A stretch of 64,000 nt of DNA from Sclerodactyla briareus (Eukaryota; Echinodermata; Holothuroidea; Dendrochirotida; Sclerodactylidae): positions 248,001-312,000 of the forward strand of contig JAODTK010002087.1 in the NCBI GenBank assembly GCA_026419785.1, written 5' to 3'. Below are positions 1 through 64,000 of the stretch, piece after piece. A model generated the notes under the pieces. It searched no databases, was not told the DNA's origin, and was given only the letters and a program-made list of their open reading frames with translations. The position numbers were made by a program, and so were the translations under genes. Every line of letters begins with the position of its first letter. The first letter of the stretch is position 1.

Positions 1-95
1 CAGTCGGATGTAAGACCACCTACTGAGGATACCCAAGTACTTGGTACCTGGAACATCATGGATATGGGGTAGGTTCCAGTGGTATCGACGCCCAT
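1..95 (-). CDS. ABCA1-like: ABCA visible exon 29: TM11 start, runs off the left edge
   Basis: A strong acceptor CTCTCTCTTTCAG opens WASIPL (phase from exon 28), then after a short frame break [20 protein letters not shown]. This equals ABCA [20 protein letters not shown]. It is cut by the window edge; the rest of TMD2 and NBD2 must lie to the left. Confidence 0.9.
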   Translation of the reverse strand, partial: MGVDTTGTYPISMMFQVPSTWVSSVGGLTSD

Positions 96-3000
96 CTGAA
101 AGAGAGAGGAGACCCAGTGACAGACCTTTACACGAACAAAGATTTGACATGCTAAAAAGCTACAATTGGTAGACTACCAAAAACTGTGTTAGTGTCTTCT
201 GGGGGCAATTTTCAGCTTGGGTTGCTATTGGTCATTTGCAATCCACACTAATGCCTCCCACACAGATCAACATGAAAGTTGGTAAGCATGAAGGTCATCC
301 AAGGTCACAATGTGCAGCTCACACACAGTTTTTTTTCATTGGGTGTTTACATGAAAAATGGTTGGCAAAGTTATCAAAGGGCATCCAAGGCAATCTTGGC
401 ATTGATGGTGTCACAAGAAAATTGAGAATGACAAGAACGTTGAAAGTCATTTGGAGATCCTCAGAGGTCATAGTCGGCTACTTCCCATGATTTACATGCT
501 ACATGGATACTATTTATAGTTCATAACGAACTTATACTGTATGAGGAAAAGTTCAAGGTCATTCAGAGTTTACAAAGTTCAAATAACTAAACGTTGATTA
601 ATATGCTGGGTTTTTTTTTTTCAAATGTAAAACTGATCCTCACATAGGCAACTAATATGCGGGCAAAATGTTGAAAATCATTCTAAAGTCACCAGGTTAA
701 CTGGAGGTCACATAAAAATTCTGGTTGAACCATGCTGCAGCCCATTTTGGGGGTCAAATAACTGAACATAATAAAACTCGAGCCTCAGAATCATGTTTGA
801 ACTAATTTGGTATTACAGTGGATTCGCCCATAGCTACAAAGACATTTACAGTTGCGCTTGTTCTGTTGAATTGTATGTATTTATCTTCTGACGTTATCTG
901 ATCTACCACCCATCACAGAACCTACCCATAGAGTATAAACAACATGAGCAGAGACGGGAAGACATCGGGCCCGATGAAGGCTTGCAGTTAAAGATGAAGC
1001 AAGAGATGATCGCAGCAGCCATGGGATCATAAAGTAATCGGGCAACAAAATGAATACTCCATTAAATAACAGTTGCATATTATAGATCATTAAATTCGCT
1101 AATCACATTTCCATCATATCAAACTTTATATCACCAAATATATGGAGAGGCTACCACAGTCATCTCTGCTGTAGTCTCCACTGTAGCTCTTAGATACTCT
1201 TTTCAGCACTATAACTCGCAATGTCTAAGGAAAGCTGTTACAAACCCAATTTAGCATTCCACTGATCTCTTCTGGATGCATCCAGATTGAAACACTTAGG
1301 AATAGGTTTTTAGGTCTCTTTGTCACACTGAACAATGCAGTTCACGGGCTATTATTGTTCTAGCACCTGTTGAGTGCCACTGTAATCAGGGTGCGCTGGG
1401 ATGCCCAAATGGCAGGGATGAGTGCTATTGGGTTCGCATTTGGATGCCACTGAAATGTAGTGCAACCCTAATAAATAGGTTTGTTGGGTCCTAATTGATC
1501 CACAAAACCCTTTCAGTGATAGGGAGATTCAGATGGGTGTTAAGTGTGGAAAAAATATGTACAAACTTCATGCGAATTGCAAGTTTGCTGAAAAACTTAC
1601 CAGATCCCATGACAGCGTTGAGAGCCAGTAGACCAGCCGGTGAACTCCGCTGACAATATGCAAGTGCTTAGCATTGTTGACCCTTTCTGTTATCACGTTA
1701 GGATGACAACCCAGCAGGGACGAAAGCAAAGCCCCGAACATGACAAAGGGGCGATGAATGAACTCATGATGAAGATTTGCGTGCTGGTGAATGAAAAACA
1801 GAAACCATATGTAGTGATTAGAAGGTGTTGTGTATGTGTGTGTGTGTTATTGGATGTGACTCATTCTGACAGCGTGCAGTGGGATCTGTGATTATCGTGA
1901 CATCTCTGCAGTCGAGCCCATTTGTTCTGGAAGCCATTCCACTTTTGTTTTTCTTCTGAATACAAATGTGACAAACAGTTTTGAGAACAAATTAATATTG
2001 CAATCTCTAGCTGTGAAATTAACAGGTTACTGGTGTGAGCAAGTTCTCCAATGCAGTAATCTGCCCGTTTGTTGGAGGGGGACGGTTTAGCCTCGATCGA
2101 CATATCCATAACCAGCACAATCAGGAGCATCCTTCGACAGATATTACAGTATTTCAGTCTCTATCTAGCTGTGGTACCTCTAGGATCATGATATAATAAT
2201 ATGTCCAATGCTGTAACCTGCCTGATTCTGAGGAACCAAGTCGAACTCGTCATATTTATTAATTTGTAGTTGTGTGATACTGTCATACGGTAGGGTGGTT
2301 AATGGGTTTCTGAGAAGTTCAGAAGGGGGGTAGCCTGGGGGCCCCCATTAGTGTAGGAGTAAACATAGCATACAGATACTGGGAAGACAGATACAGTATA
2401 TCAGTTTCTAGGTGTGATTACTGTCAACCTGAGGGGCTGGTTATATGAGAAGTTCTCGAGGGGTGCAGCCTGGACCCCCAGAAAGTAGAGAGTAACATAG
2501 CAGCAGTACTAGGTAGACACGATACCAGTATATCAGTTTCTAGTTGTGGAATTCAACTGATGGGCGGTTGTTGAGAGGTTCTCCAAGAGGTGCAGCCTGG
2601 ACCCCAGAAAGAGTAGAGAGTAACTAGTATACAGCTAACTTACAGAATTTCATTTTCTAGCTGTGGATAACTGTAGGTTTATGGGGTGGTTATATGTGTG
2701 ATGCCTAATCTGCAGATGAATCAGATGGGTCAGGTTGGCCCGCCAGCGAGTAAAATTGTTATCACATTTGATGTATGTCGGTTAACGCATGGTAATCCGT
2801 TGTGGTCGTTTACCCAGATCTATTATGAAAGAAATAGTCAATGTCACATCTCCACAGAAACTAGGACAAGTCATACAGATGTAAACAATATCTGAAAATA
2901 AGGGTGAGGCAGCTCATCAAGGAAAACGAATACCTTGGACAACTCTATAACTATAAAATGCATTGTTACTCTGGCCTAACAACCATTTATACTTCATTTT

Positions 3001-6000
3001 TTGGAAGGGTCAAATTTAGGTTTCCATTAAACAGTCTCTAACATTCAAAATTTTTACACTCGCAGTGTATGTCTCATATTTGGTGTTCTACAGGGTCAAC
3101 ATTGCAGATGATTCGTGGCAAAGTGAGCCTGTAATTTACACCAGCGAGGAAAATCAGGGCGCTTGAACCCCCATGTCCTTCGCGGCTTGTGATATGCATT
3201 GTTTAACTGGTTGTGATGTGAATTGTTTCACGGTTTGTGATAATGCACTGTTTCACGGGTTGGTTTGATATGCATTGTTCACTGACCTAGTCTTGTTTAA
3301 GACGTGGGAGGTAACCCTGCCGATATGCGCTTCCATTCCTGGGTAAGCCTTTTCACATGTCGGAGGTGCGCCTGCCAGTAACCGGCCGTGTTTCACAACT
3401 GTAACACACGTCGTGTCCAGATTGTCAGTGCCCCCCGCGGACCTCTATAAATTGTATGAGACAAGTTGCTTCAATATTGGGAGGGAGCCAATCACGAACA
3501 GATAGAGTACACACCCCCAGACCAAACGGACAAGACGATTATATGCACAGAGCTGTGGTGTCAATCAAAGTGCATATTTTTTTTTTTTATTGCAGCCAGA
3601 TAATGTAACGTTCACTCAGACGGTGAGGACTATTTAAAAATGAATAATCGTCTCAACACAAGACTACTAATGACCCAGGCAGGGGGTGTTTGCTGGTGAC
3701 GTATCGATAGGTACCTGTTGGGGTCCTAGGGACTGTGGAATAGCCTTCTGGTGGTGCTCGTATAATGTTATTCCAACAGCACTAATGAGGCCATACTCTC
3801 CAAACTTTTTTTTGTGAGAGAGTTTCCTTTTGCCTATGTGCCCAACGACGGAACATTCATTAAATAGGTGCTACATAAATGCTGACTATTATTATGCATT
3901 AATTTGTCCATGCCCTAGAGTGTATACCAAGACATACACTATTTGAAGCCTTGCCACTTTGTCAGAAGTTATATCTATTTTTTCATATGGTTATGATGTT
4001 CTCCTGCCCTCCATGATTCTTTGAGATTCTCTCGTAAATCCCTTTGAGTAACATTTCCCCCTAAAAGTTAGAAGCTGGGGACCTCCTGAAAATTACCTAC
4101 CTTAAGTGTTCCTAATTGTGACCATGGAGAAGGAGGACCTCATAAATCTCATCAAAGAATTCCTTTTCTCAGGGAGATACACCTGAGAGAAGAAACAAGA
4201 ATATACAACCATAAGAGTCAAACCACGATACAATACCAAAACAACGGATAAACAAAGAATACCCCAACACAAACCAGGCAAAATATAATGGAAAAGGCAC
4301 ACAACAGCAACCTATACAAAGTGTAACAAAAGAGAGTAGTGATGCATGGAGGACTAGTGTTAGACTGAAGACTGAAGTGCACATCAGTGGGGAAGGGGGC
4401 CCCCCCCCACTATAAAAAAAATGCCAGTTAAAAATTATGTGTACCCGACAGCAACCTGCTTCCTAGGGAGGAGTTCTAAAGATGTAAAATCATTTCCTTT
4501 TGTGATGATGAGTCAGCAATTGTCAAGGTGGACCCAGCAGCCCCCTCTAGTTGGGGCTCCAAATCAATTAGCTTATTGGATTTATAATGCAGCCCGTACA
4601 CGTTAATTCGGTGCTATACCTTCCATTAGTGGTATTTTAGACTTTCGATTGGTCGTATCCATTTTTAAGATCTTGAATGTCTTATTCATTTACAAGTGTC
4701 AGTATTAGTGCATATTTTTCCTAATCGACTGGTCAATGCAATACTGTAGGCTTGTTAGGCTTGTTACAAATACAAACATTGAAACAACTGGTAACAGGTT
4801 ATGTAGGATATAATAACATGCAAAGAGGCACCCTGTAACAGAAAACAAGTCCTAGCATATCAGTGAGGTCAAGTTGAAAACCTGCATCAGGTTGTGTCCT
4901 ACACTTGAGGTTGATCATACATTATGCCTCTATAACTGTGTGTGAATAGATAGGACCTGCAAGACTTCTAGGAGAACTCAGAGCAAGAGGTATGTTCATT
5001 GCTTTTCTTATATTTTTTTCAAAATTCCACAGTGACTTTAATGGACGTTGTAAAAAGACTTTTGTTATCTTGTCACATGTTTGAATATGAAATTAAAAAA
5101 AATCTGCCCTTGGTTGCATAGTGAGGACACAGCGGTACTGTGCACTGCGTCATCATTGCACAACTTTCAAAATCCCCCAATAGTGTGACTTAGTCAACGA
5201 CTAAGCAACCAAACGTGCATAGCATTACAACCCTGTGTGCATGTACGTTTGCACTCGGCGCCCAGACTTAGCAGATCACTTGTGCAATATCATGATTTCT
5301 TTCAAACAAATAAGTGAAATTTCACTTAGAACAAATGGATGCATAATCACACTATTGTATACTCTGACTGATATAGTGAAGTTAGGGCCTACAACCGATT
5401 AGTAAAGGTCACCAGAACCAATAAATTGCCCCCTCCCCAAAAATCTTTCGAACTTGCTCAATCCGAAGTTACACAACCAAAGGGTCTATTAGGGGTCCCC
5501 ATAGGCTTGAGTAGAGATTTTACTGTACAAATTTCCCATTGACATTCGACATGGAATGCCAAAATCCTATTGCGTCATTGAATCACATGACTGCCCCTTG
5601 TTTTGGTCAGATTGATTTATTTATGTCAGCGAAATCCCGTCAATTTCGTTGGAATTTTTTCATCAAGAAATTGGGGCGAAAATGCTAATTTGAAAAGGGG
5701 GGAGGGGTAGTGTGTAGTAAAGATTTGAAGGTAGTGTGTTTTCGACAAGGTTCGAAAGGTTTATGAGTTGGACTAGTATAGCATTGCTATCGTGTTATTC
5801 AGTTATAAACAGCGCGCTTACGTCACAATCAAGGAGTATTCCCCAAATAGGCTATTATGCAGCTGTGCCACCCGTACGTTGTGTTATGATGCAATAGCCA
5901 AAGGCACAGAGTTTGAGTTTGTCGGTTGGGTGTTTCGGATCAGGAGGGGGTCGTCGGAATGCTCAAAATACGGTGAAACCTGGTTTGAAAAGATGCAGAA

Positions 6001-9000
6001 AAGTGGAGAACATGTTTCTTGCCTGGAGTACCCCTCAACCTCAAACTACTACCAATGTAGTGGTAACATGAAGAGAGTCATCAGTGTCGCCACGACCTTC
6101 AACTGGGGGGGTAAAGCACTAACTACAGTGGCATGTATACTAAGACCAAATTCTGATACACAGCTCTGAAATGTGCTGCCTGTTACGAATCTCTGCAGCT
6201 GGGGCCGCCTCATGACATTATCCACCATGGACAGATGAAGAAATGAATAGCTGCTGACATTTTCACTTTTTCACCTATAGTGGGGAAGTTAGCTAGGTGA
6301 ACCTCCTCATGGTTGTGGGAGGAATTACCTGCAGGACAGACCCAAATTAGAGCACAGCAGACTACAGGGCAATAAGTTTGGGGAATGATTAGTATTTGAC
6401 CACCAGATGACTGATACTATTTGTACAGTTTTTTTTTTTACTACGATTCCAAATTTTCATGGACATTCACGATTGTAGCTAAATTGTCAACAGGCTGATG
6501 TGGGTAATGGCTGATTCTGGAGCAGCTCCCCCGAATAATGTATTAAAGCATATTGAGCAAATGTGACCGAGTTGATACTGTTGAGATTGTGAAACGTGCA
6601 TCGCAAACCTATATCAGGTTAGAATTAGTATTCTTGGGGTTAAGATATGAGGGGGATTTGTTGAACGGACAAGCCAGCAGGCCCCGTCTGATCAGGTTAC
6701 ACTGTTAGGTGTAGTAACAGGACACCACTGGACTATAAATGGCCTGACATTAGCATCCAGAATGACATAATGGCAGAAAGGTCAGATCTTCTGTTGGGCA
6801 AGCAGGCATGAGGTTATGGCTGAGAGGATCGGAGGGGTTCAGATGAGAGACATTAGGGTTAGGGAGGGTGTGATGATAGGAGTGTGATTAGGGTGAGGAG
6901 TGATTGGTTGGGGTGAGAGGAGTGATTAATTAAAGTTGAGAGGTTCAGTGGTTTACAGTTGAGAGGAGGGTGGGTTCGAATACAAATTGGTAGGGTTAGG
7001 AAGAGAGAAGATTGGGTCGGGGAGAGAAAGGGTGGGGAAAGGTGAGAGGGAGGGACAGGTTAGGATGAAATGAAAATTGAAGGGTGGGTCAGGTGGGAGG
7101 GAGGGTGGGTAAGATGAGAGAATGGGTGGGTTAGTGTGGGAGGATAGAATGGGGATGGGTTTTCCTGTCAGTGTGAGAGGAAGGGGGTCAGTGTGAGAGG
7201 GAGGGGGTCAGTGTGAGAAGGAGGGGGTCAGGTTGAGAAAGAAGGGTGGGCTTGTGTGTGAGAAAAAGTGTAGGATGAGCGGGGGGTATGTTGAATGACG
7301 TTAGGATGAGAGGGAGAGTGAATTAGGGGGAAAGGGTGAGGGGTGGGAAGAGTGAGAGGGAAGGATGGAATAGTGAGAGGAAGAGGGGATATGGTAAGAG
7401 GAGGGGTAGAGGTGAGTTGGGTTAAGGAGGGAGGAATCACATCAGTGATGGGGAAAGAGGTGGAAGAAAGTTTGGGGAGACGGATGGGTGGATTGATTGG
7501 TGAAGTACTCAAGAACAATTATCAATCTCCTTGCTACAAGTTGTCATTTCTAACACATGGAACATACAGTCAGTCAGGGAGAGATGATTTAGTGGTCAGT
7601 GGATATGAGTGCTTAGTACATGGGGAAAAATAACCGTACTGATCATGCGAATTATATCAACAACAATTATTTTTTAAGATAGTGAATTGGCCAGAGGGTT
7701 TGGGTAACGTACGTTAGGTCCATGCATATAATTTGTGTTTAGTAGCTACTGACACACAGAGGACAGATTATACTGCTGGCAAGTCAATTGTCACCTCTGA
7801 ATAACAGAGTGTTCTTTATTCCAGCAGATCGTTTCTCTGTCGATCAAAACCTCCTGAAGAAGTAACAGCCTGTTTGAAAAGAAACAAAAACAATTCAAAT
7901 AATATATATAGATATGATAATATAGATATAATATAATATATATATTTAGAAGTAAGATTTGCACCATGACTATTACTTGTGAAAGGGGCGAAACGGCATG
8001 TGAAAACTATTGAAAAGAAAACCAGAAAGCCAAAAGGCCTTCAGTGATCCTTGGACGGCTTTCTTGAAACCATACAGCAGGACACAAGTACAAATGGGGG
8101 ATTGCACCAGCTCAATAACGGGGAAAATAACATCTGACAAATTTCCCATTTTTCCAAACAAAACTATAGGGTCCGTAATCTTGATAAAAAAGCTACACAC
8201 TAAATTTGAGGGTTTCAAAACTCGGGGACCAAGATTTACCTCTGACTGACCTAAAACAACAGGGTTAATGTCCTCATTATGGGAAATACACATACCAGTA
8301 GGGCTTAATCAATCCAGGTGGGGTCAAGTTAGTCACGCCAAATTTGCAAAATACACGTTTTCACTCTGATTTCCTATTTTACACACCAACTTTCAACCAA
8401 TCAGACCAACCATTCTGGACTTATCGTGTTCACAAAGTTTTCAGACTTTGACCTCTGGGGACCTCAGATGACCTCTGACCTGACCCCAAAAACAACGGGT
8501 TCTAACTAATATGGGAAACACACATACCAAGTAGGAGCGTTATCTATCCAGGTGGGGCGAGCTATCCCAGGCATCACATACCACATACACACTGTCATGA
8601 CTGATAGATTCCTATGACTTGTCAAGAATCAAAAAACTGACCGAGTGTGGGAGGCACAGCTTCATTGGTGTGAAGTGATAGCAAGCAGAACCAGGTTTGC
8701 TAAGGAGCATAGTGATTCACTGAATTATTCTGAATAAACTTTGACCTAGTGACCCAAAACAGATCCGGTACTCTATGGAATTGAATTACCAAATTCCACA
8801 AGTCAATCTCAACAGGATAATAGAATACAATTCTACCCTCATTGGATCAATCGTTTCGTGACGATCATGTTTACATAATTTTTCAACTTTGCACTCTGTT
8901 GATTTTGCGACCTGATCCAACTATCATGTTCGCACAAATTGCTCATTTATTACTACGAAAGTATCTAATGGTTTTCCCTAAACTAAAGTTCTTGGGGCAC

Positions 9001-12000
9001 TCATAAAATACAACCACACATGTCAGCTTGGCCACACAACAAGCATTCTAGACTTACCATGTTGACAAGGTTTTCATTTTCTCACACATTGAACATACAG
9101 TCAGTCAGGGAGAGATGATTAGTTGGGTCCAGTGATCTGGTGCTTAGTACATGGGGAAAAATAACCGTACTGATCATGCGAATTATATCAACAACAATTA
9201 TTTTTTTTAAGATATGAATTGGCCAGAGGTGGGTACGTTAGGATCCATGCATATTATTTGTGTTTGTAGCTACTGCACACATCGGAAGATCTAACATGCA
9301 TGGCACGTCCCAGTCACCTCTGAATAGAGTGTTCTTTATTCCACAGATCGTTTCTGTCGATCAAAACCTCTGAAGAAGTAACAGCCGTTTGAAACGAACC
9401 ACACTTAAATATATAATACTACTAATAATATATCATATATATATATATATATATAAATATTAGAAGTAAGATTTGCACCATCTATTACTTTTGAAAATGG
9501 GCGAAACGGCATGAAACTATTGAAAAGACAAACAAGAAGCCAAAGGCTCAGTGACTTCTTGACTCTTTCTGACAGCCTACAGCCAGACACAAGTACAAAT
9601 GGGGGATTGCACCAGCTCAATAACGGCAAACATAACATCTGAACAATTTCCATTTTTCCAACCAACTATAGGGTTCCTGTACTCTGATAAAAAGCTACAC
9701 ACTAAATTTGAGGGTTTCAAACCCTGGTGACCCCAGATTCCCTCTGACCTGACCCTAAAAACATGGGTTTAATGTCTCATTATGGAAACACACCTACCAG
9801 TAGGAGCTTAATCATCCAGGTTGGTCAAGTTTGTTTCACAAGCCCAAATTTGCTAAAAGATCAACTTTCTCACTTTGATTCCTATTTTCACACCAAATTT
9901 CAACCCAATCGACCAACCATTCCTGGACTTATCGTGTTCACAAGTTTTCATACTTTGACGTCTGGTGCCTCAGATGTCTCTGACCTGACCCCAAAACAAA
10001 AGGGTTCATACACTCATTAATGGGAAACACACATACCAAGTAGGAGGCTTATCTATACAGGTGGGGTCGAGCTATCCCAGGCATCACATACACACATACA
10101 CACTGTCATGCCTGCGCAATAGATTTCCTAGACTTTGTCAGGAATCAAGGAAACTGTACCTGAGTGGTGGATTGCACAGCTTAATGGGGATGTGATAGCA
10201 AGCATAACCAGGTTGCTAAGGAGGCCATAGTGAGCCTTGAATTATTTCTGATAAACTTTGGACCTAGTTGACCCAAACCATCCTGTACTCATTATGGGAA
10301 TGAAAATTACCAAATTCCCACAAGTCAATCTCAACAGGATAATAGAATAAAATTTCTACCTCATGGATCAACCGTTCTTGACCTATCATGTTTAAAAAGA
10401 TTTTTCAACTTTGCACTCTGTTGATTTTGCCTGACCTGATCCAAATATCATGTTCTCACAATGTCCAATTTATTACTAGAAAGTATCTACAATGTCTTCC
10501 CTACACATAAGGTTCTTGGGGCACCTCATAAAAATACAACACCAACAATGTCAGCTTGGCCAAAACAAGCATCTAGACTTACCATGTTGACATGAGTTTC
10601 AGACTGACCTCAAAACAAAAGGGGTCATGTCCTCAGTGAAGGGAACACACATACCACTCTTTCATTTTTCCAGACATTGTCAGTTGCCATATTAGCAAGC
10701 GAGGCATCACATACACACATGTACAAAACACATGATATGGTCATGACTGCAATCATGGATCAGCCAGAGACTGAAAAATATCCCCAAAGACTAATCTCCC
10801 AAATCACATGAAACTAAAACCCATTTTCTATTGTGGATCCGAAATGACACAAATATCTTTGCACAGAACAATATGGCTGTTCTCATCAGAAGCTACGCGA
10901 TCTTCCAAACTCTCACCTACTTGGTGTGCTACATATGTAGGAATTGCTCGCACAGCGGATTTTAGGTGAAAAATCCCACTGAATGCTAAAGAGCCCTTAT
11001 TTTTGTTTTTTCTCACTAAAAGAATAAGAGTTGCAGATGGAACATGGATAGACAGGAATATACTGCGTATTCAGTTCCGTTTAGCGCCCAGGGTGCTTGC
11101 AGAGTTTACAGGTGTAACTTCCTCTGTTTTATATTTTTTTGGGTGTATTTATTGCAGGACTAACACTGTGTACGTGCCTTTCTATTTCCCCATGCGTGCA
11201 TCTTTCCCCCCTCCCCCCCCTCCACCCTCCCCACTCGCCTTCCCCAAAAAGACTCACAAAACGATCGTTCATCCATCGTAACATAAATTGGTTGTATGCT
11301 ATGCAAGTGCGCTATACGAAACAGGCTCAAACTACGGATGGGCTTATGGTAATACACGCACACATAGTGCATGCCACCACCTAACCATTGCCTTCATTTG
11401 GCATAATACCGAAGCTAACAGAAAATAGTTTCAGGCTTTTCGGGCCACGCGTATCAACTTTATATTTTACAAGTTTGCAAAATAGTTGGGTGGGCGCTTA
11501 CAGATATGGGCACTTAGCGGAATGAATCGGTACTACAGAACATGCAGTAGTATTGGCTCACTGATCAGTGACAATGCATGGTATAAATCATGAGGGCAAA
11601 ATAAGGAAGTAGGCATTGGAGCATGTCTTTTTTTTCGTAAGGCAGAATGCAGAAGAATCTAAAAACGATAAAGATGGAGAGAGGCCCTTCATTCTAAGAT
11701 AGACCTTGTCAGAATTAGAGCGCAAATACCGGACCGAACAATTTTATTTCACTCTTGAGAAACCCTGAACCAGTGTAAGGGTGAGGGGGGGAACTTACCA
11801 CTCAGATTCATTTCCCACATCTGGCCATTGTGAGAGGTCTGGTTGAGCTCTCCACCAGGCCTTGCATCTTTTTCATCTGTTTTCATTAGCTTGGATCATT
11901 GCTAGTTCATTGTTCAGTAGGAACGCTATCCACCAAACTGCCAAGGAGAACAGGCGGTTTCCTTTGAGGAAATAGCAATCAGTATCGATTGAAGTACTGC

Positions 12001-15000
12001 ATCTAAACGGAGGGATTGCTCAATCTGAGCTACGTGCATGTAACTTACTTCCTCGCTGAGTTTTGTTTTGAGCCTTCCCCGCTTCGAAAGATCACTCTAC
12101 GAAGGACCTACTTCAGCAAGCACACAGTGTTTTTATCATTGTTAATATTTTTCTTTGAGACTCAGAACGCTGTTGTTTGTTAACAGCAAATGATCAACGA
12201 TCAACTGAGTCCCACAATTCCCTACTCATTCAAAATCAACTGGGTGTTTCCGATTTTTACTCAAATCTTCTATGATGTTAACGCATGGTTTGATTTCCCA
12301 CAAAAGGTGAGGGAGCATCTGATCACCCAATAATCTCTTTTGTTGCGACTCAACAACACCACACAAACTCCATAATCATCGTTGGTACAATTTGGGGGTC
12401 TTCAGACCATTCCTTCAACGGCCTGGTACCTCTGTTACTGTCTGGAAGGCAAGGACAGTGTTGGATTTTCCCGCAAGAGAGATTTAACAAATCTTTCTTA
12501 CCATGCATCATTTCAATTTTCAGTGCAATCAAACCACCGTCACTAATCAGTGATGAGTGAAAAATTTAGTTCGACGTCAAGAGGCAGGTTTATTTCTGAT
12601 TGTACTCAAATCTGATACTATGATGTTACCCAATGGGTGAGGAATGTCACCCCAATATCATTCCTTTGTTGCGACCTTCACACAAATCCACAACCATTGT
12701 TGGAGTTAAACTTGGGGTGACAGACCATGCACATGTTGGATTTTCCAGAGAGATTTGACAAAATTTTCTGTGCATCATTTCTCCCAACCGTCCAGAATCA
12801 TTTGTGAAAAGTGAAAAATTTGGGCATTGGACAAGTTGGGATGCAAAGCTCAAAGACAATTCCAGCTTTTGTATCAAAATGTATCATGTCACATTACCAT
12901 AACTATCTGTTTAGGCTGTATTTTCTTTTCATAAATACCTTTTTATTGGTTTCCTGCATTCTGATTGGCTAAAATGTTAATTCAAGACCATGTTCAAAGC
13001 CGCCTTTAACCCTCTTCAGACGACATAATGAATTTTGGGAGAATTTATGACTATCTGGATTCTGTTTGTCAGCTAGATACTAAAAAGCCTGGCTTCAAAA
13101 ATAAAGACTAGGCAATTCGCATCTTTTTAAAACTTCAGGTCCAACACACGAATATTACGAAACCTCCCACCTTATCCAGCCGAAGTTACCTGTGTATGTC
13201 TTTGATATCTAACTGAGAAGTTTTCTAGCTGCGAATTGGTGTAACATTGCTAGGTGGTAGGTGGTTTTCTAGATTGGTACTCCAGCCCATGTCAGTTCAA
13301 CTTTCTTCTGGAAGTTAACTGAAGGTTTCATGTGTTCAGCTCTTTGAGCATAAACAGCGTAGAAACTGTTTTGTGTTACTCTATGTGAAATTGAGGGGAA
13401 TTCGGCATTATGATTTTCAGACCTATTAGTACTGATTAATTACAACAGAAAATTAGAAATAAAACCCTTTTTATCTTTCCAGTTTATATTTAGAAATGAA
13501 GTTCAAAGGGTGCCTCAATCTTTTGTGTCCTTTAAGACTTCTGGAAAATTTTCATCGTTGTCTCAAATGCAATAGAAACCTTGAAACCCCCATAATTTAC
13601 CCCCTAACTAGTTCTCACACCACCCCCACCCCCCCCCCCCCCCTCCCCCCCCCCCCCTTCCCCTTCCCCCAAAAAAAAAAAAAAAGCTTGAATACAACAC
13701 TACTAGAACTCCCTTTGATATTTCCCCTTTCTCTAGTATTGAGGGCAAGCTTACATACATCACTACAATAACTAACTTCTAAGAATGTACCCCCTCTTTA
13801 TATTTGGACACTTGAATACAAAGTACATTCATTTACTACCTTTTCAACTGTACCCCTCTTTAGTATTCATGCAAGCCTTGATACATCTGCACAATAACTA
13901 CCTTTGAGGATTACCCTCTGTGTTTTGATGATGTCGTCACTGAGAATTGTGTCTGTTCATGTTTTGCAGTTGTTGGCGGTGGTGGCGGTGGTCGTGTTAG
14001 GGGGCGGGGTCCCTCCGTCTCCCGCAGGCACTCCTGGAAGCCAGTGTCACATGAGGGCAGGTCAGGCTACCATTCAGGTACAGCTCCATCAGAATCGTCC
14101 TGTACCATTGACATCCAGGCTGTCCCCCCTCCATCGACGTCTCACACCCAAAACCAAACTCTTCCCTGAAAACGAAGAGGAACGTAAATCGGTATTACGC
14201 AACATTCCCAATGCAACAAGCGATGCAGCGTTTCGCTCGTTTGTATTATATTCCGTTGAGGCAATATGCCCTCTGAAGCGCGTATACGAATCTTGGATAT
14301 GCGCGTGTAGACATGAAAAAGCTTCACGCAACTTACCATTCACGTTCGAAAAGTACTGCGCAATCGAGCAAGTATTGATTTTTGTGTTACTCTTACTAGC
14401 CTGAACTGTTATTGCAAAAACACTGAATGTTATTGCAAAGTACAGTCGGCTACGTGATGGGGATTAGCCAATCATAATCCTTTATTTGCAATAACGGATA
14501 TCTCAGGTTTGTAGCATCTAGAATATTGCCTTAGTCGAACAGAACGATCCTAATTTTTCACAAGTACCCCTTACATGATATGTTCAGTTTGGTTTGGTGA
14601 GGGATACTTGCCAAACAGGCCACAAGGGTGCAGGTGTGTTCCATTATCTGGAAACAATCGGTAATCGACATGCTGTAAGTAACACAACATCATACCATGT
14701 TCTGTTCTGCGTCTGCAGTAGCTCCCATGCAGGGGGATCAGCCTTCTGTTCCGTATCAAAATGCCTGGCAGTTTCATGAACTGTTTCATTTTCTAGTGTA
14801 ATTACCTGTAGTAAGGGAATTGGTTCATCCTGTGTGGATTTCTCCTGTTTCTGCTGATGTCCTGGCCACCCATTTTGGAGTATCGAGGGACTGTCTACAG
14901 TGGTTCAGGAGCTACCTGTCACACCCTCTATAATCAGTCAGAATTGTGACAAGTTTTCCCCCTAGACCCAAGGTTTCTCAGTACCCCAAGGCAGTGTAGC

Positions 15001-18000
15001 CCAGAGGATCCCAACCTTTTTCCACCTGGGGTACCATTTAACATTTTTGTGGTGCCAAGAAGTACCACTGTACTGCATGGCTAGTTTTCCAAGATTCCTG
15101 AAAAAAGGTGGGGGCTTGGCCTCCAATGATCGCCGGCCTGGAGGAGGGTCCACGTGGGAGGTTGACTTCTCCTTTGTCCGTTTTTTTTATAATTAAGTAC
15201 CCTTATACGCAATCTGGTGCAATTTTAGCATCATTTGGAGTCACACTGTGTACCTCCCCGCGTACCACCGTGAAGTCCAAATGTACCACTGGGTGGGTAC
15301 GCGTACCATAGGTTGGGAACCCCTGGTGGTAGCCGGTCCCACTGTACTCAGCCTATGCATCTTCGATGCAGAGTGATTCCAGGGATATTGATTAACAACG
15401 GCTACGCTGATGACCACGCCCTGGAAGAAGAATTTTCCCTGAGTCTTACCCGAGAGGCTGAGTCAGATATGAAAGCTCAAATGGAGGAATCCCTAGGGTA
15501 TGTCAAATCATGGAGCATCATGTGCCTGGGCCTGTGTTATAACCAGTGCGTCCTCTCACACAGAAGTTCCCTGAGTGAGAGTGAGAAGTAACCAATTTGA
15601 ATTGAACATGCCAAGGGTACCACATGGGAGACAGACACTCTACCCATTGTCATACCTTCACTCTTCAACTCATAATCCCCTTCCCCCTAGCTGCATGTCT
15701 CCTAGATAGATGATAGGGTATTATCATTAGTAGTAATATTAGAAGCACGGGACCAGGTAAGCTAAACACACTCACCCCTTGAATAACCCCCTGATAAATG
15801 TGAATTACAAACTAATTCCCATGCAATGTTAACATCCCATGTCATAGGACAGCACATACCCTTTGGGGTACAAGTGAACACCAAGAAAATAACAGCTCTT
15901 ACTTCAATGGCTCAGGGTTGATGCAACGTTGGCCGATACCGCTGCCCATGGGAGATCGTACTCCATGCTCTCGCTGAGGGGAGTATCCGTCTCTTACTGT
16001 AGATGATGTTGTTGGGTGCCTCGTAGATCCAGGGAGCAAGGATCAGGTGCTGTTGTCTGCAGGATTGCTTACGGATGGTTGAGAAGATCTCGCAACAGTT
16101 TATGAAGACCGCTGGCAGGATCACCTATCAGAACAAGTCAGGGAACAAACAATTGTGAAGGAGAATAACGCGGAAAAAAAAACAATAATGAGTGATACAA
16201 ACCCGAGATAAACAAAACACTAAGTTTACAGCAGGGAAATTTCACTCGAATTCTAGGGCAATGGAAAAATTAGTGCTTCTACTATTATGGCCTCCTGAAA
16301 GGTGTCATCACGGCTGCACACTGAGCCATGGTTCTTCACAATTCATAATACAGACTACAGTCTACAGCACTCGACTTCTTCGGAAAACCCTAAAACATTC
16401 TGGCATAAGGGGGATGTGCAATAACGGTACAACACTGAGCCACGGTCCTAACACACTGTTTGGTCAAAATCTCTTAGAGCCAAAGACTTGATGAATAGTA
16501 TGGCAAAAAGAAAAGGGCGATGGGGTGGCCAACCTGGATGACGATACTTGTAATAGCCTTTTTACCAAACAACACCAGTTCACCTTCACTTCCAGGGTGT
16601 TCTCTTTGCATATGAAGGGGGAAGTCTTTGAGGCATGTGTGTTAAGTGTAGTACTCTATGGTAGTGAGACTTGGGCAATAAAGAAGAGATTCGATTTTCG
16701 ACTCGTCGAGAAATTATATGAGGATGGTCAGATGTATTTGTGGAGTGACTTTAAAGAATAGAAAATCTTTAAGTGAGCTAAGAGATCGCTTGGGTCTCGT
16801 AAATATTTGTGACTGTGTCCGAAGTAGCAGACTTAGATGGTTCGCCCATTTTGAAAGGATGGAGTATGCTAATTGGGTTAAGAGGTCACGGTTACTGGTA
16901 GTCGTAGGAGAGGTTGCCTCGGAGGACTATGGATGTGGTTTGTCGTAGTGACCTCGCTGTCAAAGGTATAGACCGTGCCATAGCCCAGGATAGATTGGAG
17001 TGGAAAGAGTTTGCCATCAAGTGCTTTTGCTTCGTCCGTCTAACTCCATCTACATGGACTTCTGACGTAAACCCTTATGTGATGATGACTATACCACTCA
17101 CAACCGTGCAAGAACCTTTAATGCTCTTCTCCCTGGCCTGGTGAACCTCTTGAAGAAGATGTGCCGGTATTGCTGCACACTGAGCCATGGTTCTGTCACT
17201 TTGAGATGCCTCAGCTCCAACAGGTCCTCTGGCATGTCACTCAGCACTGGTGCAGGATCTGCATGACCAACCAACCAAAATGTGTAAAAAGATGCAATCA
17301 AGAATTATGTTAATTCTCAGCAAGACTCGTTTTCTCCCATTTTTCGAACTATTCTGCTTGATGTGGTTTTTTCTCCTAATTTAACTCAAGAAGCTAGGGA
17401 GACAACACCAGCCACTTATTTCCCATACCACGATTGCCTCTTGACCACTGCAAGAAAAACAGTGGCTTTCAAAAAATCCAAACGCCATCATAAATAAATA
17501 GTTCCTCCCCCCCCCCCCCCCCTCCCCAGCTCCACAGACCATGAGTGGCCCTACTGGTAGTTCTAGACAAAACTGTGGTCTTCACTTAGCTATTACCTAT
17601 GTTCCAGATGGATATTATACAGCCAGTGGAGACAATATCCTGGTGAAATAAACATACCCAATTAACACCAATCAAAGTCAATTAGAGTAACACCCTTCCT
17701 CCTGGATCATGTGCATCAAGTCAGCATTCTACTAATCACTTCACTAGCACTCTCACTCCAGAGGTACCCTGCCGAGCTGATGTGATACCCTCCTAGTTCA
17801 AACTGATTGGATTACATCATCCTTCGTATAGCCAGTGAACCCTGCTAATAATCTCCTCCCAGAAATGTCCGGCATGATTGTCGCTGTAGTATTATTCCAC
17901 TCACTCATGGGAGCACGCATGCCTGGAAGGTACCTATTCCCCATCCACACGATGCTTCCAACACCCGGCCTCACACGGCAAGCGACCAGACATGGGTCGG

Positions 18001-21000
18001 ACCATCCCCCGCCCCCTCCCAACTCCCTGAGATACATGTGAAGCTCTGCCACCCATGAGCTACGTGCCGGAAATTCTACACAAAATGTGACTAGATTTGC
18101 CTTATCATACAAGGTCATCAGCGATGATGTTCCATGGCTAGTGTGTCAATAAACTATAACCATGAACAAAGTAGACCGGATTAGGGACAATACCATATAT
18201 TCATTCTAATGAAGGCACAACTAGCACATGTTTAATTTGATTTGCATCTGTGTAAAGACACAATCTGCTAACACAAGTCACCATAGCACCTACAGTTCAT
18301 CCACAATCTTGCTAACACGGCCAAAACAATGAAGTACTGAATTAGGCTAATTACCCCACCTAATTAGTGAATTTTGTGCCCAAAATCGAATCAGATCGAG
18401 TTCACCCAACCCTGATACTACATACAAATCCATCAAAATCGGTCCTATCATTTCAGAGAAATCCTGCTAACGAGAAAGTCGACACACATACCAACACACA
18501 CGACAAAGTGATCGTCAAGTCTCTTCCTGAACTTCTTTCAGGCGAGATCAGAAACAGAAACAGAATCCAAAAGACTATGAAAAGAACATCCCCTTCAAAT
18601 GTAATCAAAACTTTTGGTGTTCTGATCGTCAAAGACAACCAAAATTTTGAAGTTCACCTGTTTCTATATGGACACAGAAACCATGAAGCTCGTTAAAAAT
18701 GAAGGTGCCCCTCGTTAGGGCATGAATTTCTATTAGAATACATAGAGTAAACTGCAGACAACGACTCATCACTATTGACGACTTGCTCAGATGAGGGGCA
18801 TACTAGATTGGATAGGACTAGTTAATTAAACCAGGAAAGCCAAAAAGGCTTAGTGACTGACTTAACTGATTCTGGGCAGTCTAAACTTGTCATATCCATA
18901 CTCTATGACCTCAGGTTACCTTTGACCTGACCTCCAAACAATGGGGAACACATACTCTTATGGGGAACCCACATACCAAGTTATATGATCTCATTCATCC
19001 AGATGGAACAGTGTTTGTTTTTTCTCCAAAAAATAACCCCTAATCCAAACCAAAGAACAATGGGGTTCCCTCAATCCCCGTGGAAGAACTGCAGACCAAA
19101 TTTCAGCCTCAATCTGACCAAGAATGGTTTATTTGGAATTCCAGACTTTGACCTCTGGTGACCTCAGAACCATCCAGGTGGGGTTGAGTTATCATGCTCA
19201 TAAGCTGGCATCATGAACATCCACAATTACACACCACACACATACACACACACGCACATTGTCATGGCTGCATGGATTTCTTGGGCTTTCGTCAAGAAAT
19301 GAAAAACAGACTGTTGGCAGTGTGGTCTCAACCTGTTCGATCATAACTATGATAGATATTGCTAATGGAACTGTTATTTTTCCCACTCTAGCTATGCTCT
19401 ATTTCTCTATTTCTAGCGATAGGAAGAAAAGTTGCTGAAGGATGTGACATTTGTACAGGGTTAGTCAAGCTCAGGTATTAAAATTTCTATATAAACACAG
19501 AACAACAAACAACAAGCTTCCTCTAAACCCATTGACGCTGATAAAAAACACATGCAAACAAAATGTGTTTTGTTAGTGAGGTGATGATAGGCAAATATGT
19601 TACACCTCTACCCCAAACCAAGATACAACCACAGAATGACTAAAAAACTGAATAAAAACATTTCTCCAAATAATCAAGTGGTTAGTTGAACCAACAAATT
19701 AGACAAACATTAGTCAAACAAAGACTTTCTAGGTCTCATATTCAGGAATGTCCTATATGTATGCAATCATTATCAATTACTGCTTAGTATGAACCTACAA
19801 CCTCATGTAATGAAATTGCAGGGAGTGCGGCAGCAATATTCCTAATTACTGGCCTGTGAAGCCCCCTCGAACCAGCATTTCTGTGGAATATGGATGTAAA
19901 ATGTCTGACACCACACCAGTGTTTGAATTAAAAGAGGGCGGTATAATTCTTTAATTTCCAGTAATTTCAAAACATATACAAGATTTACCCAGTACCACAT
20001 ACTGGTATTATGGAAAGACAAATGAAGGGTTCAGGCACAAAGCAGACAATTCCATTTTTGGCATTTGAGAAAATGGAGGATATCTTGGTGAATATCTGGT
20101 TGGATATCGGCGTATCTGACTAATTCCCAACAGGTGTGACTAGAGTAATAACCCAGGAAAAAATGGTAAATCTTCCTTTAAATGACATCATGAAAGTGTG
20201 GCATTGCTATTGGCTGATCGGAAATTTCGGCTGTTGAAAAGGAATGAAAATGACGTTGTCTGCTTTTGCAGAAAAAAAAAACAAAAGGCAACAGGGATTT
20301 TACGCAGGATCTGTCTGGTTCTGCCGAAAATCGAGATGATCAAAGGAAAGATCACATTTAATTCTATCTGGTGATATGCTCAACTCTATTTGACATGGGT
20401 GGCAAATGTCAGCTTTGGCGCAGGAGCTCTTCAAATGTTGATTGAAAAAAAAAAACATTTACATGGGTTCACAATTGATGGTAGTCATAATGATGCTTGT
20501 ACCATTCCTGATCAGTAGAAAGAAAAAAAGATGCAGATCTGAGTACCTATTTGTACTGGCTTCCTCATTTGTTCTAATTGTCCCTGTTCCATGGCCCGGC
20601 ACCTGACTATGCATGACCCAGTTCGTGGGTGTAAGTGTGCATGCTCACCACGAACAATGGGGGGAATAGACAAGATTCCCCCACTAGCAATATCGTTGAG
20701 GCTCATTTTCAAACTGGCACCACTATATGAAAACGCAACTAAATCATCCCAGGTTTTCGAATGTTATTGTTCATGAGTATGGGGGAAAATCTGTAAAATT
20801 TGTGTTGGCAGGATTTGTCATTTTCGGCAGGGGACTGTCAGAAAGATCGTTCTGGCCACATGTACGTTCAACATTCGTAATTGCAGTAGTTCCTCATGAC
20901 CTTTGACACAATATCATTATCATCTCTTAAACTGCTAACTCCAAACTGGCTTATTGTGTACCAAATCAGGGGTGCCAAATCACTGTTTGTTATACTATGC

Positions 21001-24000
21001 TGCATCATATTACGTTGTACTGAATGTTTCCATGAAATGATTAAGTGAGGGAATTACTTACCAATGTCATATAAAAAGCTAAATGTGGTACACAACTACC
21101 ATTCCAATGGTAAAAACCTAACCAAGGCGTTGTGTGCTATAGTCGTGAACAGTACACAAATTAAAAATCTTTTTCCCCAGAACTACAACAACAGTCGAAA
21201 GGGTCAACTGAATAATTGGTGGAGTACACGACTACAATAATGAGGACCAGGGATGGATACACCCCAAAAAGGAATAAAAAATCCTCCATGCAAGACCGTA
21301 AAAAGCCTAACCTGCAGATGAATTCCCAAAACTGACTTGTCTCCGGTGACCAAAGTGGTTGTGAACGGGAGGTGGACCCACGACTGTCATGCAAAACAGA
21401 GAGATGACAACGATCCGGTGAATGAGCATGCGGCCAAAGGGACATAGCTAAGTCTATTACTTATAGGACAACTTACATGCAGCCACTCTCTGTTGCCACA
21501 TTGAGCCTAATTTGTCAGTTAGAAATAACTGTACATTCTTTTAACTGTGTTACTGCACATTCTTTGGATTGTCCACAGCATGCATTCTCAACATATTTTT
21601 GTGAGGTGTCAACTGCGCGTTACTATTTAAGGGAAGGCGCATGTGGGTTTGGGCGGAGCGTGGAATGGAATTTTTTTTTTGTCTGGCAGACCCCCCATAT
21701 TGCAGGAAATTGCTGCATCCCCACGCCTTGGGGCAGTAACCCAACGCCAAACATGTAACCTGAACCAGTAATCCAGACTTTCATTTCAAGGAAAAGTTCG
21801 TGAAGGAATGGGTTCAGTGTGTAGTCGTTTAAGAATATTGGTTTGGGAAAGGGCACTTCCCAGCTGCAAAATGGCAAAAACAATATTCTTATTTCAACAG
21901 CATTCATCAGGGTTAGGCCCATATATAGAAATTTGGGATCGCTTCTCAATGCTGGGGATCAAACAGACTGACTCGCATATGGTTGAGGTCTAGAAAAACG
22001 CAATCAGGGCCCCAAGTGGGTCCATGAGGTGGACATATGAGCAGCAACCCCATGCAGCATGTGAAAATTTGGACCCTTTCCGAAGTGTTCACAGTTCAAC
22101 ATTTCACTCATTTCAGGGATTTTGACCTAATTTGTAAAACATTGTATTCCATGTACAACAGCCAGGACAAAAAAATACAGCAATATCAGGTTAGTTTAAA
22201 TGACAATAAAGTAAAATATACTTACCTAGTACCTTGCCTAGTCAATGGCGAAAGTTGCACTTCCTGCTCATGGTGATTTCCTTGAAGTTTGGCATGTACG
22301 AAGTAGTTGCCATGCGCACATGTTCAAATTATTTCATGCCAGTCCATTGCGAGCCATTTGGAAAGGCTGCAAAATGCCACAAGTGGCGAGTGTGCCGCCA
22401 GTTGAGAAGGCGCTCTATAGTTTTTATGCTTCTGGTTGGATATGCTGCAACCACTGTTGTAGAATTGGTGCAGCACAAGCATGTTCTATTTCTTGGGAAA
22501 AAGCTAGTTTGTAAACCATATTCATTAAAATGAAAGCTCATGTACTAATGAGAGTTCACTTCTGCATTTTTTCAAAAAAATCTGAAGATGGACTTGAAGG
22601 TCTACAACAAAGGTTGGTTGTTGAAATTTTAGTTGTCTCTGACGCGCAGTTTCCTTCTATTAAAGTGAATACAGTATTCCTAATGCACCCTGGCCAGATT
22701 TATTCACCTTGCTGAGAATAATTCGAAATGCCATCCTTTACATTTGCCCGCATTGGGGTCCCCGCATATCTTGCGCATTTGTTCATACCAGTTCATGCCA
22801 ATGCGGAAAAGTGTGTGACAAAATTTAAAGATTTTGTCGTGAACGCTTCGTGAACTACGCGCGAACTATTTGAAACTAGTCATGGCCGTAGTGTGCAAGC
22901 GTGCCAATTGACCCAGCGGTAGACACTTGACGACTAGTTCACGAATACTTTACGAATACTTCACGACAAGTCGTGCAATCTTCCCGCATCGGGTGCGCAT
23001 ATTTTCCGCACAGGTTGTATGGCAAAGGTGATTTATCATTAAGAGGTGCACGTTGTCCCGTTGAACAAATTCAAACAAGGGTTCTCTAGCAGGCTTCAAA
23101 TAAAAGAAAAGTTTGCTGCCTTAAGATTTTTATCAAAAAAGTTCTAAGTGGTTGAGCCTTCTGAAATACGTGTATAATATAAGGTGAAAAAACAGCCTAC
23201 AACAAACCTACATACAATATGTGAACTCCAAAATACACAACAGATAGCTAACCTGCCTTAGGTTCGAACTGGTACCGATTATTCTTGTAAAAATAATTCC
23301 TCCGGCTTCAACCCAGATGAATTTTATAAAATACACCACAACATTTTGGAACTACTGTAATACTTTTAAATACCGCTCTGGGCGCTTGCAAAACTTTCAA
23401 GATGGTTGCCAATGAGATAGGCATTGACAAAAAAGAGCAATCAGCCTTGTGTTAACGACATACACATATGTTACACACACAGTAAACTACAGTTAGGAAT
23501 AATGTTAACGTCTATGTCATGAGACATATTATTCGCCATTTAACAACGCTCTCCATTCAATCCTGACTAAATGAACTGCTAGCCTTGCTTGTCTCGCGAT
23601 AATAATATTAATAATAATAAACATACATATGGCACTACAAAGAGCACAGCCCCTCACAAGCGACAAAAAAATCTGAAAGAACAGAAACTACCCAATCAGC
23701 GATCAGTAGTTGTTCCTGTCAAGGTATTTAATTGGTTTCAACTACCCTGATCTCAGAGGTCGGAAAAAAGTGAATTGCAGTAGCGGATAATGAAAGCTCA
23801 GTAGATATCTGAAAGGAATATTGGGGTCTCTTCAGTTTGCCAGCTCCTGAATGTTTCACAGAACTAACCAGTGGCCAGTCCCTCCTTCAAATACATTGGC
23901 TATTGAACATGTCTACCTTGAACCTTCAGATATTGATGGTTACCGTGACCTGTCTGTTAGAACGGGTAACATTAAGATAGTGACTGTAATCGAGACCTGT

Positions 24001-27000
24001 CTGTTTGAACGGGTAAATTTCATATATCGCCACTTATGGTGACAGTCAGTTTAGAACGGGTTACAATCAGATATTGACGGTTACCGTGACCTATCTGTTG
24101 GACCGGGGAACACTGGGGACAGACAGTACGCTGGACATGACTGTAGCCCAGCAACATCTAGATATGGACAGTTATCGTTGTCCCTTTCATATTAGTCCAG
24201 GTAACATTCAGGTAGTGATGGTCAATGAGACCTGTCTGTTAGACCAGGTAACATCAAGATATCAATGGTTATCCTGACCTGTCTGTTGCCAAGTTTTTGT
24301 TCTCATATTCCTCATACAGGCAAGGTTATTAATGGTTATCAATGGTGGGAGGGGAGGTGTGGTGGTTATCAATAGTGGGAGTAATGGGGGTTATCAATAG
24401 TGGGAGGGGGTGGGGGTTATCAATGGTGGGAGGGGGTGGGGGTTATCAATGGTGGGAGGGGAGGGGTGGGGGTTATCAATGGTGGGAGGGGGTAGGGGTT
24501 ATCAATGGTGGGAGGGGGTGGGGTTATCAATGGTGGGAGGGGGGGTGGTGGGGGTTATCAATGGTGGGAGGGGTGAGGGTTAACAATGGTAGGAGAGGTG
24601 GGGTTTATAATGATGGGCCCCCCCCGCACGACAAGGAATGGGGGTTATCAATAGTGAGAGGGGAGGAGTGGTGGTATCATTAGTGGGAGGGGAGGGGGTG
24701 GTGGTTGTGGGTCTCAATAGTGGGAGGGGGTGGTGGTTATCATAGTGGGAGGGGTGGGGGGGTTATCAATGGGGTAGGGGTTATCAATGGAGGTGGGGGT
24801 TATCAATGGGGTAGGGGTTATCAATGGTGGGAGGAGAGGGCGGGAGTTACCAATGGTGAGAGGGGAGGGGTGGTGGTTATCAATAGTGAGAGGGGAGGGG
24901 GGGGGGGTTATCAATAGTGGGAGGGGGTGGTGGTTATCAATAGGGGAGGGGGTGGGGGTTATCAATGGTGGGAGGGGGTGGGGGTTATCAATGGTGGGAG
25001 GGGTGGTGGTGGGGGTTATCAATGGTGGGAGGGGGGGGGGGGTTATCAATGGTGGGAGGGGAGGGGTGGGGGTTATCAATGGTGGGAGGGGTGGTGGTGG
25101 GGTTATCAATGGTGGGAGGGGTGGTGGTGGGGGTTATCAATGGTGGGAGGGGAGGGGTGGGGGTTATCAATGGTGAGAGGGGAGGGGTGGGGGTTATTCA
25201 ATGGTGGGAGGGGTGGTGGTGGGGTTATCAATGGTGGGAGGGGGTGGGGTTATCAATGGTGGGAGGGGGTGGGGTGGGGGTTATCAATGGTGAGAGGGGA
25301 GGGGTGGGGGTTATTCAATGGTGGGAGGGGGTGGGGGTTATCAATGGTGGGAGGGGTGGGGGTTATCTAAAAGGAGAAGTAAACTGACACATTCTCCTAG
25401 CTGTCTATCATTTGTTCAATTGTCTGGGAACCCCAGGGGTGATCCTATCAGCTGAGCCGAAGCTGATGGGACAACAATGATACCAAACAACGTAGCAAAC
25501 AGAAAGATAACCGTAGGAGATCAAAATTAGGTATGAGCGTTTCACAATTTAAGGATAAGATAGAATTTCTTCAAATGGGAGAAAAATTGATATACATGAT
25601 CGATACAACATCATGAATCATACAAAGCTCATGAGTGAGCATGAGTAATGTTGTTTACAAAGCTCTCAATAGCATGAGATGATAACAGTTTATACAGAAG
25701 CTCGTGAAATAATCCAACATACAGCAATGGTAATAATAAGTGACAAAATGGCCTATTTACTGCCCATCATCAAGATCATAGCCCTGCAACAATTACACAA
25801 CCACCTTGGTTTAGGCATGATAATTCCCCATTGTGGGTATCACATCTCCTATGGATATAGGGTGAATCTCTGTTGTATCCAAAAAGTTGAGTTTTCTGCA
25901 CTTGTGCTGTGCATGCATGACTGCATGTTAGTCTAAGTGCCATTCAGATTGGATTGGTTATGAAGACCTACCTGTTAGAACGGGTAACATTCAAATATTG
26001 CCGGTTATTGTAACCTGTCTTTTAGACCAAGTAGCATTAAGATGTTGAGGGTTATCATGCCTGCCATGGTTGTCCAGGTGGTAACATTCACATAGTGATT
26101 GTTATCATGACCATCAATAATAATCATTGATCGTTACATCAATGATAACCGTCAATGATGGTTCTCATGACCTGTCTGTTAGTCCAGTAAGATATGATCA
26201 TTATGTATCCCGTAGTTGTCCAGTAACAATAAGATATTGACAGTGACCATAACTTGCCTTTGCTACATTCCTTACAGTCATTGGAATGCCAGTTGAACTG
26301 ACAGATTCCCTAAGCCAATCCAAATGAGCATTTCCGCAGCTGTCACCGTGGTTATGCTTCTCCAGCTAAACATTCCAAGAGGACAGGTAACATGACCTAC
26401 TGTAAGAATGTATAAGTGCCAGCGGGGGTAGGGTTTACAGGCTGTTCAGGGAGAGATATATGGGCGGGGGGGGGGGGGGGGGGGGGGGATCTGAGTAAGA
26501 GATGAACAGCTTCAGTGCTCGAGAGGTCCGTCGTAGGCAGATCAAAGGGTATTTAGGTTTATATTTGGATGGATTCAGTTCAATTTCGATCTGTGTTCTA
26601 GTAGGTAGAGAGCATCGGAGCTCTAGTCTGCAAACAATCATCAAATATAACCTCCGGTATTATTTGTCGGTGCAAGTTGCAAAGGCTGCCAATTAAGTTG
26701 ACTGTTGGCAATGGGTTACCACAAGGTATACACTCACCTGTATTCAGATATGGTATTTGTACTCAATAAATACTTTCCGGCTAAGTCAAGAACTGATGTC
26801 CATTATTTCATTTGTACATTCTGCCCATTCCAGAACTGAAACTGGGTGTTAGGCCGACCAAGGCTGTTTCAAGCAGCCTGCAATATGTGAAATGGAGTTA
26901 TCTATTAGAAGAATGGATGGGATTAGCTGGTGTTGGTGGAGTTTGTAAGCAAATGTTCAACATTATTGAGGGCCTTTATAGAATGCTGATAGAAAGAGGA

Positions 27001-30000
27001 CAGTATGTTGGTAATCCAGCTGAACTGAAAGTTCATTACTACGAAACCGAGTCCGGCAATCTTTTGGAGTTTTTTCCCAGACTGGTAACTATTCCTATGG
27101 CTGCCAAGAACTGTCAGAACTAACAATGGGTATAGTCTGATTAACATGATGTACACCCTAATCCAGTGCTGGCAAACCGAATGGAAGGTGTCACTCCTAG
27201 GGAACGGTCCACAACATGTGACAAATATCTATGAAATCAATGTTAGGCAAAGCTAAAACTTACCTAGCCTAATGGTACAATCAGACTCACGAGTGAGTAG
27301 CTCCTCTCTCAAAAACACTACTCTACAACCTTGGTCGTTAATGGCTGTCATGGATAAATTTGCACGGAATTTGGTATCCGGTTTTCGATCGGCTGGCTGC
27401 CCAAGTTGTTATTTAGTGTACTGCTGAGCAACTGAATAGAAGATTTTCCAACATGGCCCTTAATTTACCGGATTTTTTTTTATGATTGATCTGAAAAAGT
27501 TTCTATGATGGTGAAAAATTTAGGCACCGAACAACGCAATAAAATACGAAAAGTTAGTTTTTGAGAGAGGAACTGGTGAGGTAAACTGTACAGAATTAGC
27601 AGCGTAGCTGCAGGCATGAGTAAACAACAAGCACACACATCACGTTCAGAATAATCTGTTCAATAATTTCAATAGTTAGCTTGAGAATATAACAGTAGAA
27701 TGATTTTCTGATAAGCGTGAGAATTGGCCTTCATTTCAGAAAAGAAGAACTGTTTGATTGCACAATATTTTAACCTTTGTATTTGGCAGAGAAATCATAA
27801 CCTTTGTGGTATTTAAGTAAATATAGCATTTCAGTGTGTTGGCTAGTGTGATCCCCTATATGACCTATGAAATGAACCATAGATTACAGTTTGGCCAACA
27901 AAAGTTCACATTCGCGGTATCTGACATTACTTTTAGATACTCATCCACGAATATTCCAAGGGTGAATGGAGCTTTAATCACTTACACACAATTCTGTAAC
28001 ACTGTACTATTGCGCAACGTGTCTTGAATTGATGAAAAAAAAAAAACACCACTACGAAAATATGCTTGAATTGATGCATATCATGCACGCATATTCATAC
28101 CCCAGTACTTGAATGGGGCGATGACACGCATTGTGCCAAAAGCTATGAACGTCCCATTGTGTGTATGGCCAACTTGAATTGCGCGTGGGTGTCATTTTCT
28201 ATTATTTATATTCAAGCAAACAGATTTGTTGGAGGGTGCACTGTCTGAGCTTCCTAATGTATCATGACCCAAGAAGAGTTCCAACAGGGGTGATGATTGA
28301 GGAGGTGTCTTTCCTGGGCGTCAATATGACTTTGAATGTTGTCAGTAGCTAGGGTCACTCAAGCAAAATGAGCAAAATGTGATAAAAATCAGTGATTTTT
28401 TCCACTAATAATTCTAACCTGCATTGTATGAGTCGACAGTTAATTTTGTTTTTATTCATAAGCGGGTTAATTCCATGGCTGGATGCATTCAGGCTGAAAC
28501 CTCATGCATCGTCTGATTCAGCCCATGATAATGCATTAACCAGTGGATTGACCAAGCTCAACCACTGATTAATACCTAATGAACAGTAATACAAATCTGG
28601 CTCCCCACCCCATACAGCATCAACCTGGATTCTGGAGATGCGATGTACTGCAAAACCTGCACAACCACACCCCCCTCCCCACACTTCACCCCCCGTTCCC
28701 CCCACCCGCCCCCCCCTCCCTCTGCCACCTACAGAGTATGTCTGTCTAGCAACTTTAGAGAACGACAAATTAGTATGGTTTATGGTGCGAGATATCATGG
28801 ACATCTATGGAATCAGAAATATAAAGCTTTCCTTCCTCACACACTTTCACCCCCTCTTCCACCCCCTCCCCCCCCCCCCCCCCCCCTCCCACACACACTC
28901 ACTCTTTTTCATTACGGCATCAAGAAGAAATCCAATGGATTGTTGTAATACTGGTTACTACGTCTACAGTTATAAGGAGAGGCATTTTGAGCCAGAAATT
29001 GTGCTACTGTTTGTATTATTGCATTGGTTACTCTTTCAGTTGAGTTTCCCATCATATCTTTCGGCTATTTTCGTAAGCACACAGTTAATTTACCTAGAGT
29101 GCACCAACTGCAGATTCCATTTTTCTCCAAGCTTTTCTAACTTGGTGGGGGGAGTGAGGGGGGATCTGTTGTAAACATGTTTAGTTCTGGGTGAATTTCC
29201 AGCGATAGAAGAGGAGCTACTTTATTCTCTGCAGCTCTAATCGTCACCAAAATTTTCCCCAACATACTGGCCCCTTGTTGTGTGGAGTTGTGCATGCATT
29301 AAACAAAAAAATTATATACAACAGAACATGCTAACAATGGCCATTATGGAATACATAGCAAACTAAATGAGGCACACATACCTTCCTGCACCAATTGTTC
29401 TATGGTCAAAATAAAACAGGAAATATGGTGGGAAACTGGCATCAACGGAGAAAAGAGTTTTTGGGGGGTGGACAAGGTGTGAGTGAATACGTGTGAATAA
29501 CAACAGTTATGAACTGAATTATTACCATTAACAAAGAGAAGGATTTTGCCAGAATAAAGGGGGGGGAGTACACACCCCACACCCATGCCGATACCTTCAT
29601 ATATTAGCATACATTAGCATATATTAGCATACATTAGGGGTTTTATTGTCACAGTATTCAGTCCTCCAAGTTCTGTGGGAAACCGACAAACTCTCGACAA
29701 ATGAGTTTGAACTACGCAAATAATTACTGATTAATAAGCATATTTTGCTGGAATATGATCAGTTTGAATACCTATCACATTGGTGCTTTGTTATATACAA
29801 CAATTGTCCCTGCAGTATGTAGCAATAAATCTACATCAAATAAGGTTAATCAAACTACTCCAATGTCTTCCAGGCCCACTTATGAACAGAACCACCCGAC
29901 CAGCTGCATACAAGAATTATGATCGGCGTCATGGTGTGGGTTACCCACAACAGAATACAAGTGATTGCTGAATCTTCATCTGAACTTTGTTCAGACCAAA

Positions 30001-33000
30001 CTGGTCTTAGGGTCTCATGTGATCAATGATAATTAATTGGTGAGCTCTCCAATTGGCCCAGTCAGTCCAGCAGGCACTGCAATCAGTTCTCAATGTATTC
30101 ATGGGAGGACTATTAAGCCTGTTCCCCTTTCTCCAGATCCCCCTTCTCCCGTGATTTTTTTTCAGGGAGGAAATACCAAGCCCGCCCACCCCTCCCAAGC
30201 CCGCCCACCCCTCCCTCCCCCGCCCCCTGCTCCCCTTTTGCCGCATGGTCCATACATGAATGCATTTGAAAGAAAGATTACTGTTTTTTTCCATGATAAT
30301 GACAGCTGCACATTGACATTGCGGTTTCAAGGTTAGATAAGGAGAAGAAAATGATAACCAAATAGAAGGAAGAAACTCGGCGTTGAGAAGAGCTGAGCAC
30401 TAGACTGACAGAAAGCAGAAAATCACAAGGGAGGAGCCCAATGTGCAGCTGAGTCTGCAGAAACCAACTAGAGGCATGACGAACCCGCACTAGATTAGAA
30501 TTATATTCCTGGTCTGACTTGGTGAGGATAAATGCCTCTAACATAAGTATGCATGGCGAGTTAACCACTTGGGGTGCATTGTATACAATTGCATGTGTGC
30601 GCCTATACAACTTCATGAATGAACCATTGATTGGCTACATGCAGTGCACAATCAGATAATATATCGCTGCTGATTGCCTTTTTTTAAACATTATACCAGA
30701 CTTTTTATCATCTCTGTTAGAGTAACTGCTCCATAATAAGTGAACGTTGGGATTTAAATCGAAAATTTCTACTAATGAGCAGTTTCATCAATAGCTGATT
30801 GCGGTATTTAGTTTATTTGCATTGACCAAACAGTCGATTGTTATATCAGGGAAAATATGCTTGAATGTTAATTGGAGCATTATGTCAAAAAGGGCAGTTA
30901 CCACAAAATCAAGGCGGCAGGTCTTTGTTTTGTTGTAGCAACCAATTTTCAGAATAACAAGCAAGGATATCAGTAGGACTGGCATGATGCTCACTACATG
31001 GTGGCCTGTACTGGTATATTTCAGACTGCAGCATGGCTGGACTGGGCCACAGTTCAACTACAGTCAAGCTTAACCAGCTTCAGTATACCTAAAGCCAGGC
31101 TGTACCAGCTTGCAGTTTAGCTACAGCCAGGCTAATGAAGCTGCAATATAGCTACAGTCAGGCTATGGCATCTGCAGTTTAGCTACAGCCAGGCTGCGGC
31201 ACCTGAGTATAGCTACAGCCAGGCTGTATCCTCTGCAGTATAGCTACAACCAGCTGTATCAGCTGCAGTATAGCTACAGCCAGGCTGTATCCTCTGCAGT
31301 ATAGCTACAGCCAGGCTAATGAAGCTGCAATATAGCTACAGTCAGGCTATGGCATCTGCAGTTTAGCTACAGCCAGGCTATCGCAGCTGCAGTATTGCAG
31401 CTAGTTGACTTTGACATGGTACCTAGACACTCAAGAGAGAAAGAATCAGATGAATTAAAGGATAGGTCTGATAATATCGATCATCATGGCAATAAGTGTT
31501 GCTATCTAATCATCTGAAGAAGAAATAAATATACCTGCTTCCTCCAGGGGAGAGGGTTCCTGTGTAGTCTTCTCTTCCTCCAAGCTCTCGTCTCCCAGAG
31601 CTGAGTCATCATCCTCCTCTGAAGGCCTCCCTGCACCAGCGTGCTGCTGATGACTACGCTCAGAGCTATGACAAAGAAAAAGAGAAAGTCAGGTGGTCAT
31701 CTACTGAAAGCCTCACTGAACCAGCTTGCCCCTGTTGATGACTATGCCGTAGTATCTGTAACAGAGAGAGAGAATTGTCAGGTGAGTCATATAATATATA
31801 CAATAATATACAGTGCCTATATAGCGCTTTTTCCACAGCTCAAAGCCCTTCACAGGTATTACCCCTGATCATTAGTGACTTGTCACACCTGAACTAGATA
31901 GCATACATTTCCGGCTTGTTTGCTCCCGACGCACCATTTCAGTACGTCACTTCTTCGTGTCCCCGTGGGGAATTCCCAATAGGGCAGCCCAAACCCCATA
32001 CATCGCGCTCACCGACTCTTCACAGGTACCCACTTTTACACGTGGCTGTGTGGAACAGTCCAGGAGACATGCCGTGTCCAACAGCACTGCGGAAAAGTCC
32101 TCGGGCTTCCAATGGACTCACAATCAATGGTTTTGCAGTCTGGAGCTCTACCCTCTAACTCAACCGGACTGAATCTATCCGCCTCCCTATACTGGAGGCC
32201 TCCCTACACCAGGGTGAACCTTTGGTCAGTTGTGGGTACTGGATTGTTTTCCCTACCCTGATGCTCACATAAGGCATCAGTCACATATCTAGTGATAATG
32301 AGTAGTCAGACAGAACTTATCCTTATTCCAATTCTGAGAATCGCTTTCTCTACCCTGGTGCTCACGCAGGGTACCAGTCATATATCTGGTGATAATGGGA
32401 GGTCAGAGTGCACCCTTGTTCCATTTTGGGGGATTGTTTTCCCTACCACACTGGGTACCAGTCAACTGCCGAGTGATGATGATGGATAAGGTATGTCTAA
32501 AGGAATTACTACTTTCTTTCTGCCTAGGAGATTCATTTAACCGACTTAAACTAGCATGTATCTTCCTTAATAATACATTACAACTGATCAGGTATAAACG
32601 CACGCGCTCGTATAGGCCCACGTCGTCCCTGTCGATGGTTGGGTTGATATTTGGCAGTTGGTAGCCCCGCTCCTGAGGGACCCTCGCCCCATGAACGGCC
32701 GGGTAGGAGGCCAGAGTCTGTGGCCAGTCAATGTCTCCCTGCCTGAACTCTGCACTCTCTTCAGCCACAGTCAGGAACACCTGCATAAGAAGTCAGACAA
32801 GAGGAGTCAGGACGCATAACTCCAGAGGCTTGAATACAACAGAGATTATCTCGTGGAGATGGAATGGAGAACGGTATCTATAGGTCAAAAACCCCATTTC
32901 AATACGATGTTCCTATGTGGAGTTTATTGGCCTTCAAAGTTTGGTCCATTATTCAAGAATTTGGGAAGAATCCCAATTGGCAATAACGCATGACATCACA

Positions 33001-36000
33001 CGTGGACCACACAGGAAAGTATGTTATTGTTTTTCTTTCTCTCATTTTGTTGAATAAGTCAGCATTTAGCAGAAGTTCTGTTGTCTTCCTCCCCAAAGTG
33101 ACCTTCAACACCTACCACCCCTACACTACAAAAGCAATCCGCTTTCCATAGACTAATGTTTTCCCAGTTAAAATTAATTGTTGAATTTCAATAGAAAGTA
33201 AAGATTGTTTGCAGGGTGTGCAAGTATGAAATCATCATTATTGCATGATGCGTTGCTTTTTCGATCACGTGTAAGGAACATGCACAAACATCAAAGGACT
33301 GGTAATATATTAGCCTCTTGATATTTTATCCTGCAGTTGCCCTTTAATGAATCCAAACATAAAACATCCCACATGTAAACCACTGATAACTACCACAATC
33401 CAATCTCAATCTGGAAACGAGGAATCGGGGGGAAACTTTGTGAACGGAGCCTTAACTCATATTATGCTGAGTTAAAATTGAGGGCGGGCTTCATTTTGTT
33501 CTGTAGGAGTGACTACAGTGACTGTGATAAGATGAAACACCCCTTCCCTTCACGTCTACTATGACAACATTCCGCAATATAGGTTAGGGTTGCAAATTCA
33601 AGGCACCTGATTGGCTGAGATATAGCATTTTAAAATTTGGTGGTAGAGCGTCCTCACTAAGCAACATATTCGCCTACAGCATGATAGGGGTTAACCATTA
33701 ATTCCAACTTTGGCCCCTCGAGGGTGTGCCTCCAACAAGATTTGGAGCAAACTACCAGCAGATCCCTGACCAGTGACTCTATCGGCTTGTCAAGAGATGA
33801 CATTCAACAAGCTTTGAGCACTTTCCAACAGAGCCCAAACTATTATTTATCATCTGCCCAGGGGTGTGGCTTCACAAGATTTGAGCACTTCCCAGAAGCC
33901 CTCGACCATTGATCTGTATGATCACCTCCTAATTAGTGGTTTTGGCTGTAGTCTGGTCTTTAACAGCTATCGAATACCATAGTAGGTCGGCAACAATTCT
34001 CGTAAGTCAAACATCCGAAAGCAGGCACAACATTTGCAAACTCCGCTATCCCTAATGTTGTATTGCATTTGCATTGCCCAGCGTAACCACAACACTGAAC
34101 GGCAGAGTGGCGGTGGTCTCAACTATTTTTCAAAGTAAAATACACTACAGGGACCATGGCATTTAATGGGCCATTTCAATTCTTCTCTCTCCAGTCACGG
34201 TCAGATTAATCCTCGACCCCCTCTTCTAGAGAGTGTGCTGATATTGCCGAAACTCTGAATGTGCAAGCGTTTCGCATTTTTTCTCGGTGGAGCGAATCAT
34301 GTTCTGGAAGCCCGACCAGCCTTGAGGCGCCAAACGGGAGTCAGGTAGAGATTCCTGCCGATTTCTCAGCAGAGCTTGACACCAGGCACGAACCGCTGGA
34401 TGAAACTCGTGATGACAGCCTCGCTACAGTAGCCCACATCTGCATAACAGAATAAACAACCGACGAGAAATAATACAAGCAACATACTCGCAAAAACAAG
34501 TTTTTTTGTTTTTTTATGATATTCTTGCCGAGCAAGAATATTCAAAGAATCGGACCTATTATTCAAGGCCCAGCAAGCGCAGTCCTGGATACTGCACTTT
34601 TCTGTCAGCTGCAAATCCTTCATGAGGTACATGGAATAAGACAATGCCTCCTAGTGGTCCCCCCATTTGGCTTGGGGGTAACTCACATCATGAGGCGACA
34701 ATCACAGACTTGAACAAAAATGCAGGTGTTCATCCAGCAAGTGTGGGTATCTTTCAGAATGAGTGTGATATCGGTAATAGAACACTAGAATAGAATGGAG
34801 GCAAGAAAAGCACGAACACAAACTGACAACTGACCTTCTATCTCGATGTCGCCAGTGTCTTGTTGCCTACCCCTGTAGCCGACTGCATACTGCAGGAGAA
34901 AGAAGAGAGAACAGTACTACAACGAGTGACTACCTCATACCAGCTGACATACCCCACAAGAAATCAGTGGCTTGAGCTTAGTATGGAAAAGTAGGTAAGC
35001 TCTGTGTGTCAAGTTGTTACTTTTCCATTCAAAATATCGGGCGCATACAGAATTATTTTAAAATGAAGATGGCCTGTAGGCTTCTAGTATACCTCTCTTG
35101 AAACATCCACTAAGATATTGCATGGTTTCGCTTCTCTTTATCCCCTCCACGAATAACCTCTATTGCATCCAAGCTTGCAGTTGTCTTTTAAAGGGAAATT
35201 CCAGCCAAAAATATTTTACAACTCACCTAACATGATTTTTATGCATGGCCAAAATCATGCCAATCAAAACTTGGTCATGTTCATAGCATGTTCCATTATG
35301 ATGTATGAATTTTCGAAGATTAACAAATAATCACGGCTAATTTGGCAATTTCGCAAATTGGCAACATTTGATGAGTCATATCTACCATTTGAGAGCACAT
35401 GTAAGAATATGTCTTTTACCTTATGATTGGTGATATGACGTCACAGAAAGTGTCAGTTTGCGAAATCAGCAAATATATGAAATTGGGAAGCCATACTTCG
35501 TCCCAACCGAACATGCTATGAAATCTGGATACAAAGTTGATATTGAATGATTTTTTATTCTCTTCAACTTAAGAAGAGTAATAATTGGCTGGAATTTCCC
35601 TTAAGGTATGTTACTAACCTCGTTTCTCAGAAAACAACAGAATAAATGCATGCTGGTAGTGGCCTTGGTCAAGACCAGGTAGTAGCCCGATCCGTACCTT
35701 CCCTTCAGGAATAGGGACGATCCACAGCACTTCAGCTTGCCATTGGCTATGATCGCGATCCTGTCCCCTAGCACATCAGCCTCGTCCATGTGGTGTGTTG
35801 ACATGATCACTGTTCGCCTGAATAATAATAATAATGATAATAATATAATAATGATAATAATCTCGTTCTTATATAGCGCTTTCCAGTGGAACACTCGCTC
35901 AAAGTGCTTCACAGATATACCCCTGATAATTAGTGACTTGCACACCCGTACCATTACAGCACAGGGCCGCGCTTGTTACCCTAGACGCACCATTCCAGCA

Positions 36001-39000
36001 CATCACTTCATCGTGTCCCCCGAAGGGTAACTTCCCAATTCAAGCAGCCACATATACGGCGCTCGATAATCTTCACAAGTCACCTCCCGAGGTACCCACT
36101 TCAACCGTGGTAGCGTGGGACATTCCAGGAGACATGCCTGGCCAAAACACGCGGAAAAATCCTATGTGGCTCCAATGGGCTCCGAACCCAATCAATGGTT
36201 TTGCAGTCTGGAGCTCTATCGACTGAGCTAATCCGCCTTCCTCGAACAACAAATCATTACTTCATAGAATCCATCTCAGGAAAAAAAATACAAATAGAAA
36301 GATATAATTGTTCCTCTTGTGACGGAGCGTCAGGAATTCTGGGTTATTATTACGGGATGGTTGCGTTCAGGTCTCTTGACGGCTGTACAGCCGATGGCAC
36401 CCACAACCTCTCTCCAGTATAATGACGCAAATCCCAGGTCCCACACTAGGTTCTAGTGGACTTGGGTCTTACGACCAGACTCACGCAAACGTGCAGACTT
36501 TTAGGCTGCAGGGAAAGGGATTTTTTTTTTGCTGGTAACCACAAGATTATTTCAACCTACACAGTAATCAGTGTTCCTGCAGATTCGGGGCCATCACTTT
36601 TCCATGACCAATACGGATTTTTTCCATGACCTCCTCCATGACATCTCACACAGAATTCTCAATTGAACATCCCACAAGAGAGCCAATCACAACACTCAAA
36701 CAGCTGTGAGAAAGGACAACATATCCATGACTTTCTCAGAAACAACCTCTCACTGAATCTCAAAACTTATCCAAGCATTGATTTTTAAATTGATGAAATT
36801 CCTGACTTTTTCAGGTTTTCCATGACTGCAGGAACCCTGATATCAGTTTGTGCTGGCATGTTCCAGTTGCTCACCAGTCCTGGCCTTCAATATCCTATTA
36901 CATGAGCAAATTCACAAAAACACTGGCCTAAACCAGTGGCAGAGGGATCCTCCAATAGTCATTCATGTTCAAATGTTGCACAGGATAAACATTTTTTTGG
37001 TCAAATCAAATTCACCAATTCTGGAATTTTATCTCAAATGTTGCAATACTTCTCAGGCTTAACAAGCTTTTGAGCTTATTCCCTGAGTCTGGCTGGCAAA
37101 CACGTTAACAGGATCCCCACCGTCACCAAACCTACCCTCATACCAATGTCAGAGCTTGGCAATGGATTCCATCTGTATAGTGAGGCTAATCATTGACCGG
37201 AATTTAGCTTGAGTTTACCTACTCCTGCCTCAAAACTCTCATGGCTTGGTTTAGGCTCTCAACGGGTATGTGAGCTATCATTTACCGGTAGATAGCAAGA
37301 GGCACTTCGTGAAATTTGCTCACCTTTGCGGTATTTGTTGAGCAGGTCCCAGATTTCCCTCCTTGAGTAAGGATCCACTCCAGCGGTTGGTTCATCTAGA
37401 ATCACACATTTAGCACCACCAAGGAAGGCGATCGCAATGGACAGCTTACGCTTCATCCCACCTGTGGACAACAGAAAAGAATATATCTGAATGGACCACT
37501 TTGACCGGAATTAACATGGATGAAACGTATTATATTGAACATAAATATATCATTGATCTAGACATGTGTAGGGTGGGTGAACTGCCCACGTGTATATCCC
37601 TTGCTTTTGAGCAATCATTACCTTCAACTTTGTCAGGAATAAATGTGGCCGCCCCATCCACCAATTTCGTTCGAATCTGACAAAGTTGGAAAATCGCATA
37701 AATTATGCAAATTTGACCTCCGTGACCTTGAAATGACTGCCACATTTGTCGGGATCAACTACAGTCCCTACCCACCAAGTTTTCGTTCAAATCCGACTAT
37801 CTCAAAAATTTCCTGTAATTATACAATTAGCAAGCCCCCAGCATTGCAATGATGCCCACTTCCAAACTCATCCAAGATTTCACTAGGGCGGACATTACAC
37901 CAAGTCTCAGATCAATCGGATAAAGCGTTAGAGAGTTATTGCGTTAACGCCTACAGTTTTCCGGTGGCGGAGCCTGGGATGCCGGCGGCGGCGACACACC
38001 CCAAACCATAATATCCTGAAACTTTCCATTGTCACAGGGATATAATTAGGGCGTTCACATTTGCCATAGTGAGCCTTGGGCCAACCTCAGGGGATTGTAT
38101 GAAAGACAGAACAGCATTCACAAAATCACTGTGAGTAGATAATACTGTGTGTTAGGTGTTTGCCGAAAGAATTCAGTCTATAGGCTAGCTAGAGCACCAA
38201 TAGTACTGGCCACTACTCCCACCACACAATGTGACAGTTTTATGCCATTGACAGAACACAACCTGATAACACATTCTAAACCAGTCACCAGATAACTTTC
38301 CCGATGATCCAGGGAACTACTGCAAGAAATGAAATGACTAAACCTCAATTACCTCTGAAACCAGCTATCCCCTTAATAACTCCTATTAATCTGAAGATTT
38401 ATTTTGTGAGTGATTCTACAAAATGGCAGAATTTGGCCCTCTGATGATTTTTTTTCTTTTTCAACCATTGGAGAACAATACAACCCAAACCGAACAGAGA
38501 ATAGTGACGGACACCAGTAAGCATACCCACCAACATGAACAATATAAAAACATCATTAAAAAATTGTATAGTGCCTAATATCCAAAAAGTGTAACACAAT
38601 GCTCAGTGGTGCTGAGTCAATTGGAAAATACCAAGAACAGATGGCTTTTAGTCTTCTCTTAAAAGTGCTGACATTTGGCAATGATCTGATATCCAACGGA
38701 AGCAGAGTTCATGATCTGCTATAGAAAATGAACAGCGGCCATAAGTTGTCAAGCTTCCATTCAGGTACATAGAAGGCCCTTGCTTGAAGTGGACAGGACG
38801 CAGAATAAGTGTGATCAAACTGCATAGTACTGCGTGCCTGACCATTCAGGATTTGAAAACATTCGCATGTGCTTGAATTCAATGCGATAAGAAGCTGGAG
38901 TGATATGGTGTGATTTTTTGGTACGAGTGACAATTCTAGCTGCAGCATTCTGAGGCTCGTTGGAGACATCGTAAATGAACATTGGGTAGTCCATACAATA

Positions 39001-42000
39001 GGGACTCATTATAGCTGGAAAGCACATCACTATGAGCGAATCAGTGGCAATAGGATAGCAGCCAACGCCCAACTGACCCCACCTTAACAGGTGGAGCAGG
39101 GTGATTGGATTCCACTGGCAGAAACCAATCCAGAATTGGACCTCGAACTCATTGGCTCAACCAAGCAGATAATGCTGGCTCAGATACTGACAGAGCATGT
39201 AGTACCTGAGAGCGCACTCGGCAGTTCATCTCTCTTCTGGGGAATCTGCAAATCCTTCAACATCTTTTCCGTCTCGTTTCTCACTTGTGCGGGGGGGACC
39301 CCTTTCAGACGAGCAAAGAACCACAGGTGTTCCGCCACGGTCAGGCTACATGAAGCAGAGAAAATGGCACAAAACTGTAGTATTTGTATAGAAATTTCAA
39401 AACTTCATTGTTGTGATGAAAGTAAAAAGTTATTTGGTCATTTCATTGTAATAACTCAACTCTAACAAGAGACGGTCTACTGTGAAATGCCCAGTACTCA
39501 GTGAACCTGTACTAAAACTAGTAAAAAGAAAGACTCAAGGCTAGGATGCTTATAGACCTACCCACATTTTCATTTTTTCTTGACAGTTTTGCCCTTTTTT
39601 CAAACATACTTCAGGCAAGGCAGAAAATAATCACAATGTATGCAGGTAGGGAAAACAACTGCATCATACAGTGCCTATAGAACTATAAATATAAAAAAAA
39701 ATCTATTAGGTGTACTACATAATAATAATTTCAATACACCTTGTACAGAACAACAAATATAACACCTTTCTCAACGATTGAAAGTGTGTGTCTCGAGAAC
39801 AGACTCGTGTTGTTAACTGAGATGACATGGTCTGGCAGACTAGTCCAGAGAGACAGACTCAAGAAGGAAGGGTCAACCGATTCAAGTTATCGAACAGAGG
39901 TAGCATTCTGACATTGTCTGGCAGACTCCAATGCGGGGTCAATCACCCTTACCTACCACAAGACTCCCCCCCCCCATTCCCCTTGGGAGGAAATAGTTGT
40001 AGATTCATCACTTGGATTGGAATTGTTACAACAAAGATTCACCGATAAAACTGCAAATAAGCATTAGGTCGGGATTCACCATTTCCTGAAAGTAGCTATC
40101 GGGGCTGAAATTCCTGGCAGTTATCTATAATTCTCTCGCGCCTGCCAGTCATTTTTCATTAGTTGCAGATGCAATGGTCCAGAACCTGAACCCCCCAGAT
40201 GATACCATGACCCTTTGAAGTGCGAAACAGTGGAGGTCTCGTATGTCTTAACATGAACCTCTCTTACTGGGACCTGACAACTAAGCTCAGTTCATGGACT
40301 GTCAACTGTACAGAAAGCGGGGGGGCTGGCAGAGTCAAGTTCGGCATCCTGTCTGATCATACAAATGCCAATTCACCTCATTATCGAGGGGACAACAAAA
40401 CCGAAACAGAATCAGAACCAAGGACCATTTCTATTGCGAGATAGGTATTGTAATCGAATTCCAGAGGAAGGAAGTACACCATAGACCACTAGCAAAATAG
40501 CAAATCACAGTCATCAGTAGGTATGATTAGGAGGCAGTGCAGCGCATTGCGAGAAAGGCGATTTACAGGGTCATGCTCATGAACAAGCGCCTTACTATAC
40601 ACAGATAGATAAACAAGAAAAGAGAAAACGAAAAAAAAAAAAAGGGAATTACAGGATATAAACCAAACAGGTAGGTCTTAAGGAGAACGTATTAAAGGAT
40701 GTGATAGTCCAGATCACGAATATGCGAGGGGAAGAGTGTTGCAAATGCGTGGGACCTAGAGATTGAAAGAAAAAGATCATCACCAACCTTTCTGTGGGAT
40801 CGAGGAGGAACAAAAAGTCTGTGCGGTCGCAGAGGAACGCAAGCTGTAACGGCTTGGGGGCTGTAAGCCAAAGGCAAACAGAAAGGTACAAGGGGACAGT
40901 ACTTAGTCTGGTGCCATTTATACACAAAGACAAGAATTTGAAACATGATTCTTTCTTTCACAGAGAGCCAGTGGAGTGAACTGGAATGAAATAATTCCCT
41001 AGAGGGGGCGCTCCCAGCCGCACGCAAAAAATTAGGCGGGCAGATTGGTTTTGCAGTCTTGAAGGCGGACAAATATCAGCTGCTGAGCTCAAGCAAAGCG
41101 GGAGTAGTTGGCATAGTTTAGGCGAGAAAAGAAATAATGATACTGAATCCGCACAATGGCAAGCACCTGGGTTGGTAATGAATTGTCGATCGCCACAGAG
41201 TGCGTAGTATGTGGAAATTTTGTTTTGCATAGGTAATCGACATGACTAGACATATCAACCACCTGTCGATACAGAACCCCCAAATCTTATGTTATCGGAC
41301 AATTCAATGTTAGTATTCCCAAGTTTCAGAGAAACATCGGGGACTAATCGCAGGGCAAGGGGGGTACCGAGGATGAAAACTTCCTTTCCCTTGGTTGTCA
41401 ACTTAAGTTTGTTTTTTATCACACCTTTGTTAACCTGACTCGGATACACACTTCCTTAAATCTCACTAGTGCTATTTTCCCGATCATCCTGGAGGTGGGT
41501 CGTCAAACTCAGTATTAGCTGTATATCATCACATACATATGAAAATTAACGTCCATGCTGACGTATAATTCGCTTCCCTGGCGTAGTATAGCATGACAAA
41601 CCCATGGACCTACAATAGATTCCTGGGGCATAGAGTCATCTAGAATATGTGTCTCGATCACTACACCCATTAATGATACCTTTAGTTGATCTGGCATCCA
41701 AGTAAGAATTGAACCAGATGAGGACACCATGTATGTGAAAAAGTGTCAGGCGGTGGATAAAGATTGAAATGGTTGACCAGTGATCAAAAGCTGCAGACAT
41801 GTCCGAAAAAAAGAAAACCAGGAATGCAGCTTTGCCGTTGTCAAGTGACGCAAGATATCGCATTTCATTCCCTTCAAAGTGGCAGTTTCAGTGCTATTAT
41901 TTGTCTTGTAGGCCGATTGCATGTGTTGCGCCAGGTTATTTCTAGTGACATAATCCTTCATTGGGCACTACTGCTCTCTCGATAAGTTTAGAATAAACGG

Positions 42001-45000
42001 TAAATTAGCAACGGGAGGCGGTAGTTGGTGAGATCATTGCGTTCTAAGACCTGCTTCTGTATACAGGGGTTTTTCTGGATTCCTTAAGGCAAGTAGGGAA
42101 ACACCAGACGAGAGGGTGAGATTAATCACCGAGTCAGGACTGGAAGGAGGACTGTTAGGTTTCCTTAATTAACCAGGCAGGCCACGGATCACGTTTGCAC
42201 GACTTGTTAGAGTTGTCATGACAATCTTGCGTACATCAGCACCAGAGGAGTGGTTCGAAGGCTGACTGCAGACTCATCAGACTGACCTAAGGGGGGTGCA
42301 TGAATCAGACTATCATCGTCTGTGAGTTGTCAGCCATCTCAGAGATATGCCTAGCAATTTTAGAAGCAGAAATGTATTCAATAAACTGTCGCAAGAGACT
42401 TATCAGTGATAGAATCGGGTAAAGGCCTACCGTGGGAATTAAGAAGAACTCTTATGGAGTTATACATACCCCTTGCATCTGTATCAGAACATTTGTCATA
42501 CAAATGTGGATTTAAGCGTTCAATATCAAAGACTGTACATGGTCCTTTTGCTGCTGAAGAGTAGTTTATCTTGGTTAGAGTCCACTCTCCTCCACCGCGC
42601 TCAAGCGTCTCGCTCACGACGTTCAAAGCGTGGATCTCCCATATACCAATGGTAGTCTTGGTTTATCACGCGGTCCGAGTTACTAGAGGGCAGGCTTCAG
42701 CCAGATAGATGAAATACGGCCAGGAGGGTTGGGTGTGATGGAATTGATGTCACCTTCCATATTAATGAGGTTCCACATGTCCTGTAGCAGCTCAGCTAGG
42801 ACGTCACGGTCAAGCTTGCGATAGTCCCTTCTGGTAACAGTGATCAAGGCAGGCATGATGTTTGTGGAGGGTCAGTGTAGAGGATACCACGTGAGACCAG
42901 AGTAACAGTAGTGGGGCATGCTGTTTGCCTCTATTACTGGGAATCATCTGGACGGGGAATCACGAGGTCTAGTGTGTGACCTGATTGATGTGTAGTCCAT
43001 CAATTGTTGATGAAGCCAGCCCGTCGAGAATGCCTGGGCTGAACTTTCGACTCTCCGTTTTTTAGTAGTGTTTCCCTTCAATATTTTTTCAAGTTGCGAT
43101 GACCCATGGGCCGCGATACAATTAACATGGGCATTCATTGCACTTTGCATGAGAAGATATACGCCAATGATTTTTCTCTATTCGATGCCTTTCACTACGA
43201 TGTCAGAAACCTTTGTTGAAAATTTACCATCTCTTCTATTTTTCCAAGATGAGGATGATTCATGTGGGCAAGAAAACATATACGTTCCAGATACGCCATT
43301 TTTTAGATGTTTGGGCATCAAGCTTTGACGTTGGCTCAATAAGGAGTAATGCAACAATTCTTCAGAGGGGTGGAGTGAACAATTACGCCTGCATAGAGTA
43401 AAGGAGGTTGACTGACTTACTTGTCAAAGAGGACATTATGTTGAGGGCACATGCCGAGGCTTTTTCCTGATTTCATCAATGTCAGTGAGAATGCTCTTGC
43501 CATAGATGAAAGCATTGCCAGAGGTAGGCGGGAACAGACCAGTCAATATTGACCTGCAGAAAAATAAACAAAACTCAAAATTCTTGCTGTCCAGTTTTGA
43601 GACCTTTGTAATAGCCCACTGTTACCCAGGAAGATAGTGTCATGACCTGATGGTACAAGATAAAACTAAATATGAAAACATAACCCAAAGCATGAGTGAC
43701 TTCTCTAGCTATTGTTGAAATTTGTTTGGATAAGGTGATGCATGTCATCCTAACAGGTCATCTGTGAAAGGCTCATTGGAACCGTTAAATCTGATTCTAT
43801 ATGAGTGAGCATCTCTCTGGAGAACAATGTTATGAGAACCTTCCTAAATTTTACCCCACGCTGATGCACCTCAATTCATAAAGAAATCAAAAACATGCAT
43901 ATCTCCCAAGTACTCACATGGTTGTGAGAAATACTCAAAACAGTACTCACATGGTTGTGAGGAATACTCAACAACAGTACTCACATAGTTGTGAGAAATA
44001 CTCAAAACAGTACTCACATGGTTGTGAGAAATACTCAACAACAGTACTCACATTGTTGTGAGAAATACTCAAAACAGTACTCACATGGTTGTGAGGAATA
44101 CTCAACAACAGTACTCACATGGTTGTAAGGAATACTCAACAACAGTACTCACATAGTTGTGAGAAATACTCAAAACAGTACTCACATGGTTGTGAGAATA
44201 CTCAACACAGTACTCACATAGTTGTGAGAAATAATCGACAACAGTACTCACATTGTTGTGAGAAATACTCAAAACAGTACTCACATGGTTGTGAGAAATA
44301 CTCAACAACAGTACTCACATTGTTGTGAGAAATACTCAACAACAGTACTCACATGGTTGTGAGAAATACTCAAAACAGTACTCACATGGTTGTGAGGAAT
44401 ACCCCACAGCAGTACTCACAGGTTGTGAGAAATACTCAACAACAGTACTCACATTGTTGTGAGGAATACTCGACAACAGTACTCACATTGTTGTAGTTTT
44501 ACCAGCACCGTTGTGTCCCAGGAATGATTTTGTATCTGATTCTCATAGAACTTGAGGTTCAGGCTGTCCACTGCTACTTTCTTGCCTGTCTTGTAGACCT
44601 TGACGAGTCCATGTATTGCCACTCCACACTTCAACTGGGTCGGCTCCTCTTCGAAGTTGGCATTGAGAGCTGACAGAGAAGAAATACCAAATAACATTTG
44701 TTTTAGGTTATTCTGGCACAGTCCCATCTCATTCTCAGACCCATTTGGTAAGAGCAACGTTGACAGAATTATTACCCGTTCCTGAAATGCAACATTGTAG
44801 ACTTCATTGATTCTGTCTCGAAAATTTCTTTATGCAGGAATTTGTGTACACTTTGCTTAAAAAATGTTCCACGCATTGAGCTGTGTTGACCAGAAGTTTC
44901 CTTAGAAGATCACCAACTTCAACAAGGTCATGTACTCCATAACCAAGTGGTTGGCACAATTGTAGAGCGTCTGCCTTCCACCTGGGAGACCGGAGTTCGA

Positions 45001-48000
45001 TTCCGGTCAGGTCATCCAAAGATTTAATAGATGGAACCTGTTGCCTTCCCGCTGGGCGCTCAGCACAAGGATTGGAGCAGGGACATCGAGGGGTAGGCAA
45101 TTTTGCAAGTTGTGAGTGATATAATGGAGTGGAGAGGGGGGCATGAGTAGATGTGTGGACTGCTTGGATTTTACTTACTATCATGTGGATCAAAGCCATA
45201 CTGGTTTAGGTGTCCATGTTGTCTACATTCTTAGATGGCTTGTACCCACACCATAGGAGCGTGTGAAGGGGAAATAGAATGGACGGGGGATGCCATAATG
45301 ACCTGAAAAACTCAATCAACAGTTTGGTATTAGAATTCCTATATTACATGAAACAACTGCTGGATATAACTGCTTTCATGTACCAGCCTGTGTCCAGTGT
45401 ATGAGTTGAGTCTAGCCACATCATCAGGTACTAATGGGACACAATGTGTGTATACTTACCTGGGTGTACTGCTTCAATGTACCAGCCTGTGTCCAGTGTA
45501 TGAGTTGAGTCTAGCCACATCATCAGGCCCTAATGGGACACAATGGGTGTATACTTACCTGGGTGTACTGTTTCAATGTACCAGGTCAGTGTCCAGTGTG
45601 TGAGTGAGTCTCGCCACATCATCAGGCACTAATGGGACACAATGCCAAAACCCCCTGTTATGGCAATTGGAATATAGGCGATGCACTTACCTTTTACCAC
45701 TAACCTGTGCTAGTAACTTAACAGCTCAGAAAACCCATGGAATTGCAAGATTAACGGCTCAAAATCCCATGGAACGTAGCCATATTCCTTTATTTCATTT
45801 TCTCCATGGATTTTGAGTCTTATTTTAACTAGTTCCATGAATCCTTGAGCCGTTAATCTTGCAATTCCATGGGTTTTCTGAGCTGTTATGTTACTAGCAC
45901 AGGTTAGTGGTAAAAGGTGAAGTGCATCTGCGCACTAATTGGGATAACTTACTCTGGGTGTATGTTTCAATGTACCAGGTCAATGTCCAGTATATGAGTG
46001 AGTCTAGCCACATCATCAGGCACTAATGGGAGACAATGGGAGTATACTTTCCTGGTTGTACTGTTTCAATGTACCAGGTCAGTGTCCAGTGTGTGAGTGA
46101 GTCTAGCCACATCATCAGGCACTAATGGGACACAATGGGTGTATACTTACCTGGGTGTACTGTTTCAATGTACCAGGTCAATGTCCAGTATATGAGTGAG
46201 TCTAGCCACATCATCCCAATCACTTGCAGGAAGGTCATGTTGGTGTCTCCGTTTAGCGGGCTGGTACCGATGTTGACCACTGGGCACCCACCCCCTGATT
46301 TCAAAGACCCGCCAGGTACCGCTGCCGTAGGCCAAATGCGATGTGTTCAGTAACGACTGTTAAGACAGAGAGTACAGATAGGAGATTCAGCAGTGCGGGG
46401 TAATGCATTCCATTCAGTGAAGAGTTAATCAGTCACCAGTTATCGTATCAACGGATATTGGCTTATCATTCTAATTTCTGCAAAAATTCAGAATCGCTGA
46501 TATGGCCCATCCATATTCGCTAGCATGATTGATAAAAGCACTATTTTCCTGTATCATGAGCCCAATTGTTCCTACAATAACATTCGTCTGGTTGACTGTA
46601 TACCAAAGTCACTGAAGGGCCTGAGTGATCAAACCATGCCCACCATGTTCTTGTTACTAACATAAATAACATGTCACATTGTTTTGTTATCGCAGATAGA
46701 CTGCCATATCACAGCCCGTTATCAGTTCATATAGCGCACAGCTCAACAGAACAGAAATGAGAAAGAATGAGCTATACTTACCACACTACTTTGGTGACTA
46801 GGGAGAGCTGGTCATCCCTCACATACACCATCACATAGGGTATGTAGGTCAGGAAATAGACAACCGCCCCGCAGGCGGCAGCCAGATTGGCCTTGGAGAA
46901 GAGCACGCTGATCAAGAAGCAGAGCATGATCGTGGACACGCTGAACTACACCAGAAGAAAAGATACTATGGATCGCTGAATACCGTGATCCGGCCAACCT
47001 GGAAGTGTATAGAAACACAACAGAAGATGGTAAGCAAGATAAATCACAGGAGAACAGTCACAAGACCTTAATGCCACCACAAGTTTCAATATTTGTTCTC
47101 CAGAAATTTAAACATCCAGTATTTTGATCCAGTTACAAGTAGAATGTGATCTCATCTCTATGGACAATTGGAAGCATCCAACTATTTTGAAATCGATATA
47201 AATTGGACAAATTGGCAATATAGTAATGAACCACTTTTTTGTGTGATCAGTGGTATTTAGTTTGTTTCAATATCCTGGTTGGAGGGGTTGTGTGAGAGTG
47301 AATTTGCATATTTGCAGATAATAACATCAGGAATCCTAGAAGCATCATAAGGGAAGGCGAGTTTGCCAGCCTCAAGTGTTCGCATGTAAACATAGATCGA
47401 CCTAGTGACCCTGGATTCAACTTTGAACATGGCATGAAGTAGGCAAACAAGACTACTCAATTGGCCTATTTTAAGCTGTGAATAATATATACAGTTCATA
47501 TATTCACACGTCTGCTTGCATTGTGCCAGCCACACACCTAACTGCTACAGAAGCTCAGACAATGAGTTATACAAAAAATTTAGTGTATAATGACTTTCCT
47601 TCCTGAAAGTTACCTAAACGAATTCGACCGAAAAACGGATACCACTTATAGAATTGAATTAAAGAAACACACATAGACACAACCGGTATCGCTAATGTCT
47701 TGCTGAACGTGTTTGGTAAAACAAGGGGATTTTTTTGTTTCAACCACGTATTTCACAGAAAATGGTCTCGTACAACCCCCCCCCCCATTTTTATTTCAAG
47801 GAAAAACAGGTGTTTATGTAATTCAACTGTAATGGTGAGTGTAAGATTCAGGAAACCTACCTATATATAGTGTCCTCCTCCAAGTGACAGGCAGCCAATA
47901 CCTCTGCTAACAATGACAAGAAAAAGAAGGACCAAGTGGCAACCACTCACTTGAAGACGACCCCTAGGAGGCGCTGAGCTGAGAGAATCATGATGGAAAC

Positions 48001-51000
48001 CTTGTCGATGAACACCTAAGCCAGCAATGAACACCGTGCTCCAGACACCATCACCTTCATGTACCTCATTGAGACGACGCTCCTCTCAACCACAATGCTC
48101 TTATGATCATCGCCACACTGCGGAAGACCCAGGCTAACCAGTGATCATGAGGAGGGGGAGATCCCGTCTAATATCAGGAGGAAAGCTTGTAAGAGGCAGG
48201 AAAAAGGAGAAGAAGTTATTAAACAGAGGCTACCTTTTATGATTCCCTCTGCTTTGATAACAACAGGGCAGGGCCATGGTAAGGAGAAAGAATAAAATAA
48301 ATGAATGCACCTGCTGGGGGGGCAGGTCTCACTTCCACCAAGTAGATCATCTGCCCTGCCTAAGACTGGTCCGTATCTACCAACACTTGATATAGCATTG
48401 GCTGGGGTCTCTCTAAAGTAATAATATCTATAATAATATCGTGCGTAGATAGCGCTTGTCAACGTCGACGACTTGCTCAAAGGGCTTTACAGATGTTACC
48501 CCTGATTCCTGATCATTTAGTGACTTGTCACACCCATCTATATAGCACGCACCTCTCGCACCAGCAGCCAAAAATCAACTGGTGCGATGAACGTTAGTTA
48601 GAGTTCGCGCCCACCGAACTTTCCCGATTACTCAGGCTACCGGCACCAATTTTTGATTCTTGCTGCAGAGAGAAGAATCCAACATGCCTCCCTCTGGGAT
48701 TCGAACCACAACCGTTGGGTTCCAAGCATTATCATCAGACCACTAGACCACGTTGGCTCGACATGTCACATGTGAGGTGTCTGTGATATACTCACTTGTC
48801 CTCGATATAGCATGGGTAGGGGAACTGGTGGTACCATAGACCTATCTCATGTGAGGTGTCCGTGATATACTCACTTGTCCTTGATATAGCATGGGTAGGG
48901 GAACTGGTGGTACCATAGGCCTATCTCATGTGAGGTGTCCGTGATATACTCACTTGTCCTCGATATAGCATGGGTAGGGGAACTGGTGGTACCATAGACC
49001 TATCTCATGTGAGGTGTCTGTGATATACTCACTTGTCCTCGATATAGCATGGGTAGGGGAACTGGTGGTACCATAGGCCTATCTCTGTCCTGTTCATCCC
49101 GGTGAGCTCCTGTACGACAGCTGATTCGATCATGTCTTGGATGAGATGAACCCGCTCTGATGTACCTGGAGACTCCCAGCTTTTGCTGCCAGAACCTTCT
49201 GTCGATGAGAGATTACATAGTGGGAGCTCCGAGTGGATTCAAGGAGAATTTAATATGGACGGCACTACCACACAATGAATCTCCACCATATTTCATTGAG
49301 CTTTTTCTGCCCATGCTTTAAACCCTCCACAGAATTTCATTGTTCCATTGCCCTTCTAGCTCTTTTATTGATCATTATTTGTGTAATGATCAAAATGCCA
49401 CAGTTTCAATGTAGGGCAAAGACCAAAAGAGTTTCCTTTACCAGGCACACAAGTTTGTGACTCCTGTTCAAGATCAACAAATGCTATAATCTTTCATGCT
49501 GTTCATCATCAAGTTTGATACTTGTGAAATTGTAGGGGAAAATCATCAGGCAATATAAAAAAAACACACATGTCCATGTTTAGTATTATTTGGAATTACA
49601 TTATTTAATTTTCTGGTTATGTTCCATTGATTTTCCTGATTAGAGTTAATGAACTTTTTACTATTTTCTAACACAGATTCTTATCACTGAATAGACTCTG
49701 ATCATCTGCATTGAAGTGAACATGGACAACCCTTTGTCTCATCAAATTACTAGAATAAACCCTTTGGAAGAGATCATGACAATCAGCTTCCTTCCTTGCC
49801 AGGATTTCCCCCCCCCCCACCGCATGTGTTTGAGTGCCGCCTCTGGAGTAGAGACATCAGAAGTAGATAGGAGCATTCATGCCACTAGGTGACGGTGATG
49901 TGAAGTAGCACTAGAGATAATCAGTGTTCTTGGGAGTGGTTCCTGGGAAAACTGTTGACCCCACCACCTCTGCTTGATGACAGGGAGCATCCATGACACT
50001 AGGTGATGGTGATGCGGACGGAGCACTACGACAGGTGATATGCTCGACTGTGCGTGCATGGCCATTCTGCCTCAGGAGAGAGCATATGCTTTCGCTCATA
50101 TAGAAGGTAATCTTACCGATCCGACAGGCCTTTGCGTTGACTCGACCTGTTTTGGACCATTCTAATCTTGTAATCGATGTACTTAGGACCCCTTCCTCTC
50201 CCTCCCCAGGATGGAAGCTGGTGAAGTTAATAGCTGTCAAAAGAGAGAAATAAGTGCTGATGAAAATAGAATATCTGAATACTTATACAGTAACTTACTT
50301 CGCTCAACATCAAGACATATCCAAAGCCAATGAAGGTGAGAACTAACAAGAGAGAGAGATATTGAAATTAATATCTCAGTGCCTATATAGCGCTTTTCCA
50401 CATCATAGACATGGGTGGAGTCACTGGAGTGTATCACAGTCCTGATAAGGGTGTGTCAACAAGGCTAATTACAGAGAATCATACCTACCTTCTGGGGAAT
50501 AAACGAGTTTGATCGCAAAATATTGTTTATCGGTTAACTAAGATTTTTTTTACCAACAGACTCTGTTTATTTATCAGTCGATGGACAGAGTTTTCAGAGT
50601 TGTATATTACTCAGAACACTGTCATCAGAGAAACCTGTTTAGCGCCGATCTACTGCATTTAATCGACCTCGTTAATGACACTCTTTCGCTGATGAACTTA
50701 GTTTTCCCGACAGCCAAATGTGCCATTACATATTCCCACACCATCACCTGCCCCAGCAACCTATTGACTGTCCGATTACCCTCTGATAGCCCCTAGTCAC
50801 CTGCCCAGATATATTGACTGGGCAGATGCCCTCTGATAGCCCCTAGTCACCTGCCCAGATATATTGACTGGGCAGATGCCCTCTGATAGCCCCTAGTCAC
50901 CTGCCCGATACATTGACTGTGCAGATGCCCTTTGATAGCCCCTAGTCACCTGCCCAGATATATTGACTGGGCAGATGCCCTCTGATAGCCCCTAGTCACC

Positions 51001-54000
51001 TGCCCAATATATTGACTGGGCAGATGCCCTCTGATAGCCCCTAGTCACCTGCCCAGACATATTGACTGGGCCGATGCCCTCTGATAGCCCCTAGTCACCT
51101 GCCCAGTATATTGACTGGGCGGATGCCCTCTGATAGCCCCCAGTCACATGCCTAGTTATATTGACTGGGCAGATGCCCTCTGATAGCCCCCAGTCACATG
51201 CCTAGTTATATTGACTGGGCAGATGCCATTCATAAGGTTCAGTTACCTGCCCAGAAGGTGTTGTTGTCGTTCAGCTCAACTGAAGCATTCAGCAGGTCTG
51301 CCTCTTTACTGTAGCCGATGAACTTGTCCAACTCCACACACTGAAAGGAAATCAAGAGAAGGCAAAGGTGAGCGCTTGCCCAACGAGATTATAACGCCCA
51401 AGCCGTCCATATGGTTGTGAAACATCACTTGTAGAAATGCCTAATATAGCATACGTGGTAGTCAATCAATGAAATAACTGCTCTAGGAACTGGAGGGGTT
51501 CCCAAACAGACTATATTGTCAGGTGGCAATTCCAAAGTAACGAAGCACCACAGGACAAATCGGTTAGCTATCCAGTGAAAGTTGGTAAGTACAATCTAAC
51601 AACACATTAACACATGTGTGTTATAGTGTCTAATATGGTTCAAGTCCTCCTCTTTGTCACCTCTGAAGAATACCCTCCACATACTCTACAAATGCCAATC
51701 CACGAACCCATGGACTCCCTTTCTACTACCAATGTGTCAGCTCTATAGCCTGTGATAAAAGCCAGAAGGAGGAGGAGCCTGATTACTGTCTTGAAAGTCA
51801 TTTCAGAGACTGATCACTGGTAGGTAAAAGCAAGGCATTCATAATAGCTTGGAAGAAACAAGCGCAAGTTGGAACGTCTTGATAGCTGTGTACGGCAATT
51901 TCCTGTGGCGAATACACTCATTGTTTCTTCAACCAATTCCACCTTTATTGTTTTGTTCACATTTAACTGACCTTTCCTGACATCTTCATAACCTTGGAAT
52001 GGCGTCGAACATGTCTACCACATTAGCCCCTAATTTGCTATCAGTGCCCAGCACAAAGTACCCAACTTACCATTCCTAGGTCTGTAATATTAGCTATATT
52101 CCCACAAAACTTTATATGTGTACACCCACTACTACTCCTGGCCTGTGACTGTGGAACTGTGAAAATTCCCCCATTCCTTGTTATTCCAGCCACCCCATGC
52201 TGACAGACAAGGCATGCTCCCCCAATTCCACAGTCATGCCTGCAGCTCTAGGAAATAATGTGGAGGCGAGCCACTGCTCACCGAGTTCAAGTGGGAGTCT
52301 TGTTTGGTAGACAAATTGGGGGTAATTAATTGATGTAATGGATCTAATCCCACTATGCAAACAAAAATTTACTCACCTGCCAGTGCATGCATCATCCCTC
52401 ACCAAGTTTCAACCTGATCGCATGTACGGTTCAGAGTTATCGAATGAACGAACGAACGAACAGAAGAAAGACATGATGAACTTGTAGAGCTGCTTACCCG
52501 CAGCTAAAAAACCCCCAGTGGGAACTTTGGAGGGTTACTGTTTTATTTTCTCCAAGCATTTCGAAACCCGTCATCTGAACCTGTTAGTACTGAATATTGT
52601 ATGTATTTTTTTTGGAATGGTAGCAATTCAGCAGATTCCTATTATTTGCAAATGCCCTTGTCGCTTGCTTCAGTGCCGGTGAGTGTGTCAATGTACAAGA
52701 CATTTCAATTAACCCACCTCCGACAACGACTCACTCCAGCTGTAGATTCGAGTTGTTGATTTGAATTCTACAGGCTCAGAAAGCCCATCAATGCTCATTA
52801 AAGAACCCGCCGTATTGCTTGTTGGATGACAACCGGCAATAACTCGCAGTGGTTCACTCACTAGTGTTCAGATGATATTGAGGCAGGGGTAAACAATCCC
52901 ACCTTCTCCCGACCCGCCACTTCATGTCCCAAGCGGAAAGACATCAATGAACTCCAGGACCTGATCACTCCTCGGAACTTGGACAAGTGTAAATTCTAGC
53001 TCCATGTTACTGCTCACAGCCGACTGCAAGTACACATTAGGAGATGACATCAGGTGTCTGCTGGTATTCGAACCAAAGATGTTTGTCTGCAAAGCATCAC
53101 TGAAACCTCTATACTACAATTCAATCAAACCTTGGTGCTTGATACAATCGGTATCGCATGATACCCTACATCCCTTCCCTTATATGGCAGTAATACCCAC
53201 ACCACCGCCATTGCATTGTTTTTCCCTACATGTCAGTGAATTCCGCCCATTGCCATTGATCATCCCCATAAGGTCAGAAAATTATCGCCATTGCATTGAT
53301 CATTCCCTAAAATGTCAGTAATTACCGCCATTGCATGATCATCCCCTACGATGTCAGTAATTACCCAGCCATTGGGCATTGAACATCATCCCCTATGATG
53401 TCAGTAATTACCGCCATTGCATTGATCAACCCCTATAATGTCAGTAATTACCACCGCCACTGCATTGATCATCCCCTACAATGTCAGTAATTACCGCATT
53501 GCAATTGATGCATCCCCCTAACGATGTCATAATTACCGCCATTGCCTTGCATCCCCATGATGTCAGTATTACCAACCGCCATTGCATTGATCAACCCCTA
53601 TAATGTCAGTAATTACCGCCACGGCATTGATCCATCCCTCAATTCAGAATTACCGCCATTGCCTGATCATCCTCTATAATGTAGTAATTACCCGCCTTGT
53701 ATTGATCATCCCCTACAATGTCAGTAATTACCCCGCCATGCATTGATCACCTCTATAATTGTCAGTATTCCCGCCACTGCCTTGATCATCCCCTACAATG
53801 TCAGTACTTACCACACCATTGCATTGATCATCCCCTACAATGTCAGTAATTACCGTACCCGCCACTGCCTTGTCATCCCCTACAATGTCAGTAATTACCG
53901 CATTGCATTGATCATTCCTCTAAATTCAGTAATACCCGCCATTGCATTGGAATTCATCCTCTAATAATGTCAGTAATTACCCCGCCACTGCGTTGATCAT

Positions 54001-57000
54001 CCCCTACATTCAGTAATTACCCTGCCATTGCATTGATCATCTTCTAATATGTTCATAATTACCGCCATTGCATTGATCAACCCCTATAATGTCAGTAATT
54101 ACCACCCCGCTGTTGCATTGGATCATTCCCTATGTCATTAATTTAACTGCCATTGCCATTGATCATCCCCTATAATTTCAGTAATTACCGACCGCCATTG
54201 CATTGATCATTCCCCTATAATGTCAGTAATTATCGCCATTGCTTGATTCCAACCCCATATGTCGTAATTACACGCCATTCAACATTGATCATCCCACTAT
54301 ATGTCAGTAATTACCGCCATTGCATTTTGGGATCATCCCCTATAATGTCAGTCTTTAAACCGCTATTTGTTCATTGATCAACCCCTATAATGTCAGTAAT
54401 TACCCAACCCCATTGCATTGATCACCCCCTACAATGTCAGTAATTACCAACCATGCATTGATCATCCCCTATAATGTCAAATTACCGCCAATTTGCATTG
54501 ATCATCCCCTATAATGTCAATACTTAACCGCCATTGCATTAAATCACCCCCCATAATGTCTAGTACATTACCCCATTGCATTGAATCATCCCTGTAATGT
54601 CAGTAATTACCGCCATTGCATTAATCATCCCCGATAATGTCGAGTAATTACCGCCATTGCATCGATTATCAATGCACTTGTAGGTGTCCATCTGCTCACA
54701 GCGGTAGTCTCCGTGTCGGTCAAGTTGCTCGTATCCCCAATCCCAAATTGTCATCGAGTATCTCCAACCCGACTGCAAGTTCCTGGGGTAGCAGAAAAAA
54801 AATATGCCAAACAATTGGTTCCCAACCTGCTAGTCCTCGCCTATTTTGCAATAAGAGGTTTTCATATTGTTACAGTATTTATCACCTCGATCCGATGGTT
54901 GGGTATCGATTTTGTTGTGTCAGCTAATAACATGGTTTCTATTATTCACTACCCAAACACCATGGGCTAGTTTCAATCCCGAGCCAATTGTCATGTCAAC
55001 AAACATCACATATTTCCACATAAACAATTAAAATTCCTAAAACAACTGACCAATAAGTTGGGGGTGGGGGGGGGGTGTTTGGGCACCCATCCCCATGTAA
55101 AAGAGAGTAAAGAATAATGTTTATATTATTCTTGAAGTTCTAATCAACCTTATCCAATTGGTTGATCAGGGAGGGTTTGCTTGTCGGCAGCTTATACCAG
55201 CAGTAAAATTGTCACAGGAGCTAGTTTAATTTGTTCCATTCCTCAGTTCCTTATTCTAACAGAAGCTATTAAATGTTGGAATTCAATCAAATTCATACAT
55301 CAAACACATCAGAATTCCAGCGAATTGTTAACGAACCATACCTACTGAGTTTGAATTTGAATAAATTATGCAAATAAAGCACATACAATGACTTCTTCTG
55401 ACCCCAGCTGTACCTTTAATAGCTCAGGAATCAAAGTGGATCGCATCAACCATGTTTTGTGGAAATCCAACAAACTTTCAAAAATTGCATGAATTATTAT
55501 GCAATTAGACACAAAATGACCTCCAGTGACCCCGACTTCACCTTTAAATTTCTCGGGACCATGGCAGACCACTCCCCAAGTTTCCTGAAAATCTGACAAT
55601 TTGCATAAATTAATGCAATTAGACCCCCGTACTTAGCATATTGTTGTAGCTGAAAATCTAATCAAGTTTCATCTACCAGTCATCTAGGTCCTACATGCCA
55701 AACTAATCACTGTAGCAAATACGGTTTCTTGTGTAATCTTGCTAACGGCGAGCTTAACCATAATTTACCGAAAATCAGCTATTACCCCCTCCATTAATGA
55801 CTTGGTTGCTCAAAATCTAATCATCAGATCGTGTACACCCATCCCCGTTGCTACACACAAAAATTTTGTCATAATCGGCCGAAATCGGCCTCACCTTTTG
55901 TAAGAGATTCCTGCTAACAGAGATCGTGTTGACATACACACACACACACACCGCACAACAAACAGCATTTCTTCTGGATTTTGGTGCATACTTGTTTGCA
56001 AATAAGAGGCTATGTTTGAAGAGCTGGTATGAATCCTCTTGCTAATGGGCACTAAACTGAAGAGCATCCCGCATGAATATGCATGACGAGCAATATTTGT
56101 CTTACATTACAAAACACTATTCTTCACAATGTAATGCCACTCAATGCCACCTGTTCTGTAACAATTCCAAATTTTCGCGGTCCTTCATATTCCAGCCACC
56201 GATTCTGACTGGAAGAGGCAGCATCACAGCAATTTTTTTTTTAGGTATACTTATACTCTCCGAGCAAGAATCAAACCTCATTCAAGGCCTATCAAGGATC
56301 AGACCTGAATGCACCTATTGTCAAGCTGCGAATCCTCACCAGCGTACCGGAATCGGCAATGGTAACTCTTTTTGGCAATACCTTAATGTGGAGATGGGGT
56401 AATCACAGGCAGAGGGCAACTTGCAAATTTCCTCCCCTGCAAACCCCTCGTTTGTCCCTGCGCCAATCCTTGTGCTGACGTCCAGCGAGAAGGCACATGG
56501 TTCCATTTTTACATTCTTATGCTATGTACCTCGACCGGGAAATCAAACACTGTTTCTAAAACCGAGTGGAAGGCCAAGACGCACTACCAATGAATGCAAC
56601 CACCGTAACTGCACAATGTTCTCAGAGTTGTAAGCTCAACTCAGTCCATGTGCAATTACAGCTTACAGCAAGATCCTGTCAAGGAGACAGATTTTTCCGG
56701 CTTGCGGGGTACTCGAGAATCCCTTGTTCATGGACAAGTATTCAGCGTTCGAATAGATGGTGTTTGCAATCGTGAAAGGCTCCTCAAATGTCAAGATGCT
56801 ACACACTTTTGGAAGTTCATAGCAGTCAGTTTGTACACAAACTATAGACAGCAACAGGGATTTCTAATCAATTCCTCCCTAAATTGCTACACAAGTGCTT
56901 GGCACTATTTTGAATGCTGAAGGTAGGCTGTCTATACCTTCCCATCAGGGAGCCCAGGTATAGGTTATGTACATTCATTGCTATGGAGGCAATAGATGCC

Positions 57001-60000
57001 CTTGTAGGTACCAGAGTGGGTTGAGGTGTCAAAGCATATATATCTGCACGGGATCCCATTCACTGGTGCCGACATTGGCCTAATTCGAGGTCGCATTGTT
57101 TTGAAGTCCTTTACACTCACATCTCCACACGCCCGCATTGTTAGTACAAAGGGGTAAAGGTGTCCAAAACAAAAAAACTGAAGAAAAAGAGAATCTATCT
57201 ACACAGGACCCATTCACTGGTGGCCTACATTGACCAAATTAAGCCCAAGGTATCTAACTTTGGTTGAATGTACTTACATCTTCACACTGGCCTGCTTGAG
57301 TGAACTTGTTGAGGACTTGCATGAATCGTCGTGAGTAATCCTGCACACATGTAGGCAATGTCGCCAGTAGCTTCAACATAGACTCTAGAGGCTGCTTGGC
57401 CTACAGAGGAAAGCGCAACAGAGATAGTTGAAAAATACTTGAGCCAGGGGACTTGACTAGTTGGGGCGCTCGCATGGATAGCCCACATGTAGGCAATGTT
57501 CTTGGCTGAAAAACATGTTACCTTCAAAGTGCCTATGCATGTTTTGGCTATAACTTCCCAAATTCCTTACATATTGTGAAATTCCAGTCCTCGCAAACCG
57601 TATTCCCTCAATTTTGTTCCCAAACGACATGCTTCCCAAGGCCGGCATACAGCGACTTCAGCAGTTCTCCACAAGACTCCACAATACATTTAAAACTATA
57701 AAGTCCGACGAAATTCCAATTGACTTTAACCCAATTTAACTCAACACCTGAAGCACAGCTTTTCTGGGATTTCAGCTTCAAATCGATCTGGGAAGAAATG
57801 ACTGGAAAGTTTGGACAAGCATATTATGGAATGAACTGAACAAAGATGAACCTCCCTAGTATGGCAATAAACTATCCGGAAATCTGCAATGTCGGTCCAA
57901 AACAATGTCAACCTCAAGAGGAACCTAATAGGTACATCAACAATCGCAAAACAAACGAAAGAAGCCCATCAGAACATGCAACTCATACAATCCAGTGTGT
58001 GAACTCCCCACACCTGGTTAACTCAATTAGAATCTTCCATTCGGTGACGTTGATGTTCTTGTAAAAATGAGAAGCCTAGTACGACATGGATTATTCTTCT
58101 GTCAGATTGAAACCAAGTTAAAACTTTTGGAGTTGTTTGATGAATTTGTCACCCCCACCACTTGTGCAGACCCTGGATAACTACTGCACTTACTGTCCTG
58201 GGAATCCTCCCCAGGTCACAGAATGAGGCAATGCCTTCGCAGTACCTCATGTGGGGGGTGGGATGTGATTACACGTGGACAGCAACACTAAACTGCCTAC
58301 CCCCAGCTGTCCCTTCTGCTCCTATCCCTTGTGGCTGAGCGACCAGCAAGAAGCAACAGATCCCATACCAGTTTTTGGTATGACCCGACCGAGATTCGAA
58401 TCCCATCGTCCGGGTGAAAGCCCAACCTCTACCAATTGTACCAACCACTCGGTAATGATATAATGTAACCTCTGTATTATGAAACTGGCGCACGATGGAT
58501 GATCTAATACTGGACTAAAGTCAATGCCACAAAAATAGAAAGGTAACCTTTGTAGTTTTCACAGCAACAAACGATTAACAGTCAGACATACAACGGACAC
58601 CGATCATGAAGGCAGACAATGTACCTTCTTCTCAATGATTTTCCTTTCTTGTTGCGGGTTTTGTTCAGGGTATAGAGGATTTACCCCTGATTCTTGGCCT
58701 GCATCTCCCACAACACCTCCCCGGTGGAGTGGTTCAGTAGTTGATTCACCCAATCACATTCATCTGAAAGAATGGAAACATATTTCAAATGTTTGAGTTT
58801 ATCATGGTCAGATTCATGGTAATAACAACACCGTGCCCCACACAGCCAACAACTATTGAGATATCCGTGGTCAGGGTTCATAATGTATTAAACTGTGCCC
58901 CTTGTCTAGAATAAATACGGAATAATAAATTTTTGATGCAACTCGCATATTATTAAATCAATAGTATTAATCCAGTCTGTTTTTGTTTTTCCCCCCCCCC
59001 GAGACCAACCTACAGTTACTGTTACTCCAAGGCCCGGCCCCCTGAGCTTACCATATTTCGTTTTTCGGAGCATGGGTCAGTCATTTTTTAGACAAACAAA
59101 CTTTTGCACAGTATTAATTATAACTAAATAAAGTCAAATATCATATTCTCAAGCATGCTATACAACAAAATTTCATCCTGATCAGAGCAAGCTTCTGGAC
59201 TCACAGGGGCCAAAGAGCAATGTAGACAGAGGCAATACCAACTGCTACCCCCCTCATGATGACCTTTCCGTCATTCCTGCTGAGCAATAAGGCAGCATGT
59301 CCTCCATATGACTGACTATAAACCATGCGTTCCCCAGTTTGATTGCAGATGCTCCCTCAAGTGGACAATCTACAGAGGAAAGCTATCATATTATCCACTA
59401 TATCACTATAATATAAACGTTGGAAGCGAAGCATATACCTTTCCACCCTAAACTATAAATGGAGTTGAAGTCACAAATTTTTCGTTTCCAAAATTGGTAT
59501 ACAGAAATACATCCCTTTCTGGACTTGTTTCTTTTCATCTTCGACTTTTTTTCTCTCATGCATAGTGCAAACTAATCAGTGTAAAGTGCAGAGTAATTCT
59601 TGCATTCTTCCAATCTCGTGTATTGTTCAAAACTGTGAAATGTGTTTGTCTGACACCAATAGTTGTCCAACACAGCGGGCCCTTCAGCAGCCATATGAAA
59701 CTCCCTGTATTATAGGTGGTTATACTCCACGGTATACACAAGAGGTTCCACTGAATAACGTTGGGAGCAAAGTACATACATCTGGGAGTTGAAGTCCGCA
59801 TTTTGTTTGCAGATTTGGTATACACGTAATTGGACAACACCATTCCTGGACTCGTTTCCTTTCATTGTCAAATTTTCTGGTGGCATACTATCAGTGTAGT
59901 TGCGAAGTAATGCATCGTTCTTTTTCGATCTCGTGTATACCGTACATACAAGTTCACAACGGTTGGAATGCGTTCTTCCTACCAACACTTGTTCATACAG

Positions 60001-60719
60001 CGGGCCCTTTAGTGCCATAGTGAAACTCCTCCCTCCTGTACACATTGCAATGCATAGGTTCCGGTTACGCGAAAGCCCTCGATTTTCGACGTTCCGTTAG
60101 TTTGACCTGAAATTGCTCCATTCGTATGATTACTTTCATTCAATTGTATGAAAGTCAATCCTAATTTTCTCATCTTCAAGCGTTTCAACCTAATTACCTA
60201 TTCCTCATGGACATTTTGTAACTAGTCTCAATTTCCAAATTGAATGTATAGAATTGTTGCCATTCTTAATCAAGTCATGGAATTGGAGGTTCATCTCGTA
60301 GTTCCGAATTTCACGACTTGAAGTCACGACTTGTGTACGGAAGAACCACATTTCCATCTCGTTGTACTGCTACACAAATCGGAAGAACGCACCACATATA
60401 GCAGATTGTAATAGCATCCTTCTTTCTTCCGCTTCCCCTGTAATAATTGAAGTTATTTAACCGTAGAAGGCAGCAAAACTCCACTCTTGAAAATCACTCA
60501 TCCTTGGAATGGAGATCTCCGGATCCACTAAAGGTTCTTGATGCCCCCAGCCCCAAAAGACGACCCCGAGGGCTTCTCTCGATGCCCTGATACTTCCGCG
60601 CGTCAAAGATGGTTTCCCTTTGATGTTGCCGCAGAAGAACTCCTGGCTGTCATCAAAATTGGAGAGATCCTCGATCTCCTTCATAAGACTCCTGGAAGCT
60701 TTCTATTTCTCGATCTAAA
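1..60719 (-). CDS. ABCA1-like: Spliced gene for an ABCA-subfamily full transporter (ABCA1/4/7-like), partial
   Basis: ABCA proteins are large single-chain lipid exporters or flippases with the order TMD1 - NBD1 - linker - TMD2 - NBD2, each TMD having a big extracellular loop. Twenty-nine exons in that exact order are visible on the minus strand. Diagnostic pieces are [36 protein letters not shown], a GHNGAGKTT Walker [80 protein letters not shown] and [13 protein letters not shown]. Most intron phases join in frame. The first exons with TM1 are not seen, and NBD2 falls off the left edge. Several exons have one-base frame breaks, probably assembly error. Similarity is to the ABCA1/ABCA4/ABCA7 group as a whole; I cannot pick the orthologue. 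The coordinates span exons and introns together. Confidence 0.93.
926..1056 (-). CDS. ABCA1-like: ABCA visible exon 28: TM10
   Basis: The exon reads [11 protein letters not shown], then AAAIISCF and [19 protein letters not shown] with two one-base breaks, and closes at GTAGGTTC. The ABCA counterpart is YVVPATLVIIIFICF ... SSTNLPVLALLLLLYGW. The acceptor AATGGAG at 1057 is weak, so the 5' end is approximate. The phase-2 end joins exon 29 to give YGWASIP. Confidence 0.85.
1601..1793 (-). CDS. ABCA1-like: ABCA visible exon 27: TM8-TM9, [15 protein letters not shown]
   Basis: The acceptor TTTTTCATTCACCAG leads to [10 protein letters not shown], broken frames through a FVPAGFV-like stretch, then [20 protein letters not shown] and [12 protein letters not shown] at GTAAGTTT. 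It is a near-perfect match to ABCA [20 protein letters not shown] and GVKPVIYWLSNFVWDM. This is among the most conserved parts of TMD2. Confidence 0.93.
2190..2695. repeat. About 130-bp tandem repeat (3-4 units)
   Basis: Units share ATCAGTTTCTAG, GAGAAGTTC, TGCAGCCTGGACCCC and GTAGAGAGTAAC. They are diverged by substitutions and small indels. The array is intronic, downstream of exon 26 and upstream of exon 27. Confidence 0.75.
3184..3292. repeat. About 27-bp tandem repeat (4 units)
   Basis: TTGTGATATGCATTGTTTAAC and close variants recur about every 27 bp, with unit core GGTTTGTGATATGCATTGTT. Confidence 0.65.
3780..6700. other. Intronic stretch, nothing firm
   Basis: Part of the intron between exons 26 and 27. 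A SINE-tail-like CTACATAAATGCTGACTATT is at about 3868. A 125-codon plus-strand open frame at 5792-6169 resembles no family I know and may be chance. Confidence 0.5.
6820..7505. repeat. Purine-rich degenerate minisatellite
   Basis: G/A-rich run with recurrent GGGTGAGAGGGAGGG and GGTCAGTGTGAGAGG motifs. The apparent open frames on both strands are low-complexity translations. It may form triplex or quadruplex structures. Confidence 0.75.
7545..10640. repeat. 1.53-kb direct tandem duplication
   Basis: GAACATACAGTCAGTCAGGG occurs at about 7560 and 9091, and the two following 1.5-kb tracts align throughout (the GTACTGATCATGCGAATTAT block, an AT-rich TATATA patch, then CTGACCTGACC-type sequence). 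The copies differ mostly by one-base gains and losses. Shorter relatives occur at 18830-19350. Confidence 0.9.
11799..11937 (-). CDS. ABCA1-like: ABCA visible exon 26 (probable): late second extracellular domain
   Basis: The good acceptor CTGTTCTCCTTGGCAG and a strong donor GTAAGTTC bound 139 bp. The first half is open as [19 protein letters not shown], which resembles ABCA FLNVINNAILRAN. Later frames give [12 protein letters not shown] or [15 protein letters not shown]. The exact frame is unclear, but the location between exons 25 and 27 is right. It could also be the preceding FSLG...QMKK segment of the family; I cannot decide. Confidence 0.45.
12235..12885. repeat. About 345-bp diverged tandem duplication
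   Basis: TTTTGTTGCGACTCAACAAC at 12339 corresponds to TTTGTTGCGACCTTCACAC at about 12664, with matching flanks (TACTCAAATC...GATGTTA, CCAATGGGTGAGG-like). No exon is recognised. Confidence 0.6.
13619..13685. repeat. C-run followed by A-run
   Basis: Long C homopolymers (13627-13657) then about 16 A. Such runs are unreliable in assemblies. Confidence 0.9.
13690..13930. repeat. 63-bp minisatellite overlapping the exon 25 donor (about 4 units)
   Basis: Units begin near 13685, 13750, 13812 and 13874. Each carries an ACCTTT...TACCCTCT-like core (plus strand), and the last unit is the exon 25 end with its donor. Two of the other units keep a GT at the donor position. Divergence is high, so it is an old array. 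Confidence 0.6.
13915..14099 (-). CDS. ABCA1-like: ABCA visible exon 25: second extracellular domain, [11 protein letters not shown]
   Basis: After AATGGTACAG comes [15 protein letters not shown], then (shifted) [29 protein letters not shown], and LQNMNRHN with [11 protein letters not shown]. This tracks ABCA1 TIMDLFQNGNWT ... CPPGAGGLPPPQ ... ILQDLTGRNISDYLVKT. Three frame breaks are needed. The donor is GTAATCC at 13914. The 63-bp repeat units that follow copy the exon end and donor. Confidence 0.8.
14696..14764 (-). CDS. ABCA1-like: ABCA visible exon 24: second extracellular domain
   Basis: This 69-bp exon between ACTGCCAG and GTATGATG reads [20 protein letters not shown] and RTW. Recognition rests mainly on structure: phase 2 in and out, joining exon 23 (PLK-HFD) and exon 25 (RTW-TIL) exactly, at the right place for the variable ABCA1 loop after the RC motif. 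There is no conserved motif of its own. Confidence 0.65.
14820..15600 (+). mobile_element. CR1-like LINE reverse transcriptase fragment, split by a hAT element
   Basis: Plus-strand frames give [18 protein letters not shown] before the insertion and an AGP-like stretch, then [14 protein letters not shown], after it. YADD is the reverse transcriptase active site. The coding sequence is shifted and truncated, so it is dead. It lies in the intron between visible exons 23 and 24, in antisense to the gene. Confidence 0.8.
15002..15325. mobile_element. Non-autonomous hAT-like DNA transposon
   Basis: The element begins CAGAGGATCCCAACC and ends GGTTGGGAACCCCTG, imperfect terminal inverted repeats of the CAGGGGTTCCCAACC type typical of hAT elements. 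The flanks GTGTAGCC (14994-15001) and GTGGTAGCC (15326-15334) look like an 8-bp target duplication with one indel. It is 324 bp, non-coding, and inserted inside a LINE reverse transcriptase. Confidence 0.8.
15903..16124 (-). CDS. ABCA1-like: ABCA visible exon 23: TM7 and start of second extracellular domain
   Basis: The acceptor CTGATAG is followed by [10 protein letters not shown], then (broken frames) [32 protein letters not shown] and [16 protein letters not shown], ending at GTAAGAGC. The ABCA1 equivalents are IVLPAVFVC, LQPWMYNEQYTFVSND and GTRCMEGNPIP. At least three one-base breaks are needed. The end phase completes a Lys codon with exon 24. Confidence 0.85.
16540..17060 (+). mobile_element. 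Non-LTR retrotransposon fragment, C-terminal part of ORF2
   Basis: Successive plus-strand frames read [66 protein letters not shown] and [17 protein letters not shown]. These are typical of the region after the polymerase domain of LINEs (YGSETW ... CGVTLKDR ... RLRWFGHVERM). It is frameshifted and truncated, in the intron between exons 22 and 23. Confidence 0.85.
17102..17258 (-). CDS. ABCA1-like: ABCA visible exon 22: entry to TMD2
   Basis: After TTGGTCATGCAG the frame reads [20 protein letters not shown], then [19 protein letters not shown] and [26 protein letters not shown] equals the ABCA pre-TM segment LTQQQFVALLWKRLLIARR. It is separated from exon 21 by a 14 kb intron, but the phase fits. 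The donor GTGAGTGG leaves a phase that needs one indel to enter exon 23. Confidence 0.85.
18360..18520. repeat. Interspersed repeat with GAGAAATCCTGCTAAC motif
   Basis: TTTCAGAGAAATCCTGCTAA followed by a CACACA-rich segment recurs near 55900. It is a dispersed non-coding element common to introns of this gene. Confidence 0.5.
18830..19350. repeat. Dispersed copy related to the 7.5-10.6 kb duplication
   Basis: It shares CCAGGAAAGCC, GGCTTAGTGACT, TTTGACCTGACC and CACATACCAAGT with the duplicated tract, in the same order. It is partial and diverged. Confidence 0.6.
22745..23035. mobile_element. Imperfect foldback element
   Basis: GTCGTGAACGCTTCGTGAAC near 22835 is echoed inverted by GTTCACGAATAC...CACGAC near 22935-22970, and GCGGAAAA/GCCCGCAT strings recur inverted at the outer ends. 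No coding potential is visible. It is probably a MITE. Confidence 0.45.
23930..24290. repeat. About 50-bp minisatellite, left block
   Basis: Units contain GACCTGTCTGTTAGAACGGG and TAACATTAAGATA. About six diverged copies, ending shortly before the G-rich array. Confidence 0.75.
24325..25378. repeat. G-rich minisatellite, GGTTATCAATGGTGGGAGGG unit (about 35 copies)
   Basis: Units of 25-35 bp on the plus strand, each with several runs of three or more G and the constant TTATCAATGGTGGGAGGGG. Runs are dense enough for G-quadruplexes on the plus strand, that is, the non-template strand with respect to plus and the template strand for the ABCA gene. All open frames here (Gly/Val or Pro/Thr rich) are artefacts. 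Confidence 0.95.
25960..26270. repeat. About 50-bp minisatellite, right block
   Basis: CTACCTGTTAGAACGGGTAA and later units match the block at 23930-24290. The G-rich array and about 580 bp of other sequence lie between the two blocks. Confidence 0.7.
26464..26489. repeat. Poly-G run
   Basis: About 25 consecutive G. Confidence 0.95.
27291..27586. mobile_element. MITE-like element with terminal inverted repeats
   Basis: CTCCTCTCTCAAAAACAC at about 27301 is matched inverted by TTAGTTTTTGAGAGAGGAAC at about 27554. The interior is non-coding, about 230 bp. The target duplication is not clear. Confidence 0.5.
28660..28890. repeat. C-rich low-complexity tracts
   Basis: CCCACCC and CCTCCC runs at 28660-28725 and 28850-28890. 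The long plus-strand open frames across them are proline-rich by composition only. Confidence 0.8.
31040..31402. repeat. About 31-bp minisatellite (about 11 units)
   Basis: CTGCAGTATAGCTACAGCCA with GGCTGTATC or GGCTAATGAAG recurs about every 31 bp. It lies about 130 bp downstream of exon 21 but does not overlap its donor. Confidence 0.9.
31535..31665 (-). CDS. ABCA1-like: ABCA visible exon 21: acidic linker
   Basis: The acceptor TCTTTGTCATAG opens [20 protein letters not shown], then [20 protein letters not shown] and EEA, closed by GTATATTT. The stretch is acidic and Ser-rich, like the phospho-acceptor linkers between NBD1 and TMD2 in ABCA proteins. The phase-1 end joins exon 22 as an Asp codon. 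A degraded copy of the exon start and acceptor lies about 85 bp upstream (31690-31760). Confidence 0.75.
31690..31762. repeat. Degraded copy of the exon 21 acceptor region
   Basis: GAAAGCCTCACTGAACCAGC and the following bases resemble GAAGGCCTCCCTGCACCAGC inside exon 21, offset by about 85 bp. It includes the first third of the exon. A weaker trace of the same string is at about 32190. Confidence 0.5.
31806..32190 (-). mobile_element. tRNA-Cys-like SINE copy 1
   Basis: Its head (about 32185-32120, minus strand) resembles the better-kept copy at 35818-36242. The body shares AGGAGACATGCC, GTGTCCCCG and TTAGTGACTTG, and the tail ends with the AGCGCTATATAGG motif. It lies in the intron between exons 20 and 21. 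Confidence 0.85.
32190..32485. repeat. About 115-bp tandem repeat (3 units)
   Basis: TTTTCCCTACCCTGATGCTC, CTTTCTCTACCCTGGTGCTC and GTTTTCCCTACCACACTGGG head three units that share CATATCT(A/G)GTGATAATG. Downstream of exon 20, not overlapping the donor. Confidence 0.75.
32604..32780 (-). CDS. ABCA1-like: ABCA visible exon 20: VFLTVAEES segment and linker
   Basis: After CTTCTTATGCAG the 59 codons are open: [20 protein letters not shown], then [20 protein letters not shown] and [11 protein letters not shown]. The VFLTVAEES run matches ABCA EEIFLKVAEESG, which closes the NBD1 regulatory domain. The rest is variable linker. The donor is GTGCGTTT (moderate). Its phase does not fit exon 21 exactly, so one indel or a different donor is possible. 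Confidence 0.88.
33722..33915. repeat. About 70-bp diverged tandem repeat
   Basis: GTGTGCCTCCAACAAGATTT, ATTCAACAAGCTTTGAGCAC and GTGTGGCTTCACAAGATTTG begin related units. It is intronic. Confidence 0.5.
34222..34439 (-). CDS. ABCA1-like: ABCA visible exon 19: NBD1 C-terminal regulatory fold
   Basis: The acceptor CTGTTATGCAG leads to [20 protein letters not shown] and VKLC, then an in-frame TGA, then EIGRNLYLT. Further frame breaks follow, with [10 protein letters not shown] and [12 protein letters not shown] near the end. The family pattern is ISNLIRKHV ... DIGHELTYVLP ... FVELFHEID ... ISSYGISETTLEE. The TGA near 34363 could be a base error or a real lesion. The 3' boundary is approximate because no clean donor stands out. 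Confidence 0.75.
34835..34889 (-). CDS. ABCA1-like: ABCA visible exon 18: short linker exon after NBD1
   Basis: This 55-bp exon between TTTCTCCTGCAG and GTCAGTTG gives [19 protein letters not shown]. The linker after NBD1 is poorly conserved in the family, so there is no motif match. It starts in phase 0 and ends in phase 1, fitting both neighbouring exons and completing an Asp codon with exon 19. Confidence 0.65.
35619..35817 (-). CDS. ABCA1-like: ABCA visible exon 17: NBD1 H-loop
   Basis: The exon encodes [40 protein letters not shown] and [14 protein letters not shown]. The H-loop histidine (STHHMDEAD) is present. The acceptor is ATTATTCAG, made of the tail of an adjacent SINE (see 35818-36242). 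One base seems to be missing at the join with exon 16 (KG-RT). The donor is GTTAGTAAC. Confidence 0.95.
35818..36242 (-). mobile_element. tRNA-Cys-like SINE copy 2, abutting an exon acceptor
   Basis: The minus strand starts GGCGGATTAGCTCAGTCGAT and continues AGAGCTCCAGACTGCAAAAC, then GGGTTCGGAGCCC: A box, GCA anticodon loop and B box of a tRNA-Cys-like sequence. The body is about 330 bp, followed by AGCGCTATATAAG and an ATT-rich tail. The tail runs directly into ATTATTCAG, the acceptor of visible exon 17. Confidence 0.88.
37324..37461 (-). CDS. ABCA1-like: ABCA visible exon 16: NBD1 signature and Walker B
   Basis: The acceptor TGTCCACAG leads into [40 protein letters not shown] and LNKYRKG. 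It contains the signature (SGGMKRKLS with exon 15), the Walker B (CVILDEP, catalytic Glu present) and the D-loop (AGVDP). The donor is GTGAGCAA. The frame is fully open, so NBD1 looks catalytically intact here. Confidence 0.97.
37620..38060. repeat. Dispersed intronic repeat with internal units
   Basis: AAATTATGCAAATTTGACCTC and GACCTTGAAATGACTGCC are shared with 55330-55965. No coding sequence is present. Confidence 0.55.
39206..39345 (-). CDS. ABCA1-like: ABCA visible exon 15: NBD1 helical subdomain
   Basis: The sequence [20 protein letters not shown], then [15 protein letters not shown] and [10 protein letters not shown]. The family counterpart is LTVEEHIWFYARLKG ... QLSG. There is no frame break in the conserved part. 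The GTACTACA donor splits the Gly of the signature motif, so the LSGGM motif is formed across the intron with exon 16 (phase 1). Confidence 0.95.
40690..43110 (-). mobile_element. Degenerate CR1-like LINE, ORF2 from end of endonuclease to C-terminus
   Basis: In minus-strand order: [18 protein letters not shown] (endonuclease end, about 43.0 kb), [16 protein letters not shown] (about 42.8 kb), [20 protein letters not shown] (42.5 kb), [20 protein letters not shown] and MSAAFDHW (41.9-41.8 kb), [11 protein letters not shown] near the YADD site (41.5 kb), and [20 protein letters not shown] with [20 protein letters not shown] (40.9-40.8 kb). All recognisable parts are broken by shifts. It sits in the same orientation as the gene, between exons 14 and 15. 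Confidence 0.88.
43421..43553 (-). CDS. ABCA1-like: ABCA visible exon 14: NBD1, Q-loop
   Basis: After TTTTTCTGCAG the frame, continuing the Met codon from exon 13, reads [30 protein letters not shown] and, after one extra [23 protein letters not shown] holds the Q-loop glutamine. The donor is GTAAGTCAG, phase 2, completing an Asn codon with exon 15. It is nearly identical in layout to ABCA1/ABCA4. Confidence 0.95.
43905..44494. repeat. About 33-bp palindromic minisatellite seeded on the Walker A exon donor (about 18 units)
   Basis: The core CAGTACTCACATTGTTGTGA recurs about every 33 bp. In the sense of the gene the unit contains ACAACAAT followed by GTGAGTACTG, which is the last eight bases of exon 13 and its donor. 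CTCACA and TGTGAG within each unit form a dyad, so each copy could fold into a small hairpin. Apparent open frames here are repeat translations. Confidence 0.93.
44487..44669 (-). CDS. ABCA1-like: ABCA visible exon 13: start of NBD1, Walker A
   Basis: The acceptor TTCTCTGTCAG precedes [40 protein letters not shown] and YENQI. One base is missing, after which [14 protein letters not shown] follows. The Walker A (GHNGAGKT) binds the ATP phosphates. The family counterpart is [20 protein letters not shown]. The donor GTGAGTACTG interrupts the codon after TTT, as in ABCA genes. An array of about 33-bp repeats copying this donor follows at once. Confidence 0.95.
44930..45080 (+). mobile_element. 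tRNA-Gly-like SINE head
   Basis: Plus strand AAGTGGTTGGCACAATTGTA then GAGCGTCTGCCTTCCACC and GGAGTTCGATTCCGG form an A box, a TCC anticodon loop and a B box. The acceptor stem does not pair and the sequence continues into unrelated DNA, so it is a SINE rather than a tRNA gene. Confidence 0.65.
45179..45302 (-). CDS. ABCA1-like: ABCA visible exon 12: [12 protein letters not shown] segment
   Basis: After GAGTTTTTCAG the frame gives [17 protein letters not shown] (one base missing at W), then [12 protein letters not shown] and, after another break, NQYGFDPHD before GTAAGTAA. It is the hallmark ABCA cytosolic segment QYGIPRPWYFPCTKSYW preceding NBD1. Phases join exon 11 (PG-H) and exon 13 (HDT-L) exactly. 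Confidence 0.92.
45380..46200. repeat. About 99-bp minisatellite copying the exon 11 tail and donor (6 units, one interrupted)
   Basis: Five downstream units repeat the terminal 60 or so coding bases of exon 11 (from MMWLDS to HPG) with the GTAAGTATAC donor and about 35 intron bases. Units lie near 45385, 45484, 45590, 45965 and 46082, with the true exon end near 46182. In the unit near 45965 the donor reads GAAAGTATAC, so GT is lost. A foldback element interrupts the unit near 45650. Confidence 0.92.
45678..45934. mobile_element. Foldback element with about 85-bp inverted arms
   Basis: The arm from GATGCACTTAC and CTTTTACCACTAACCTGTGC (about 45682-45765) returns inverted at about 45848-45930 with only small indels, around a short partly palindromic centre. 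It interrupts one unit of the exon 11 satellite, so it arrived after the array formed. No coding sequence is present; it is a non-autonomous MITE-like element. Confidence 0.8.
46151..46356 (-). CDS. ABCA1-like: ABCA visible exon 11: TM6 region, WYIETVHPG
   Basis: The exon starts [13 protein letters not shown], passes a GGGAQW-like stretch with two frame breaks, and continues [39 protein letters not shown] and HPG. It corresponds to ABCA4 QWSNIGNSPTEGDEF ... WYLDQVFPG. The donor GTAAGTATAC leaves phase 1, and exon 12 supplies the rest of Gly. The last 60 bp and donor are repeated downstream as a roughly 99-bp satellite. Confidence 0.9.
46782..46998 (-). CDS. ABCA1-like: ABCA visible exon 10: TM4-TM5 with [10 protein letters not shown]
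   Basis: The acceptor ACTTCCAG is followed by [10 protein letters not shown], a frame break, then [39 protein letters not shown] and [12 protein letters not shown], ending at GTAAGTATAG. It is an excellent match to the ABCA block SDPSVVF ... [21 protein letters not shown]. Two long hydrophobic segments are visible. Confidence 0.93.
47951..48133 (-). CDS. ABCA1-like: ABCA visible exon 9: TM2-TM3 of TMD1
   Basis: After the acceptor TGGTTAG the frame reads [14 protein letters not shown], then [14 protein letters not shown], then [12 protein letters not shown] and [18 protein letters not shown], ending VVFK before GTGAGTGG. This tracks ABCA1 [20 protein letters not shown] ... VVILK. Three reading frames are used in turn, implying at least two one-base indels in 183 bp. 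Membrane character is preserved. Confidence 0.8.
48425..48768 (-). mobile_element. tRNA-derived SINE with a second head type
   Basis: On the minus strand the head is CGTGGTCTAGTGGTCTGATG with B box GGTTCGAATCCC. The body includes TTAGTGACTTG-type sequence, and the tail has AGCGCTATCTACGC and ATTATT repeats. The body and tail are shared with the tRNA-Cys-like SINE, but the head differs, suggesting a swapped head. Confidence 0.75.
48784..49095. repeat. 79-bp tandem repeat of the exon 8 tail and donor (4 units)
   Basis: The CTCACTTGTC core occurs at 48791, 48870, 48949 and 49028, exactly 79 bp apart. Each unit holds the last 50 bases of exon 8 ([12 protein letters not shown] part), the GTGAGTAT donor and 29 intron bases. 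Copies are nearly identical, so the array is recent or homogenised. 79 is not a multiple of three. Confidence 0.95.
49033..49198 (-). CDS. ABCA1-like: ABCA visible exon 8: end of first extracellular domain, FPYPCY motif
   Basis: The exon starts [17 protein letters not shown]. After a one-base break it continues [17 protein letters not shown] and then [13 protein letters not shown]. This is the conserved ABCA run FRYIWGGFAYLQDMVE ... MPYPCYVDD that leads into TM2. The donor is GTGAGTAT. The last 50 bp plus the donor are repeated three more times downstream (48784-49033). The following piece, roughly 20 residues up to LAW, was not found. Confidence 0.88.
50117..50233 (-). CDS. ABCA1-like: ABCA visible exon 7: loop segment with DYKIRM
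   Basis: The strong acceptor CTCTCTTTTGACAG is followed in phase 1 by [17 protein letters not shown]. After one frame break it reads [13 protein letters not shown] and LSDR, ending at GTAAGATT. The family equivalent is LPPHVKYKIRMDID ... KDRYW. The exon ends in phase 2 and completes an Arg codon in exon 8 (SDRRFW). One base is missing or extra near LSTS/LPKY. Confidence 0.85.
50372..50460. mobile_element. SINE tail fragment
   Basis: TGCCTATATAGCGCTTTTCC is the conserved tail motif of the SINEs at 31.8, 35.8 and 48.4 kb. Only the tail part remains. Confidence 0.55.
50745..51247. repeat. 50-bp minisatellite copying the exon 6 donor (9 units)
   Basis: CTCTGATAGC recurs at 50781, 50831, 50881, about 50930, 50980, 51029, 51079, 51128 and 51178. 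In gene sense each unit contains TCTGGGCAGGTGACT, a near copy of the exon 6 end TTCTGGGCAG plus GTAACT. About ten exonic bases are included. Confidence 0.93.
51247..51340 (-). CDS. ABCA1-like: ABCA visible exon 6: CVELDKF ... FWAG segment
   Basis: The acceptor TTTCCTTTCAG precedes [20 protein letters not shown] and then [12 protein letters not shown], with no frame break. It matches ABCA ECVNLNKLE ... KFWAG. The donor is GTAACT. The exon ends in phase 1 and joins exon 7. A 50-bp minisatellite starts directly at this donor. Confidence 0.85.
52718..52767 (-). CDS. ABCA1-like: ABCA visible exon 5: short exon with [10 protein letters not shown]
   Basis: This 50-bp exon lies between CTGTAG and GTGGGTT. 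Read in phase 1 from exon 4 it gives [17 protein letters not shown]. This resembles the ABCA1 segment SVYTWREAFNE just before the C-V-x-L-x-K motif of the next exon. About a dozen residues expected between it and the next exon are missing, so a further small exon may be hidden. Confidence 0.5.
52903..53023 (-). other. Possible extra exon (unproven)
   Basis: A good acceptor (GTACTTGCAG) and a GTGGGATT donor bound 121 bp with two partial open frames: [20 protein letters not shown] and [20 protein letters not shown]. It sits between visible exons 4 and 5, but its phase would break a join that otherwise works, and I see no ABCA motif. Confidence 0.25.
53270..54680. repeat. About 46-bp minisatellite copying the exon 4 donor (roughly 30 units)
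   Basis: The unit core is CCGCCATTGCATTGATCATC followed by CCCTATAATGTCAGTAATTA. In gene sense it contains GATGCAATGGCG then GTAATTAC, the last bases of exon 4 and its donor. Many copies differ by single-base gains and losses spread at random, which looks like assembly noise over a homogeneous array. Confidence 0.92.
54652..54772 (-). CDS. ABCA1-like: ABCA visible exon 4: probable extracellular-domain exon
   Basis: The acceptor AACTTGCAG opens a phase-0 frame without stops: [20 protein letters not shown], then [13 protein letters not shown], ending NRCNG at a GTAATTAC donor. I do not recognise the residues as a conserved ABCA motif. Support comes from the splice sites, the open frame and phase agreement with exons 3 and 5. 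The exon end and donor seed the large minisatellite that follows (53270-54651). Confidence 0.5.
55330..55965. repeat. Dispersed intronic repeat, second copy, ending in CA repeats
   Basis: Three internal units of about 120 bp carry TGCATAAATTAATGCAATTA-like cores. The end has CCTGCTAACAGAGATCGTGT and a (CA)n run, as at 18360-18520. Confidence 0.6.
57050..57290. repeat. 155-bp two-copy repeat overlapping the exon 3 donor
   Basis: CCCATTCACTGG occurs at about 57055 and 57209. The exon 3 end and donor (57270-57290) are mirrored at about 57115-57135, where gene sense reads GTGTGGAGAT then GTGAGTGT. The copies are diverged. Confidence 0.6.
57278..57400 (-). CDS. ABCA1-like: ABCA visible exon 3: first extracellular domain helix
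   Basis: This is a clean 41-codon exon between TTTCCTCTGTAG and GTAAGTACA, with no frame break. The sequence starts [20 protein letters not shown] and ends [11 protein letters not shown]. It is amphipathic and helical in character and sits where ABCA1 has the stretch after GKILYTP (position inferred from order and phase). Both ends are phase 0. The last bases and the donor are repeated once about 155 bp downstream (see the repeat at 57050-57290). Confidence 0.75.
58195..58470 (-). mobile_element. tRNA-derived SINE related to the tRNA-Gly-like family
   Basis: Minus strand CGAGTGGTTGGTACAATTGG, TAGAGGTTGGGCTTTCACC and GGGATTCGAATCTCGG resemble the head at 44.94 kb. The downstream part runs to about 58195 and includes a GGTACTGCGAAGGCATTGCC string. 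Confidence 0.6.
58625..58763 (-). CDS. ABCA1-like: ABCA visible exon 2: first extracellular domain (ILYTP segment)
   Basis: The acceptor CTTTCAG precedes [20 protein letters not shown], and the exon ends at AAG before GTACATTG. After two one-base breaks the frame reads KILYTP and then [13 protein letters not shown]. This aligns with the ABCA1 segment around PYCNDLM and GKILYTPDTPATRQ. An in-frame stop (TAA near 58680) is removed by a single added base, so I read it as a sequence error rather than a true stop. The exon starts in phase 1, which matches exon 1. Confidence 0.75.
59440..60065. repeat. About 320-bp diverged tandem duplication
   Basis: GGAGTTGAAGTC at about 59462 and 59787, CTGGACTTGTTTC/CTGGACTCGTTTC, and AGCGGGCCCTT at about 59675 and 60000 keep the same spacing. 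It is non-coding, upstream of exon 2 in gene order. Confidence 0.75.
60462..60719 (-). CDS. ABCA1-like: ABCA visible exon 1: first extracellular domain
   Basis: The open frame contains [14 protein letters not shown] and ends [13 protein letters not shown]. It corresponds to the ABCA1 loop segment with a CG motif followed by a YKALFGG-like stretch. The donor is GTTAAAT at 60461 (weak consensus). The end phase (one base) joins the next exon's start to make an Asp codon, giving FYDECDW, which supports the boundary. The 5' boundary is uncertain: acceptors ending at 60720 (TTTAG) or about 60696 (TTCCAG) are possible. The plus-strand open frame over the same bases is a shadow. Confidence 0.6.
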
Positions 60720-63700
60720 GGTAGTGTGGACATTTCCCTCTGATTGGATTGTTTTTCTGCCTACATGAGGAAATTTGAAATCTTCGTCCACAAACGGTGA
60801 TGTCGTTATTAGAATTGTATTAGATAACCCCTCCACTAATTGAATGAATTTATTAGTGAAGATACTAACCTGTACACAGGCTGCCCCAAGTCCTATTTCT
60901 AGCTTAAATGAGGCAAGAAAGAGAGAAAGCATGCACCACTGGCAACCATGTCAACCACCCTCCAGTTATACTGAACTCCGCACAGTGTGAGGCCCGGCCT
61001 AAGGCATGAGCTTTTTGACATTTCCATGCAACAGATGGACCAGCCATGAACAAGCCGAACCCAATGGTTAGAAACCAGGAAATTACCTGGTTTTTTGTAG
61101 GCTACGACTATATCTTTAGAATCGAATCTGATTAGTTCCACAGAATTCTCCACCAGTGTATCACCCCACAAAATGATGTGTATTGAAATGAGCCAGTTCG
61201 GAGTTACAGTTGATGAGATGAATATGATCTCGTGTCAAATGTCATAGGGGATGACCTCGTGTTCGATGTTGGACGTACAGTGTGCAGAACGAGCTTCCGA
61301 AACTCTCCCCTGCTGAAAAATTACGATTCCTCCTCACAAAACTTTACAGATATCCTGCCATACTTATCAACAATAAATCCGAAAACATGGGATGATTGTG
61401 CGTTCCAATAGTGGTTACAGTTTAAAAATACTCCGTAATATATTCTCTGGGGGGAATCTTGCCTAATCTTGCTATTCCCATAACTGTTGTGTGACACTGC
61501 GTCATGCTCTCCACGAACTAAACTGCTTATTTCTCAGAACATGTCAGACATCATAGACTGAATTAATTGAACTCATCAGTGCTGTACACTCTGCAGCAAA
61601 ATTGAAAATTTTCAACGGAAGTTGGACTCGGAAATAGCAGTCCGATCAGGAAACATCCAACATGCTTGTCACACTGAATGTTCTGGGCATCATTAAAACA
61701 CAGGGAACTGACTGAATCCTACATCAGGTTTGACCATCCATCAATGAACCCACTGATCCGGATCCCCACCTCAACTTTATCACATGGCTTTCCACTGGCT
61801 TCAGGATTCCTTGCCTTAATTTGGTGACAGAGAACCATTTTCCGGGAACTAGAAAGCATGCATGATGATTTGCTATATCTGTTTCACAAGGAACCATGAA
61901 CCCCAACTCTCATTACCATTGGTTTTCACCAAATGTGAAGGGTCTACTCACTCTAGGTAATCTACCACCCATGTTTGATAACTGCATTATTGACATTAGT
62001 TTGCTTAGGATTGGTGTCACACACGCACCACACCCACACACACACAGGTGTGACTACATGCAACAAGCTCTTGCATCGAAAAAAAAATAATTGAGGAAAT
62101 ATCAATGCATTTGAAAAATGTCTTCCGTCCGACTGTAGTTTAATGCATGTGGTCCTGGTACTGGGTTTGTTGGTGGGGAGGTGGTGTTTCCCTTAAAGCT
62201 GTCAAAAATTAGAAGTTTAAAACATTGATGGCTTAGCGAGAGGTTTCTCAACCAATTCGACACTTTGCCCACTGATTGCATTTTGGACCTATACGGATTG
62301 AGTGTACCCTCAGTCCCAGGCAGAATGGGACTACTTCAGTTGGATGCACCAACATCTTGCCTGGACTTCACAGCAATGAAACACATAGGCACATAAACAG
62401 ACAAACACTATTGTGCATGAAAATCCTGAACATATTGGTCTAGTCAATTTGTTTGGGCGCCAGGTAGAATGTTGGCAATTTGTAGTTTTGTCCAACAACT
62501 GCCCAAATTTTCCTTTTCCCGATCTCGCCCAAAGTTTAAGACCTAAACAAATTGGGGCAGTTCACCCCTTACGAGGAATTCTTTTTTCCATATAAGCAGC
62601 AGTTTACAGATGGTGTATGTGTCACACTAATTATCATGGGTACAAACTGTCATATCATTATGACGGCATTCTTGGTCGCCGGATTTTGTCTCCATATCTG
62701 TGTAAACAAACTAATCGTGGTAGTATTATATACAGGATGAAATGCACCCCATATTTCTCAAATACACCTATTCTCATGTTCTCATAAACACCTGAACTTA
62801 ACTAACCCAACAAGTCAGTGAATATATTCAACTATATCATCTTCTACAGAAGTGCTATTACTCACAAATAGGATGGACCTCTCATTTCATAGACAAATGT
62901 ATATATATATAGTCCACATCCAATAAAATTGATTGTAAAACTGACAAAATTTGAACTTCAACAAAAATCTGGGCAATTTTGATGATGACCCTCCAAATAA
63001 CCTGAATGTCTGACTGGACCGGATGTAGTCTACAGCACCAAGTTTTGTGAAATTTTGAAAAAACGAAGACATGTGAACATTATGGACAATGCAGCAGCAC
63101 AACACCACAAAACCAAATATCCTTGAAAACTCATAGACTCCAAGAGGACCAATTTATGTCATTACACTATTCATGGCTGGAGAGGGCAAATTTGTTACCC
63201 GCTTTACCTTGAACTCCATGAAATATAAGGTGGTTGCCTTTCTCTAATAGTACCTATACAACTCCAAAGAAACAACTGAACTGACATCCAGAATATGGTG
63301 AATTGAAACTCATGTTGACGTATGAAGTTGGTTGTCCTTGATCCTGTCTGAAGGTCCGTCTCCTCGCACTGTAATCGACTAACACAGATCGCACAAACAT
63401 TATGGAGGACAGAGAGTTTTTAGCGACTCACGCGAATTGGGCTAATTCTTGAAGACTGTCGTAGTGTGTTCCACATGGCGTTACAGAGGGGCTGCTGGCT
63501 AACTTCAGGTCACTTCAGCAGAGTGATTTTCAGGGAGGCTGTCAGTCCAGATGGGCCAGTCTATTACACACGGTGGCTCATTTCAGGGCTCATGTTCACT
63601 TCCCGGAGAGAAACGCTTCGTAACTGTGAAGATGAGTCATCCATGTGGTTTGACTCTTAGGGATGGCTAACAAGCTTGGGCACACAATGCATGATATTAT

Positions 63701-64000
63701 GTGGTTAGGACATCTTAGAGCTTTGGCACAGTCTGGACACGCAATGCCCTGATAGTGTATAGTAATATTCAAATAAGCACGGAGGGTGGTGCAAACGCTC
63801 AATTCCAACCAATCAATTATGATGGATCATCACTATACGTGGTGAAAAAGAATGATATAGTCTGAACACAACAAAATACTAAGTAGATAACAAGCTTACT
63901 TACGAAACTTGAAATTCCGTACAAATGAGGAAATAAACCCGAATTGAGGAATATTATAAGTATTCAGAATGCGGTCTAATACAAACAATTTTAAAAACAC
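60720..64000. other. Upstream intron or 5' region, no exon recognised
   Basis: Earlier exons (N-terminus, TM1, start of the first extracellular domain) should lie here or beyond the right edge. I found no ABCA motif. No promoter can be assigned. Confidence 0.5.

Follow-up and report, generated by a model that had tools for sequence, protein, structure and literature searches.

Tandem arrays spanning exon ends and 5′ splice sites in an ABCA1/ABCA4-like gene and in other genes of a holothurian genome

The minus strand of the window, i.e., the whole 64-kb stretch of DNA that was analysed, carries an ABCA1/ABCA4-like gene, for which ABCA1 chains were the top match (E = 5.9e-196). Its NBD1, with the Walker A motif and the signature region, is of the ABCA type (Pfam ABC_tran, 1.3e-30), and the ABCA assignment made in the earlier note stands. 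The pieces preceding NBD1, which represent the ABCA transmembrane and extracellular regions, occur in the same order as in ABCA1 and were aligned exon by exon to ABCA proteins; when joined, they matched 0 Pfam families. Both halves of the gene were located, with NBD2 lying to the left of the window. Its exons bear frameshifts, which were taken as assembly errors, and a pseudogene reading was dropped because a dynein gene on another contig (C252) likewise has exons broken between frames. The earlier note had named Branchiostoma as the organism, which was mistaken: a dynein gene grouped with the sea cucumber Apostichopus with a support of 1.000 (four guides), and Branchiostoma was absent among the names of the best 120 of 7889 matches to the ABCA query and the best 120 of 2951 matches to the dynein query, a few of which had no species name. 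The exons placed by protein homology were as follows.

Within 35619–51340, minus strand: homology-supported exons of the first half of the ABCA1/ABCA4-like gene
51340–51247, 50233–50117, ~49195–49033 and ~48185–47951, minus strand: exons of the first half
46945–46782, 46356–46151, 45302 to 45252 or 45179, and 44669–44487, minus strand: exons of the first half
43553–43421, 39345–39206, 37461–37324 and 35817–35619, minus strand: exons of the first half
16124–15903 and ~1783–1601, minus strand: exons of the second half

The repeats considered at the exon ends of this gene, with the calls by Tandem Repeats Finder where there were any, were as follows.

53204–54670, minus strand: ~41-bp array, ~35 copies (called as 40 bp × 35.5)
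50779–51265, minus strand: 50-bp array, 9 copies (called at 50779–51227)
48769–49085, minus strand: 79-bp array, 4 copies (called)
45369–46215, minus strand: 99-bp array in two blocks, 45940–46215 and 45369–45644 (called)
45645–45939, no strand assigned: stretch between the 99-bp blocks, with 87-bp inverted arms (45689–45775 and 45832–45918) that are 93% complementary
43909–44494, minus strand: 34-bp array, ~17 copies (called as 34 bp × 17.5)
13690–13965, minus strand: degenerate ~63-bp repeat near the proposed donor 13914, weak (64% identity at offsets 126 and 189)
57130–57290, minus strand: proposed 155-bp repeat at donor 57277, without support

Four of the seven donor arrays proposed in the earlier note span donors of exons placed by protein homology (those ending at 44487, 46151, 49033, and 51247). 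The 34-bp array starts 8 bp inside the exon ending at 44487, the homology-placed Walker A exon of NBD1, and covers the donor AAT/GTGAGTA; the 99-bp array starts 65 bp inside the exon ending at 46151, covers the donor CCAG/GTAAGT, and is divided into its two blocks by an inserted foldback element; the 79-bp array starts 53 bp inside the exon ending at 49033 and covers the donor ACAA/GTGAGT; and the 50-bp unit repeats, in degenerate form, the CTGGGCAG/GT of the exon ending at 51247. A fifth array, of ~41 bp, is certain and covers the proposed donor 54651 (GGCG/GTAATT), but the exon ending at 54652 is an open frame only, without homolog support. At these five donors (44486, 46150, 49032, 51246, and 54651), the local alignment across the boundary scored higher than all 300 shuffles, and the boundary-anchored scan gave 93, 160, 170, 52, and 82, respectively. 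The unit lengths previously read from the sequence stood for these five arrays, except that 33 bp was read as 34 bp and 46 bp as 40–41 bp.

The remaining two proposals fared less well. Near 13914, two guides led the aligner to a donor at 13902 and one guide to a donor at 13915. The boundary alignment score there was reached by 1 of 300 shuffles, and the boundary-anchored scan at 13915 gave 36, a value that 26 of 234 positions drawn at random from the sampled gene spans also attained; with a score threshold of 30, Tandem Repeats Finder called only units of 1–16 bases in the surroundings. At 57277, no array was found: the alignment score was reached by 8 of 300 shuffles, the scan at 57278 gave 0, and Tandem Repeats Finder made no call in the surroundings at score 30. 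Among ten units (nine from donors and one from an acceptor) compared all against all, none matched another at an E-value of 0.05, in agreement with the earlier claim that the units are unrelated and the arrays independent.

Tandem repeats at exon–intron boundaries are known from amphioxus as "mirages," for which Canestro 2002 is reportedly the founding paper. The arrays described here resemble ordinary intronic minisatellites in unit size, copy number, and drift among copies, but differ from them in taking in coding exon ends and donors. In the sections of the citing papers that treat them (PMC3087553, PMC3902484), mirages are tandem repeats over an exon–intron boundary that contain copies of the splice signal, with units of 10–160 bp at either intron end, and are described for Adh3, the globins BflGb6 and BflGb9, PGBD5, and troponin C, so that the amphioxus Adh precedent cited in the earlier note is real. 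Because the present arrays show the same pattern, with tandem units that span exon–intron boundaries (at the four homology-supported donors in the window and in cases outside it) and copies that carry splice signals (GT is retained in 87 of 102 intronic copies in nine arrays), they are not new in kind relative to what those sections describe. Unlike the amphioxus mirages, they occur in a holothurian echinoderm, a difference of taxonomic range that sets no structural bar to the name; a single gene holds six donor cases with homology support (seven if 54652 is counted), the sampled cases are mostly at donors, and the arrays are known from the sequence of one assembly alone. No echinoderm instance of boundary-spanning arrays was found in the literature searched. 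The proposed gain of introns through tandemly duplicated AG/GT proto-splice sites, discussed in PMC3087553 and also the subject of PMC2891723 and PMC4974935, similarly involves tandem duplication that copies splice signals; in the present case, existing introns have been enlarged and no new intron is shown.

The arrays might instead be errors of a noisy long-read assembly. The frameshifted exons in several genes point to low base accuracy, and an amphioxus globin mirage was mis-assembled in the genome draft, as noted in a section of PMC3087553. Nevertheless, such an origin is extremely improbable, considering that the copies are mutually diverged, that unit lengths differ by array, that one array is split by another element, and that the boundary-spanning repeat of amphioxus PGBD5 survived a re-examination of reads, according to a section of PMC3902484.

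Beyond the window, two further donors of the same ABCA-like gene carry boundary-crossing arrays, and donor arrays also occur in two other ABCA-like genes and one dynein gene. An acceptor array of approximately four copies was found in a different dynein gene, so that the donor cases fall in four genes and the acceptor case in a fifth. In total, the boundary-spanning units outside the window comprise five at automatically mapped donors, one at an acceptor, and one at a hand-placed donor on contig C3095 (16298, score 88), which was missing from the automatic map, where 16214 stood in its place. The acceptor array counts against an acceptor filter and has a parallel in amphioxus BflGb6.

Boundaries were kept if they were obtained with two or more guide proteins and the exon had a tblastn match of at least 24 bits; others, including the exon ending at 54652, were dropped. 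The boundaries of the C884 dynein gene (six donors and five acceptors, up to index 10432) were set by hand where at least four of five guides agreed, and this list was drawn up with one of its arrays already known. Across five contigs, with the discovery gene included, boundary-crossing duplications were found at 9 of 84 donors versus 1 of 93 acceptors (P = 0.007), totals in which exon ends with two alternative positions are partly counted twice (82 donors and 84 acceptors when merged). Duplicated donors numbered 6 of the 20 mapped in the discovery gene and 2 of 6 in the C884 dynein gene. Outside the window, the counts were 5/72 versus 1/76 (P = 0.11), or 6/73 versus 1/76 (P = 0.06) when the C3095 donor was added by hand, and without the discovery gene they fell to 3/64 versus 1/68 (P = 0.35). 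The bias toward donors over acceptors in this sample is thus suggestive, not proven.

Arrays with a period of 20 or more numbered 48 in 294 kb, and 6 of the 36 in the five gene spans touch a mapped boundary. Of these 36 arrays, 5 start within an exon, 4–100 bp from a mapped donor, whereas random placement predicts 0.96 (P = 0.002); acceptors showed no excess (1 observed, 0.99 predicted). Setting the tolerance to 60 or 200 bp gave P values of 0.006 and 0.019 at donors, and a separate placement test at 200 bp gave 5 versus 1.71 expected (P = 0.02). When array units were scored for splice motifs against shuffles, 7 of 48 reached P ≤ 0.05 for donors and 1 of 48 for acceptors, again with the discovery gene included. 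Without that gene, the placement of 17 arrays gave 2 versus 0.61 at donors (P = 0.13) and 1 versus 0.61 at acceptors. With regard to the statement in the earlier note that chance placement is implausible, the five spans together show a donor excess, which is weaker once the discovery gene is left out. A donor bias produced by chance, with ordinary minisatellites meeting exon ends at the expected rate, accommodates the placement figures without that gene and the 3/64 versus 1/68 count, but is unlikely in view of the pooled P values of 0.007 and 0.002, both of which include the discovery gene.

The excess of arrays starting just inside exons at donors, together with the pooled count and the counts for the discovery gene and the C884 dynein gene, could also reflect a duplication process that prefers 5′ splice sites (e.g., through R-loops, transcription-linked breaks, or repair near exon ends), which would make donors hot spots of array birth. 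We regard this as possible but doubtful: much of the signal comes from a gene picked for it, and random positions of the gene spans were duplicated as often as donors. Specifically, on four contigs, scores of at least 30 were obtained at 7 of 78 donors, 28 of 234 random positions of the same gene spans, and 1 of 88 acceptors; decoys away from mapped boundaries were duplicated more often than the true sites (decoy donors, 37/139; decoy acceptors, 9/119). Octamer pairs spaced 30–60 bases apart numbered 107 for AGGTGAGT, 28 for AGGTAAGT (all on contigs numbered 1986 and above, so that the count may be partial), 24 for the acceptor-like TTTGCAGG, and 8 for the scrambled TAGGAAGT. Donor-like octamers were paired at short spacing beyond a hand estimate based on their frequency, yet the reversed-letter controls of the four octamers, in the same order, also gave many pairs (75, 153, 18, and 39); this test therefore does not single out donors and was dropped as a donor-specific signal. 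The process at 5′ splice sites suggested in the earlier note agrees with the pooled counts, but the excess comes mainly from the discovery gene, an acceptor array occurs in a dynein gene, and a donor bias can likewise arise when selection acts on the choice of splice site.

On balance, ordinary tandem duplication that is tolerated at donors through use of the first donor is the probable explanation. In a genome with many minisatellites in its genes, slippage or unequal exchange would produce these arrays as ordinary tandem duplications, and where a duplication by chance takes in the end of an exon together with the adjoining 5′ splice site, the additional copies would land within the intron. 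As long as the exon-proximal first donor is used, the mRNA would be unchanged and the array free to grow and drift. At a 3′ splice site, the corresponding duplication would place an additional acceptor upstream of the true one, where its use is more likely, so that such copies would be purged by selection. We infer all three elements: the duplication mechanism, first-donor use, and selection against acceptor copies. Consistent with tolerance, donors were duplicated about as often as random positions and acceptors were spared (1/88); against it, the whole-array placement null has donors in excess and acceptors not depleted, which favours something extra at donors. The position null and the array-placement null thus disagree, in a small sample.

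Alternatively, the donor copies may be useful, through redundant U1 binding, stronger intron definition, or protection from early polyadenylation, and the arrays kept by selection. The retained GTs are compatible with this idea, as is the 54652 array, in which, among the few windows that could be compared, the one with the donor showed the highest conservation (z = 3.7, rank P = 0.17). However, the copied donor 9-mer was no better conserved than the other unit windows across nine arrays (combined P = 0.79), in a test that offers few windows for short units and in which the anchor of the exon ending at −13281 lies ~4 bases off the consensus donor of the copies; selection for useful copies is accordingly very improbable. 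A first comparison that had pointed to such selection counted unaligned unit ends as mismatches, and the controlled version showed none.

If boundary arrays recur outside lancelets, they offer a natural experiment on splice-site choice, in which the true donor faces competition in cis from as many as dozens of near-copies. A firm donor–acceptor asymmetry would distinguish between selection on splicing and a mutational hot spot at exon ends as the influence that shapes the growth of introns, and would bear on the proposal that boundary-spanning duplications create new introns. A bolder and rather doubtful generalization is that 5′ splice sites in holothurian genomes are the target of a duplication process, which would repeatedly seed exon ends and donors into introns as arrays, independently in many genes and far above the rate at acceptors; if true, it would continually supply decoy donors, as well as raw material from which new introns and exons could form.

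In favour of the tolerance reading, when the longest open frame upstream of the first donor was extended beyond it, a stop was met after 1 to 89 bases in all 8 arrays, and in 6 of these the stop precedes the donor of the next copy, as judged from frames that assembly indels can shift. In the array at 44487, the stop lies ahead of the next donor only in the homology frame (GKTTTM, then a stop), and in that at 54652 it does not lie ahead.

Seven exon-end arrays, that is, tandem repeats whose unit copies the exon end and its 5′ splice site (donor) into the following intron, had been proposed for one minus-strand ABCA gene in the window. Arrays spanned the donors at positions 44486, 46150, 49032, and 51246, and the exons at all four were supported by homology. 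At 54651 the array was certain, and the exon was an open frame only. The repeat at 13914 was degenerate, with a score equalled by 1 of 300 shuffles; only short-unit repeats were called around it, and two of the three guide proteins placed the donor at 13902 instead. The array proposed at 57277 was not supported by repeat calling, the shuffle test, or the boundary-anchored scan. The units of the ten arrays that we compared showed no mutual resemblance, in line with the unrelated origins noted earlier. A segment at 45645–45939 with 87-bp inverted arms (93% complementary) divides the 99-bp donor array in two.

The assignment of the gene to the ABCA family was borne out. Its NBD1 matched Pfam ABC_tran (1.3e-30), and a comparison of the joined exons with solved structures ranked ABCA1 first (E = 5.9e-196) and ABCA4 second (9e-185). 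Exons were placed with a purpose-written spliced protein-to-genome aligner and several guide proteins, and the second half of the gene was found to extend beyond the left window edge, with the NBD2 exons at approximately 229–235 kb of contig C1947, which carries the window at 248001–312000. In this assembly (319.5 Mb, 3171 contigs), many exons on C1947 and on contig C252 were frameshifted, at least one of them, by eye, at a homopolymer. The assembly resembles one built from long reads that were left uncorrected, and the frame breaks on these two contigs should therefore not be taken as marks of pseudogenes.

Two further donors of the same gene had copies beyond the window (negative positions lie to its left). 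Additional contigs were selected by protein homology, before their repeats had been viewed. The cases outside the window were as follows.

Exon end at -13281, NBD2 exon of the window's ABCA gene: donor array, unit of approximately 72 bp
Exon end at -15287, same gene: three donor copies, counted by eye
C2410, approximately 145850, ABCA-like gene: donor array, unit of 74 bp
C3095, approximately 121702, ABCA-like gene: donor array, unit of approximately 80 bp
C884, second dynein gene, exon ending EWTDG: donor array, 60-bp unit, approximately 13 copies
C884, same dynein gene, another donor: duplicated stretch, copies 169 bp apart
C252, dynein gene: acceptor-side array, unit of 149 bp

In the -13281 array, the consensus donor was present in the intronic copies and missing from the exon-adjacent copy, which may be an assembly error. 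By eye, the arrays of the C2410 and C3095 paralogs, whose units are unrelated, fall at roughly matching points of the protein, immediately ahead of the NBD2 signature motif; this could reflect either common ancestry or one intron that was struck repeatedly. No donor case occurred among the 45 mapped donors of the C252 dynein gene.

The earlier note had named a strong excess of donors over acceptors as support for its idea. When a score of at least 30 in the boundary-anchored duplication scan was taken as a case, duplications marked 7 of the 78 donors on four contigs and 1 of the 88 acceptors, compared with 28 of 234 random positions in the gene spans; among decoys, the figures were 37/139 for donors and 9/119 for acceptors. 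With C884 added, the counts were 9/84 versus 1/93 (P = 0.007). They fell to 5/72 versus 1/76 without the window (P = 0.11; 6/73 donors and P = 0.06 with the hand-placed C3095 donor) and to 3/64 versus 1/68 without the discovery gene, i.e., the window's ABCA gene (P = 0.35). Of the 36 arrays within gene spans, five were observed at donors within 100 bp versus 0.96 expected from random placement (P = 0.002), and one at acceptors versus 0.99 (P = 0.63). Within 60 bp, four donor arrays and no acceptor arrays were observed versus 0.67 expected for each (donor P = 0.006), and within 200 bp, five donor arrays versus 1.69 (P = 0.019) and one acceptor array versus 1.75. Without the discovery gene, two donor arrays and one acceptor array lay within 100 bp, with 0.61 expected for each. 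The donor bias is thus suggestive and is carried mainly by one gene.

The placement test points to an excess at donors, as duplication directed to them would possibly produce, but the scan found donors duplicated about as often as random gene-span positions. Copying of donors at such a rate, with acceptors spared, fits ordinary tandem duplication followed by selective removal of acceptor copies, in which splicing would pick an added acceptor upstream more readily than an added donor downstream. Both explanations are possible, and we favor selective removal.

When the longest upstream open frame was read beyond the first donor, a stop was met within 1 to 89 bases in all eight arrays and preceded the donor of the next copy in six of the eight, in frames that assembly errors could shift. 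At 44487 the stop lay ahead of the next donor in the homology frame; at 54652 it did not precede the donor of the next copy. These early stops suggest that an open product would come from the first donor alone in most of the arrays. Across nine arrays, GT was retained in 87 of 102 copies, and the copied donors drifted no differently from other stretches of the unit (combined P = 0.79), in a test with few comparison windows in short units and with the -13281 anchor approximately 4 bases off. Such drift fits tolerance of the copies rather than function.

In two papers (PMC3087553, PMC3902484), tandem repeats across exon–intron boundaries, termed mirages, are described in amphioxus Adh3, the globin genes BflGb6 and BflGb9, PGBD5, and troponin C; the amphioxus Adh precedent named in the earlier note is real. 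That of BflGb6 covers the 3′ end of an intron and the start of exon 2, and that of BflGb9 the 3′ boundary of exon 2. Boundary-spanning repeats were proposed as a source of intron gain by Ebner and colleagues. For echinoderms, including sea cucumber, sea urchin, and Apostichopus, no mirage-like report was found among the matches listed from the open-licence literature, screened mostly by abstract and including PMC11641436. The DNA had itself been attributed to Branchiostoma, a genus absent from the names shown for the best 120 matches in each of two protein searches. In trees that contained no Branchiostoma sequence, the C252 dynein heavy chain, translated with four different guides (2826–2832 aligned positions), grouped with Apostichopus within the echinoderms under all four (support 1.000), with 83–85% identity to Apostichopus and at most 77% to any other tree species. 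The species was therefore taken as a holothurian.

Other repeats were also seen. At C77:209316-211086, an array with a unit of approximately 66 bp, translated by eye as LIMAFGWVYVLVDSKK before AAG|GTGAGT, looks like a further exon-end donor array. A long G-rich minisatellite of the GGTTATCAATGGTGGGAGG type occupies 24334–25361 of the window, with no mapped exon nearby, and an intronic 44-bp array at window coordinates -701 to -228 on C1947 contains, antisense to the gene, a donor-like AG|GTGAGTC. In the whole genome, all 28 listed places of the AGGTAAGT pair pattern were on contigs numbered 1986 or higher.
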